From assembly GCA_949152475.1 (NCBI GenBank), contig OX424563.1, forward strand, positions 26,571,001 to 26,635,000: a DNA stretch of 64,000 nt, read 5' to 3'. The notes below the pieces were generated by a model. It was given only the letters and a program-made list of their open reading frames with translations. It did no database searches and was not told the origin of the DNA. The position numbers and the translations under genes are program-made. The DNA is from Terebella lapidaria (taxonomy: Eukaryota; Annelida; Polychaeta; Terebellida; Terebellidae). Positions 1 to 64,000 of this stretch are shown one piece after another (position 1 is the first letter of the stretch; every line of letters begins with the position of its first letter).

Positions 1-95
1 TATAAAAAACGTGCCAACTCTCCTACTAACAATACTAAACCCTCTCGCTCTGTACCTCCATCCTCAAATAACACCCTCCCTAAACCCTTCCCTCT

Positions 96-875
96 GTGTC
101 CACTTCTAACCGCTTCCAACTCCTTGACACTCTCTCTAATCCTCCTTGCCTCTCATCATCTGATGATTGGCCACCTCTCTCTCGCTCTTCTCCTGATAAC
201 CCCCTTAGTGCCACGCTCAAACAGCGTCTGCGCTCTCCTTCTTCTCCTGAACTCTCACCCACCTCTCTACCTAAAGGCAAACGCTCTCGCTTTGCCTCTC
301 CTAAAAACTCTCCTAACACCACTTTCCATGTCTCTCCTTCTACTATCAGAGGGCCCAAAACTCTTTGGGCACTTCCTAAACTAACCTCCTCCACTGTCGT
401 CCTCGGCTCTTCTAACCTCTCTCGCATCACCAAATCCCCCGTCAGTGATATCCAAGTTGTGTCTTATCCTGGAGCTTTGTTCAACCATCTCAGAATGATG
501 TTCACGGCCTGTAAAAAATCATTTGATGCCCCCAAAAACTTAATCTTAAGTGTTGGCCTGAACAATCGAAGCTCCAAACCAAGTGTTACTTCAATTCCAG
601 AGCTGAGGAATATGATCAGCAGTGCTTTCCGAATCTTCCCCCACTCCAAAATTCTTATTCCAAAAATTAACTACTCAGACAATCTTCCGTCTGTAGAGAA
701 ACGCAAATTGGATATGATTAACAGGGCTTTGGATGACATGAGTTCACGTTTCAGCAATCTCACAGTTGTTAAACAGTTGGATCCAATCAAGTTCTATACA
801 CAGCCAGATAACATTCATTGGACTGAACAAACGGCCAATGAAATGGTGAAATTCTGGCTCAGTCATTTAAACTAA
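96..875 (+). CDS. SGNH/GDSL-like hydrolase ORF of PLE-1
   Basis: About 259 residues are open. The first ~100 are Ser/Pro/Arg-rich and low in complexity. Then comes an SGNH-type fold: block I around VVLGSSNLSRI (the GxSN serine position), a block III-like stretch ILSVGLNNR (usual GxND), and block V near the C-terminus, DNIHWT, which supplies the Asp-x-x-His pair. SGNH domains are known from ORF1 proteins of CR1-type LINEs, where esterase activity and RNA or membrane association have been proposed; I infer a similar accessory role here. There is no convincing ATG at the 5' edge, and coding appears to continue upstream of the window in another frame, so the listed start is only the edge of the open frame. 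The RT frame opens over its last codons, so the two ORFs overlap. Confidence 0.75.
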   Translation: MSTSNRFQLLDTLSNPPCLSSSDDWPPLSRSSPDNPLSATLKQRLRSPSSPELSPTSLPKGKRSRFASPKNSPNTTFHVSPSTIRGPKTLWALPKLTSSTVVLGSSNLSRITKSPVSDIQVVSYPGALFNHLRMMFTACKKSFDAPKNLILSVGLNNRSSKPSVTSIPELRNMISSAFRIFPHSKILIPKINYSDNLPSVEKRKLDMINRALDDMSSRFSNLTVVKQLDPIKFYTQPDNIHWTEQTANEMVKFWLSHLN

Positions 876-2422
876 ATCATTCTGAGGGTCCACCGAACTC
901 CAGTACGACTAATAATGTTGTAAACCTTTCCAAATTTACACTTTCGGACACACAAATCGCTCTTCTAAATCGTGGTTTGACATTTGTTCCCACACCCAAA
1001 ATAACATTGGATCCAATTGAACAAGCTGTGCGAGATTTTGGTAGAAAACTCAAACTTCAAAATTATTTTTCTCACCGTCCAAATTCATTTACAAATAGAT
1101 CAAAATTCACTCCAAAATCTACCTGGACTCCACCCAGTTCCATGATTGACAAGCCTGTTTTGGATTGCATTTCGGCAATATCTAAAGAAATTGAAAATTT
1201 GAAAATTCAACCAGAAACCAAAAACCTAACAAAAATTGAATATAAAACTATAAAGGATTTACAAAATAACGTAGACTTGGTAATCAAAAAAGCAGATAAA
1301 GGTAGTGCAGTCGTAATTTTGGATAAGCAAAATTCTATTAATGAAGGTTTTCGTCAATTATACAATCCAGCTCATTACAGAGAAATTGACACTCCTCTTT
1401 ACCTAGAAAATTCAGAAAAAATTACAAAAATTTTAAAAGGATTACGCAATTCTGGATGCCTTTCTGAAAAAGAATTCCAATTTCTTTTACCACCAGAACA
1501 CTCTCGTCAAAGAAGATTTTATATGCTACCTAAAATTCATAAACCCAAAGACTCCTGGCCAATTCCAAATGTAATGCCACCAGGGCGCCCAATTGTTTCT
1601 GACTGCAGCAGTGAATCTGAAAAAGTAGCTATGTATATTGATTCATATATAAAAGATCAAGCAAATAAGCATCCATCATATATAAAAAACACGTATGACT
1701 TTTTAGATAAAGTGAGAGGGCTTGAACTAGATCCAAATTCTTTACTAATCACTTTAGATGTTGAAAGTATGTATACTAATATAAATCATGAAGAAGGTAT
1801 CCAAGCAATTAAAAATGCATTCCCGACTCTGAAAAACAATGAACTATTCAAAGGTATAATAGAATTATTGGAAATTTCACTTAAATGTATTGACTTTGAA
1901 TTTGACGGTAAGACATTCCTACAAGTTTCAGGCACAGCCATGGGTCAGAAATATGCACCTCATTATGCAGATATTTATATGGCTGAATTTGAAAAGCAAG
2001 CATTACAAAAGTGTCCATTCAAACCAGATTGCTATTATAGGTATTTAGATGACATTTTCCTCATTTGGCCACACGGCACTTCCAAATTTAATCAGTTTCT
2101 CGAAATATTCAATTCACATAGGGCATCAATCAAGTTCAAAGCTGAATTTAGCACTGATTCAGTTAATTTTCTGGATACTACTTTGTTCAGGAGCAAAGAA
2201 AACACATTAGAAGCAAAAGTTTTCTTCAAACCAACGGATACTCATCAGTTGCTGCATAAGCTCTCTTTTCATCCAAAGCACACTTATAAAGGACTAATCA
2301 AGTCCCAAGTTTTTCGATTTTTCCAAATTTGCTCCTATCCAGATGATGTTGAATTAGCTTGCCAAACATTATTCAAGGCACTTTCGAAACGTAACTATTC
2401 AAAACGTTGGCTCGCAAAATAA
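872..2422 (+). CDS. PLE-1 reverse transcriptase ORF
   Basis: A Penelope-family reverse transcriptase. The start is set by the open frame: the conserved PLE N-terminal block (LLNRGLTFVPTP) is at about 962-994, upstream of any Met, so coding must begin before 977. Motifs in order: KADKGSAVVILDK (fingers), FYMLPKIHKP with GRPIVSDCSSE, LLITLDVESMYTNI (motif A, first catalytic Asp), GTAMGQKYAPHYADIYM (motif B), YYRYLDDIFLIW (motif C, catalytic Asp pair) and VNFLDTTLF (motif D/E). All catalytic positions are present. The frame ends at KRWLAK, just where the endonuclease linker begins in the next frame; in most PLEs the two are one polypeptide. Confidence 0.9.
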   Translation, partial: LNHSEGPPNSSTTNNVVNLSKFTLSDTQIALLNRGLTFVPTPKITLDPIEQAVRDFGRKLKLQNYFSHRPNSFTNRSKFTPKSTWTPPSSMIDKPVLDCISAISKEIENLKIQPETKNLTKIEYKTIKDLQNNVDLVIKKADKGSAVVILDKQNSINEGFRQLYNPAHYREIDTPLYLENSEKITKILKGLRNSGCLSEKEFQFLLPPEHSRQRRFYMLPKIHKPKDSWPIPNVMPPGRPIVSDCSSESEKVAMYIDSYIKDQANKHPSYIKNTYDFLDKVRGLELDPNSLLITLDVESMYTNINHEEGIQAIKNAFPTLKNNELFKGIIELLEISLKCIDFEFDGKTFLQVSGTAMGQKYAPHYADIYMAEFEKQALQKCPFKPDCYYRYLDDIFLIWPHGTSKFNQFLEIFNSHRASIKFKAEFSTDSVNFLDTTLFRSKENTLEAKVFFKPTDTHQLLHKLSFHPKHTYKGLIKSQVFRFFQICSYPDDVELACQTLFKALSKRNYSKRWLAK

Positions 2423-3153
2423 AGAATGAAACATTGAGAATTCTAAACAGTGAGGAAAGGCTAGGTGCTGATTTTCAATTGCCCACTTCCAGCTCATCTG
2501 GCTCAAAACCTTGTAATTCTAGACTATGTCAAACATGTCATTTAGTTCCAAATTGTCAAAATTTCTCAGGATCAGTTTTTGAACAAACCTACTCAATCAA
2601 CTCAGCTTTGGATTGCAACTCAGAAAATATAATTTATCTATACACTTGTAAGCTTTGCGAAAAACAATATGTAGGTGAAACCGGTAAATCACTCAAATTC
2701 AGAAACAATCGTCACCGTGGTGCAATAACTAGCTGCAATGAGGAAAATGCATTATACAGTCATCTATCTAAATTTCACAGCAAAACTGAATTTTCCATCG
2801 ATTGTTTTTCTCTTTTACCAATTGAACAGGTTTCCGATCTTGGTGATGAACTTTTAAACAAACAATGGCGACTTGAAAGGGAATATTGTTGGATTGATAC
2901 TTTAGGCACTTTCGAACCTCATGGCCTCAACATTCAAAAATTTACAAAGTATGACCCTTTGAACAAAAGTAAAAATAAATTCGACCTGCTGTATATAGTA
3001 CCCTTCTCAAAAACAGGTGCTCTTTCGGCCCAAATTGTTAAAAAGCATATGAAACAACTCAACAAAAATACTGATGGTGATATTAAAATAGCAACAGCTT
3101 ACAAGAAGCATCAAAACCTTAAAGAACTTTTAGTCAGAAGCAGACTTAAATAA
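2407..3153 (+). CDS. PLE-1 GIY-YIG endonuclease domain
   Basis: About 248 residues overlapping the end of the RT frame. It starts with the PLE linker (RKIKNETLRILNSEERL), then a Cys-rich stretch (CNSRLCQTCHLV) that looks like the family's zinc-binding knuckle. The GIY-YIG core follows: YLYTCKLCEKQYVGETG, with the downstream Arg and His of FRNNRHRGA. The C-terminal REYCWIDTLGTFEPHGLN block is typical of PLEs. The domain nicks target DNA for primed reverse transcription. It probably belongs to the same polyprotein as the RT; the change of frame is either one break or a shift used by the family. Confidence 0.88.
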   Translation: MARKIKNETLRILNSEERLGADFQLPTSSSSGSKPCNSRLCQTCHLVPNCQNFSGSVFEQTYSINSALDCNSENIIYLYTCKLCEKQYVGETGKSLKFRNNRHRGAITSCNEENALYSHLSKFHSKTEFSIDCFSLLPIEQVSDLGDELLNKQWRLEREYCWIDTLGTFEPHGLNIQKFTKYDPLNKSKNKFDLLYIVPFSKTGALSAQIVKKHMKQLNKNTDGDIKIATAYKKHQNLKELLVRSRLK

Positions 3154-3165
3154 TCCAACAAAATT

Positions 3166-4128
3166 TGTTCAATGTCGCTCATTGAATTTTTATTGCTGTT
3201 TTATGTTATGTGTTACTCTTACAATTATCTTGTGCCAGTGCATTTTTTATTCTCTCCAAAACATACATTAATTCATTCATCATTTATCTTGGGACACCCT
3301 GTAAATGCCAACATACACATCCCTTGTTAAACGTGACTTTCAGCTTCACCGTTTCATTCATGTGGGATCAAGTTCAAGGTCTCTAAAAGAACCGCCATAC
3401 ATGACTTCTTCTGTGAACGTAACAATTTATTATCAACAATACAACTAAATTATGATGATGCCAAAAACAAATATAAGACACAAATACACATTTGCGTCGC
3501 CAGGAACAGACACTGTGTGAAATGTAGCTGTTTCTACTGTACACCTGATGGAAGAGTGCATATTTAACTGCACAACAACCCATTTAAATTAATTTGGAAA
3601 TCCGAAACAACCCCCATGGCATAGATGTATGACAAGTACATGAGTAACTAATCACAAGACAAAAGGCTACTTTCAAAATGATAGTGGCATAAAGTTATTC
3701 ATTGTTCCATACCTTTCTGATCGAACGAAGAAAACATAACAGTTATATATCTGCATTTGTATGCCCAAACAGACGCACCTTTCTGATTGATTTCGTTGCG
3801 AGTTTCTGGTGGAGATATTTCGAGTTTGTAATATTACCGCCATCCCTTCATGCAATGCGATTCCAGCTTACTCGTATACATGGTATATGTTCGAGCCAAT
3901 CGAGCGTGAAATAGGTTATGTCAGAGGTAACTCTGAATGGCGCACAAAACGAAAAAAGGCAGCTGCTACCACTGTTTTATGCTTGATTTATCCATCTGAT
4001 CAAGCATAGTTTGTTTTGTAACCTATTTTTCTAAGACCACAGGCTTATATGTAATTAATTTGGAAAAAAAATAGTTTTACTGCCAATATTACTTTAAATT
4101 AAAGACGTCCACTCCCTTTCAATCCAAA
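3166..4128 (+). other. Intergenic, no gene seen
   Basis: AT-rich 3' tail of PLE-1 to about 3300, then sequence in which I recognise no exon, RNA gene or repeat. The short open frames on both strands have no domain match or exon-like boundaries. Confidence 0.5.
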
Positions 4129-4841
4129 CAGAAGGGCTAAAATTTGTTTGATGATTTTCAGACTTTCAAAGAATTCTCAATATGACATTGTACAATCGAA
4201 AACAGAAAATTGGGATCAAATATTCTCTTTAATGTGGAATTATGGGTAATTTGACCCCCAAAATACACCCCCAAAATACAATACCAGCAAAATGGGTTAT
4301 TTTTTAGCCATTTTCCCTAAAATCAATATTCAATCGAAGCTTGTGAATAGTTTTTACTGAAAATTTGTTTATTTATCAACTAACTGCTTGTATGTTTCTG
4401 ATGCAAAGAAATTAGAGAGTCACTATGCCAATTTTTCCTCTCAAAGCATTCATATGAAGCAAAAATAGGAAATTCCACCTTAATTAGCTGAAAATTTGTA
4501 TAAATTCACCGACATCCACATATATGACAACCTGTAACAAAGAAAAACTAGCATGGTGACCTCCATATTTTTTGTTTGTTTCAAACACATACACAGCAGT
4601 TCGTTGATAAAATAAACAAAATGGAAGAGAAAAAAAATGGAAGATTTTATTATGTATTGATTTTAGTGAAACTGGCCAAAAATGGCCCCTTTTGATTGTA
4701 TTTTTGGAGTAAAATTACCCATAATTCCACGCTAAAGAGAATATGTGATCCCAACTTTCTGTTTTCGAATGCACAATGTCATATAATGATTCTTTAAAAG
4801 TCTGAAAATCATCCAATGAATTTCCAATTTCAACTCCTCTG
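4129..4841. mobile_element. Fold-back DNA element with ~200-bp inverted repeats
   Basis: The first ~200 bases (from CAGAAGGGCTAAAATTT) return in reverse complement at the right end (finishing ...CAACTCCTCTG). Shared words include GATGATTTTCAGACTTT, GACATTGT, CGAAAACAGAAA, ATATTCTCTTTA and GGAATTATGGGTAATTT. The middle is AT-rich and non-coding. This is a non-autonomous long-TIR or fold-back element. The flanks share TCCAAA, but not at matching distances, so no target duplication is claimed. Confidence 0.8.
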
Positions 4842-7559
4842 ACTAGATCCAAAGGTAGCGAACCTTTGTATTAAGGAATCTTAATAAAAATCCAAAGGCT
4901 ACCTATAATACAAATCTAAGCTCTATATACAATCGTGTCGTATGCCGAGTCCAAATCACACGTATCAGATCACATGGGACCTTTGGATTATCACTCAAGA
5001 TCATCTGAGGTCAATACTTCAAGATCACCAAAAGATCCGACTTCTATCGAAGCCTACTCATGGCAATTTATTCCACACTTATTTCACCAACCGTTCTTTT
5101 TATATACATAACAATCCATCCTATATTTCATGATTAACCACTGTTCCAAAATTACGTTATTCATATTACACATTAAACTTCTGTTTCTTGTTAACTCAAA
5201 CAGTTTGTGGGTAAATATTCAAATATTTGCTATTTGCTACATTGTGTAGCCTGTCCTAAGTGGTTATATCATATGTAGTGTGAGGATCTTGAATTCCCCA
5301 GGTGTATAGGGCCAGTAAAAAAGTCACACAAACTCTCTTATCCCAAAATCTGCTGCTCGAGATAGTAGGATTTCAATTAAAGTGGCATATATTCCAGATA
5401 TATCAGTAGATAATGTGAAACGCCTAACAAACTGGGAAAGATCCATTTACTATGAAACATACACAACTGCACTTAATATATACCATGTTGCTGTGATCGG
5501 TAAATGTGGTTGTGGCCATTGCTAGCCACCGCGTCACCCGAAAACCGAGCGGCCACGATGGAAAATCAATCCTATGTTGGCATTGCAACCACTGTGGGGT
5601 GACAATGGTATAATTTGCTTTCGTGGGCTGGTCATGCCAAACAATAGAGAATGTATTCAATAGCGGCCGCATGCGATGATACGCTACCAAGGCATTTTCA
5701 GGAATGATACTGTAAGTTGACATTTGTATGGCGCTGGCTGGTTTGAAGTGTGGAAAAGAGGAATGCGACCTGGATACCTCAACATTTGAAGCTTTGTTCC
5801 GTCAGTGCCAGGATTATGGAACAAGTTGCACAATATACACTGTGCAGTTTGTTACTCTCGGCTCTACGTTTGTTCCCGGCAGGTATGGAAGTTGTTTCCA
5901 TTGCTTTTTGAATGGCCAATATGAGTTTATGACATGTATATAAATATGTCAAGACTAACGTGTTATGCAAATATTCAAGCTTGAACTGGTTCGAATCCTG
6001 TTAGTCGACGGTTCATAGTATACTTATAAATGTACACATATAGGGTTGTTAAAAAGACGTTTACCTACTATTGTGAAATATGATTGTGATGATATCCTCG
6101 ATATGGAAAAATAATATCTTTTAATGTGGAAAACAATATATTTTTTATATCCATCTATGACAATAATATTTGTCATGCCTGTATCAATAACGACCGCACA
6201 TTTCAAGCTATATGCTGATCAAGACACATTATTCACTAGTCTATGAAAAAAATAACCCTGTATATAATTGTTTTCTGATAGATATAGCCTTACATTATAT
6301 ATACGCACATGACACATCTTTGCACATTTACAAGATATGATACATCTTTACTGACTTGTTTTCGTTTTTGCCTTTTTCAAAACTTGTCTAATGTAATGTT
6401 TCAGTTTTTGATTCTTGAAAATGAAATGTGCAAACATTCATATTCCAATATCAGAAGAGAAGCTATTTTCATATTGAGACAAATTTCATATTCTTACTAC
6501 ATGTACATTTGGAATTTATGTCCTTTACACTTTCATTCTCGAAGTCCCAATATAGAAAATGCTAGTAAAAACTCAAACAACTAGAGAAATTACCTTGCTA
6601 CAACAAGGACAAAACTCAAACGAACAACACGAGCAGTAAATAGCTACAAAGTTTTCATATTTGGTGTGACCTACACGGCTATGATGTATTTGTACTTTTG
6701 TGAAATTTGGGTGGCAAATTTTCAGATTTCTGTGTTCGTAAGTTAGTTCGCTTTCACAACTGAAGAGACTTATATAAATAAAAACACAATGATTTTCCTA
6801 AAACAGTTATCAATTATTGATACAAACGAATTTTACATGCAGTCTGCAATTAATATTCACATTTAGGTGTACAGTAAATCATATTATTCATTTGAATACT
6901 ATATAGAACAAAAGATGAGATTCCAGGAATATGAATGGATTCAAATGCATACACACTATAGAATTCAAAAATATTAGCGCATTCTACGTATTTATGGTCC
7001 ATGACCATATTGACATAATTTATAGCAATCAATCCATTGCACAAATCGCACCCATTTATATTATTTGCGATCTTTCGATATCAGCTGAATAACATTAACG
7101 TTGCACACAGGTATTGGTCTTTCATGTTTCGGCAGTTTCCTGTATGCACGCATATTTTTAAATAGAGGTCCATTAACAAAGGAAACCTGTGTATCGATAC
7201 TATTGTATGCATAGCTGCCCATGGACTCATGACACGGCAAAACAATTAGAGTGACTCGCGATAAATAGTGACACAATTTTGGGCAAATAGAAACCAACAT
7301 CATACATGATGGGTATTATCCACACGAGAATAACCAACCTTGAACGGTTAGACACTAAACAAACTGTAACATATACAATGTATATCTATGATCACATTGT
7401 CTGCTTAAATGTATCTATTGCTATAAACGTAAATGGACTGGGTTATTGTGATATGCGAATTGCCAATTCCGCATTTTCTCATGCGGTATATCATTCAATA
7501 AAGTCTGATATTTTCACGATGATGATTGGTATCGTGTTATAATTTGCATAAATCACCTG
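4842..7559 (+). other. Intergenic DNA with one unproven exon candidate
   Basis: Mostly AT-rich sequence without recognised genes. The only exon-like stretch is 5728-5883, an open frame with several Cys ending CCCGGCAG before GTATGG, which could be a splice donor. I found no matching acceptor, no homologous copy in the window and no domain, so it is not called as a gene. The first exon of receptor A should lie in or upstream of this stretch, but I could not find it. Confidence 0.4.
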
Positions 7560-7975
7560 GGACAATGTGTATCAATTTATAATACCAATTTTCAGACTTA
7601 TATCACAAAAGTTGAAAATGTTGGTAGTCTACCCAATGTTAAATTTAGCCAAATCATTTTTGGGCATGTACACGGTTTTGCGCATTAGTTCGCATTGCTT
7701 AGTTGGATCTTTCGAAATCAACATGGTTGTGTAGTATACACCCCTAATGTGTCTTCTGTTCCAAAATTATAACAATACTTCGAAGCCTGTCTCCCCGAAA
7801 TTTAACAATGGGGGTAGATTGGCAAATTATTCTTTCATTTTCGAGATGGAAGTCTGAAAATTCGCAACAATTCGTTGCTGTTTGAATCTTAGGTGAATAA
7901 TGATACGATATCATTGAGCATAGAAAATTATCAACAAACAAAGGAGTAAACGAGTCAGAAAAATCAGAGTATATG
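7560..7975. mobile_element. Diverged copy of the 30613-31178 fold-back element
   Basis: The stretch matches the inner part of the element at 30613-31178: AATGTTAAATTTAGCC, a TGTGTAG-ATACACCCC segment, then CGAA...AAATTTAACA...GGTAGATTG, ending in GAGTAAACGAGT.AGAAAAATC. The left arm is decayed more than the right, but TTTTCAGAC near 7592 pairs with GTCTGAAAA near 7853. It is non-coding and clearly older than the 30.6-kb copy. Confidence 0.65.
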
Positions 7976-9173
7976 TACTTGTCATACTGGAGTGAACCTT
8001 TCCCATTCGGTGTTGTAATTTTTTTTACATAGACTGGTGATCATCTGACACTTATATACTATGTAATCCGATCAAGTATTGCAGCAGCAACACCTACACA
8101 TCAAGCCCTGTGTGTGTTACATTTGGTGGCGCCAGCGTTTTGAATTGAAAAATGTTTAAAGAATAGTTACACTTTAGGTTTGTTATTAGCATCATCAAAA
8201 TTTGGGTGGTATTGATGGTAATAGGCAGATACTTGGATTTTAACAGGTATGTGGCGAATGTTTTACTCAGTAACCTTGGTAACCGTTTGATAAAAGCCAA
8301 AACCATACTAATTGATAATTGGGCCTAGCTGTACTCTATGGTAAATTGCCAAGCATTAAGCATTAATTTCATCATAAATCTTGATGAATAAGGGCACAAA
8401 ATGTCAACGCAGAATGTACGATGGAAACGTAGGGGATGATGTTTCAAGTAATACCTTTCTCACGAGCAATATGACAATGCAATAATGTTCTTTTAATGCA
8501 CATCGGTTTTCTATGCGAAACTGATCATAGCATGTCTGCAAAACTACTGAACAGCGCAAATATGTCTGCATTTGTCAATGATGATGTGATTTTATCAGCG
8601 CGAAATAGTACCCATTGAAAAAGAGCTTAACCTAAAAGGAGAAAAATGCACCAGTCAATTGTTTGAAACTGGTATATGTATGGTAGTTTTTCCTGTGATG
8701 ACGTAAACTGAAATATCCAATTGGACTATTCCCTATTATAGATCATTGTTTATGTTAGCGCAGATGTAAACAATTCGGTCACATCGTGCATTTTTCGATA
8801 TGTTCAAACTTGTCTGCAGGTTCCTCTTAGCGTATTTTGGATGTTGCAGCAGTTTATATCTTCGACTACATGTATATGAAGCAGGAAGTTATTCATTAAA
8901 CCGTAAAATATTGAAGACAAATCAAATATTTGACACTAGAAAATGTAATCCAGATGTGGAAATGCGATATTGAGAATATCAATGAAATTCAAAATTTTCG
9001 TTAAACGGTTTTATAGGAGATAGCGGTTTTCTAGAAGTTAAAGGGTTTTGTAGAGCAGCTGCTGTACACTAAATACATCACATGTACAATGTGAACAGTT
9101 ATAGTTTACTATTGACTTCATTTTATACCATGCTGATCTCTTCGATACATACAATTCCACTAACCGTACACAG
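7976..9173 (+). other. 5' flank or intron of receptor A
   Basis: AT-rich sequence directly upstream of the first recognised receptor A exon. It is probably intron, because the 9174 exon begins in phase and behind an AG acceptor. No ATG followed by a hydrophobic run and a phase-1 donor was found here, nor any match to the duplicated signal exons at 21926 and 23881. Confidence 0.45.
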
Positions 9174-9348
9174 AGTCGGCCCTGGTCAGGGTAGCGTGTG
9201 ACGCCAGCAACTCCGTGTGCTACTACCATAGGGATGAATCTACTCGGCTCAGCTACAATAACGCCAAACCGTACTGCACAGAAAATGGCGGTACCCTGCC
9301 AATGTTCGACACGTCTGAAATGGAGACTTGGTTCCAAACCAATGTCGG
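9174..9348 (+). CDS. Receptor A exon: N-terminal half of CTLD
   Basis: Acceptor TACACAG; donor GG|GTACGA, in exact alignment with receptor B. It enters with two bases completing a codon and leaves in phase 2. It encodes SALVRVACDASNSVCYY, then LSYNNAKPYC and the GGTLPMFDTSEMETW block. These are the paired N-terminal cysteines of a long-form CTLD and the conserved Leu-rich strand. The open frame that runs on to 9460 is intronic read-through. Confidence 0.85.
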
Positions 9349-12300
9349 GTACGAACGCGAAAGCTGCAAGAAATTGAAAAAAGAATTCATTAAGGGTCAA
9401 TACATCGATAGTAATTCCGCCACAAGTATCATACACTGCGCCTTCCTCTATATTCAATGAGGATTGAAAATGTGACCGACGGATTAAATGGCATTCATTT
9501 AGTAGTATTAAGGTGCAGTGTATGATACTTGGGCCGTAATCTCTTATTTGTATGGAGTTTATTAATTAATGTGTTGGATATGTATTTTCAGTTCCGTGAT
9601 ACATACACACCCTGCAGCTAGCCGCCGAACGTTATCTGGTCCAATTCTACTGTGTTGTGGGTCAGGTCATATTTATGTTAACGTTCTAATGCCTTCAAAA
9701 GTCCGACACATGGTGTTAACAGGTTAAGAATAACAGTTTCCCAGTAAGTACACTTTACACTTTTACAATCTATTCGATTCCATGTCCGAGGATGTTATTA
9801 AAATGTGTGCATTGAGATTGCAACACTGAGACTCCCGAGTTTGGAGTAAAATGTCTTGGATGGATGGATGGATGCATGTAAACTCTCCTCTATCTGGAGC
9901 ATGAAAAATTAGTATTTTCTATGGAAATTTAGCATATAGGCACAATGGTTCTGTCCGATATTTTGCGTGGTCAATTCATCCGTGATTATGATAGCGTTCT
10001 GAGGCTCGGGTTAACATTCTATTGAGGCTTGAAAGTTATTTCTTACATCACCATATGGAAGAATTTATGGGGTTGAGACTTTTGAGCTTTTAGGTTCATT
10101 GTTTTTACGTAATATGTATAGAACTAACAGAACAGCACTCACATATATTGAAGACTAACTATTATTTGATCCACAGAACGTTATCTAAGACAACAGTACG
10201 ACAGTTCAACAATAAAACAATTGCCATATGTGTACTACACATGTCTTATTGTCACGTGCAGTCCAATCTGTGCATTCAATGTTACATATGGCATGTCACA
10301 ATATTGATCTATACCTAAAATTAGGTACAGAATACATTGAATACGCGAACGATGTTCGTGAAAATCACCAGGGTGTCAACATGCCATTTTTCTCAATATT
10401 GGGCAATAAAATTAAGAAGCAGAGCAATACATACAATTCTAGGGTATTCGGGACATGGAATCCACATGTAGTCGATGCAAGTCCAACAATATGATGAAGG
10501 AAAAACATTTTGTTCCCGTGTATCTTCATATCTGGTGCAATAGAACGTTAACATAAACATGACCTGACCCTCAACACAATAGAATTGGGTCAATTAACGT
10601 TCGGCGGCTAGCTGCAGGGTATACATAAGCACATTCATGTACGCGTTTGACAGAATTTTCGTGAAGGAAGTTCAGAACATTCGGAACTTTACAGAACTTT
10701 TGTATAATGCAAGGAATTGAATGCAATTACTTAAAATATAATATTGTGATTATGTATAATCTACCATATATTATTTCATGGATCAAAGTTGTCAAAAGAA
10801 ATTGTAGAACCAAACCACGTTATTTTTTTTAGCATGATAATGTATATATGTACAGGGATGTCATCGGAGAAACATTGTGGATAGGACTGACCGATTCAAC
10901 CTGGGAGGGCACTTTCCTCTGGACAAGTGGCTCTGCGGTGGCATACAGCAAAAGGATTTCAGGAAATAGCTCCTGGAAAGACTGCGTTCAGCGCCAGCAA
11001 GATGGCACATGGGAAGCTAAATTCTGCTGGACATCCTACTCTGCCGTAGTGTGCATGATGGCAGAAGGTTTGTATAATCTGAACCACTCGGGGTCGGAGT
11101 TGATATCGTTCTATTTCACATATATCTGATATAGTGTCCGTGTTATTGATAATTCGTGGGACGTTAATATGATTTCTAGTCTGAATGTATGTACATATTT
11201 CTAGTTGAAATGACAACAACCACTTTGCAAGAAACTACATCATCTGACTCAACTACAACGACAACGGGTAGCCCAACAACTACAAGCGAAACAACAACAA
11301 CAACAACTGCAACATCAGCACCAACAACGTCAACAACTGTAACTACAGCTGCACATACCACATCTGAAGTTACAACCACAAAAGTAACGTCGTCGACCAT
11401 TGCTGCTGCGAAAACGACAAAGACAGCAGACGTACCTAGTACAACGGATGACTCAACAACGGACACGACAACTGCAAAAACAACTATACCAACAACAGTA
11501 ACGAGTACAGTTGGCGGAATGACGACTACAAAAACAGCCGTACCAACAACAATATCAAGCACAGTTGGCGACGCGACAACTGCAAAAACAACTGTACCAA
11601 AAAGAGTAACAAATTCAGTGGATGAAACGACAACTAGCGAGACAACTGTGACCACAGCAAAGCCAAGCACGACTGCAGGTAGAGCAACAACGGTATTAAC
11701 TGCAAGTACTCAGAGAGAGAATGTATTCACCACACAAATCACACCATCACAGACAATAACAGGAGATATGCAGCCTTCCCCGGATCCAACTCGACATACC
11801 AGTGTGCCAAGCTTGGGCGTAACTACATTGGGTGTCACCCCAACAGAAGACACCTCAACAGTTGCAAGAACCTCGCCGACTTCCATCTCCACAAGCCAAT
11901 ACATCACTCGGGAGGCCAGAACATCGCACGCCGTTTCCTCCACTGACAGCGAGCCGACTACAATGGAGTACCACACTTCAGCCCGTGAAGACCCTGTTAC
12001 CAGACATGAAACTGAGTCCGCCGAACTGCGAATCTCATCCACTCACAGCTCTACGCAAGAGTATAGTATAATATCTACTGGGAAGAGAAGTGTAACCTCG
12101 GATGGAACAGTGGCAGGGATAACTACTACGCAATTAGAGGAATCGTCTACCTCAGAAGCACCACGCCAACTCGATATTGGTGCGTTTATTGTATTTTGAA
12201 TATTTTATCGGACTTGTCAAAAGGTTAATATAGTAGTAGTGGTAGATCGGTACGTAGAGTTGGCAGAAAAATACTTTGGGAAACTGCGAAAGGAACTGTG

Positions 12301-15300
12301 ATTAAATGGGAGATTACAATAGGTTCAAATTCAAAATACTGTGTTCTAACGATCGTACATCTTGTATTTCAGAAAACCGATTGATAATGTGCCCAGAGGT
12401 TCCATCAACAAGAACCACAGAAGTTGTAGGCGTGGGTCGGCGGGTCGGATCTGTGATCACGTTAGTCTGCAGTCTCAACCACGTGTTTCCAGAAGGAGGC
12501 TCCGCGAGATCTCTAGTATGTCTAACATCCGGCAGATGGAGCGCACGAGTGCCACAGTGCACAGGTAACTCAAATGGGCTTGCACATATCAGATGCGTAT
12601 ATATTTTATGCACATGCAGACAATGCATATCGTACTTGCATCGTAAGGTTTAGCCTGATTTTCACTATATCCCGAATATCGGGATCAATATAATTCAAAA
12701 TCTTCTGCGTCCGATAACATATATCAGGACTATCTGTTACTAGCAATTTGACATCTTCGACATTGTATGATGGCTGAATTTATGTTATTGTTCTTCAGCT
12801 GTGACGTGCAGCGCTGTTCCCACGAACGCGCGCATTATGGGTGGCTCAATAGCGCAGAAACCTCCAGATTCTGTTACTGTAGGCGGTTCTTTGAGTTTAA
12901 GTTGTTCTACGAATGAGGAGTTTACTCACGGTGTAAATTCACTACGTACAAGTTGTGTCAGAAAAGATGCGGAGTCATTTTGGACATCTGCAAACTGGAC
13001 ATGTGCAGGTGAGAACGTCATTTGTGGATTGTTAGGTTTAGTTCATTCTTTGATTTTCAGTGAGTTTTCAGTGAGTTCATTATTTTTCGAGGTTTTAATG
13101 TTTAGTTTTTTTTTCTTCAGAAAATATGTAGTTTTCTGAATATATCCACTTGCTCCAGCAACATAAATCAGCCATTGGCAACATAAATCAGCCACGTTAT
13201 TGCTGAAAAAAACCCTCACGTCCTTTACATGTTTTTAATTAAGTACGGTGCCCGCCGCTCCCTCTGACGCTCCACTCATCATTCTCACCCACTGATTACG
13301 TCACTGATATCGGTGCTCAAGTAGTGATGACGTGTGACCCCGGATACAAGCTGGAAGACGGCACAAAGAGCCAGCGGGTTGAGTGTCAGGAGAAAGCACA
13401 GTGGAGTGATATTGGGACGTGTAGAGGTAATGTCAAAGAGTAATGTCTTATGGTTTAAGACAAAAATGCAGCTATTGTGAGACAATGCGTCGAACCTGAA
13501 CGCTACCACGTGTATAAAAATGTTTAAACGTATGATTATGCGTTTGATCTCTTCACCAAAAAAGTAACGCAACAGTATTAAATGCACACCTAACCGTCAA
13601 TTCGTACTATACGAGTTAAGCGTATTTTCTGCAGTTGAAGTATGTCCAAAGCTGACTCCACCGAATCACAGCACCCTTAACACAACTGTCACGGTCTACA
13701 ACACGCACGTAGGAATCGCCTGTCACTCTGGATACCACGTGCCGGGGAAATCAACCAGTGACGTCATATCCTGTCTCGAGGGTGAAATCTGGAGCCGCGC
13801 GCCTTTCGACTGTGAACGTATGCATCAAACCACAGATTTTTGAGTTTGTTTAACATAATTTGTGAGAAAAGTCGTTTACTAACTAATTCGAGAATGAATT
13901 ATATTAAATGATTATCAATGTTATCGTACGCTTTCGACATGTCGTAGATTGTGCGTTTTCGTCCATTCGCAGTGGTGATTTGCGATAATCTTCCGAACCT
14001 GGAGAATATAGCTTCGTCCACTATTGACCGAGTGAATAATTCAGCGCAGTTGTTGTACGGAACCACGGCAACATACAACTGTCTCGAAAGCTTTAGATTC
14101 CAGGACGGCCATGACAGTAAAACTGTCAGCTGTACAGCGACTGCCAGCTGGACAGAAGAGTTACACTCTTGCCAAGGTATTATGGATGAAGTTATATTGT
14201 TGCAGGACCATTCTTCTAAAGATATCTTCGTATCTTAGACACGTCGTGTCTTTTTGCTTTATTATCACATTTTAATTCGAACCCCGATTCACATCATCGT
14301 ATTTTAATGAATTTGTGCTTACAGTAGGAATATTGTCGAGTCTCCATCTACGTCGTAGGAAACTATATCACTTTCCACCAAAGAGCACTGAAAAATTGAC
14401 ATTAAATTTGTGGTCCGTCTCCTGTGTCGTAAATACACTTCACCATAAAACTATCCTTGCACACTAAAAAACACCTTCCTTTACAGAGAACGTATGTACT
14501 CCAGTACCAGACATACCGAACTCCTCGGGGAACAGTTCCCTGGCAGTGTTGAGTTCCGTGGTACGTGTCACGTGTACTCCGGGGTATCAGTTCAGTCCCG
14601 GAGTAACGGCCCTAGACATTCTCTGCGGGGTAAATGGATGGAATGTAACGGGTGGAATGGCTTGCCAGGGTGGGTAATTATTTTAATATTTTCTCTAAAA
14701 ATATCATAGACAGCTGACAATCAAACATGTCAGACATCAACATCTTGGTGTATTAGCTAATGCAAAATAGTAACACCTAGTGAAGTTGTTTGTTACCTAA
14801 TAAGAGTAGATCTAAATTAATTAATACGGATGTCGATAATCTGATGATGAGATTCAAAGCTGTCCGTTTCAGTAAAAAATTGTCCAGTCATCGATGTAGC
14901 TAACAGCACGTTGAATACATCCGCTACCGTATATGGAACATACGCGTTAGTCGCGTGTGACCTTGGATACAGAGTGGAAGGGGAGCATCACGTGACGATC
15001 ATGTGCTTGGAATCCGGCCAATGGGATAGGAGTGTCTCTTGTACACGTGGGTGATCATTATTCTCGATATAACTAGTGGTCACAGCTAAGTGTGTTGAAC
15101 CTCGGAATGGTTGATAAGATTGTTTAATGTCCAAGCTTGAAAAATGAATCTATATGCCGGTATATGTTCGCAGTTAGGTGGAAACCATTGATAAATTATT
15201 TTATGTAAGCCAAAGAAAACCGATCAGAACTGCAATCTATCATTTCTAATTTTTTCCACGCTTTTCGTGTTTCATTGGAACAAACTGGATTAATTCAGCG

Positions 15301-16374
15301 TAATAATTGTCGTTAGGGCCTGCATTTGGTGACAAAAACACCTAGGATGTCGTTTTCATTGTATAGCTGTTGACTGCGGAACGCCTCCTGAGGTTCTAAA
15401 CGCTATGTACGACTCTGGTGATGTGAAAACATACGGCTCCAAATTGATGTACGCCTGTCGACGAGGTTACTGGTTTAGTAGAGGTGTGTTCACTGCCATC
15501 ACTGAGTGTACATCCAGTGGATTCTGGAGCAGTGTTCCCGATTGCACACGTACGCTCGCAACCTGAATAATCATGAAAATGTTTATCCGCCTACTTTGCT
15601 CATTTCTAGGACTAGGCAACATCAAATATTAATGCTTCCAGTTAGCGTGCTATTATGGACAATTACCTGCTTCGAATACACTGTTCTTTCCAGCATTGCA
15701 TTGTGCGTCTATTCCCTACTGGGAGGGGATTGTGCCAGATACCCACGACAACAGTTTCGGTGTCACTGTCAATTATACATGCGACAATAGGACGGTGTTT
15801 AATGACGGCCCGGGGCACAAAGTAGCCACGTGCGGTGACAGGGGAGAGTGGGATCCATCGATACACAGCTGTCTTGGTGAGAGAGAAATATCATTCTTTA
15901 ATACAACGTCGTCATTATGTTTCTCATGTCCCTTTCCGTAACCACTGTCATAATATCAAATCTTCGGAGATGAAAATCGCGCCAGACTGTTGTATCATGA
16001 TTTATCAGTGTGTTTGAGACCGGCTACGTGTATTTTGCGTCATAATGCTGCACACTTACCTCAGACTGTGCTATACATGCATGAAGCAGCCCATATCATT
16101 CAAATAAATTATTGATATATACTCCATGGATTCCGTTCCAGCCATTACCGAAGAACAATACACGATTCCCACCGAAGAAGCGGAAAAGGCCGAACTTGTT
16201 GGAATGGTGGCACTCGGAGTTTCCGCTTCGCTGTTTCTGGTGTTGTTTATCATAGATTTACCAGCTCTGATTGGTCAAACTGTCAGAATGATCAGCAACA
16301 TCAGCCAATCAGAACTAATTGACAGGTTTCGAGTCAAACAAACGGACCAGTTGTCGCGAAGAGTTGAACGGTAA
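9174..16374 (+). CDS. Receptor A: CTLD - mucin - nine sushi - TM protein (13 exons, first exon missing)
   Basis: Type I membrane protein of about 1096 residues plus an unseen signal peptide. Exons: 9174-9348, 10856-11067, 11205-12179, 12373-12564, 12799-13008, 13244-13426, 13635-13817, 13973-14176, 14487-14669, 14873-15046, 15367-15549, 15694-15876, 16142-16374. Every internal boundary is AG/GT, every sushi exon is a multiple of three in phase 1, and every exon has a counterpart in receptor B. Domain order is CTLD, a 325-residue Thr/Ser-rich stalk, nine CCP modules, one helix and a ~45-residue tail. The plan resembles selectins without EGF. Selectins and CCP receptors act in adhesion or complement-like recognition; I infer cell-surface recognition, ligand unknown. 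No frame disruption was seen. The CTLD lacks EPN/QPD and WND motifs, so calcium-dependent sugar binding is doubtful. Confidence 0.85.
9611..10620. mobile_element. ~1-kb DNA element with ~90-bp inverted repeats in the CTLD intron of receptor A
   Basis: The left end ACCCTGCAGCTAGCCGCCGA returns inverted at the right end (TCGGCGGCTAGCTGCAGGGT). Pairing continues for about 90 bases through GGTCAGGTCAT.TTTATGTTAACGTTCTA. Receptor B has no insert at the matching place: its intron is only 333 bases, against about 1.5 kb here, so the insertion postdates the gene duplication. The interior shows no transposase; the 88-codon open frame at 10228-10494 has no recognised domain. Confidence 0.85.
10856..11067 (+). 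CDS. Receptor A exon: C-terminal half of CTLD
   Basis: Acceptor TGTACAG, donor GAAG|GTTTGT, phase 2 to phase 1. It encodes the hallmark ETLWIGLTDSTWEGTFLW, then SWKDCVQRQQDGTWEAKFC and SAVVCM, which supply the remaining core cysteines. GNSS is an N-glycosylation sequon. The EPN/QPD and WND calcium and sugar ligands are not present at their usual places. Confidence 0.9.
11205..12179 (+). CDS. Receptor A exon: Thr/Ser-rich mucin-like stalk
   Basis: One 975-base exon (325 residues), acceptor TTTCTAG, donor TTG|GTGCGT, phase 1-1. More than a third of residues are Thr or Ser, with imperfect repeats of TTAKTTVPTTVTSTVG type at about 11475-11610 and TTTTT runs early on. There are no cysteines. Dense O-glycosylation would make it an extended spacer between the lectin head and the sushi rod. 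The antisense open frame across 11176-11670 is a by-product of ACA/ACT codon use. Confidence 0.88.
12373..12564 (+). CDS. Receptor A exon: sushi domain 1
   Basis: Acceptor ATTTCAG, donor ACAG|GTAACT, phase 1-1, 64 residues. All four sushi cysteines are present (MCPEVP, TLVCSL, SLVCLT, PQCTG), with the Trp in GRWSARV. Receptor B has lost the third Cys and the Trp of this module. Confidence 0.9.
12799..13008 (+). CDS. Receptor A exon: sushi domain 2
   Basis: Acceptor TTCTTCAG, donor GCAG|GTGAGA, phase 1-1, 70 residues. Four cysteines (VTCSAVP, LSLSCST, RTSCVR, NWTCAG) and SFWTSANW at the conserved Trp. This is the longest and among the most diverged modules relative to receptor B. Confidence 0.9.
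13244..13426 (+). CDS. Receptor A exon: sushi domain 3
   Basis: Acceptor TTAATTAAG (weaker than in receptor B, TGTCTAG), donor AGAG|GTAATG, phase 1-1, 61 residues. Cysteines in RCPPLP, VVMTCDPGY, VECQEK, GTCRG; Trp in AQWSD. DNA is almost identical to receptor B from 13244 to the end while the flanking introns differ. Confidence 0.88.
13635..13817 (+). CDS. Receptor A exon: sushi domain 4
   Basis: Acceptor TCTGCAG, donor GAAC|GTATGC, phase 1-1, 61 residues. Cysteines in EVCPKL, GIACHSGY, ISCLEG, FDCE; Trp in EIWSRA. NHSTLNTTVTV holds N-glycosylation sequons. Confidence 0.9.
13973..14176 (+). CDS. Receptor A exon: sushi domain 5
   Basis: Acceptor ATTCGCAG, donor CAAG|GTATTA, phase 1-1, 68 residues. 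Cysteines in VICDNLP, TYNCLES, VSCTAT, HSCQG; Trp in SWTEEL. A longer spacer (SSTIDRVNNSAQLLYG) is shared with receptor B. Confidence 0.9.
14487..14669 (+). CDS. Receptor A exon: sushi domain 6
   Basis: Acceptor TTTACAG, donor CAGG|GTGGGT, phase 1-1, chosen over the nearby GTAATT because it keeps phase and matches receptor B. Cysteines in VCTPVP, VTCTPGY, ILCGVN, MACQG; Trp in GWNVT. The first ~120 bases differ from receptor B at only about two sites. NSSGNSS and NVT are sequons. Confidence 0.88.
14873..15046 (+). CDS. Receptor A exon: sushi domain 7
   Basis: Acceptor CGTTTCAG, donor ACAC|GTGGGT, phase 1-1, 58 residues. Cysteines in KNCPVI, LVACDLGY, IMCLES, VSCT; Trp in GQWDRS. Conserved YGTYALV strand. 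Confidence 0.9.
15367..15549 (+). CDS. Receptor A exon: sushi domain 8
   Basis: Acceptor TGTATAG, donor ACAC|GTACGC, phase 1-1, 61 residues. Cysteines in VDCGTPP, MYACRRGYW, TECTSS, PDCT; Trp in GFWSSV. Confidence 0.9.
15694..15876 (+). CDS. Receptor A exon: sushi domain 9
   Basis: Acceptor CTTTCCAG, donor CTTG|GTGAGA, phase 1-1, 61 residues. Cysteines in LHCASIP, NYTCDN, ATCGDRG, HSCLG; Trp in GEWDPSI. NYT is a sequon. Nearly identical to receptor B sushi 9. Confidence 0.9.
16142..16374 (+). CDS. Receptor A last exon: transmembrane helix and cytoplasmic tail
   Basis: Acceptor TTCCGTTCCAG, stop TAA at 16372-16374. A short acidic juxtamembrane stretch (PTEEAEKAE) precedes the helix LVGMVALGVSASLFLVLFII. 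The tail starts DLPALIGQTVRMISNISQS and then becomes basic. The DLPALIGQ...RM.SNISQS block is nearly unchanged in receptor B, whereas the distal tail is not, so it is probably functional. No ITAM, ITIM or kinase domain is seen. Confidence 0.9.
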
Positions 16375-16680
16375 TGATCCCGGCATAACATTTGCACCCT
16401 GCATTTCATAGAACACATTTTGCTCAATGCTTCATATACCTGCAGTTTCTGCTGATGCGCTAAAAAAATATTAGCAATTTTTGATGTCCACAAAGCTTGA
16501 TCCTTAAATCGTACGTTGATGTTTGCAAAACTTTTATGCTATGCATCTACGGTAACCTACATGTCCAATGTATAAATGTATTGTAGGAACGTAGATAGCT
16601 AAAACTACGTTAGCTAGTAATACGATTCATATATACTGTATGGGTTTGAACGAAAAGTATATTATTTGATGACAATCGGA

Positions 16681-16686
16681 AATAAA
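16681..16686 (+). terminator. Candidate polyadenylation signal of receptor A
   Basis: AATAAA about 307 bases past the stop, followed within 30 bases by a GT-rich stretch (TTGTTGTTATTGTTTG). I saw no stronger signal between the stop and this site. Confidence 0.55.
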
Positions 16687-17233
16687 AGCGTGCTACATTT
16701 GTTGTTATTGTTTGTATAACAACCACGTACATGCAAAAGGTATTCAAGAGAAACTGTATGGGGGTGAATTATATACATGAAACTTTATTTGAGTCTGTAT
16801 TGGGACATCTCATACACTCATTCAACAGGGGTAGCGTTGTTATTGGAGGATTTGTTTTAGCGCCAGATCATTGAAGAAAATTATCTGTAACCAATAGTGA
16901 CGTACATTATGGCGATTAAATCACGTTTATATTGATAACGCCAGAAACAATAGAATATTGACGTCATGTTTACCCCTCAAAACAGTGCTGCCAGCTGGCG
17001 GTTGCATATATTATTAAACCTGCCCCACACCACGTGTTCCTCAGAAGCAAGCGACAATTTGGCACCAGGCAAATGTAACATGTAAATATCGATCTTTTAC
17101 CACCAATTCAACAAGATTTTGATTATGACAATAACAAACATACAATACAACATTTTACAATAGAAACCACACCCGAACAATGAGTTCATTCAAAGACACA
17201 CTGGCTTCATCAGGGGCAGACTGTGTGTGAAAT
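16687..17233 (+). other. Downstream flank of receptor A, nothing recognised
   Basis: AT-rich non-coding sequence between the polyadenylation signal and the hairpin at 17234. No exon, RNA gene or repeat unit was recognised. Confidence 0.4.
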
Positions 17234-17313
17234 GTTGATGTTGTCGCCCTGGTTCAAAATGTCTGAATGAAAAACTTCGTTCAGCCATTTTGAACCAGGG
17301 CGACAACATCAAC
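17234..17313. repeat. Perfect 28-bp inverted repeat hairpin
   Basis: The 28 bases at 17234-17261 (starting GTTGATGTTGTCGCCCTGG) are the exact reverse complement of 17286-17313, with a 24-base loop that is itself partly symmetric. It sits directly before the CATACGTATG array and may belong to the same element. Confidence 0.85.
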
Positions 17314-17319
17314 TTCGAA

Positions 17320-17615
17320 TACTAGCTCATACGTATGAGATACTAAGTCATATGTATCATATGTATGATACTAACACATACGTTTGTGTTAGTATTTCAT
17401 ACGTATGTGTTACTTACTCACACATATGTGTACAGTTAGTGTCTCATACGTATGACTTATTATCTCATATGTATGTGTTAGTATCTCATACATAGGGCTT
17501 ATTACCTCATACATATGTGTTAGTAATGTTAGCATCTCCTAGGTATGACTTTTTATGTCATACTTATGAGCTAGTGTCCCAGATGAATGACCTATTATTT
17601 CATACGTATGAGGTG
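17320..17615. repeat. Array of CATACGTATG palindromes
   Basis: About ten imperfect units, each with a TCATACGTATGA-like palindrome or one-base variant, joined by spacers such as TTAGTATC or CTTATTA at about 28-30 base spacing. No open frame. Its origin is unknown. Confidence 0.75.
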
Positions 17616-19859
17616 AAAAAAAATAACTTCACTTTTTTGTGGCACGAACGGGGCTCTATACCCATCGGATAATATAGATTATGAACATTCGTTCTGCCTA
17701 ATGGATTAGACAAGATAACGTTCTCTGCAATATGTTGAAAGAAATGAAATGTATAATGGTCTGAACCTTGTATAAATTGAAATTTTACAAGTCATTTGTC
17801 GAAGACTGAATGACCTTTCGAGTGATAAAAGTCATCTCTTCTGGAACGAAACACTGAATTACATCAGAATTGGTACTATTACATGTAACAATAATTCTGT
17901 AGGACCTTTTGTGTCACTGGAATATATGGATAGGATATTATATATAATACAGTGCGAGGAATCTATGTACAGTTGTCATAGACAACACTGCAGTCTCCAA
18001 AAGATCTTTTGATATCTGATTAACTATTCTTTGGTTAATTCGACGCATTTTCGGGTGGCACCTCAGGGGTAAACTGAGAGCTCAGTGTCATCACTTGTAA
18101 AACAAAAGTCTGCTCTTATTCTGCCCTTCAGTGCTATCAAAGTAAACACTGTGTCTTCAACAATAATGGCCATCAATGGAACTGGTTGGTTAATTATTTA
18201 AACGATTCAATACATGGCCCATGACAGGCATTCTGATGCAGTGTAAACGATTGTGAGCTATTCTGAGCATGCATAAATGTCATACTGCACGACCCTATTT
18301 CTTCAAGTCATCCGTCTCTAATTCCATCCGCGGTGATCATGATTAATACAATCTATCCCATTACTGTAAAGCGGTGTGCTGTTTTGCAATGTGAATATTT
18401 ATTATTCATTGGGCAATGAATGCGTGGTGAATGTCTCCATTTGTTTCTACGCTGTTTCCTTCACATGCTCTCCATGTGATTTTCTGCTAGTTTAACAGCC
18501 AGCAGAACGATCTTGGCACAGGCGTATTGTTCAGTCAGCTGAGATTCCACGTTATCAGTTCCACGTCACACCATCATCATGCTAGGAAGAATAGGCTTGG
18601 AGGGTATTTGGAACACACCCATTCACATTATGTTACATGGCATTAAGTGTACTCAGAAAAAAGGTACATCATTTATAGAATTATTTATAGTTATCTCCAA
18701 AACGTTTCATTTGTCGAACCACCGAGTAGATAGAGTGAGTCTGATATACTGAAATATTAATCATGCATGAGAATTTCAAACTGCAATTGTACATACAATG
18801 TAATATTAAATTACATTTAGTATTGAAATTGAGCCGAGGCCATACCGGACCGTGTTTTAAATTGTTTTGTAATTGGGCCATAACCATGATAACGGACCCT
18901 GTTTTGTTCGCTCAGAAATGAAGTTTCCCACAGTTCAGTGAATAACGGGGAACGTTTGTCTGTACGTTACAGTATTGTGATACAGGTCTCGGGGTATCCC
19001 TCAGGTGCATGCGGTGAGCAGAATGATTGCTCAGTTGGGGATTGTGTATGTTTCTAGGGATAGGCCTCGGGGCTCTAGTCACTTCTAGCCATGCTTTACT
19101 ACGAGTCCATTTTCAGTAAAAGGATCAGGTCCAAGATCCTGGCCTTGTTCTGTATATCTTGCCTGGCTTTGGACACAGATTTATCAGGGTATTTTTAACC
19201 GTAAAATCGGTGCGTTTTATCTCTGAGTTTTTCCTGGCCCGCTTGGTATATCAGACCTGGCGATTTTAGTTGCACATTTCGTCGACGTTCTCTGTACTAA
19301 TATATACATACGCATGTATCCGTATACTCTGTCTGTCCCGGCACGTCCAATAAACGACTCGACAGCGTCTGGCTAATTGCAAATGATTGTTGTTATCATT
19401 TCGTATAGTTAAGACTACTTAAAGTCATATTAGCAAGGTACCATTATATGTTTTTATTCCTGTCCAGATGAAGCTATTGTGGACATTTGGTGATAAAATA
19501 GATGATCGCGTTAATTGGTAATTAATAACAGCGACATGTCATCGAGTATACTGAGCCAGTATTACCCCCCCCCCCCATGCATGCCAATGAAAAAAATAAC
19601 TTCGGCAGTCTCCGTAATCGTGACGTCAGATGAGGCAGAATGTGCCTTGATGGCTGGCCAAAAACGTAAAATACGTGATCAGCTCAAAGATGGAAAACCA
19701 CACAAAAATGCATGAGATTCAAAAGAAAACACACTAAAACCAGCAAATACTGGATATCCTGCAGTTCAACAAACCTCCGTTCCGGGTGAATAAATAGTAC
19801 TGATTCTAAATATCAAGATGAGAAATGCCACGATGCCACCATCTCACCCGCTCGCTTGA
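17616..19859 (+). other. Intergenic; old duplicate of DNA downstream of receptor B
   Basis: About 17870-18160 matches 41145-41410 (shared words include CTACCTTTTGTGT-like, AATTCGACG.ATTTTCGGG and AAAAGTCTGCTCTTAT). About 18300-18420 matches 43185-43300, and 18490-18790 matches 43385-43690 and 45005-45100 weakly. No coding match is visible, so this is retained flank of the receptor duplication. A C-run is at 19565-19577. Confidence 0.6.
18888..18919 (+). repeat. Short match to the PLE-2 3' tail
   Basis: GATAACGGACCCTGTTTTGT followed by TCGCTC matches the PLE-2 tail at about 28195-28222 with about one or two mismatches. Too short to show how it arrived. Confidence 0.4.
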
Positions 19860-20285
19860 ATTGTCGTGGAATCAATACCCAGTATTAAGTATTCCGAGCT
19901 AACAAAACTGGGTCCGTTATCCAATCTCATAGTCCGGGGACAGAAAGTCATATCAGGCATACGAAGTGAGAGAAAACAAAATTGACAGGGAAACTCATGA
20001 ACCCCCCAAAATGGCCAGGTGAATTCAGGTGTTCCGGAAAGAGTGAGCATTTCCTGCCCCACAAGTGGTACCCGTCATGGATTCCCCAAAATTAACATGA
20101 AAATATATCTAGTTGCATGGCAGACATGGATTTGCTGTATTTATCAACCAGATCATGATGACGTCCATAGAATTTCTTAAACGCAGCCATAAGTCTTGGT
20201 AAAACATATCCTTGTCGCAGCAGTTTAGAGACTAGCTGGGCACTTCGATAGACAAAGTCCTCATATTTGCAACTAGCTCTGGAAT
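19860..20285 (-). mobile_element. 5'-truncated PLE-2 copy (minus strand)
   Basis: On the minus strand this encodes the last ~64 residues of the PLE-2 protein (from SRASCKYEDF to the LFSC-like end) and the same ~230-base 3' tail, including the terminal TACTGGGTATTGATTCCA block. Upstream of the Ser-Arg-Ala-Ser point the match stops abruptly. It is a dead 3' fragment of the 26.1-28.3 kb family. Confidence 0.9.
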
Positions 20286-20479
20286 AGCACTTTACCTTGC
20301 ATTTTACCTTGCTGGCTACATGTACTTTCAGTTCTGCCTCAACTGACGTCACCAACCACGTGACCCATACTAAAATTGTGATCAAAATCTTCGGCAATTT
20401 ACGGAAGGAATGCCCATTTGATTCAATATCTCGAAACCCATTGATTGTATTTGTAAAATTCGTTCGAATTCATTGAAGA

Positions 20480-20645
20480 CTATTCATAATAGACTAAATG
20501 AGAAGCAATTTCATTGGCATGCTACTAGGTCTTTAATACTGGGTATTGATTCTACCTCTATTAAATCCTTAACTTATTTTGGCCTCGTTGACAATATATG
20601 TATTCTTTTGGAATTCATCTCTAATAAATTCATATGTTCTCCAAT
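20480..20645 (+). repeat. Fragment sharing the PLE-2 terminal block
   Basis: TAATACTGGGTATTGATTCT and the bases after it (ACCTCTATTAA) match the last ~28 bases of the PLE-2 tail, but the sequence before and after differs. A short open frame (QFHWHATRSLILGIDSTSI...) crosses it. It may be a related element or a captured end. The relationship rests on this block only. Confidence 0.4.
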
Positions 20646-20649
20646 ATGA

Positions 20650-21631
20650 CATAAAGAGTTATTTTTAGGATCACACATTTCGGTGATTACCACTGTGTAT
20701 AAACAATGGAGAACATGGAACAATGTTTTGTTTTCCGTCTACTTCACCAAAATGACTAGGGATGAAGTACACACACATGTATACCCCTAATGACGCCAGT
20801 GTGGTCTTGGCTTAAGTATATGGTCGGGCTTTATTCTTATTCCGAAGATATAGTTTAGGTTTGTTATTGCCAACCCCAGAGTCTGTTTGGTTTTAAAAGG
20901 TTAAGGTTTACGTTATATGTAAAATAAGTTACACAGTCTTTATAAATTCATACTCGGTCAATCAATCACTCATCCATTTTAAAAGTTATATACGAGTTCT
21001 ACATCCAATTTCGTGATAATAGTGATATATGTCTAGATACTGTAGCCAGCGGCAATGTTGGCAAGCCAATCGCTTTCTATCCATTGTTCTCACGCATGAT
21101 TAGCCGTGATTTTTTATCAGTAATTGTCACGGACTTCTGCGTATTTCCCATGTATTTTTGTACTTTATATTTCTCGAGATGTACTTTCAAGTTTCCGTTA
21201 GAAATAAAGATACCAAAATTTAGACTGATTTTAGAATTGTCCATCAGCTGTAACACCAGCTGTGACTGAAAGTGATCGATACATTCCTATAACAATATGA
21301 TTATTTTGAAAGTATTTTAAATTACAAGGCTTCCAGTTACTTAATTTGTTCGAAGATTGATAATTTTGAAGTATTTCAACCTGAACTGCTTTTGAGTTTG
21401 CTTGAAAGCCTGACCAGCAATGTTCTCATATCCTGTGAAACAGGTTCTCACAAGGTATTTTTATCCAATCAGATCGTAGATATATATTCGGCATACTTGA
21501 GAGCAGTGAATCATCCCTCAAACATGCTAATCTCTTACAGCGCTAAGTTACCAATCCCAAACGTCAGCCAATATTATATAGTGAGACAAAAATAAATAAT
21601 CAATCAACCAATTAAATCATATAGTTCCACA
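20650..21631 (+). other. Intergenic, no gene seen
   Basis: AT-rich sequence without a recognised exon, RNA gene or repeat match in the window. Confidence 0.4.
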
Positions 21632-21750
21632 GTATGTTTTCACCCCCATAATTAGCAGCATGCTGGGAAATGTGTCGGCATGTTCTTACAGCTCGATGGA
21701 AATAAATGAAAAATCAATTACCACCTACTCGCTGATTGCTGTTATTCGAT

Positions 21751-21770
21751 TAGGGGGATAAAGGGGGCGG
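21751..21770 (+). promoter_or_regulatory. Candidate core promoter box, copy 1
   Basis: GGGGGATAAAGGGGGCGG lies about 170 bases before the signal-exon ATG and is kept in copy 2 (GTGGGATAAAGGGGACGG at 23702-23719). A GC-box-like run next to an ATAAAG TATA-like core is a reasonable promoter guess; no transcript evidence is available. Confidence 0.35.
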
Positions 21771-21925
21771 TTGGTGATGCCTTTTGTAGCGCGCAGAGGG
21801 TGCGATGGCTAAGCATTTACGAGAAATCAACCATATACTGCCATGTGAAATGTATCACATCTGCACGGTATTCGTTAGTGCTGGCAGCAGTGGATGCTAG
21901 TCTGGGAGTTACACGTACTGCTTTA

Positions 21926-21995
21926 ATGAAAATGGATACGATAAGACTGGATATACAGCTCACATTGCTCCTAACGAGTCATATGTTGACAACAG
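21926..21995 (+). CDS. Signal-peptide first exon, copy 1 (candidate for receptor B)
   Basis: ATG opens a 23-residue peptide with a short hydrophobic core (DIQLTLLLTSHMLTT) and ends ACAG|GTAAAT in phase 1, exactly the phase required by the CTLD exons at 34378 and 9174. An internal second ATG six bases on matches the only ATG of copy 2. The longer open frame from 21800 is not needed. It would be joined over a ~12.4-kb intron. It could instead be a relic of a lost third receptor copy. Confidence 0.6.
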
Positions 21996-22735
21996 GTAAA
22001 TGTACTTCGTTAAGATTTGTTGTTGTTGTAATTTCATAATTACTTGGCAATCTCTGAAGCTTTACAAAATTTACATTTTTGTAGATGAATTTTCATAATA
22101 GCATTTTACTAGTTCACAAACATGTCAGTAAGAGTTTGTCGATGTTCGATCACGATAGTTTTACACTCAAATAGACACTTTGGCACGACATACTTTTAAT
22201 AATAGGCCAACCTCATGAAAATTCATTCAAATAAACTTTGCATTTGAAGCCACGCAATCCAATTTGTTTCATGAACCGTGATAACTGCGCAAGCAAATTT
22301 TGCAATTGAGTGAATGTGCATACATGAGTATTAAATGAATGGCATTCGATCAAAAACAATCTAACAGAAAGGAATATAACCGTTTCGGAGTCCGAACCCT
22401 TGTCAAATCAAGAAGAAAATTCTCTGGATAGACAGTATTTCGGATTGCAACTCATGTTACAAAAACACATTGAAATCAATTTTCAAGTTGTGTTGATGAT
22501 CCAGAGTGACCAATTGTGCTTCATATTCTGGATATAATATTCGGCCATAGATCCCAAAACATGCCAAAGGTGATATATCTAGTGGTTTGAATGTGACAAC
22601 TATTCTGGATGTATTTACATTGTACCCTGTATCGACTATGCCATAGTGATCCTAAGTAATAGGGAAGATAGATCGAAGAATGTATTACAAACTAAAAAAA
22701 ATCCTTCCAAGCCACACTCCACCAGTCAACTCCGG

Positions 22736-23577
22736 AACGGTAAACCAGATACGACAAACCTTCTGCTCAACGATAAAGAACCTCATTCAGGACCTCTTCC
22801 TAACAGTCTTATTACTTCTATAAGAGGGTGTGGGGGAGCATTCTGTGATTACAGACTGGGACTGAAATTCACCGAGAAACTCACAATATACGTGAAGATT
22901 ATGTGATTCTTTCAAAGAAACCAGCTACGTCAAAAAAAAAATCTGGTTCACATGAATAATACTTATTAACATGCAAACAAATTGTTGAAACATCAGTGCT
23001 GATGATACTTGCATAGGAATACATGAATTATATGTACAGCTCGGGAGCCAGTTAAGGTGTGAATTTTGTTGTAGGGTTCGTTTACAATTCATCCTAAATT
23101 CAGTCAATATTGACATAATGTACGGTAAAATGCTACACATTTAGATGATGACAACAATCATTCACGTTGAATAGAAGATTACAGTCCCAGGGACGACCAT
23201 GATGGATAGTGTGCATGTATCAATAACTTTGACAGAGAAGGTTTCAGATTGTTTGAAGATTTACTTAATGGTTTGCTTAATCGTGTGTGAGAAATAGTAG
23301 TTAGTTGAACCCCTTCAGATTTCATATCAGTTATAGGTGATAGCAAATTTTACTGCCCAAATAGAAGATTTCCAGACTGACCTTGTTTTAGAAGCCTGTG
23401 TACATAACACTAATGACAATTATCGATGCACGTTTGAATGAAATATTGTCCTTTGTACATGTACCAGCCTGTCATTGTTATAGCAGCTATGTGAGAATAA
23501 TTTGAAGAGTCAATCCTATCAGTGACACATTTCATTGCAAAGGCAAATAAATCTCAACCGCCATCCAGTATATAGCT
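22736..23577 (+). other. Spacer between the two signal-exon segments
   Basis: No exon recognised. The part around 23380-23500 has weak matches split between 28745-28805 and 31500-31550, which suggests a third, interrupted copy of this region further downstream. Confidence 0.4.
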
Positions 23578-24712
23578 TGTAGAGTGATCCCACCCCCTTA
23601 ATTGTAGCATGCTGAGAAATGAATGTGTCGCAATGTCCTCACAGCTTGAGGACAATAAATGAAAAGTCAATTAACACGTAGTCTATGCTGGTATTATCTT
23701 AGTGGGATAAAGGGGACGGTATGAGATGCCTTTTGTAACGCTCAGAGGGCACAATAGTCAAGCATTCATGGGGAATCAACCATATCCTGCCACATGAAAT
23801 ACACCAAGTCTGCACGGTATTCGTTGGTGCCGGCAGCAGTGGACACGCATCTTGGAGTTCGATGTACTGCTTTAATAAGAATGGATACAATAAAACTTGA
23901 TGTACATATCACGTTGCTCTTAATGAGTCATATGTTTATAACAGGTGAGTGAATTTCGTAAATATTTGTCGTTGTTATTGTTGTTTAACTTCTTAATTAC
24001 TTGACAATCTCTGAAGGTTTACAAAATTTTTGCAGGCGAATTTTCATAGCAGCATTCCTTCATAGCAGCAAACAGGTCAATGCTATTTTGTCGATGTTTG
24101 ATCGCGAATTTTTTGTGGTCATATACACACTCTTGCATGACAGATTAATGATAGGCCAAGTTCATGAAATTTCATTCAAGTGCACTTCAAACTTAAAGCC
24201 ACACAGTCAATTTTGAAAACTTGTTTCATGAACCGTACTGTGTAAGCAAATTATGCAGGGTGGAGGATGTATATACACGAGTAATGAACGATTGGCATTC
24301 GATAAAATAAGAATGTACCAAAAGGAATAAAAACATTTCGGACTTCTTTTCAGATCACTTGTCAAAATACGAAGAACTTTCAATAGTAATTAGTATTTCG
24401 TGTTGCAAATCGTGTTACAAAACAAAACGATATGCATTTTCAAGTTATGTTGCTGATACAATGATATAATTTGTGTTTTACATTCTGTATTTTTTTCAAA
24501 TATCTTCACTCATAGATGAAAAATACATACCAAAGGTGATATATCAAGTGGCTTAAATGTGATAACTATTCTGGATGTATTTACATTTAATCAGGAATAA
24601 GTAGTAGTGTCATTGGCAATTCTAAGCTCTAGCGGGTAGATAGGATATTGCATTTCAAAATGATAACTTTCCTTGAAGGCCACACCCTACCAGTTCATAG
24701 GCGGGTATAGGA
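23578..24712 (+). repeat. Duplicated promoter and signal-exon segment, copy 2
   Basis: Second copy of the 21632-22735 segment, in the same orientation. It keeps the GCATGCTG.GAAATG word, the GGGATAAAGGGG box and the signal exon with its donor. Confidence 0.8.
23881..23944 (+). CDS. Signal-peptide first exon, copy 2 (candidate for receptor B)
   Basis: ATG begins MDTIKLDVHITLLLMSHMFI and the exon ends ACAG|GTGAGT in phase 1, a better donor than copy 1. Joining to 34378 gives ...MFIT-D-SALTKVGCD, a plausible cleaved secretory leader directly before the CTLD. Copies 1 and 2 could be alternative first exons with their own promoters. The join is inferred from phase and composition only. Confidence 0.6.
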
Positions 24713-26097
24713 TTTTCGGAGGGGGGAACCCTTGACCATTATAGCGGCGAGCGGCCGGAGGTCTGGGGCCCACTCAAGGGCTGAAGAGTTATGCATCCCC
24801 AATGGTGTGCTCGCTGGCGGACGTTAAATCTGTCCCCGAAGATACCATCAACTCGGTAGCCTTCTGGCTTGTGATTAGGTACTTATGTTCTTATCATATA
24901 TCTATTTCATGGGGTTTGTTTCGGATTTCCATATTATTTTCATAGGTTGTTGGGCAGTTGTATATCAATTCCATCAAGTGTACAGTAGAAACAACTACAT
25001 TTAACACCCTGTCTGCCCCTGATGACGCCTATGTGTCTTTTGATAAACTATTTTCGTCGGGCTTTGTTTCTATTGCAAAATGTTGTATTTTACGTTTGTT
25101 ATTGTCATCATCAACATCTGACTGTATTGGTGATAATAGTTTGATACTTACATTCTAGGACTCTCTTTGGTTCAATTACCATGGTCTTGGAGAGTTCACG
25201 AATGCCTGATCTGGGGCGGCAGATGTGAAATGTCGCGAGGCAAGGTGGTGGAGGCCGAGGGATGCTGAAGAAGCTGAAGGGATATGCATGCCCAGGTGGT
25301 GTGTTTTAGAGGTTTCCTCTGGTCCATTTTCCATTCCCCTAAAGAGTTTTCATGCATGATTTGGAGCAGATATAGGATTTTGAGGAAAGGCCCGATTGCG
25401 AAATGGTACTACACCAGCTGAAGGTAGGCCGGTATTCGCGTGCCTAGTACAGCATCCCACAATTCTCCTGGGTCTAACTATCAAGCATTACTTTACACGC
25501 ATAAATGCATGATCACTGTAGTTGAAACAAAATATGGCATGATATTACTTGGTTTTGGACCCCATCAAAGGATTATGTGCATTTGCACATTCAATGCTCT
25601 CAATTAATTCATAAAAGGTGGAGGTCATCATAAAGTTCTTTCACATGTTCACCGAGAGCAAGTGGATTGGCTATAGATCGGATACACTGCTCGAGACATG
25701 AGCCCGTGAAGCCAGAGCTACGTCCCAGTGTAATTCATCTTAACATTACTTCCTCCCCTCTCTTTCCCTCTTTTTTCCCCCTTTCTTTTCTTTCTCTTAA
25801 CCCGCCCCTGCAGTTGACCACTATAACTGTAAATAAATGCGGTCAGTTTTTATCCAATGCCAAAGAACCTTTCAGGATCTGTTCATGTACAATCTTTTCG
25901 TTATTTGTAGAGCGGGACATTTCATGATTTCTAACTGGAACTATATTTCGCAGATAAAAAAAACAAAAAAAATACGAGAAAATTATGTGAAGCCTTCATG
26001 TCCAGGGAAAAAACATACTGCTATTCTCTTGAAGAAAAGCCTAAAACATATCTAGTCCATTCGAAGAAATATTTCGTTGAATTTTTTCATTAACTAA
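24713..26097 (+). other. Presumed first intron of receptor B, 5' part
   Basis: Contains GC-richer patches (24700-24860 and 25200-25450) that look like old interspersed repeats and a polypyrimidine tract at 25745-25800. No exon recognised. The last ~200 bases may be non-coding leader of PLE-2. Confidence 0.4.
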
Positions 26098-28017
26098 CTA
26101 GATTTGCTTGGCGTTCGTGCGTCCATTGTGGATAAAGCACATTTTTCAAACAAGCAATGTTTGACCTTATTTTCAAACTTCACTGACACGGCTGCTCCAT
26201 CTGTATCCTACTCATATACCAAATCTGTTGCTTCCAAGATTTTCAACTACAAACAAACATTGAATGATTTGGATATTGATGATCTCTTACATAACCCACC
26301 CTCCTGCACTTGCATTAACTCTCCGTTCATACACGATCCAGTTGGGCATGTTATTTCAGGCGACCTCAATATAGTGGAGAATGAATCATTGAGAGACATT
26401 TTGTCCAAAGGTCCCAAATATAGAGAGCCCACGTCGTTTTCAGGGAGATACAATTTTAAGTTAATCATGGATGCAGTTGAGGAGCATGCCAGAAAATGGA
26501 CAAAGCGAGAAAAGGCAGAAACTGATTCTCTGTCAGAATGGGTCAAACAGATTAGGTCATTGGTAAACAAACGCATCAATGTTTTGTCAAAGTCAGTTAG
26601 TACTAAATATAGCTCTGTCTTCAATGATCCCGTGGTTACTAATAGTTTGTTGAAACTTCAAGAAAGGTTCGTCATTGTCCCTGCAGATAAAGCTTCTAAT
26701 AATGTTGTTTTTGTTTGTAAAGCATACTATATACAGTGCCTGTTTGACGAACTGGGTATTGCCAACAATACTAATCCCAATAGTACATACCAAGCCATTA
26801 CCGTGCCCAAACAGGATATCTTATCAAATCATTTGTCTGTATTGCATTCGTTTGGTATTACTACCTCATGTAAAGATTCTAATCTACCGAACTTATATTG
26901 GATCCCAAAGTTGCACAAAAATCCACACAAACAAAGATATATTTCAGGTTCAGCATCATGTTCTACCAAAGCCCTTTCTAAAATATTAACTACTATATTG
27001 TCTAAAATTAAACAGGGTCTCCAAAAGTACTCTGAAACCATCTATTCTAGAAGTGGTATAAACCAAATGTGGATATTAAAAAATTCCAAATCTTTATTGG
27101 AATATCTACATGCGCACACACTTTCAAAAGTAACGTCTATCAAAACATTTGATTTCTCCACTTTGTACACAACTATACCTCATTCTGAACTGAAATCTCA
27201 GCTTAAAAAACTAATCAATAATTCATTTTTCTCTAAAAAGGGACAACGTCGGTACCACTATATTGTAGTTAAATATAATACCGCTTATTTTGTTAAAGGC
27301 GACTCTGATGCCCCATACAAATATACTGAAATAGATGTGGTAAATATGGTTAATTTTCTGATTGATAATATTTTTGTGGAATTTGGTGGTCGAATATTTC
27401 AACAAACTATTGGTATTCCCATGGGTACAAACTGTGCACCATTATTGGCAGACCTGTTTTTATACTCATATGAATCAGATTTTATCCAACATTTACAAAG
27501 AGGAGGTTCTAAGAAACTAACATGTAATTTTAATTTCACTTTCCGATACATAGATGATGTATTGTCGCTAAATAATCCCAAGTTTGGTGATTATTTGGAT
27601 GTCATATATCCTAAGGAACTTGAAATTAAGGATACTACAGAATCCGCTAATTTTTCCAACTATCTAGACCTGAGGTTGGAGATTGATAATGATTCTAACC
27701 TGTCAACTAGATTATATGACAAACGTGATGATTTCAATTTTTCCATAGTCAATTTCCCTTTTCTAAGCAGCAACATTCCTATGTCACCGGCATATGGTGT
27801 GTTTGTTTCTCAACTTATACGCTATTCCAGAGCTAGTTGCAAATATGAGGACTTTATCTATCGAAGTGCCCAGCTAGTCTCTAAACTGCTACGACAAGGA
27901 TATGTTTTACCAAGACTTATCGCTGCGTTTAAGAAATTCTATGGACGTCATCATGATCTGGTTGATAAATACAGCAAATCCATGTCTGCCATGCAACTAG
28001 ATCTATTTTCATGTTAA
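26098..28017 (+). CDS. PLE-2 reverse transcriptase protein
   Basis: About 639 residues, open from a TAA at 26095-26097. The N-terminal part has a Cys pair (PPSCTCINSPF) and GKFNFKL-like SGRYNFKLIMDAVEEHA. RT motifs in PLE order: VIVPADKASNNVVFV, LYWIPKLHKNPHKQRYI, SIKTFDFSTLYTTIP (motif A), TIGIPMGTNCAPLLADLF (motif B), FTFRYIDDVLSLNNP (motif C) and SNYLDLRLEID. The tail (SPAYGVFVSQLIRYSRASC ... KKFYGRHHDLVDKYSKS) replaces GIY-YIG. RT proteins with this tail are common unnamed ORFs in marine animal genomes, as I recall. Placing it with endonuclease-lacking PLEs rests on motif order. The true start is unknown, since the first internal Met lies inside the conserved region. Confidence 0.8.
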   Translation, partial: LDLLGVRASIVDKAHFSNKQCLTLFSNFTDTAAPSVSYSYTKSVASKIFNYKQTLNDLDIDDLLHNPPSCTCINSPFIHDPVGHVISGDLNIVENESLRDILSKGPKYREPTSFSGRYNFKLIMDAVEEHARKWTKREKAETDSLSEWVKQIRSLVNKRINVLSKSVSTKYSSVFNDPVVTNSLLKLQERFVIVPADKASNNVVFVCKAYYIQCLFDELGIANNTNPNSTYQAITVPKQDILSNHLSVLHSFGITTSCKDSNLPNLYWIPKLHKNPHKQRYISGSASCSTKALSKILTTILSKIKQGLQKYSETIYSRSGINQMWILKNSKSLLEYLHAHTLSKVTSIKTFDFSTLYTTIPHSELKSQLKKLINNSFFSKKGQRRYHYIVVKYNTAYFVKGDSDAPYKYTEIDVVNMVNFLIDNIFVEFGGRIFQQTIGIPMGTNCAPLLADLFLYSYESDFIQHLQRGGSKKLTCNFNFTFRYIDDVLSLNNPKFGDYLDVIYPKELEIKDTTESANFSNYLDLRLEIDNDSNLSTRLYDKRDDFNFSIVNFPFLSSNIPMSPAYGVFVSQLIRYSRASCKYEDFIYRSAQLVSKLLRQGYVLPRLIAAFKKFYGRHHDLVDKYSKSMSAMQLDLFSC

Positions 28018-28257
28018 TTTTGGGGAATTCATGACGGGTGCCACTAGTGGGGCAGGAAATGCTCACTCTTTCCGGAACACCTGATTTCACCTCCTGATGG
28101 CCATTTACGGGGGTTCATGAGTTTCCCTGTCATTTTTGTTTTCTCTCACTTCGTATGCCTGATATGACTTTCTGTCCCCGGACTATGAGATTGGATAACG
28201 GACCCTGTTTTGTTTGCTCGGAATACTTGATACTGGGTATTGATTCCACGTCTATTA
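26098..28257 (+). mobile_element. Penelope-type retroelement PLE-2, no GIY-YIG domain
   Basis: One long RT frame plus a ~240-base 3' tail ending in the TACTGGGTATTGATTCCACG block shared by all copies in the window. It lies in sense orientation in the intron between the signal exons and the CTLD of receptor B. The 5' end is unclear because coding is already open at 26098 without an ATG. The copy looks nearly whole in the RT, and I count no internal break there. No terminal repeats were seen. Confidence 0.8.
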
Positions 28258-28259
28258 CC

Positions 28260-29470
28260 GATGATACAGGCATATACATACATTTATGTGCACATTCGTG
28301 AGTACATTTGTGTGTACTTCAAAAACAAATTCATGAGTATATAATTTCATTCCGTTTCAATTTGTGTTTGCAATGAGTGCCTAATATTATGAAACTGTAC
28401 ACATCATCACGGGATGGCTATAATGACATTGTACATGTATCATCGAATGGGATGGAGAGAGGTTGCACAGCCTTTTCAATATTATACGTAATAATTTGCG
28501 TGATCGGCTAATTGCAAATGTGTATTGCCAAGTTGCATGTCCACGATGTTTCCCTATTAATTATTGCTGATAGTTGCACGCCATCATTTACCACATCTAA
28601 AATACCAACAGCGTACCCATATTTGACAGAACATTGTATCCAGAGCTCACAAAACTAGAGGATTTGCAACCGTTTGTTGCTGACCTATGAACAATAAGTG
28701 TTATAATTTATTACTGGTCATCAGAAACACAACACTAATCAATAACTTGTTTTAGAAGCGGGTATGCATAACATCAATGACGGTTATCGGTGCAGGTTTA
28801 AGGATTGACTTCAGTAAATCACAAATCTGGAATGCGCCAGCTCCCAATTCACGTATAGAGCTAATATGAAGGTAAAAATAGCCCAAGCGCTAAGATTTGA
28901 CCTTATTTCCAAGCTATATAATAGCTATTTATCCCGTGGCCTTGAAAATAAGGTCACGGTCAGATTTAAAGCCACGAGAGTATCCAGCATATATGATTTC
29001 CTATGCGTTCACAATTGATTACTAAGCTGTAAATTCAGTCATAAGAGAGATATCAGTCATTATATCCTATGACGTTGAAAACGAAATCAAAAGTCAAATT
29101 AAAGTTGGAATCAATTTTAAAATCAGCCAAATTTAGCATTCTTGTTTGACACGCAAATTTGAGAGTACTTTTCGAGATAGTCGTGAATATGTAGGAAATA
29201 TGCACAGTTCAATAACAGATACTTAGCAAACTGCCATTAATCGTGCATGAAAACAGTGGATAGAGAATGATCGGCCTGCCTACAATGCCGATTGCCACAG
29301 TATCTAGACAAATACCAATGACGTCATGAGACTGTGTGTAGAACTCGCCCGCAAGGCGGGCCACTTTCAGGAAAAAAATTGATGCGAGATTGACTGGCCT
29401 GAGTTTGAATATTGATTTGGCAACTCAATTTAGGCACGTAGTACACAGTTTCAGCCCCAAAATTGTGCAC
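28260..29470 (+). other. Receptor B intron, mixed old repeats
   Basis: AT-rich. Near 28745-28805 it matches 23385-23440, the part of the duplicated leader region lying between the signal-exon segments. From about 28860 it grades into the family-A repeat (GACCTTGAAAATAAGGTC words). No exon recognised. Confidence 0.4.
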
Positions 29471-29474
29471 TTCC

Positions 29475-30330
29475 TTATTCTATAGACAAAACAAAGCTAC
29501 TGCAGAATAAATACATTTTGTCAATTCTAAAAGTGATTATAGCTTTAAAGGTCATCGGGATATTCAGCATATATCGTTTGCTGTATGTATACAATAGAAT
29601 CCTAAGATGTAAATTTGATAATAAACAAGATATTAGCCAAGTTGTCCTGCGAGACCTTGAAAATGAGGTCAACGGTCAAATGCAAGGTCACGACAATGTT
29701 CAGCATATGTCATTTCCTATATGCCCACAATTGATTCCGAATCTGTAAAGTTGATAATAAGTGAGATATTAGCCATTCTGTGCTCTGACCTTGAAAATGA
29801 GGCCAAATTCAAGGTCATGACAATAATCAGCATATATCATTTGCTATGTGCCCACAATTGATTCCTAGTCTCTAATCTCAATATTAAATGAGATATTAGG
29901 CATAATGTGTCCCATTATGAAGCATAGGAGCATTTGGGACCCTAGAAAACGAAAATGGCCGCTACACGCAGACCGGCGATTCAGGGGCAACACAACTTAT
30001 ACACACCACAGAGGTATGTGAGAGCAATCTTTTGAAATAAAAATCTCCAAACTGTCTGAACAGTTTTTGAGAAAATGACCGCCAAAGTCAGAAATTGGCA
30101 GTTTTTTTCGGCGAGAACGGCCACCATTTTGAAAAAAAAGCGAAAATAAAATAAAACAAAAAAATAACCCCATCTTGAAATATTTTTAGGTATTTTTGTG
30201 CAAAGTTTCAGAAAGATCCCATTGAAAACTTCAGAGATAAAAATGTGGATGGACGACGACAACGCCGTCGACGGACGCAACGCCATGCCAATAGGTTTTC
30301 GAACCATAGGGCCGGTCACCTAAAAATCAC
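29475..30330. repeat. Interspersed repeat family A with ~110-bp subrepeats
   Basis: Tandem-like subunits built on AGCATATATCATTTCCTATA, a CCACAATTGATTCCTA word, GTGAGATATTAGCCATT and GACCTTGAAAATGAGGTCAA. The segment ends in a characteristic terminus (ACGGACGCAACGCCATGCCA then ATAGGTTTTCGAACC.TAGGGCCGGTCACCT) that appears inverted at the start of the 46.6-kb repeat. Related copies are at about 31600-31742, 32018-32469, 48950-49515 and 54780-54960. The translated open frames are not conserved. Confidence 0.75.
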
Positions 30331-30612
30331 GAATTTGCAAACATCTGTTTGGCACGACAATTCATTACGGCCATCTATAGCCATCAAGGCTCACCAACCA
30401 AACCTTGGTTCTTGAATAAATATGATTAAATATCTGATAATTTTAATTTTTAAATGTAATTTTGTGACGTATTTCAAGTTATACTCCAAATATTCCAAGT
30501 GGCAGGATTCCTTTGTACTGCGAACAACTAGTAATGGTTTTAAAGCTCACTGGTGAGTTGCGCTCAGGTGCGCCAAATATGCTTATTGTATTCCTCTCGC
30601 AGAAAGTCTATA

Positions 30613-31178
30613 ATCGGATTTTTCTAACTCGTTTACACTGTTTTTCGCTAATATTTTTGTGATGCTGAACGCTATCGTTCTATAACTTGGTATACTTCAC
30701 CTGGGAGTCAAACGGCAATTTGCTACCAAATTTCAGACAGCTATCGCGAAAATTGAAAAAGTTGGCAATCTACCCCAATGTTAAATTTAGCCCTATTATT
30801 TAATTTCTGGGCCCGCACACAATGTTGTGCATTTTTGGGGTTTTGTAGCGGAGCAATGTTTCATAATCAAAATGTTTGTGTAGAATACACCCCATTGTAT
30901 CTTCTGGTTCAAAGTTACAAGAATATTTCGAATCCTGATGGATGTAAACAGGACCAATTCCTCGAATATGCTCAGATTCTCGATATCCCGTTTTGGGCTG
31001 AAATTTAACATTGAGGTAGATTGCCAACTTTTTCAATTCTCACGTTAGCTGTCTGAAATTTGGTAGAAAATTGCCGTTTGACTCCCAGGGGAAGTATGCC
31101 AAGTTATAGAACGATAGCGTTTAGCATCACAAAAATATTAGCGAAAAACAGTGTAAACGAGTTAGAAAAATCCGAGTA
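30613..31178. mobile_element. Fold-back DNA element with ~180-bp inverted repeats
   Basis: The left arm 30613-30792 (from ATCGGATTTTTCTAACTCGT) is the reverse complement of the right arm at about 30992-31178 (ending ACGAGTTAGAAAAATCCGAG). The central ~200 bases include TGTGTAGAATACACCCC. It is non-coding: a MITE or fold-back element. A decayed relative lies at 7560-7975. Confidence 0.88.
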
Positions 31179-31599
31179 TAGTAGTAGGTATATGCATCTA
31201 TTGGTATAAACCCACATGACAAAACGTACATACCAATACTAGCTTGTTCGTAACATTGAAGATACGAAGCTTTTTTGCTGACGCGTGTAAAAGTGACATA
31301 TATGATCATCAATTTGTAGATTCATGTGATACTATTTATAAAACCATGTCTCGGTTCATCGTCCATGGGTATACATATGGATTCTGGGAAGAAGGGTTGC
31401 GTCATTTTGCTGATTTTGCTACCTTTATGTTTACATTATAGACAAATGGAGAGACCGAATCACTACAGTGTTTGGATTTTTACCTGCAGTCCATTCTCAA
31501 ACTAAAAGTCTGTTCTTTGTACTAATCTGTCATTGTTATAACAGTTACGACAGAAATGATAACCCAAAGGCTAAGGAAGGTAGCCGGACAATGTATGCT

Positions 31600-31742
31600 T
31601 TACATTTTAGCCATTTTGTCCTATGACCTTGAAAATAAGGTATAACATGTATAACAGCGTATGTTATTTCCTATATGTCCACAGTCGATTGCTCAATTGT
31701 AAATTCAACAATAAGAAAGATATAGAGGTATGTGAGAAATTT
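31600..31742. repeat. Family-A repeat fragment, left of PLE-2 insertion
   Basis: Holds the GACCTTGAAAATAAGGT and TTTCCTATATGTCCACA words of family A. The repeat is interrupted at 31743 by a PLE-2 3' fragment and resumes at 32018. Confidence 0.65.
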
Positions 31743-32017
31743 CTGCGTTTAAGAAATTCTATGCACGTCATCATGATCTGGTGGATAAATACAGCAAATC
31801 CATGTCTGCCATGCAACTAGATCTATTTTCATGTTAATTTTTGGGAATTCATGACGGGTGCCACTAGTGGGGCAGGAAATGCTCACTCTTTCCGGAACAC
31901 CTGATTTCACCTCCTAATGGCCATTTTTGGCGGTTAATGAGACTATGAGATTGGATAACGGACCCTGTTTTGTTTGCTCGGAATACTTGATACTGGGTAT
32001 TGATTCCATGTCTATTA
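31743..32017 (+). mobile_element. PLE-2 3' fragment inserted in a family-A repeat
   Basis: Runs from CTGCGTTTAAGAAATTCTAT, inside the last coding residues of PLE-2, through the stop and tail to TACTGGGTATTGATTCCATG. About 60 bases of tail are missing relative to 28050-28257. The clean junctions with family A on both sides date this insertion after the repeat. Confidence 0.88.
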
Positions 32018-32469
32018 TAGTAGCAATTTGGTCATGTGACCTTGAAAATGGAGTCAAAGGTCAAGTTCAAGGTCATCAATATATCAGCATAGATCATTTC
32101 CTATATCTGCACATATAAGATATTGTTTCCTAAGCTGTAAAGTCGATAATAGGCGAGATATCAGCCATTTTGTGCCCTGACCTTGAAAATGAGTTCAAAT
32201 GTCGAATTCAAGGTCATCAAAATAAATATAATTTCCCATATGTCCACAATTGATTCCTAAGCTGTAAAGTCGATAATTAGTGAGATATTAGCCATTTTGT
32301 GCTCTGACATTGAAAATGAAGTCAAATTCAAGGTTTTCAGAATATGCAGTATATAGCATTTCCTATATGTCCACAATTGATTCCTGGTCTCTAATCTCAA
32401 TATTAAGTGAGACATTAACAATGATGTGTCCCATTATAAAGCATAGGAGGATTCAACATGGGAAAGTTA
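32018..32469. repeat. Family-A repeat fragment, right of PLE-2 insertion
   Basis: Three further ~110-bp subunits (GACCTTGAAAATG.AGTC, CACAATTGATTCCTAAGCTG, GTGAGATATTAGCCATTTTG). It is interrupted on its right by the fold-back element at 32470 and continues after 33490 with CATTTGGGACC. Confidence 0.7.
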
Positions 32470-33490
32470 CGGTGGCTGATATGTGACATCTGAATTTTTT
32501 TTTGCAGGACACCAATTTAAAACAAAGCACAATATTCTATTCGTGAATAAAACTATTCTATTCGCAAATAAACCATTCTATTCACGAATAAAACGTTCTA
32601 TTCGCGAATAAAACATTCTATTTGTGAATAAAACATTTTATTCGCGAATAAAACTATTCTATCTGTGAATAAAACATTATATTCGCGAATAAAACATTCT
32701 ATTCGTGAATAAAACATTCTATTCGCGAATAAAACGTTCTATTCTCAAATAAAACGTTCTATTCGCGAATAAAACATTCTATTCGCGAATAAAACATTCT
32801 ATTCGCGAATAAAACGTTCTATTCGCGAATAAAACGTTCTATTCGCGAATAATACTCAATAAGTTACAATTGCTATGAGTAACAAAACTTCTATACATCA
32901 CAGTGACACATCTCGAATATAATGTTTTATTCGCGAATAGAATGTTTTATTCGCAAATAGAATAGTTTTATTCGCGAATAGAACGTTTTATTCGCGAATA
33001 GAACGTTTTATTCGCGAATAGAACGTTTTATTCGCAAATAGAATAGCTTTATTCGCGAATAGAACGTTTTATTCGTGAATAGAATGTTTTATTCGCGAAT
33101 AGAATGTTTTAGTCGTGAATAGAACGTTTTATTCGCAAATAGAAGTTTTATTTGTGAATAGAACGTTTTATTCGTGAATAGAATGTTTTATTCGCGAATA
33201 TAACGTTTTATTCGTGAATAGAATGTTTTATTCGCGAATAGAACGTTTTATTCGCAAATAGAATAGTTTTATTCGCGAATAGAATGTTTTATTCGTGAAT
33301 AGAATGTTTTATTCGCGAATAGGACGTTTTATTCGCGAATAGAACGTTTTATTCACGAATAGAACGTTTCATTCACGAATAGAACGTTTTATTCGCGAAT
33401 AGAATGCTTTTATTCACGAATAGAATATTTAGCTATTCTTTTAAATTGGTGTCCTGCAAACAAAATTTAGATGTCACATATCAGCCACCG
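32470..33490. mobile_element. Fold-back element with opposed arrays of a 20-bp palindromic repeat
   Basis: ~49-bp terminal inverted repeats (CGGTGGCTGATATGTGACAT ... ATGTCACATATCAGCCACCG) flanked by TA on both sides. Inside, about 16 copies of ATTCTATTCGCGAATAAAAC run on the left and about 25 copies of its reverse complement run on the right, around a ~70-base unique spacer. Each unit carries the palindrome TTCGCGAA. The whole can pair into a very long hairpin. No open frame. TA flanks suggest a Tc1/mariner-type insertion preference. Confidence 0.9.
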
Positions 33491-33493
33491 TAG

Positions 33494-34377
33494 AGAGTCC
33501 CATTTGGGACCAATAAAAAAATCAGAATAGCCGCCACAATCATTTGTCATGCATCAATACTTCGACCGTGCAATGTACAAATGTGCAACGGAAACACAGC
33601 GATAGGCGGCCATAAATGATTGTCCGTCTTTCTATGATTCGTGGACAGCTATAAACTGGAAATCCTATCCAAATCGCCCGGTATCGTGATTTGTATTGAT
33701 ATGTCAAGCACAATCGCCGCAAGGCATGGGATATGTTTCCACCCAACACAAAATTGGTTGATTGGTTGTTTTTATGTATCGATTGTATCTTTGATGCATG
33801 GTAATGTAATGTTCCGCCCACTCAGATATTATAGAGATGCATCGTCATCTTTTGCTTGTGGCGATTTTCAGTCATGTGTATCACATATAATGATGGGTAA
33901 TGTCGCCGTATTTGTCGAATTGATGTGTGATATATATATAGTATAGGACGGCAAATTGGTCAATACACAAGAGATACGAACATTTGAATGAAACTTGTTT
34001 ATTTTAGAAATAAACACACAAAAATAAGGCACCAGAAAAACGACTTGGATCTCACTGACAGGTGACACAAAAAAGGCTCTCTCTAGTCAGTTCTCACATA
34101 CAATATTGACATGAAGGATGCTGTTTTATTCCACACACAAACTGTATGGTTTTCATACATCTTGGGAAATATCTCACTTCTAAAATCGTTTGTAATCTAC
34201 AATTGTGAACGTTAAAAAACAAACAACATTTCTCATGCCTCGACCTAGTTTCAATTCAATCACCATGAAAATCGATACTGGGCAAATCAACGATATCCAG
34301 TGTACATTCGCCTTTTTTGCAACACTCAAAAATAACACAATCCAACGAGTCAAAATTGAAATTCCGCTCTCACACAG
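33494..34377 (+). other. Receptor B intron, 3' end
   Basis: Resumed family-A remnant to about 33540, then AT-rich sequence. No second signal exon or other coding match was found before the CTLD acceptor at 34376-34377. Confidence 0.4.
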
Positions 34378-34546
34378 ATTCGGCTTTGACGAAAGTGGGC
34401 TGTGACGTCACACACTCCGTATGCTATTACGAAAACGATATCGATCTCAGTTACGACAACGCCTTGTCCCTTTGTACATCCGTGGGAGCAAACCTTCCAA
34501 CATTTCTAACGTCTGAAATGGAGGAATCGTACAAGGCAAACGTCAG
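34378..34546 (+). CDS. Receptor B exon: N-terminal half of CTLD
   Basis: Acceptor CACACAG, donor CAG|GTATGA, enters with two bases and leaves in phase 2, as in receptor A. It encodes SALTKVGCDVTHSVCYY, LSYDNALSLC and GANLPTFLTSEMEESY. The two N-terminal cysteines of a long-form CTLD are kept. Confidence 0.87.
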
Positions 34547-37500
34547 GTATGACAGGAGGGTGGCACACCGGAGATGATCGGTAAGGTTGTCAGTAAAAAA
34601 AAAAACTGATATATATATATATATATATATTCAAAAAGGAATGATATTATCGGACATAACCATCTCATAAGGTGAGCAACAAGTTGAGTTTCAATAAATT
34701 GTTTGATTGGTTGTTGGAACATTGTTTTCTGATTCCAGCACATTTACAGTAGAATCAACTACACTGTACACACTGTCGGCCGATATTTCCGGATAGAAAA
34801 ATAGTTGGTCGGGTTCAGCTCCTAATTCAAAGTTGTTTAATGTTTTGTATCGGGGTAAAGATTGATACATACATTGCAGAAATACAGACCGTTGGTTGAC
34901 ATGGATAGGGCTGACCGATCGAGCTGAAGAAAACGTATTTGTTTGGGATATGGATGGATCACACCTCAGTTTTCCAAGAGATATCAGCCGAAACAACGAG
35001 CGTCGAAACTGTGTTCAAAACAGGCAGGACGGTGCTTGGAGAACACACAATTGCGATGCAGAAGCACGAGTCCTGTGCATGTTTTCATGTAAGTGATAAC
35101 ACTGTAATACACGAATATTTTCAATCGCATAACCCAAGTTCCATTCATTGATACCGTGCTATGTACTGTAAAAAAACACACACATATCTAAGCATAAATA
35201 TATATGGACATTGAGAAAACATGCAATTTTTTGCTGGAGAAAAATTATTGTGAATGAAAATTTGCATGCGCTCTTCACGTTCATAAATATAGATGAAACA
35301 ACCACGTCGGCACTTGACGCTAGCACCTTGAAAGATTTGGTAACAACTACACAGGCAGCTTCTCCGACAACTCAAAGCGAAGGTAAAACCTCAACTCAAA
35401 CTGTACCAGCTCCGCCGACGAAGTCACCTTCTGCTGCCTTACCTGTACGGAAGACAAGAACAACTGTGGCATCAACGCAGGCAATAGCCACTTCCTCGAA
35501 ATATACTGCTACAGCCATGACGACATTGGCGCCATCCGCAACTGACAAAGAAACACATGGCAGGCCAACCCAGGAAGCTACAGAAAACGTGTCAACTGAG
35601 AGAGATGTGTTATTTACAAGCACGTTAGATATTGCAACGACAACTGTGACGAAATCACCAGACACTGCTTCACAAAGCACTGCCATCCGGGACAACGACA
35701 GAAGTGTTGTCCCACTAACTACCAGTGAGACTGTCACAAAGAGACCGACGACAGACTATTTAACGACAGGGCTATCAGATGACATGTCATCGACTGGAAT
35801 GCCAGCCGGAGATACTCAAACTGAGTTGTCAACCGCAGATTCTCCACCAATCATAACCACTTTAAATGCAGAAGCATCATCCGTAGATAGCTCCACGCGT
35901 GGTAAGCAGTTCTCCACAACCATGGACACAACGACCACCGAAGTCACTTCTACTACTAGTATTGATCAACATCATTCCATTGTCCAACGAAGTCCAACAA
36001 GTGATACGCCCCTTATAACAGTTAATGAAGGGACAGTACTCAGTGAATATTCATCCACGAGTCAACCTAGCGGTATTATACAAACGAGTAATTTGCCAGC
36101 GTTAATGGTTCCCACCACTGTCCGAAGTACGACTGATGACATGGGCACCAACATGAAACAGATTCCTACCACTACAGAATCAAAGATTGAAGAAGGTATA
36201 CTAGTATACTCTTGTGATTTGTGCGATGATTCAATTTTGGTGCATGTATATAGAGAGACGAAGCCACAACGTTCCTGATTGCAAATAATGAAATGATTTA
36301 CACTTATAATCCGCCATCGGGTTCTGAACAACTCAAAGTGATATTGCTCATTAGAAGAAAATGATATGCTTTTGTCCAGAATAACGTCGGTAATCTATAA
36401 TTAACTAACTAGAAAGGACATTGCTCATCCATAGCCTACTTGTGTGTGATCGTGTGAAGATGCACTGTTTGACATCCAGTGGTGCGATCGATGCTTCGCG
36501 AGTACTATCAACAATCATAGAAACTCATTGATTGAGTGTTGCATAACTGTATGAGCTGCGACTGATATGAAATCTAAGGATTACAAAATGTGACAAAAAA
36601 ACATGAAAAGTGTGTAGAACATTGTGAATGCATTGATGCAAATGAATTAAATGCATCATCTTATTCACAGAAGACCACCTAGTAATGTGTCCCGAGGTTC
36701 CATCCACAAGAACCACACAAGTTGTGGGCGTGGGTCGGCGGGTCGGATCTGTGATCACGTTAGTCTGCAGTCTCGACCACGTGTTTCCAGAAGGAGGCTC
36801 TGTACGAGTGCCACGGTGCGAAGGTATGATGCTCTCCCGTTGTGATGACTTTTGAATAGAACTGAATTATTTTGGTGGTATATAACATATTGATCGACGT
36901 TAAAATCATGGCACAAATCATTTTTCCACTCACCATTTCGAGAGAGTATAAATAAATAGTTAACGATACAATTCTGTTCAACTTCCAGCTGTGGTCTGTA
37001 CAAACGTACCTACAAATGCTCAGGTATCAATCGTTGGGAAGCCTCAGAATCCTCCTGATATTACAAATGTTGGCGACATGATACGACTGCACTGTGATGG
37101 TGGCCAGCGTCGGTTCAACTTTCCACATGGTATTGACGTGTTAGAAACAAAGTGTACACGGGAACGAGAGGAGTCCTTCTGGACTTCACCCAATTGGACA
37201 TGTGCAGGTGAAATAATTTTAATATATTTTTTTTGTAAATGACCGGATATCAGTTGTAAAACCCACTACATTCCTGACCATTCGTCTCCGCATTTTCACA
37301 TTATTTAAGGTTTGTTTTTGGCATCATCATTATCCGATGATATTGATAATAGAATCATATGTATTTCGAGCTAAGATTGTTTTCTTCACGTGTCTAGTGC
37401 GGTGCCCGCCGCTCCCTCTGACGCTCCACTCATCCTTCTCACCCATTGGTTACGTCACTGATATTGGTGCTCAAGTAGTGATGACGTGTGGCCCCGGATA

Positions 37501-40500
37501 CAAGCTGGAAGACGGCACGAAGAGTCAGCTGGTTGAGTGTCAGAGGAAAGCGCAGTGGAGTGATATCGGGACATGTAGAGGTGCGGAGAGTGAAACCGTA
37601 TACAAAAAACGATTTTTTTTCATTACAGACCTATTAGTGCAGATCAACAGAGGAAAGAAACACAACTGAACACTCTCTTAACACAACCATCACCATACAC
37701 CTCTTCATGTATTTATATGTTATCATGTGAAACTGCATTTTTCTTCAGTCGAAGTATGTCCCAAACTTACTACGCCGATGCACAGCTTACTGAACACCAC
37801 TGTGACAGTGTTCGGCACGCATGTGAATATCACGTGTCTCTCGGGATACCATATGCTTGGGATAGGAACGAGTGACGTCATTTCCTGTATGCAAGGAGAG
37901 TTATGGAGTCACACAACGACGGATTGTGAACGTACGTTTGCACGAAACTGGTGGTAGAATCTGTGCAAGTTATACAAGGGCTCTATTGTATTTCATACTC
38001 TAATTGGTTACAGTTGTGATTTGCGATGATTTACCGAGCTTGGATAATGTAGACTCGCCTACCATCGACCGAGTGAACAATTCAGCGCATTTTTTGTACG
38101 GAACCACGGCATCGTACGACTGTCTCGATAGCTTTAGATTCCCAGACGGTCACGACAGTAAAACTGTCAGCTGCACAGCCACTGGGAGCTGGACAGAAAC
38201 ACTGCACTCCTGCCAAGGTATGGCAAAGTAATCTCAACGTATTTCCTCAGCCTTGTCCCAAATGGATTTCCGATTGTTCAAGGTTATTCTCAATGGTTCA
38301 ATTTGGTGGCATTGTGGAACTCGGAAACTAAACCTGCTGCAAAACGTGTGACGAGGTCTAATTCTCATATATTCCCTAACTTTGTCTATTCCTGAACCCA
38401 ACGTAGATTGCTCCCAAATAGATTTTAAAAATTTGCAGTCACGTCAAATCATATGTGATATTTCATTCTCTCACATCTATTATCTACAGAAAACGTATGT
38501 ACCCCAGTACCAGACATACCGAACTCCTCGGGGAACAGTTCCCTGGCAGTGCTGAGTTCCGTGGTACGTGTCACGTGTACTCCGGGGTATCAGTTCAGTC
38601 CCGAAGTAACGGCCGTGGACATTCACTGCGGAGTAGATGGTTGGAATGTAACGAGTGGAATGGCTTGCCATGGTAGGAAGAATGATAAATGTAGATCTGA
38701 TAAAAGGCGCCGAGAGGATTCTGTTATTTATAAAAGTCGTTAGTGGATAGTTTGTAATAGAATATTTGTTTCAGTCAATGTTTTCTTTCAGTTAAGAACT
38801 GTCTAGCACTAAGCGTACCTCGGAGCACGCTGAACACCACGGATACTGCTTATGGGACATATGCGTTGGTCTCCTGTGATATTGGATACAGAGTGCATGG
38901 ACGTCAATACGTCACGGTCACGTGTCTTGAATCTGGCCAATGGGATCAGACCGTGGAGTGTACCCGTAGGTATATTCAAGTATTTAGAATGTACCTGCAA
39001 ATAGCAATAAATACTTGTGTGTCCGGAAAAAAAATCATAGGGTGTTTAAATGATACAAACGTTTCAGGGGGCCGATTAATATTCCAAGAACATTGTGTTC
39101 ATTTTTATGTGAAAAAGATGGTCCCAATAAGTAAGCATGCTCCCATTATTGTGTGTGTATGGTATCACTTGCAATCGTTTGTGGATAAGCCCTCTTCTGT
39201 GTGTATTTTGCATCAAATGAACGAATATGGGGATAATGCAAGTGTTTTTTTAGATGGAGAAAGATCAACTCTATTCCCCGAAAATAGTTCATTGAGTCGA
39301 GTATGTCAAACATGCTAATGTCACTGGAAACAAAACATTCAAATCATGTTCAGATGTAGAAAGTCCATGACGGGCCCCGTATGATGGGACTAAAATCAAC
39401 TCTGAGTAGCTTGCCAGCTCGGATTTGAGGACGTCAAATTACATTGTATATAAAAAGTCATACTGAGCAGGGCGATGTGGCATGAATGTGTGGAGGTCAT
39501 ATTTTAAAAATTAGACAAGGCAGTAAAGTGTTTATTATTGTGGGTATATATGAACGTTTTCGTCTTGTTTCAGCTGTTGATTGTGGGTCACCTCCAGAAG
39601 CACTCAACGCCATGTATGACTCTGGGGTGGCGAGAACATACCAGTCCAAACTGGTGTACACCTGTCGTCAAGGTTACTGGTTTGGTAGAGGTGTGTTCAC
39701 TGCCAGGAGTGAATGTACGTCAAGCGGATTATGGAGTGCAGTTCCTGGTTGCACACGTGAGTCAATTTTATATTCATGATCAGGACATAGAGTTATCAAA
39801 TTCCAAAACTACATTTCGAGATCATTGACCTATGGGCCTCGTCATAATTTGTTTGTCAGAAGGTGTGCCCTAAAATGCGTCCAGTATTATTAGTTTGAAA
39901 CCAAAAATGGGTAAATCGAACGAATGCATTAACGAGAATCAGTACTATCGTATGTTGTGCTTGCTGTGGAATGGATAGCTGTCGTGGTGAATTTCGTTTC
40001 AGTATCGTACGATGATGGAAGGACAAACAAGTGGAAGTGAAAACACGTCTATAGTGTTTTCACTTCTTTTATATAATGATGCTATTTAGAAGCGGACATT
40101 GGCCTCATAATCGTGTAAAATAATAAAGGTGCGAACTCCATACACACCACTATGCACTGTGCACACTTTTCAGCTCTGCATTGTGCGTCCATTCCCTACT
40201 GGGAGGGAATTGTGCCAGATACCCACGACAACAGTTTCGGTGTCACTGTGAATTATACATGTGACAATAGGACGGTGTTTAGTGACGGCCCAGGGTACAA
40301 AGTAGCCACGTGCGGTGACAGGGGAGAGTGGGATCCATCGATACACAGTTGTCTGGGTAGGCAATATATTGTCGTGGATGTACGTGTTGCTGTGGTAGAA
40401 AACACGTTCTTTATTCAGATTTGTGTGTCTTGGTATCAAAATAGTTAACTCATTTCCCATTTTCTATAACAAGTATTTGAGAAAACCTACAATCTACAGC

Positions 40501-40938
40501 AAACACAAGTATGCAGGTGTATGTTTCAAACGGTAATTGTATATATATATGAATTTCAGTATCGAAAATCATCATATAAATTTACTCGTTCTCAGTAGAA
40601 TACACAATGCCACTAAATATACGGGCAGAGTATTGTCACAAACTACATTTGTAAGTTTAATCTTGCTTTAAGCGATCCCTACACCACCATCCGTGATACC
40701 ACCAGAAGAAGCGGAAAACGCGGAGACAGTTGGCATGGTAACACTTGGAGTATGTGGAACTCTACTTGTGCTATTGGTAGTGATTGATCTCCCAGCGCTG
40801 ATTGGCCAACTTGCACGCATGCTCAGTAACATCAGCCAATCAGGATGTGTCAATAGATTCCGCGTCATACGAACACACCACAAGGTTTCCCGTGGATCTC
40901 ACTTGAAATATGCGGAAACTCGGAAACATACAGACTGA
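34378..40938 (+). CDS. Receptor B: CTLD - mucin - nine sushi - TM protein (13 exons plus candidate signal exon)
   Basis: Paralogue of receptor A with the same exon plan: 34378-34546, 34880-35088, 35293-36195, 36671-36823, 36989-37207, 37398-37580, 37749-37931, 38014-38217, 38490-38672, 38792-38965, 39574-39756, 40174-40356, 40673-40938. All boundaries are AG/GT and in phase; about 1065 residues without leader. The likely first exon is 23881-23944 or 21926-21995, giving a 10-12 kb first intron filled with PLE-2 and fold-back DNA. The mucin and tail ends are strongly diverged from A, while several sushi exons are almost identical. Sushi 1 has lost 13 residues including its third Cys and Trp. 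No stop or frame loss is seen, so it appears functional. Cell-surface adhesion or pathogen recognition is inferred from domains only. Confidence 0.85.
34602..34631. repeat. (AT)n microsatellite
   Basis: About 13 TA/AT dinucleotides in the CTLD intron of receptor B. Confidence 0.8.
34880..35088 (+). CDS. Receptor B exon: C-terminal half of CTLD
   Basis: Acceptor ATTGCAG, donor TCAT|GTAAGT, phase 2 to phase 1. It encodes RWLTWIGLTDRAEENVFVW, then RRNCVQNRQDGAWRTHNC and ARVLCM. Core cysteines and WIGL are kept; EPN/QPD is absent, as in receptor A. Confidence 0.9.
35293..36195 (+). CDS. Receptor B exon: Thr/Ser-rich mucin-like stalk
   Basis: One 903-base exon (301 residues), acceptor AATATAG, donor GAAG|GTATAC, phase 1-1. 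Thr/Ser-rich without cysteines. Only the composition and the first E-x-T-T residues resemble receptor A; the repeats differ, so the stalk has evolved by turnover of low-complexity sequence. The open frame upstream of 35293 is intron. Confidence 0.87.
36196..36670 (+). other. Intron of receptor B, nothing recognised
   Basis: Intron between the mucin exon and sushi 1. AT-rich, no repeat or hidden exon seen. Confidence 0.5.
36671..36823 (+). CDS. Receptor B exon: sushi domain 1, shortened
   Basis: Acceptor TTATTCACAG, donor GAAG|GTATGA, phase 1-1, 51 residues against 64 in receptor A. From VMCPEVPSTRTT to FPEGGS it is almost identical to receptor A. Then a net 39 bases are missing in frame, removing the SLVCLTSGRW stretch with the third Cys and the core Trp. 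The last Cys (PRCEG) remains, leaving three cysteines, so one disulphide of the fold cannot form. Confidence 0.88.
36989..37207 (+). CDS. Receptor B exon: sushi domain 2
   Basis: Acceptor ACTTCCAG, donor GCAG|GTGAAA, phase 1-1, 73 residues. Cysteines in VVCTNVP, RLHCDGG, TKCTRE, NWTCAG; Trp in SFWTSPNW. Diverged from receptor A except at core positions. Confidence 0.9.
37398..37580 (+). CDS. Receptor B exon: sushi domain 3
   Basis: Acceptor TGTCTAG, donor AGAG|GTGCGG, phase 1-1, 61 residues. Cysteines in RCPPLP, MTCGPGY, VECQRK, GTCRG; Trp in AQWSD. About ten base differences from receptor A over the exon. Confidence 0.9.
37749..37931 (+). CDS. Receptor B exon: sushi domain 4
   Basis: Acceptor TTCTTCAG, donor GAAC|GTACGT, phase 1-1, 61 residues. 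Cysteines in EVCPKL, NITCLSGY, ISCMQG, TDCE; Trp in ELWSHT. Clearly more diverged from A than sushi 3 and 6. Confidence 0.9.
38014..38217 (+). CDS. Receptor B exon: sushi domain 5
   Basis: Acceptor GGTTACAG, donor CAAG|GTATGG, phase 1-1, 68 residues. Cysteines in VICDDLP, SYDCLDS, VSCTAT, HSCQG; Trp in SWTETL. Shares the TIDRVNNSA.FLYGT spacer with receptor A. Confidence 0.9.
38490..38672 (+). CDS. Receptor B exon: sushi domain 6
   Basis: Acceptor TCTACAG, donor CATG|GTAGGA, phase 1-1, 61 residues. Cysteines in VCTPVP, VTCTPGY, IHCGVD, MACHG; Trp in GWNVTS. Its first ~120 bases are nearly identical to receptor A even at synonymous positions. Confidence 0.9.
38792..38965 (+). CDS. Receptor B exon: sushi domain 7
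   Basis: Acceptor TTTCTTTCAG, donor ACCC|GTAGGT, phase 1-1, 58 residues. Cysteines in KNCLAL, VSCDIGY, VTCLES, VECT; Trp in GQWDQT. Confidence 0.9.
38966..39573 (+). other. Intron of receptor B, nothing recognised
   Basis: Long intron between sushi 7 and 8. The open frame running from the exon to 39318 is read-through without domain content. Confidence 0.5.
39574..39756 (+). CDS. Receptor B exon: sushi domain 8
   Basis: Acceptor TTGTTTCAG, donor ACAC|GTGAGT, phase 1-1, 61 residues. Cysteines in VDCGSPP, VYTCRQGYW, SECTSS, PGCT; Trp in GLWSAV. Confidence 0.9.
40174..40356 (+). CDS. Receptor B exon: sushi domain 9
   Basis: Acceptor CTTTTCAG, donor CTGG|GTAGGC, phase 1-1, 61 residues. Cysteines in LHCASIP, NYTCDN, ATCGDRG, HSCLG; Trp in GEWDPSI. 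Only a handful of base differences from receptor A. Confidence 0.9.
40673..40938 (+). CDS. Receptor B last exon: transmembrane helix and cytoplasmic tail
   Basis: Acceptor CTTGCTTTAAG, stop TGA at 40936-40938. PPEEAENAE precedes the helix TVGMVTLGVCGTLLVLLVVI, then DLPALIGQLARMLSNISQS, the same block as in receptor A. The distal tail (VIRTHHKVSRGSHLKYAE) is basic and differs from A. No AATAAA was found within 600 bases downstream; ATTAAA near 41457 is the nearest alternative. Confidence 0.9.
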
Positions 40939-41680
40939 ACACACCAGGAAAAACATTTGCTCAACCTTGAATACTGCAGAAACATTGGGAAGAAGTATAA
41001 TTCAAGACATCTTCCTTAATTATTAGTTGACAAGACTATATTCACGATACATTTCAAATGGTTATCACCCCAATCGATATTTTGTCATTTTGATGGCTTC
41101 ACACCACCAGAGTCACGAGTGTGTCGCCTACCACAAGTTTCGGCATTGGTACTATTAACGATATGAAGGGCCTTTTGTGTAACTGGAGTATATGCAATGG
41201 ACGTTATCTATAATACAATGTGAGCAAGCTATGTACAGCTGTCAAAGAGAACACTGCAGCCTCTGTGATATCGGATCAACTATTTAGTTAATTCGACGTA
41301 TTTTCGGGCGGTACCTCAGGGTTCAGCTGAGAGCTCACACATCATTTGTGACACAAAAGTCTGCTCTTATGCCGCCCTTCAGTGCTATCACAGTAAACAC
41401 CGTATCAGTTGAATGCTGTAAATATTAATAACCATCATTCACATTGCTTGGTTAATCATTAAAACGTTTCAATACATGGATCATTGCATGCTTTTGTCAT
41501 GCTGTCGACGAGACAGACACTCCAATGCGATGTAGATGTAAACGATTATGATCATTTGAGAACGTGTGAATGCCGTACACTTGTCAGTCATACAAAAATT
41601 GTATTTCTCTAGAAATAGCATTGTGATCAAAGTATATACGTTTCATGAGCAGGTAGGTCTACTTATAATTATGTACCAAG
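40939..41680 (+). other. 3' flank of receptor B, duplicate of receptor A flank
   Basis: About 41145-41600 matches 17870-18290 downstream of receptor A, showing that the tandem gene duplication included at least 2 kb of 3' DNA. No gene seen. Confidence 0.6.
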
Positions 41681-41689
41681 TTGCATCAC

Positions 41690-42650
41690 AATCACCACGA
41701 CTCCTTATCACAGCGTGTTTTCTTTGAGACAGGAACCCGTGCAGTTTGGTGACGATATCCAGGCTGATGTTTCCTCAGGCAGTGTGAATAGATCTGATCA
41801 GATCTGCATTATTTGCTGATCGGTCCCATTGGATGGCTGTACCAACATCATCCCACAGATTTTCTATGATGTTAAGATATGGAACTGTGCTGGCTACTGG
41901 ATGTCTGGATATCATTCCTTTCGACCCAAAGTTCAACTGTTCGAGCTCTGCGCCAGTGCATTGTCATATCGAAAAATAAAAGATGTTTTCAACCCCAAAC
42001 GTGTTAGCAATGGACTGTGTCATGTTCTGATCCAGAATGTCGATATAAATTTGCTGGATGATCGATTCTTCAACGACGACAAGCTCACCAACACCGTCGA
42101 AGCAAACCATCGAAGCAATGTTCGACATCTAAAAATTTCGACTTCCACGTTAAACCCTTACTCTATCATCATCGAAGTCCAGGTTGAACCTTGACTTGTC
42201 CGAAAACACCAGACGATTCCAGTGATACTGCGCTGTCCAGTTCTGTACTCGAGTACACCATCTTACCCATTGGTTTTCATTGTGAGACCCGGCTGTAGAT
42301 GGTCATACTATTGAGTCAGCGTTTGGTTGTTTCCTAAACATTCGGAGCTGTAATTCCAGAAGGCGTTGATTCTGGTTTGAGTCCGGAACTGTCATTCCAC
42401 AAGGCATTGGTTCTGGCCAGTAATGAAAACATGTGCTGCCTGATCAGACGACAGAGGACTCGGTCTACTCTGTATTTTGTTTTCAGAGGTCGACCCGTTC
42501 AACGATTTTTGGCTGTGGAATCATTTTCCTTTGAACTTTCTCCAAACTCCAAATTCCCAGGTGTCTGGCAATCCTGGTCAGGCTAACTCCGACTTGCCAC
42601 ATGTTAATGATGATTGACCTCGGTGTCATGTCTCGTCTCCTTCCCATGAT
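41690..42650 (-). pseudogene. Decayed Tc1/mariner transposase
   Basis: On the minus strand, from about 42645 down, the recognisable pieces are GRRRDMTPRSI...IARHLGIWS (N-terminal helix-turn-helix region), then YHWNRLVFSDKSRFNLDFDDDRVRV around the second catalytic Asp region, then a degraded VPYLNIIENLWDDVG block that matches SPDLNPIEHLWDELG near the last catalytic residue. The frame is broken by several shifts and stops, for example after DDDRVRV near 42150. The plus-strand open frame at 41829-42194 is its antisense shadow. It interrupts DNA that is continuous in the receptor A flank, so it arrived after the gene duplication. Confidence 0.8.
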
Positions 42651-43695
42651 TTAGAATTTTGGTGACAATTTTGAAAAAAAAATACCATATATCATGCAAG
42701 CGCCCATATTATACAAATATTGACTGGTGCCTCGTGTAACAGACAAAATCATTTGTCAAACTGTTTTGTCTGTTATATGGGGCACCAATCAATAATCTTT
42801 TTTTTAATAAATTTTATAATAATAACTCGGGGTACATTTACGAGTCAAGGTAATTTGTAGCTGGAAATTATTAGAGACTACAAGTATTAATCTTAATTTC
42901 GAAGCTAACGTCATTTGCCAACTTCCATAGGAAGCCTGGGTGCTGAATCATCGGTATGTTTCCCGGCAAAGCGAGCAGGTAGGTCATAGCGATTTCTACA
43001 TTTCTACCATGTGACCGCTCCTGACCAATAATAAGCCAGCTTATGGTCATAGCATTTACTTAATAATAATGGTGTCATGTGCCAAAGTTACATAATAATA
43101 CAAATATGGATTGATATGTCGACTCTGTTATAACAGGCTTGGGGTTAACTTTTTGTCCTGTGTCTGCACTGTACCCCCTCATTCTGTCAGTCATCCGTCT
43201 CTTAATCAATTCGCAGTGACCATGATAAATACAATCTATCGCATTACTGTGAAGCGGTGTGCTCTTCTGGAATTGGAATATTTATTATTTATCCAGAGAT
43301 TAATCCGTGGTAAATTTTCTCACTGGATAACCCGCAAAGTTGCTGCACATTAATTTGGTACCCTTTAACTTCCTAACATTTATTTAACAGCAAGCGGAAT
43401 GACCTTGGAACCGAAGCTAGATTATCCGTCTGGTCGAGCATGATTTTATTGGCTGATACGTTTTCGTCGTAGCAATCAACATGTCAGAAATTCCATGGAA
43501 CCTCTTAGTAGAACACATCCATTCACATGGTATTAAATTGGACTGAGTGTAATCAAACCAAGGAGTTGGTATATTATTCATAAAATACATTAAAACAACA
43601 TCGGTCCATTGGGAAGCTAACCATATCCAGCAAATTTCATATTGCAAAGCCACTGAATAGATAGACCAAGTCTAATATTTACTGTTCTAACAGAA
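42339..43695 (+). repeat. 1357-bp tandem duplication, copy 1
   Basis: Copy 1 of a direct duplication with constant offset 1357. It begins at ACATTCGGAGCTGTAATTCC within the transposase remnant and includes the N-terminal transposase part, a hairpin and ~900 bases of receptor B flank. Only a few differences from copy 2 were noticed (for example TGTTATATGG against TGTTTTATGG). It is very recent or an assembly artefact. Confidence 0.93.
42718..42800. repeat. Hairpin, probable Tc1-type terminal repeat pair
   Basis: ATTGACTGGTGCC..GTGTAACAGACAAAA pairs with TTTTGTCTGTTATATGGGGCACCAATCAAT across a short loop. It lies just beyond the transposase start and recurs at 44075-44157. It may be the element's inverted end or a nested MITE. 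Confidence 0.6.
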
Positions 43696-45052
43696 CATTC
43701 GGAGCTGTAATTCCAGAAGGCGTTGATTCTGGTTTGAGTCCGGAACTGTCATTCCACAAGGCATTGGTTCTGGCCAGTAATGAAAACATGTGCTGCCTGA
43801 TCAGACGACAGAGGACTCGGTCTACTCTGTATTTTGTTTTCAGAGGTCGACCCGTTCAACGATTTTTGGCTGTGGAATCATTTTCCTTTGAACTTTCTCC
43901 AAACTCCAAATTCCCAGGTGTCTGGCAATCCTGGTCAGGCTAACTCCGACTTGCCACATGTTAATGATGATTGACCTCGGTGTCATGTCTCGTCTCCTTC
44001 CCATGATTTAGAATTTTGGTGACAATTTTGAAAAAAAAATACCATATATCATGCAAGCGCCCATATTATACAAATATTGACTGGTGCCTCGTGTAACAGA
44101 CAAAATCATTTGTCAAACTGTTTTGTCTGTTTTATGGGGCACCAATCAATAATCTTTTTTTAAATAAATTTTATAATAATAACTCGGGGTACATTTACGA
44201 GTCAAGGTAATTTGTAGCTGGAAATTATTAGAGACTACAAGTATTAATCTTAATTTCGAAGCTAACGTCATTTGCCAACTTCCATAGGAAGCCTGGGTGC
44301 TGAATCATCGGTATGTTTCCCGGCAAAGCGAGCAGGTAGGTCATAGCGATTTCTACATTTCTACCATGTGACCGCTCCTGACCAATAATAAGCCAGCTTA
44401 TGGTCATAGCATTTACTTAATAATAATGGTGTCATGTGCCAAAGTTACATAATAATACAAATATGGATTGATATGTCGACTCTGTTATAACAGGCTTGGG
44501 GTTAACTTTTTGTCCTGTGTCTGCACTGTACCCCCTCATTCTGTCAGTCATCCGTCTCTTAATCAATTCGCAGTGACCATGATAAATACAATCTATCGCA
44601 TTACTGTGAAGCGGTGTGCTCTTCTGGAATTGGAATATTTATTATTTATCCAGAGATTAATCCGTGGTAAATTTTCTCACTGGATAACCCGCAAAGTTGC
44701 TGCACATTAATTTGGTACCCTTTAACTTCCTAACATTTATTTAACAGCAAGCGGAATGACCTTGGAACCGAAGCTAGATTATCCGTCTGGTCGAGCATGA
44801 TTTTATTGGCTGATACGTTTTCGTCGTAGCAATCAACATGTCAGAAATTCCATGGAACCTCTTAGTAGAACACATCCATTCACATGGTATTAAATTGGAC
44901 TGAGTGTAATCAAACCAAGGAGTTGGTATATTATTCATAAAATACATTAAAACAACATCGGTCCATTGGGAAGCTAACCATATCCAGCAAATTTCATATT
45001 GCAAAGCCACTGAATAGATAGACCAAGTCTAATATTTACTGTTCTAACAGAA
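43696..45052 (+). repeat. 1357-bp tandem duplication, copy 2
   Basis: Second copy, directly abutting copy 1 at ...GTTCTAACAGAACATTCGG. It ends where flank sequence continues as AACAGAATATCTAACATG. It contains a second copy of the minus-strand transposase N-terminus (43697-44010) and the hairpin. Confidence 0.93.
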
Positions 45053-46628
45053 TATCTAACATGTGGATTTCAGACTGCAATTTTACATGCGATATAATAT
45101 AAAAGACTTATGGTGGCAGCTTTGACAATAGAATTTTTTTTTTCTGGAACTCGGCTAATATGTGCTGTTGGCTAGATCAATTTTTACTAGCTCAGATTAT
45201 AGATCAGACTGTAGTCCGAATCTTCTGAACAGCGCATAATATGATTCAGCGGAGACTCTCTATGGATAGCGCTCGAGCCTCGAACGAACTATCGAGACTC
45301 GGGATTCAAATCATTCAAGTTGGGTCTGGAAAAGGCGACATGTCCGTGAAGAACCTGACATTAAGTGCGGACCTTTAACATTGCCTTTGTTCGTGAAAAT
45401 CATGACGTGCATATCACATTATATTCCAAATCATGGACTTCCACAAGTGATTTAGGGCCTATACGACGAACAATTTTGATTCGATACACAGAAATGAATT
45501 CCGAAGGGAGGGAGATGTATTCAACTTGTGGATTCAGATTGTCCAGTGAAGCGCCTCAATTGATTGAATTTATATAGTAAAATTTCAATGAATACATAAA
45601 ATTGTAAACATTAAACACAATACAAGGATGACACTAGTGTCAAGTGGAAAAGACACTTATTTTCGTTGTGGTCCAACCGCGCTCGCAGGGACAGGGAGCT
45701 GCAGTGGAGCTTGAGGCATACAGTACTTGGTAGATCCAACCCCCGGTCCTTCCTGTTCACTAGTCCTGAACTGCAGTCGTGATTCTCTGTACGTTTACTG
45801 TCTAATCAGGATCTGGTACAACAGGGTTTTTATGGTGCGATATTTCACCAGTACATCGGAACGATATTGGGGATATGTTATGACCTGTATGTCCAACCTT
45901 TGGGGGAAATCATTCAAAAACAATGCAAGCCTACTTAGTAAACAAGAACAAATGGCTCTTTCTGTTTGCATTTCATGCTACCCAGTACAGCAATAGTTTT
46001 GAAGTCAAATAATGGACTATTTCATAGGGACAATTTCCGAAGCCTGAAAACTTAAACATTTTCGGACCAATCAGAAGCGAGGGGCTTTGAATCAGTTTCA
46101 ACCGTTTTTTGCATAACTTCAAGTGATAATTGCGCACATATATGCACCGATTTTACCTCAAATAAGACTATAGATTGACTCGTATGGCCTATATATATAT
46201 ATGATACAAACACACATATTCCGTAAAATGTCACATTTGTCGTACTTGTCCATTCCTCCATTCTCAACGGTTTTGCCCCATATAACCATGTCACATGACT
46301 GCTTGTGCGTGCACGTGGCCGAGCACGCGCATACAGCTGAAGACACTTTCGGAGTCCCGTGTATGGTTTTACGCTGCCGTGGAAGCGCGTGTTTTGCCCT
46401 AAGTAGCCATTGGTCCGTTTTGAATTACGGAAAATACCGAGTAATGCCAGATATTCATGAGATCCGAGGGGGCCCTGTGAAATGGCCCATTCCCATGATG
46501 TGGATATTGCAAGTAGACGGGAATAAAATATTATCCAACAATCTGCACATCCGGCGTGAAAAAGGCGACATGGGCGATAATAGGCATCCGACTGTAAATA
46601 AAAACGTAATGGTTAATATTTCATTTTA
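45053..46628 (+). other. Intergenic, no gene supported
   Basis: Starts with the rest of the receptor flank (to ~45110). The 142-codon open frame at 46201-46629 has no recognised domain and runs into a repeat terminus. A (TA)n run is at 46190-46203. Confidence 0.45.
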
Positions 46629-47935
46629 GGTTACCGGACCTTTGGCCCGATAACCTATTGCCGTGGCGTTGCGTCCGTCATCGTCTGTCGTCGTCAATCT
46701 ACATTTGTATCTTTAAAGTTTACAGGTGAATCTTTGTGAAATTTTACGAAAACATGCCTAACGAGACAATCAGAGATTGCAGACCCTCGCCCTTCAGATT
46801 TAGTCACTAAAATTAGGCGATAATTGAGAGTTTTGGTCTTAAGACCAATAGACCATCGGTTGTACGCCATACGATTGGGAATTGGCCAAAGAAAAATTCA
46901 AAAATAGGTTGAGGATTTAATATTGATTAGAACCGGAGTTATAGCCAATTATGTGATTTTCTTTTTTTCCGTTGCCATGGCAACCGTTTTCTGAGCCACT
47001 ACCATAGCACTCCAGCCCTATAAATTTCAAATCGATCGGACCGTTTGCCTTTGAGTTATGAGCGCAGACATTTGCACTGAAACGTCGCTGGCCAAAAATA
47101 ACCGAAATCGTGACCCCCAATTTTTCGACATCGGGCGATAATAGAGAGTTTTCGTCGTACGACCATCGGTCGTACACCCAACGATTGGGAATTGGCCAAA
47201 GAAAAATACAAAAATAGTTGGAAAAATTAATATCAAGTAAAACCGGAGTTAGAGCCAATGATGTGAATTTCTTTTTTCCGTTGCCATGGCAACTGTTTCC
47301 ATCCGATTTTGGTAAAATTTTGAAGGGACTGAGCCACCACCATAACACTCTTGCCCTATAAGTTTCAAATCGATCGGACCGTTTGCCCTTGAGTTATGAG
47401 CGCGGACATTTGCACTGAAACGTCGCTGGCCAAAAATAACCGAAATCGTGACCCCCAATTTTTCGACATCGGGCGATAATAGAGAGTTTTCGTCGTACGA
47501 CCATCGGTTGTACACCAAACGATCGGGAATTGGCCAAAGAAAAATACAAAAATAGTTGGAAAAATTAATATCAAGTAGAACCGGAGTTAGAGCCAATGAT
47601 GTGATTTTCTTTTTTCCGTTGCCATGGCAACCGTTTCCATCCGATTTTGGTAAAATTCTAAAGGGACTGAGCCACCACCATAGCACTCTTGCCCTATAAG
47701 TTTTAAATCGATCGGACCGTTTGCCTTTGAGTTATGAGCGCGGACATTTGCACTGAAACGTCGCTGGCCAAAAATATTCGAAACCGTGACCCCCAATTTT
47801 TCGACATCGGGTGATAATGGAGAGTTTTGGTCATACGACCACGGGCCATATATCAGATGATCAGGAATTGGCAATAGAAAAATACAAAATTAGTTAGAAA
47901 AAATTATCTTGATTAGAACTTAGATCTTGCACAGA
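46629..47935. repeat. ~338-bp repeat array 1 with family terminus
   Basis: Begins with the terminus TTACCGGACCTTTGGCCCGA (then GGCGTTGCGTCCGTC), followed by a unique lead (CATGCCTAACGAGACAATCA) and about 3.5 units of ~338 bp. Each unit has GTTGCCATGGCAAC (46971, 47280 and 47618), ATCGATCGGACCGTTTGCC, GAAACGTCGCTGGCCAAAAA and ATCGGGCGATAAT words. The parallel ~69-codon minus-strand frames arise from the repeat and are not genes. Confidence 0.9.
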
Positions 47936-48949
47936 GCTTTCACAGACCGGATTTTGAATATAATATCATCCACCTAATGTGCCACTTACTACAGTACTGT
48001 TTCAATAATATGTAGTCAATTCAATAACTTTAGAGCATTCTCGGTTTTCCTAAGAAACGAACACTGTTGGTGTTGAACGGGCATGGACGGCTTGCTGTGC
48101 TTAGCCCCGAGACAATACAAATGTCAAAACCTTTCATATAACTTCAAATAAAAAAATACTAAACAATCGACGATGTCGAGCTGAATTATTGCATACATGT
48201 ACACGTGCAATCCATTGTAACATATTCTCATCATTATATCCCGTCATGAATATTCATAAACACGACAGTTCACGTCTATTAGAGGAACGGTTGAGCACAT
48301 TTCTGCCGACTTCACCAGTCAAGATATCTGTAAAAAAGATCATATTTTCAGCAACTTATATTATTTGTTTGACCTTAAAATCTAGTCCAAATCTAGTTTC
48401 GGGTAGATTCGATCAATTCTGTGCAATCTAATGCTATGAGGTGTTTTTCTCACCTCAGGGCAAAATGTTTAAGCACCATGAAAACGAGTGGGAGTCCCAG
48501 CAATGCATCAGAAACTCGTGCGACCCCAGCGGCATTGTCTAAAACCGAACCAGACATAGCTTGTTTCAGACATTAATTATGTCATAACCTACCTGGACCA
48601 CTTCGTTTATGTATATTTGGATTAACTGAAAACTCGTGTTGATCAAACATAGCCGTAAAGAGCAGGCATACCTGCGGGCGTAGTTGATTGGGCGACTGAA
48701 ACCAAAGAAAATAACAGTATTTGGCCTGGCATGATTAATAACAGTATTTAGCCTGGCATGATTAAAAAATACCTTTATTTGGTATAGTGTGTAGAATATT
48801 TTAAACTCTTTACATCAGCGATACATTCATATGTCTTTACCCGAGAATCCCACTGTCAGAACCATCAGACAGACAACAAGAACGAGTCGCACAAGAGCCA
48901 TTCGTAATAGAAATCAAACGTAGCTAACTCTACCTTACGATAGTGTATG
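47936..48949 (+). other. Intergenic, nothing recognised
   Basis: AT-rich, with a short local repeat (AACAGTATTT.GCCTGGCATGATTA twice, near 48712-48765). No gene. Confidence 0.45.
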
Positions 48950-49515
48950 ATTTTGTATCCTTTTAGTGTCATAGGATATAGAAGCGAGATATTGTTTCCG
49001 GAGAAAATTCCAAAAATCATCCAAAAAAGTCCAAATATCAGCATTTTTTTACGGAGAAGTCAGTTTTGACCTTTCAAGGACATTGAAGATCAAATTCAAG
49101 ATCATTATTGAAACCGCGACATATGATTTCCCATTTGAATGTGCCAATGTTTGAGCTATATCTTGAAGTTTTTTTTTGTTCATTCCATACAGCTCCCATT
49201 ATGAAGGAATAAGTCAATGGAATTCTCTAAATCCAAACATTCTTACAAATGCGAGAAAGAAATTGTTTTGCTGGAAATGGCTTACTGAACAGATTTTGAC
49301 AACGGCCGCAAAAATGCAAAATTGGCCGTTTTTCGTAAAAATGGCTTCCGTTTTGAAAAAAAAAAAGTGAAAACCACAACACTAAAAAATACCTCTTCAA
49401 ATTATTTCAGGAATCTTTGTGGAAAATTTAAAAACACTAAAAATATACCTCCTCAAATTATTTCAGGTATCTTTGTGCAAAATTTGTTTGGATCATAGGT
49501 CAGGTGACCTGAAAA
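48950..49515. repeat. Family-A repeat copy
   Basis: Same order of words as 29880-30330: GACCTT..AGGACATTGAAGATCAA, CCCATTATGAAGGAATAAG, GGCCGTTTTTCGTAAAAATGG, then TTCAGG.ATCTTTGTG.AAA repeated twice. It ends near ATCATAGGTCAGGTGACCTG. Confidence 0.65.
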
Positions 49516-49712
49516 CAGTTGAGTTAATGCTTTTGGTGGCATTAATAGATTTATGACTCTTCTTATATGGCTAGTTTTTTGGCGGAGGAGGAGGGGGAAG
49601 GAGGTAGCAAAAAGTGGCTATTTCGTAATTACTCATATAAGTATACAAACAACCTTGTGGACCAGAATGGAACACTGCAAATATATTATGTTTTATATAT
49701 GGGCTTACTTTA

Positions 49713-50619
49713 CGCATCTTAAAGCCTAACTAGAGTGCAAAAAAAACTTTTTTTAGTTTAGTGTGAATATCAAAGACGGAAGTCTGGGGATCATTTCTGT
49801 TTTTACAAAATTGAAATATCTCGAATAGTCACTATTTTATGGCGGTTTGTTTATGACATGTCCTATTCACCTTTCGGTGTCATATGCAAATATGCAAATG
49901 AGCAATGATGACGTCATATGAGTCACTGAAAGATAATGAGCTCATTGAAACCAGTACTGCATAATATTAAAGAACATGAAAATAATTTTTGTTCCACATA
50001 ATGACTCCATACAGAAAATATTCAAATTTTAAATAAATTTTGTTGGCGTCATGGCAACCAGAGCCGGAATATGGCCCATAGCAACCACGTTGCTATGGAG
50101 ATTTTGTTGCTAACCACTGATAATTCCACATCATTTGGACCTCAAGTTTTGTTACATTATGATTTTTTGTCAAAATGTTGAAAGAAGGTAGCACCTTCAC
50201 ATGTCCTAACAGTTCAATTGTCCATAGCAACCCACCCAACAACTGGTTGCTAAGGGGCGCTAGCTCTGATTGTGTAGCCTTGACAACATGATGGCATAAC
50301 ATAAGACTGACTATGCATTACCACAAAACATATCAGTTTCTATAGGAACCTTTATCTACATCATAACCCTTTCATAAATGAGGTTTAGATAGCTAATTAT
50401 GGTACTTGACTCATATGACGTCATGAATATCTAATTATAATAATTAATGAGGTCCTGCAAAATGCTGATAGATTGGAAAAAAGTAATTCACGAAAACAGA
50501 AATATCTCCGGTTGTGGTTGAGATTTTCAAGTTCTGTAAAAACAAAAATGATCAGGGAAATCATCACCAAAGGTATAAGAACATAAAAATTATACACTCT
50601 AGTTAGACTTTAAGATGCG
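49713..50619. mobile_element. Fold-back DNA element with long inverted repeats
   Basis: The left end CGCATCTTAAAGCCTAACTA (then GAGTG) pairs with ACTCTAGTTAGACTTTAAGATGCG at the right end. Inner pairings include GATCATTT.TGTTTTTACA and GACGTCATATGAGTCA (49910-49925 with 50408-50423). Non-coding, ~0.9 kb. Confidence 0.82.
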
Positions 50620-50896
50620 AACAATACCGTATAATTCAACCTTCTCAAACAGAAATAGTGTATATTATTTTATTCCCTCTGTGGCATTGATACCTTACTG
50701 TACCAAGCAAATGCATTTATGTGCATACCGACTCAGCATTCATGCAAAACAACATTGATACAAAATTTCATGGGATTCACTGAACATTGACATACCTTTT
50801 ACGATTGACGATATTTTCTTTCAGAAAGAAAAATTAAACTGGAGTTCCGTCCTGTGCGTAGTGAGAGGGTAACTAATAGATCAAATGACACTTGGC
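50620..50896 (+). other. Spacer, nothing recognised
   Basis: Short AT-rich spacer between two DNA elements. Confidence 0.4.
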
Positions 50897-50900
50897 TTAA

Positions 50901-51265
50901 ATAGCATGATCACACAATGAACCAATAGCCACAGCAGTTTTTTTGTTTTTATATTGAATTTTTTTTAATCTGCTAACAATTAATGGCAGATGCCTCAATG
51001 TACTAACACTATAGCAATGACAATAGCACAATACCGTGTGTCATATGATGCCAATTGTCAGTTTTGTATTTGCCTTCATTCCTTAGAGTTGTTTTCTTCC
51101 CCTTTCCTATCAACATGTACACGGTATTGTGCTATTGACATTGTTATTGTGTGCGTACATTGTGGCATATACCGTTAATTGTTTCCTTAATATAATGTAT
51201 TCGATATAAGAAGACCAGAAGAAAAAAAACTGCTGTGACCGTTGGTCATTGTGCGATCAGGCTAT
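50901..51265. mobile_element. 365-bp MITE flanked by TTAA (piggyBac-like target)
   Basis: TTAA at 50897-50900 and at 51266-51269 flanks inverted ends ATAGC(A/C)TGATC(A/G)CACAATGA, which extend to CCACAGCAGTTTTTTT. A second inner pair (CAATAGCACAATACCGTG and CACGGTATTGTGCTATTG) lies near the centre. TTAA duplication is the piggyBac hallmark. The ends do not start CCC as classical piggyBac does, so the autonomous partner is unknown. Confidence 0.8.
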
Positions 51266-51269
51266 TTAA

Positions 51270-51719
51270 ACCCGAGCGTCGATAGATCCATTAATTACTC
51301 TCTCACTCTGCACGGAACGGATCTTTGGTTCATTTTCTTCTTCCGGAAAGGAAATATCGTTAATCGTTAAAGGTGAGTCAATGTTAAGTGAATCCAGAAG
51401 ACTTCTGCATCAATGTTGGTTTTTCTGAGTCGGTATGTAGATAATTGCATTTGTTCATACACTAAGGTCTCGTGACCACAAAAGATATAGTACCATTCAA
51501 TACATTCCACACTCTTGCTTTTTTGCTGGAGTTATATTATACGGATTTGTTTTTACTGCAGGATGCTTAATATAGGCATAACATAAATACATCATATTCA
51601 TTTTGTATTCCATTCTGGCCGACGAAGTCAGTCCCCATTATTCATCACATCATTTATGTATGAGATAATATGAGTTAGCTGTAATGGCTACCAAATTCCA
51701 TCAACTCAACTGTTTTCTA
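51270..51719 (+). other. Intergenic, nothing recognised
   Basis: No exon or repeat recognised; repeat array 2 follows. Confidence 0.45.
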
Positions 51720-53480
51720 CCAGCAGTGATCACAGTGCTAACGAGACAATCAGAGATTGCAGACCCTCGCCCTTCAGATTTAGTAACTAAAATTAGGCGA
51801 TAATTGAGAGTTTTGGTCTTAAGACCATCGGTTGTACGCCATACGATTGGGAATTGGCCAAAAAAAATACAAATATAAGCTGAAAATTTAATATTGATTA
51901 GAACCGGATTTATAGCCAATTATGTGAATTTCTTTTTTCCGTTGCCATGGCAACCGTTTTCACCCGATTTTGGCAAAATTTGAAAGGGACTGAGCCACTA
52001 CCATAGCACTCCAGCCCTATAAATTTCAAATCGATCGAACCGTTTGCCTTTGAGTTATGAGCGCAGATATTTGCACTGAAACGTCGCTGGCCAAAAATAA
52101 CCGAAGTCGTGACCCCCAATTTTTCGGCATCGCGCGATAATGGATAGTTTTCGTCGTACGACCATCGGCCGTATACCATACGATCCGGAATTGGGCAAAG
52201 AAAAATACAAAAATAGCTGGACAAATTAATATCAAGTAGAACCGGAGTTATAGCCATTTATGTGATTTTCACTTTTTCCGTTGCCATGGCAACCATTTTC
52301 ATCCGTTTCCGACCAAATTTGACGAAGACCGAGCCAATACCATAGCGCATCAGTCCTATAAATTTTAGAACGATAGATCCGTTTGTCTTTGAGTTATAAG
52401 CGCAGACATTTGCCCTGAAAAGTCGCTGGCGAAAAATAACCGAAATCGTGAACCCCCAACAATTCGACACCGGGCGATAATGGAGAATTTTAGTCGTACG
52501 ACCATTGGTCGTACACCAAACGATCGAGAATTGGCCAAGCAAAAATACAAAAGTAGTTGGAAAAATTAATATCAAGTAGAACCGGAGTTAAGAGCCAATG
52601 ATGTGATTTTCTTTTTTCCGTTGCCATGGCAACCGTTTCCATCCGATTTTGATAAAAATTTAAAGGGACTGAGCCACCACCATAGCACTCTTGCCCTATA
52701 AATTTCAAATCGATCGGACCGTTTGCCTTTGATTTATGAGCGCGGACATTTGCACTGAAACGTCGCTGGCCAAAAATAACCGAAATCGTGACCCCCAATT
52801 TTTCGATATCGGGCGATAATAGAGAGTTTTCGTCGTACAACCATCGGTCATACACCAAACGATCGAAAATTGGCCAAAGAAAAATATAAAAATAGTTGGA
52901 AAAATTAATATCAAGTAGAACCGGAGTCAGAGCCAATGATGTGATTTTCTCTTTTCCATTGCCATGGCAACCGTTTCCATCCGATTTTGGTAAAATTTTA
53001 AAAGGACCGAGCCACCCCTATAGCACTCTCGCCCTATAAACTTCAGATTGATCGAACCGTTTGCCTTTGAGTTATGAGCGCGGACATTTGCACTGAAACG
53101 TCGCTGGCCAAAAAAGTTCGAAACCGTGACCCCCAATTTTTCGACATCGGGCGATAATGGAGAGTTTTGGTCGTTTATATCTGGTGATCAGGAATTGGCC
53201 ATAGAAAAATACAAAATTAGTTAGAAAAAATTATCTTGATTAGAACCGAAGTTATGGTCAATTATTGATTTTTACATTTTCCGTTGCCATGGCAACAGTT
53301 TTTGTCCGATTTTGACCAGATTCGAGGAGGACCGCTTTATCCCTATCAGTTTCATGTTGATCGGACCATTCTCCTTTGAGATATTCGCGCGGACAGACAA
53401 ACAAACAAACAAACAAACAAATAAACAAACATACGAGAGGCCATAGGCCACACACTTGCCGGACTAAGTACGCAATTATG
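51720..53480. repeat. ~338-bp repeat array 2 with (CAAA)n end
   Basis: Starts with the same lead as array 1 (GCTAACGAGACAATCAGAGA) and holds about five units; the X-box-like palindrome is at 51941, 52280, 52620, 52958 (ATTGCCATGGCAAC) and 53283, at spacings of 339, 340, 338 and 325. It ends with a (CAAA)n run (53396-53430) and GAGGCCATAGGCCACACACT, an ending also seen at 57015 and 62702. The repeated ~69-codon minus-strand frames are by-products. Confidence 0.9.
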
Positions 53481-53639
53481 ACGTCATTTGTCGTCAATTC
53501 TATACTGCTAACTTACTGTGAATGGAGTTTTTAAATATGCATGATATAATCGTGTTTATACATGTTATATTATAACCAGACAAGATCATAATATCTTCAA
53601 ATGATGAGTTTCCTTTGAAATATTACCGATTTGTTGCCA

Positions 53640-54400
53640 CAAAAACGTCAATTACGTCAAAACGGATATATCAATTTTGCTAAAAATTGACAGAGACCAT
53701 CACAGGACGACTCCATATCGTTTGCATGGGCTAAATATGCAGTAAATGTTATAACTTTGCACATCTGACACTCAAAAGGCCAAAATGTAAGTCTGAAATC
53801 ACGTTTGACGTCATTATGACGTCAATTGACGTCCGATTCCGAAAATGATAACATATTTGGAAAGTACTCTCCAAGACCTTTCGAACGAGCTACTACTCGA
53901 TATTTTTGCAAAAGGTCAAGGTCAAGGTCATTTCTGAGGTCAACTTCGACCTCAGGCGCTTGCAAAGGCTATCGGTCATACGCCTTAGGTGTAAATGCAA
54001 AAGTTGTTAGGCTAAGTGAGTGCAATGCTGTGGATTTACTTTCGTGTCTCTATCTTGCATACTTCCTGAGATATAGTGACCCACATGGTTTTCATTTGCA
54101 GGTCAATATTGACCTTGACTTTCGACCTTTGACCTTGAAATTTTCTGGAACAAAAGAACATATCCTTGACTATAAACTGGTGTATTATCAGAGTTTTACG
54201 CACATTATTGACGCTTTTATCAGCATAGACAGCTTGAAACATGCAATTTCGCTTATAATGGGGCCGATTTCGTTGCCATAGAAACGTCAATTACGTCATA
54301 ACGAATTGGCCGATCGGGCTAAAAATTGACATTGAGCATGAGGGACCGGTTCCACATCGTTTCCAAGCAGTCCCAACATCGTTTTCAGATCGAAAATCGG
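53640..54400. repeat. ~720-bp module B, copy 1
   Basis: First of four copies of a module running from ACAAAAACGTCAATTACGTC through TTATGACGTCAATTGACG, AAAAGGTCAAGGTCAAGGTC and GACGCTTTTATCAGCAT to CATAGAAACGTCAATTACGT. The plus-strand open frame 53826-54281 is partly shared by the other copies, but indels break it, so it is not called coding. Confidence 0.85.
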
Positions 54401-54965
54401 AGGAGGTGACCTCCAAGGTCAAACATTCGACCTCGGGCGAACTTCTCAAGGTCAAGGTCAAATGTCAAGGTCAAGGTCTCAGAAGATAGAACTCGAGTTT
54501 ATCTACAATATGAACCTAATTTGAAGTCTCTAGGACCATTAGAACCGAAGTTATGGCCACTTATGTGTTTTCAACGTTTTGCTTGACCTTGACCTTGACC
54601 TTTGACCTAGACACACCAAAATAGTGCGATGCCTGCGCGGTATACTACAGATTCTGCACACGAATTTTGGAAGCTTTTGATCAAGAACTGTGGACGCTAG
54701 AGTGCGAACAGACAAACAAACGAGGGGCCATTGGCCCGGCAGTTGACGAATTAGGAAGGTTACCGGACAATATATGTTTTAGATATATGTTTTAGTGAGA
54801 TATTAGCCATTTTGTGCTCTGACCTGAATTTTCAAATCATGAGAAGATTTAACATATATCATTTCCTATACATGTATGTCCAAAGCTGTAAAGTCGATAA
54901 AAAGCGATATATTAGCCACATTGTGCTCTGACCTTGAAAATGAGGTCAAAGGTCAAATGTCAAGG
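54401..54965. repeat. Mixed repeat fragments
   Basis: A TCAAGGTCA-rich tail, an end resembling GAGGGGCCATTGGCCCGGCA near 54722 and a family-A fragment (GTGAGATATTAGCCATTTTG, GACCTTGAAAATGAGGTCAA) at 54790-54955. Confidence 0.7.
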
Positions 54966-57009
54966 TCACAGAAGATAGAACTCGAGTTAATCTACAATAT
55001 GAACTTGGTTTGAAGTCTCTAGGGCGATTAGAACCGAAGTTATGGGCATTTATCATGTTTATGTGTTTTTGACATTTTATTTGACCTTGACCTTTGACCT
55101 AGTGTCCCCAAATTTCACCCATTTCCAAGTATATACAAAAGCATTTCATAAGTACAATTTGGTCATGATACGTCCAAAACTGTGGCTTGTAGAGCGGTAA
55201 TATACGAAGAACAAACTAGATTTTGATGATAACAATAGAATGCAAAGCAGTTTTTCCGTTGCCATGGCAACATTTTACAGGCGAATCTGACTAAAATCAA
55301 TGGGTGCCTGGCTTTGAGCCTAAAGAATGTTCCCATAAAGTTTGGTGATGATCCGACCTAAACTGTGATATGTTTCAGTTAGTTTGAAAATTTGACCTTG
55401 AAGTTTTGAATGTGTCCTCATTTTTGCGACCAAGTTCAAAGTCAATTATGAAATTGACATGTACGTATGATTACCATGCCTCTTCTGAATGATATGGTTC
55501 GAATTTTATGAGACTACAAGGATTCAAGCAGATGTTATAAGCGAAAAGGTGATTTTCTGGGATTTCGATGACCTTGACCTTGACCTTTGACCTTTGTATT
55601 TCAATTCGTAGAGGTCAATGCTATTAATACGCATGTCAAGTTTCAAGATATTCCATACAGTATTGACGCTGTTATGGCCTTTTGAAATTTCGGTAACTTG
55701 ACGTTTATGACGTCATTGTGACGTGAGTGTACGTCGCAGCGCCGAAAATAAGGTATCACTGCAATCAGGGAGACAAGACCTTTCAAACGATATACTACTC
55801 GATATGATTCGCTGACCTTCGTACTTGACCTTGACATTCACCTCATGGCGAACTTCTCAAGGTCAAAGTCAAATGCCAATGTCAAGGTCGCAGAAGATAG
55901 AACTCGAGTTTATCTACAATATGAACTTGGTTTGAATTCGCTAGCACAAAAAAAAACGGAGTTATGGCCACTTATGTGTTTTTAACATTTTGCGTGACCT
56001 TGACCTCGACTTTGGACCTTGAGTCACAAAAATTGTGCATTTCATGTGCATGAATATATATATTATATCTGTAAAATTTCATCAGAATCAAACAAAATTT
56101 GTGGACACTATGACCGTTTGAAATTTTGAAAAATTAACGTTTATGACGTCACTGTGACGTCAATAAACGTCACATCTCAAAACTCATGAAAAGGTATGTA
56201 CCAGGGAATCAAGACCTTTCATTTGATATACTACTTGATAGGTTTCAGTTAGTTTTAAAATTTGATATTGGAGTTCTCCTAATATGACCTTGTTTTCCTG
56301 ACCAAGTTCAATGTCAATCATGAAATTGACATATTAGTCCGATTGCTATACCTCTTCTGAATGATATGGTTCAAATTTGATGAACCTACGACAATTCAAA
56401 CGGATGTTATTACCGGAAACGTGTTTTTCTGGGATTTTGATGACCTTGACCTTGACCTTTGACCTTTGCACTTAAATTCGTAGAGGTCATTGCTGTCAGT
56501 ATGCATATCAAGTTTCAAGAGATTCCATACAGTATTGACGATGTTATGGCCTTTTGAAATTTCGGGAATTTGACGTTTATGACGTCATTGTGACGTCAGT
56601 GTACGTCGCAGCGGCGAAAATAGGGTATCACTGCGATCAGGGGGTCAAGACCTTTCCAATGATATACTACTCAATATGCTGCGCTGACCTTCGTACTTGA
56701 CCTTGACTTCGACCTGGGCGAACTTTTCAAGGTCAAGGTCAAATGTCAAGGTCAAGGTCACAGACGATAGAACTCGAGTGTATCTACAATATGCACTTGG
56801 TTAGAAGTCTCTAGAATGATTAGAACCGGAGTTATGACCACTTATGTGTTTTCAACGTTTTGTGTGACCTTGACCTTGACCTTTGACCTAAGGTCACCAA
56901 AATTCAACGGTTTCCAGCAATATAACTAGGCATTGTATCCATACGATTTGGTGATGATCCGGCCAAAACTGTGGCCTGTAACGTGCAAACAGACAGACAG
57001 ACACACAAA
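54966..57009. repeat. ~2.0-kb repeat block C, copy 1
   Basis: Runs from TCACAGAAGATAGAACTCGA to the (CAGA)n end near 57008. It recurs at 57755-59917 with offset 2789 and very few differences. It contains repeated TGACCTTGACCTTTGACCT tracts, paired TGACGTCA words and one GTTGCCATGGCAAC (55258). Confidence 0.92.
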
Positions 57010-57754
57010 CAAACGAGAGGCCATAGGCCACGCACTTGCCGGAATTACCTTGACTTTTGAACTTGACGTCTTGTCAGGAGCTCATTGTGAGGTTATAATA
57101 GACGTCAATTATCTCAAGAATCATTCTCCAATACCAGATTCGTTTGAAGTCTCTAGGATGATTAGAGTCAGGAGTTATGGTCACTTATCTGTTTTCATTG
57201 TTTTGCATGACCTTGACCTTGAGATGTGGCCACTTATGTGTTTTCGCGATATGGTGCGCTGAACTTCGTATTTGACCTTGAATTTCACCCTATGCGAACT
57301 TCTCAGGGTCAATATCAAAGGTCAAGTTCAAGGCCACAGAAGATAGAAGTCGAGTTTATCTACAATATGCACTTGATTTGAAGTCTCTACGACAATTAGA
57401 ACCGGAGTTATGGCCACCTATGTGTTTTAGACATTTTGCATCACTTTGACCTTCGTCATTTGTCATCAATTCTATGCTGCAAACATACTGGGAAAGGGGT
57501 TTTTGAATATGCATGATAAAATTCTGTTTATATTATCACCGAACAAAATCATAATATCTTCTAATGCTGAGTTTCCTTTGAAATTTTACCGATTTGATGC
57601 CACAAAAACGTCAATTACGTCAAAACGGATATATCGATTGAGCTAAAAATAGATGGAGACTATCATCGAAAGAATCCACATCGCTTGCATCTGTTAGATC
57701 TGCAATACATGTTATAACTTTGCACATCTGACACTCAAAAGGCCTAAATGTCAG
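57010..57754. repeat. ~746-bp repeat block D, copy 1
   Basis: From CGAGAGGCCATAGGCCACGC to CCTAAATGTCAGT. It recurs at 62698-63443 with offset 5688 and near identity. At 57755 it is cut by block C copy 2, whereas at 63443 it continues into module B, so block C copy 2 was joined into it. Confidence 0.9.
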
Positions 57755-59917
57755 TCACAGAAGATAGAACTCGAGTTAATCTACAATATGAACTTGGTTT
57801 GAAGTCTCTAGGGCGATTAGAACCGAAGTTATGGGCATTTATCATGTTTATGTGTTTTTGACATTTTATTTGACCTTGACCTTTGACCTAGTGTCCCCAA
57901 ATTTCACCCATTTCCAAGTATATACAAAAGCATTTCATAAGTACAATTTGGTCATGATACGTCCAAAACTGTGGCTTGTAGAGCGGTAATATACGAAGAA
58001 CAAACTAGATTTTGATGATAACAATAGAATGCAAAGCAGTTTTTCCGTTGCCATGGCAATATTTTACAGGCGAATCTGACTAAAATCAATGGGTGCCTGG
58101 CTTTGAGCCTAAAGAATGTTCCCATAAAGTTTGGTGATGATCCGACCTAAACTGTGATATGTTTCAGTTAGTTTGAAAATTTGACCTTGAAGTTTTGAAT
58201 GTGTCCTCATTTTTGCGACCAAGTTCAAAGTCAATTATGAAATTGACATGTACGTATGATTACCATGCCTCTTCTGAATGATATGGTTCGAATTTTATGA
58301 GACTACAAGGATTCAAGCAGATGTTATAAGCGAAAAGGTGATTTTCTGGGATTTCGATGACCTTGACCTTGACCTTTGACCTTTGTATTTCAATTCGTAG
58401 AGGTCAATGCTATTAATACGCATGTCAAGTTTCAAGATATTCCATACAGTATTGACGCTGTTATGGCCTTTTGAAATTTCGGTAACTTGACGTTTATGAC
58501 GTCATTGTGACGTGAGTGTACGTCGCAGCGCCGAAAATAAGGTATCACTGCAATCAGGGAGACAAGACCTTTCAAACGATATACTACTCGATATGATTCG
58601 CTGACCTTCGTACTTGACCTTGACATTCACCTCATGGCGAACTTCTCAAGGTCAAAGTCAAATGCCAATGTCAAGGTCGCAGAAGATAGAACTCGAGTTT
58701 ATCTACAATATGAACTTGGTTTGAATTCGCTAGCACAAAAAAAACCGGAGTTATGGCCACTTATGTGTTTTTAACATTTTGCGTGACCTTGACCTCGACT
58801 TTGGACCTTGAGTCACAAAAATTGTGCATTTCATGTGCATGAATATATATATTATATCTGTAAAATTTCATCAGAATCAAACAAAATTTGTGGACACTAT
58901 GACCGTTTGAAATTTTGAAAAATTAACGTTTATGACGTCACTGTGACGTCAATAAACGTCACATCTCAAAACTCATGAAAAAGTATGTACCAGGGAATCA
59001 AGACCTTTCATTTGATATACTACTTGATAGGTTTCAGTTAGTTTTAAAATTTGATATTGGAGTTCTCCTAATATGACCTTGTTTTCCTGACCAAGTTCAA
59101 TGTCAATCATGAAATTGACATATTAGTCCGATTGCTATACCTCTTCTGAATGATATGGTTCAAATTTGATGAACCTACGACAATTCAAACGGATGTTATT
59201 ACCGGAAACGTGTTTTTCTGGGATTTTGATGACCTTGACCTTGACCTTTGACCTTTGCACTTAAATTCGTAGAGGTCATTGCTGTCAGTATGCATATCAA
59301 GTTTCAAGAGATTCCATACAGTATTGACGATGTTATGGCCTTTTGAAATTTCGGGAATTTGACGTTTATGACGTCATTGTGACGTCAGTGTACGTCGCAG
59401 CGGCGAAAATAGGGTATCACTGCGATCAGGGGGTCAAGACCTTTCCAATGATATACTACTCAATATGCTGCGCTGACCTTCGTACTTGACCTTGACTTCG
59501 ACCTGGGCGAACTTTTCAAGGTCAAGGTCAAATGTCAAGGTCAAGGTCACAGACGATAGAACTCGAGTGTATCTACAATATGCACTTGGTTAGAAGTCTC
59601 TAGAATGATTAGAACCGGAGTTATGACCACTTATGTGTTTTCAACGTTTTGTGTGACCTTGACCTTGACCTTTGACCTAAGGTCACCAAAATTCAACGGT
59701 TTCCAGGTTAGAAGTCTCTAGAATGATTAGAACCGGAGTTATGACCACTTATGTGTTTTCAACGTTTTGTGTGACCTTGACCTTGACCTTTGACCTAAGG
59801 TCACCAAAATTCAACGGTTTCCAGCAATATAACTAGTCATTGTATCCATACGATTTGGTGATGATCCGGCCAAAACTGTGGCCTGTAACGTGCAAACAGA
59901 CAGACAGACACACAAAT
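57755..59917. repeat. ~2.16-kb repeat block C, copy 2
   Basis: Same as 54966-57009 plus a 118-bp internal tandem duplication (59588-59705 and 59706-59823, starting GGTTAGAAGTCTCTAGAATG). After CACACAAA it diverges from copy 1. Confidence 0.92.
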
Positions 59918-60489
59918 GAAATCGCTCGCTGCTGCTGACTTGACGGCTGAAAGCCTTCGCTGGTACAGCGAGTACTTGCCGGAATTGAAGAAAGAAAACT
60001 TTGACCTTGAGGGGTAATGTCAAGGGCAAACGACACGACCAAGGTCCTTCAAGAGAGGGCTTTCAATATGCGCCAAAAATAAAAAAAAAAGCATTGGAAT
60101 CAGGGGCTCAAGGCCTTCCCAACGATATACTCTTCAATATGGTGCGCTGACCTTCGTACTTGACCTTGAATTTCACCTTAGGCGAACTTCTCAAGGTCAA
60201 GGTCAAATGTCAAGGTCAACGTCACAGAAGATAGAACTCGAGTCATCTACAATATGCACTTGATTTGAAGTCTCTGGGACGATTAGAACTGGAGTTATGG
60301 CCACTTATGTGTTTTAGACATTTCGCATGACCTTGACTTTCGTCATTTGTCATCAATTCTTTGCTGCAAACATACTGTGAATGGAGTTTTTAAATATGCA
60401 TAATAAAAGTCTGTTTATATATGTTATATTATCACCGTACAAATTCATAATATCTTCAAATAATGAGTTTCCTTTGAAATTTCACCGAT
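59918..60489. repeat. Mixed TGACCTTGA-rich repeat
   Basis: A hybrid of block D-like words (GACTTTCGTCATTTGTCATC, ATACTGTGAATGGAGTTTTT) and TCAAGGTCA tracts leading into module B copy 2. No gene. Confidence 0.7.
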
Positions 60490-61240
60490 TTGTTGCCACA
60501 AAAACGTCAATAACGTCAAAACGGATACATCGATTGAGCTAAAAATTAATAGAGAACATCATAGAACGAATCCACATCGTTTGCATCTGTTAGATCTGCA
60601 GTAAATGTTATAACTTCGCACATCTGACACTCAAAAGGCCTGAATGTCAGTCTGAAATCACGTTCGACGTCATTATGACGTCAATTGACGTCCGATTCCA
60701 AAAATAACAACAGATTTGGAAACTACTCTCAAAGACCTTTTAAACGAGCTACTATTCGATATTTTTGCAAAAGGTCAAGGTCAAGGTCATTTTTTAGGTC
60801 AACTTCGACCTCAGGCGCTTGCAAAGGCTATCGGTCAAACGCCTTAGGTGTAAATACAAAAATTGTTAGGCTAAGTGAGTGCAATACTGTGGATTTACTT
60901 TCGTGTCTCTATCTTGCTTACTTCCTGAGATATAGTGACCTACATGGTTTTCGCTTGCGGGTCAATATTGACCTTGACTTTCGACCTTTGACCTTGAAAT
61001 TTCGTGAAACAAAAGAAATTGTCCTTGGCTATAAACAGGTGTATCGTTAGATTTTTACGCACATTATTGACGCTTTTATCAGCATGGACAGCTTGAAACA
61101 TGCAATTTCGCTTATAATGGGACCGATTTTGTTGCCATAGAAACGTCAATTACGTCATAACGGATTGACCGATAGCGATAAAAATTGATACTGACCATCA
61201 GGGGCCAGTCCCACATCGTTTCCAGGCATCAGATCGAAAA
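60490..61240. repeat. ~720-bp module B, copy 2
   Basis: Same order of words as 53640-54400, about 85-90% alike by eye. It carries TTATGACGTCAATTGACG and TCAAGGTCAAGGTCA tracts. The open frame 60685-61050 is shared only in part. Confidence 0.85.
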
Positions 61241-61559
61241 TCGGAGAAGGTGACCTCCAAGGTCAAATATTCGACCTCGGCGAACTTCTCAAGGTCAAGG
61301 TCAAGGTCACAAAAGATAGAACTCGAGTATATCTACAATATGAACTTGGTTTGAAGTCTCTAGGACGATCAGAACTGGAGTTATAGGCACTTACATGTTT
61401 TCGACGTTTTGCATGACCTTGACCTTGCCCTTTGACCTAGATACACCAAAATAAGACGTTCTCTGCGCGGTATTCTAGAGAATATGTGCACCAAATTTGG
61501 AGGAAATCGGATGAGAAATGTGGACGCTAGGCTGTAAACAAGCACACAAATGAAATTTT
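61241..61559. repeat. TCAAGGTCA-rich linker
   Basis: CTCAAGGTCAAGGTCAAGGTC followed by GATAGAACTCGAGTATATCT and TGACCTTGACCTTGCCCTTT, ending AACAAGCACACAAATGAAAT. It links two copies of module B. Confidence 0.7.
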
Positions 61560-62330
61560 ACCGATTTGTTGCCACAAAAACGTCAATTACGCCAAAACAG
61601 ATGTATCGATTGAGCTAAAAATTGACAGAGAGCATCACAGGACGGATCCACATCGTTTGCAGATGTTAGATCTGCAGTAAATGTCATAACTTTGCACACC
61701 TGACACTCAAAATGACTGAATATCAGTCTGAAATCACGTTTGACGTCATTATGACGTCAATTGACGCCCGATTCCAAAAATGACAACAGATTTGGAAAGT
61801 ACTCTCGAAGACCTTTCAAACGAGCTACTACTCGATATTTTTGCAAAAGGTCAAGGTCAAGGTCATTTTTGAGGTCAACTTCGACCTCAGGCGCTTGCGA
61901 AGGCTATTGGTCATAGGCCTTAGGTGTAAATGCAAAAGTTGTTAGGCTAAGTGAGTGCAATACTGTGGATTTACTTTCGTGTCTCTGTCTTGCTTACTTC
62001 CTGAGATATAGTGACCTACGTGGTTTTCACTTGTGGGTCAATATTGACCTTTACTTCCGACCTTTGACCTTGAAATTTCGCGGAGCGAAAGAACTCGTCC
62101 TTTGCTATAAACAGGTGTATCATTAGATTTTTACGCACATTATTGACGCTTCTATCAGCATTGACAGCTTGAAACATGCAATTTCGCTTATAATGGGACC
62201 GATTTCGTTGCCATAGAAACGTCAATTACGTCATAACGAATTGGCCGATTGGGCTAAAAATTGACATTGAGCATAAGGGACCGGTCCCACATCGTTTCCA
62301 AGCATCAGATCGAAAATCGGAGGAGGTGAC
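61560..62330. repeat. ~720-bp module B, copy 3
   Basis: Third copy, starting CCGATTTGTTGCCACAAAAA; the coding potential of the other copies is not kept. Confidence 0.85.
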
Positions 62331-62697
62331 CTCCAAGGTCAAATATTCGACCTCGGCGAACTTCTCAAGGTCAAGGTCAAAGGTCAAGGTCAAGGTCACA
62401 AAAGATAGAACTCGAGTATATCTACGATATGCACTTGATTTGAAGTCTCTACGACGATTAGAACCAGAGTTATGGCCACTTATGTGTTTTCGACGTTTTG
62501 CGTGACCTTGACCTTGACCTTTGACCCACCTTCACCAAAATAGGACGTTTTCTGCGCGGTATACTAGAGAATATGTACACGAAACTTGGAAACAATCGGA
62601 TAAGAAATGTGGACGTTATCGTGTAAACAGACAAACAAACAAACACATCCACGAACGAACCAACATACTTGCCGAAATCGAAGATTCCGGCAAGTAA
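62331..62697. repeat. TCAAGGTCA-rich linker with (CAAA)n end
   Basis: CAAGGTCAAAGGTCAAGGTC tract, GACCTTGACCTTGACCTTTG, then ACAGACAAACAAACAAACAC and an inverted CTTGCCG..AATC/GATTCCGGCAAG pair at 62671-62695. Confidence 0.7.
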
Positions 62698-63443
62698 CAA
62701 ACGAGAGGCCATAGGCCACGCACTTGCCGGAATTACCTTGACTTTTGAACTTGACCTCTTGTCAGGAGCTCATTGTGAGGTTATAATAGACGTCAATTAT
62801 CTCAAGAATCATTCTCCAATACCAGATTCGTTTGAAGTCTCTAGGATGATTAGAGTCAGGAGTTATGGTCACTTATCTGTTTTCATTGTTTTGCATGACC
62901 TTGACCTTGAGATGTGGCCACTTATGTGTTTTCGCGATATGGTGCGCTGAACTTCGTATTTGACCTTGAATTTCACCCTATGCGAACTTCTCAGGGTCAA
63001 TATCAAAGGTCAAGTTCAAGGCCACAGAAGATAGAAGTCGAGTTTATCTACAATATGCACTTGATTTGAAGTCTCTACGACAATTAGAACCGGAGTTATG
63101 GCCACCTATGTGTTTTAGACATTTTGCATCACTTTGACCTTCGTCATTTGTCATCAATTCTATGCTGCAAACATACTGGGAAAGGGGTTTTTGAATATGC
63201 ATGATAAAATTCTGTTTATATTATCACCGAACAAAATCATAATATCTTCTAATGCTGAGTTTCCTTTGAAATTTTACCGATTTGATGCCACAAAAACGTC
63301 AATTACGTCAAAACGGATATATCGATTGAGCTAAAAATAGATGGAGACTATCATCGAAAGAATCCACATCGCTTGCATCTGTTAGATCTGCAATACATGT
63401 TATAACTTTGCACATCTGACACTCAAAAGGCCTAAATGTCAGT
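62698..63443. repeat. ~746-bp repeat block D, copy 2
   Basis: Near-identical to 57010-57754, here continuous with module B on its right. Confidence 0.9.
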
Positions 63444-64000
63444 CTGAAATCACATTTGACGTCATTATGACGTCAATTGACGTCCGATTCCGAAAGTGAC
63501 AACAGATTTGGAAAGTACTCTCAAAGACCTTCCAAACGAGCTACTACTCGATATTTTTGCAAAAGGTCAAGGTCACTTTTGAGGTCAATTTCGACCTCAG
63601 GCGCTTGCAAAGGCTATCGGTCATACGCCTTAGGTGTAAATGCAAAAGTTGTTAGCCTAAGTGTGTGCAATACTGTGGATTTACTTTCGTGTCTCTATCT
63701 TGCTTAGTTCATGAGATATAGTGACCTATATGGTTTTCACTTGCGGGTCAATATTGACCTTGACTTTCGACCTTCGACCTTGAAATTTCGTGGAACCAAA
63801 GAAATCATCCTCGGCTATATACAGGTGTATCATTAGATTTTTATGCACATTATTGACGCTTTTATCAGCATGGACAGCTTGAAACATGCAATTTCGCTTA
63901 TAATGGGACCGATTTCGTTGCCATAGAAACGTCAATTACGTCATAACGGATTGACCGATTGCGCTGAAAATTGATATTGACCATAAGGGAACGGTCATAC
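63270..64000. repeat. ~720-bp module B, copy 4 (cut by window end)
   Basis: Fourth copy, overlapping the end of block D and running out of the window at ACCATAAGGGAACGGTC. Confidence 0.85.

Follow-up and report, generated by a model that had tools for sequence, protein, structure and literature searches.

The locus examined here, a 64,000-nucleotide stretch of the Terebella lapidaria genome (the window), raises the question of what kind of protein is encoded by two neighbouring genes of matching layout, and whether all parts of the two genes share one history. The genes, referred to as copy 1 and copy 2, were modelled as 13 matched exons that agree in order and phase, as the first-pass annotation had proposed, with AG at 13/13 acceptors and GT at 12/12 donors in each. 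In each copy, two exons encode a CTLD, one is the Thr/Ser exon, nine each encode a CCP and the last carries the transmembrane (TM) segment and the tail; the junctions are in phase 1 throughout, with the sole exception of the one within the CTLD, which is in phase 2. Copy 1 occupies 9174-16374 and copy 2 occupies 34378-40938; two candidate signal exons of copy 2 lie at 21.9 and 23.9 kb. The outer limits agree with those given earlier: 9174 is the first base of the copy 1 CTLD-a exon, and 40938 is the last base of the copy 2 stop codon.

9174-9348, plus strand: copy 1 CTLD exon a (entered in phase 1, left in phase 2; Lectin_C)
10856-11067, plus strand: copy 1 CTLD exon b, without EPN, QPD or WND
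11205-12179, plus strand: copy 1 mucin-like exon (324 aa without Cys, 47% T+S, 54/108-nt repeats)
12373-15876, plus strand: copy 1 CCP1-CCP9 as a block (each exon with four Cys and one or more Trp)
12373-12564, 12799-13008, 13244-13426, plus strand: copy 1 CCP1, CCP2 and CCP3 exons
13635-13817, 13973-14176, 14487-14669, plus strand: copy 1 CCP4, CCP5 and CCP6 exons
14873-15046, 15367-15549, 15694-15876, plus strand: copy 1 CCP7, CCP8 and CCP9 exons
16142-16374, plus strand: copy 1 transmembrane and cytoplasmic tail exon, containing the stop
34378-34546, plus strand: copy 2 CTLD exon a
34880-35088, plus strand: copy 2 CTLD exon b, without EPN, QPD or WND
35293-36195, plus strand: copy 2 mucin-like exon (300 aa without Cys, 38% T+S, tandem repeat not detected)
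36671-36823, plus strand: copy 2 CCP1 (three Cys, no Trp)
36989-40356, plus strand: copy 2 CCP2-CCP9 as a block
36989-37207, 37398-37580, 37749-37931, 38014-38217, plus strand: copy 2 CCP2, CCP3, CCP4 and CCP5 exons
38490-38672, 38792-38965, 39574-39756, 40174-40356, plus strand: copy 2 CCP6, CCP7, CCP8 and CCP9 exons
40673-40938, plus strand: copy 2 transmembrane and cytoplasmic tail exon, containing the stop

The splice sites of both copies were picked by eye, and the independent evidence for the models is therefore the agreement of sites and phases between the copies, together with frames that are open over 13 exons in both. The open frame of copy 1 amounts to 1096 codons, the first of which was filled with a placeholder base, and that of copy 2 to 1093 aa including a signal exon; an AATAAA lies near 16.68 kb, downstream of the copy 1 TM/tail exon. 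Pfam profiles run on the spliced models confirmed both proposed domain types, Lectin_C with E values of 5e-12 and 1.4e-11 and Sushi with 4.2e-43 and 3.7e-35. The proposed count of nine sushi domains holds for copy 1, which has nine complete CCPs by their cysteines, but not for copy 2, which has eight plus a damaged CCP1; the stretches passing the Pfam sushi profile individually number eight and seven, respectively.

Both members of what had been described as a tandem pair are real, but the array is larger than a pair, with four more loci in all distributed to either side of them. Within 265 kb there are six loci that share this exon order, and their CTLDa, CTLDb and CCP1-9 exons are collinear. 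Relatives that could root the cluster are located at 0.52 and 24.33 Mb on C14. Five are open, and one, the sixth locus, is broken by a frame break at the CTLD junction, a truncated CCP4 and a frameshifted CCP8. Lectin_C scores above its cut-off in 5/5 open copies and the six CTLD cysteines are invariant, exactly four Cys and at least one Trp are found in 44 of the 45 CCPs of these copies (the exception being copy 2 CCP1), and D-x-P directly follows the TM helix in 5/5 TM exons. The Thr/Ser exon noted between lectin and CCPs in copies 1 and 2 is real and recurs in all five open copies as a Cys-free, mucin-like exon of 137-924 aa (T+S 38-50%, repeats in 4/5), and the broken copy retains a Thr/Ser-rich frame. 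The genes are read, with a probability of about 75%, as a family of clustered genes for predicted type I membrane receptors, the TM segment being read from sequence. It is extremely unlikely that the CTLD exons and the CCP exons belong to separate adjoining genes; this was rejected because order and phases are conserved among the open copies and the mucin exon is bordered by short introns (137 and 193 nt in copy 1, and 95 nt and 82 nt in two left-hand copies).

The predicted receptor layout includes a signal peptide, for which copy 2 has two candidates:

21926-21995, plus strand: candidate signal-peptide exon A of copy 2, with a phase-1 end at GT; putative signal function
23881-23944, plus strand: candidate signal-peptide exon B of copy 2; putative signal function

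The segment carrying exon B is 74% identical to that carrying exon A, the two forming a duplicated 1-kb segment, and a segment resembling that of exon A also lies upstream of the sixth locus. The 21.8-24.6 kb repeat was considered as a domain exon and rejected; it is a duplicated segment round a short ATG exon with a phase-1 donor. A de novo scan returned no signal exon for copy 1 and missed the known candidates, its positive control, as well; the putative signal peptides are only modestly hydrophobic and were passed over by its filter. Since no signal exon was found for it, copy 1 could be 5'-truncated. This result, from a scan that missed its own control, would fit a reading of copies 1 and 2 as decaying pseudogenes, as would the broken state of the nearby sixth locus and an in-frame 39-nt deletion in copy 2 CCP1, relative to copy 1 and the sixth locus, with which one Cys and the Trp were lost. 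The damaged CCP1 could signal decay, but each copy has 13 open exons, and in all exons that yield a dS between copies 1 and 2, dN is the smaller value; decay of both copies is considered very unlikely.

The description of the copies as paralogues is accurate in that their exons match in order and phase, but the exons are not of one age. Between copies 1 and 2, dS is 0.19 in CCP3, 0.12 in CCP6 and 0.24 in CCP9, and 1.44-1.78 or saturated in CTLDa, CTLDb, CCP2, CCP4, CCP7 and TM, with intermediate values in CCP1 (0.38), CCP5 (0.61) and CCP8 (0.84), forming a gradient rather than two clean classes. These rates leave out the mucin exons of all pairs, three broken exons of the sixth locus (CTLDb, CCP4 and CCP8), and the TM exon of the 26.41-Mb copy, the acceptor of which was also seen; dS comparisons with left-hand copies involve copy 1 only. 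Between copies 1 and 2, dS is heterogeneous among exons (chi-square 125.7, df 11, p 1.3e-21), but the chi-square discriminates weakly, with p < 0.005 in 9/9 pairs, including a control pair, copy 2 and the sixth locus (1.3e-3), and every comparison of copy 1 with a left-hand copy (6e-4 to 5e-3). Weight is therefore placed on how wide the dS range is, taken with the intron and flank controls.

In the control pair, dS is 0.08-0.14 in 7/9 exons measured, and 2440 of 3349 intron bases align, versus 72 of 3911 between copies 1 and 2. Copies 1 and 2 are not similar in the 120-nt flanks of CCP1, 3, 5, 6 and 9, with 10/10 scores below the 99% shuffle level, whereas 9/10 exceed that level in the control pair. 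This test, a gapped alignment scored against shuffles, superseded an ungapped comparison of 40-nt flanks, which separated the control pair poorly (10/18 at 15-42%), the sixth-locus exon ends being one base off. The young CCP3, CCP6 and CCP9, the old age of other exons and the unalignable introns together point to exon-restricted gene conversion. It is probable that CCP3, 6 and 9 of copies 1 and 2, and to a lesser extent CCP1, were homogenised by conversion confined to exons, and equally so that the CTLD, CCP2, CCP4, CCP7 and TM exons kept diverging. Two listed papers contain the phrase "exon-specific gene conversion" (PMC2651877, PMC4278454), so such a process already appears in the literature elsewhere.

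The low dS of CCP3, CCP6 and CCP9 might instead reflect synonymous-site constraint or an assembly error. Purifying selection is indeed strong in CCP9 (dN 0.01, dS 0.24), but when copy 1 is compared with the three left-hand copies, pS in these three exons is 0.66-0.89, close to or at saturation, which argues against such constraint, and an assembly collapse is not expected to halt at exon edges. This alternative as a whole is regarded as unlikely, and exon-confined conversion is preferred.

The selectin-like order of lectin, CCP rod and TM was upheld by the domain matches, with the TM read from sequence, as was the lack of an intervening EGF: the ten mucin-flanking introns of the five open copies contain no six-Cys frame of at least 25 aa, the most Cys in any frame being five. 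EPN and QPD are absent from the CTLDs of 5/5 open copies, as had been observed for the pair, and WND is likewise absent; EPN and WND are motifs of the calcium-dependent sugar site of selectins. In PDB sequence searches, CR1/CR2/DAF ranked first for the CCPs, and the best CTLD matches among those listed were LY75/CD205 and mannose-receptor-family chains, with no selectin among the best 60 of 82 and the best 60 of 130. LY75/CD205 and the mannose-receptor family are, however, multi-CTLD receptors without CCPs. Vertebrate selectins also have a short tail. As described in the sources, SELE, SELL and SELP share lectin, CCP repeats, TM and tandem genes with the cluster (PMC514892, PMC5820395). The cluster genes differ in lacking EGF and EPN/WND and in having an inserted mucin exon. 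Type A 'P-selectin' genes of the bivalves Sinonovacula and Mercenaria, likened here by description only, are CCP-rich, in some cases with CLECT, and mostly in tandem arrays, and the available portion of that account describes no mucin exon or exon-wise conversion (PMC9484242).

As regards comparable orders, the earlier view that no standard family has exactly this one is not supported, given that CTLD, CCPs and TM occur together in Furrowed, in CG9095 and in insect CTL-X proteins. In the published descriptions, Drosophila Furrowed and CG9095 have an F-type lectin domain, a CTLD, CCPs and TM, the CG9095 CTLD being without canonical sugar-site residues (PMC5712786), and insect CTL-X proteins also have CTLD, CCPs and TM together (PMC10341621, PMC7379682), although TcCTL16 has one CCP before the lectin domain and three after it (PMC10341621). 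The likeness, as far as these accounts extend, is a CTLD, a CCP run and TM in one protein without EGF; they mention no mucin exon, and the six-locus cluster is a feature of T. lapidaria. Such published combinations (PMC5712786, PMC8226959, PMC10341621) would be compatible with the genes being Furrowed orthologues, that is, epithelial adhesion/planar-polarity proteins with an added low-complexity exon. With 150 of 243 candidates scored, however, PF22633 (F-type lectin) has at least 38 matches genome-wide and none within the cluster, the closest listed lying ~0.6 Mb away. Furrowed orthology was set aside on this ground and is rather unlikely; six diverging tandem copies would also suit a conserved polarity gene poorly, Furrowed being likened by description. 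The layout has precedents, from which it differs in the mucin exon and, among the candidates scored, in the lack of a detected F-type lectin domain. A literature search found no paper that joins lectin, CCPs, a mucin-like domain and a TM receptor in an invertebrate gene cluster.

Taken as clustered membrane receptors, the genes would encode a chain of signal peptide, CTLD without calcium/sugar-site motifs, mucin-like stalk, nine CCPs, TM helix and short tail. The stalk, presumably O-glycosylated and greatly variable in length between members, would with the CCP rod hold the CTLD tip off the membrane, where its ligand would be a protein or a non-classical glycan; conversion confined to exons would even out CCP3, CCP6 and CCP9 while other exons diverge. 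A role as receptors for adhesion or recognition is most likely. More speculatively, and with low probability, the cluster might be a polymorphic complex for self/non-self or partner recognition, with the head and the mucin (possibly its ligand) in one chain and the stalk setting reach; exon-restricted conversion would then shuffle CCPs while heads diversify, and the CCP3-CCP6-CCP9 alternation would point to contact or spacing modules that have been homogenised.

The cluster would represent a natural series of receptors with a common nine-module rod and lectin head and an almost sevenfold range of stalk length, which could be used to test how the reach of surface receptors evolves. It would also represent a clear case of homogenisation between tandem genes that halts at exon borders, and with it one could ask whether divergence of the introns is enough for exon-limited conversion or an intronless template is required.

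Comparison of the window with itself reveals two collinear genes, copy 1 and copy 2. Searching all 761.6 Mb of the genome (438 contigs) with the copy 2 CTLD yielded nine matches at E ≤0.001; they fall at six loci, every one on C9, the contig that bears the window. Exon mapping covered 264 kb (the window plus 200 kb, omitting 26.510-26.561 Mb).

Genes, cluster loci and candidate first exons
Window 9174-16374: copy 1, 13 exons, splice borders resolved
Window 34378-40938: copy 2, 13 exons, splice borders resolved
Window 21926-21995: candidate ATG exon for copy 2, ends at a phase-1 donor
Window 23881-23944: candidate ATG exon for copy 2, ends at a phase-1 donor
C9 26.388-26.398 Mb, minus strand: cluster locus, by exon mapping
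C9 26.410-26.423 Mb, minus strand: cluster locus, by exon mapping
C9 26.479-26.488 Mb, minus strand: cluster locus, by exon mapping
C9 26.645-26.652 Mb, minus strand: sixth cluster locus, by exon mapping

CTLDa, CTLDb and CCP1-CCP9 are collinear in all six loci. The tandem pair with selectin-like domain order proposed by the first-pass annotation holds for the window but is too narrow for the contig. The sixth locus has a truncated CCP4, a frameshifted CCP8 and a frame break at the CTLD junction. At the 26.41-Mb locus the homology search missed the TM exon, which translation shows and whose acceptor matches the phase of the family; the joined model for this locus ends before it. With this exon recovered and the sixth locus alone broken, the cluster is five open copies and a broken sixth locus. 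Extra TM-exon/tail matches lie outside the gene models at C9:26471608-26471793, 26643925-26644047 and 26644700-26644822.

In copies 1 and 2 alike, two exons for the CTLD are followed by a single Thr/Ser-rich exon, nine for the CCPs and a final TM/tail exon, all in identical phases, as the first-pass annotation described and the resolved splice borders bear out; the joined 13-exon frames are open, and the HMM check it proposed places Pfam Lectin_C and Sushi well over cut-off in both. Its nine sushi domains hold as nine CCP exons per copy, but the copy 2 CCP1 exon is missing 39 nt in frame, along with one Cys and the Trp; the longer form is present in copy 1 and the sixth locus. A 75% identical stretch is common to the downstream flanks (17869-18217 and 41145-41479), indicating that the duplicated unit reaches beyond the stop codons. 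Repeats near copy 2 include a 20-bp tandem array of ~44 copies upstream of its CTLD (32538-33425) and, downstream, a 1362-bp tandem duplication of 99.8% identity (42337-45055); two arrays of 338-bp period lie at 46991-47902 and 51796-53174.

The segments around the two candidate ATG exons are 74% identical across ~1 kb and resemble a stretch 5' of the sixth locus; both phase-1 donors are compatible with the phase-1 start of the copy 2 CTLD. A de novo scan found no first exon for copy 1; the same scan missed the known ATG exons, and its negative result therefore does not argue that copy 1 lacks one. Between these candidate signal exons and the copy 2 CTLD sits a reverse-transcriptase frame (26098-28017, RVT_1 E 1e-7). 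A different one (842-3153, RVT_1 E 7e-12) is followed by a GIY-YIG-like frame slightly under cut-off (21.8 vs 22.6 bits), a combination we take to be Penelope-like.

Between copies 1 and 2, dS is 0.12 in CCP6, 0.19 in CCP3 and 0.24 in CCP9; 0.38 in CCP1, 0.61 in CCP5 and 0.84 in CCP8; and 1.44 in TM, 1.50 in CCP4, 1.56 in CCP7 and 1.78 in CTLDa, with CTLDb and CCP2 saturated at synonymous sites. Equal dS among exons is rejected (chi2 125.7, df 11, p 1.3e-21). Only 72 of 3911 intron bases align, versus 2440 of 3349 in the control pair, copy 2 and the sixth locus, where dS is 0.08-0.14 in seven of nine exons measured and higher in CTLDa (0.56) and CCP5 (0.35). The copy 1-copy 2 pattern recurs between copy 1 and the sixth locus (CCP3 0.09, CCP6 0.24, CCP9 0.24, CCP2 saturated; 99 of 3911 intron bases aligned). 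Among the 120-nt flanks of CCP1, 3, 5, 6 and 9, none of ten exceeds the 99% shuffle level in either copy 1 comparison, versus nine of ten in the control pair, and BLASTN similarity stops 2-8 nt beyond the CCP3, CCP6 and CCP9 edges. Against the three left-hand (minus-strand) copies, these copy 1 exons show pS of 0.66-0.89. Equal rates are rejected at p <0.005 in all nine pairs tested, control pair included, so the rate test by itself does not single out conversion; the left-hand copies look uneven too (e.g. CCP4 0.55 in one pair, CCP8 0.52 in another). On these sequence comparisons, the simplest account is exon-confined gene conversion between copies, restricted to exons because exons alone still match; it may instead have run through a spliced template. 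The phrase exon-specific gene conversion already occurs in two published papers.

Lectin_C exceeds its cut-off in all five open CTLDs, and six cysteines and a W-x-G are invariant. LY75/CD205 and mannose-receptor-family chains rank first in PDB searches (best 60 of 82 and best 60 of 130 matches). EPN, QPD and WND are missing from all five, agreeing with the earlier reading that a classical calcium-bound sugar is an unlikely ligand. The predicted Thr/Ser exon between lectin and CCPs is likewise present, lying between CTLDb and CCP1 in all five open copies (924, 571, 137, 324 and 300 aa, the last two in copies 1 and 2), with phase 1 on either side, T+S of 38-50% and no Cys; the sixth locus retains a 222-codon Thr/Ser-rich frame. 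Tandem repeats occur in four of the five and were not found in copy 2. Their periods are divisible by three and their units differ between copies, suggesting that length probably changes through in-frame repeat turnover. The bordering introns can be as short as 137 and 193 nt (copy 1), 95 nt (one left-hand copy) or 82 nt (another). None of the ten introns flanking the mucin-like exon in the open copies holds a six-Cys frame, giving no sign of an EGF exon, in line with the lack of EGF stated by the first-pass annotation.

Relatives occur on another contig, C14. At 0.52 Mb, a locus carries, in order, a partial CCP5 (51%), CCP6 (45%), a further CCP, CCP8 (42%), CCP9 (40%) and a TM exon (38%), and at 24.33 Mb a Lectin_C match is followed 3' on the same strand by CCP5-, CCP6- and CCP9-like matches. 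The six clustered loci would thus appear to belong to a more ancient gene family of this genome. A 2664-codon open frame dense in sushi matches lies at C3:27.595-27.604 Mb. The suggestion that no standard family has exactly this order is not supported as regards a comparable order, since Furrowed, CG9095 and insect CTL-X proteins already join CTLD, CCPs and TM (PMC5712786, PMC8226959, PMC10341621, PMC7379682), as the cluster genes do; clam 'P-selectin' CCP/CLECT genes have likewise been reported to expand in tandem (PMC9484242). A mucin-like exon of graded length in this layout found no counterpart in the open-licence literature searched. The cluster genes most likely encode cell-surface adhesion or recognition receptors, immune or epithelial.
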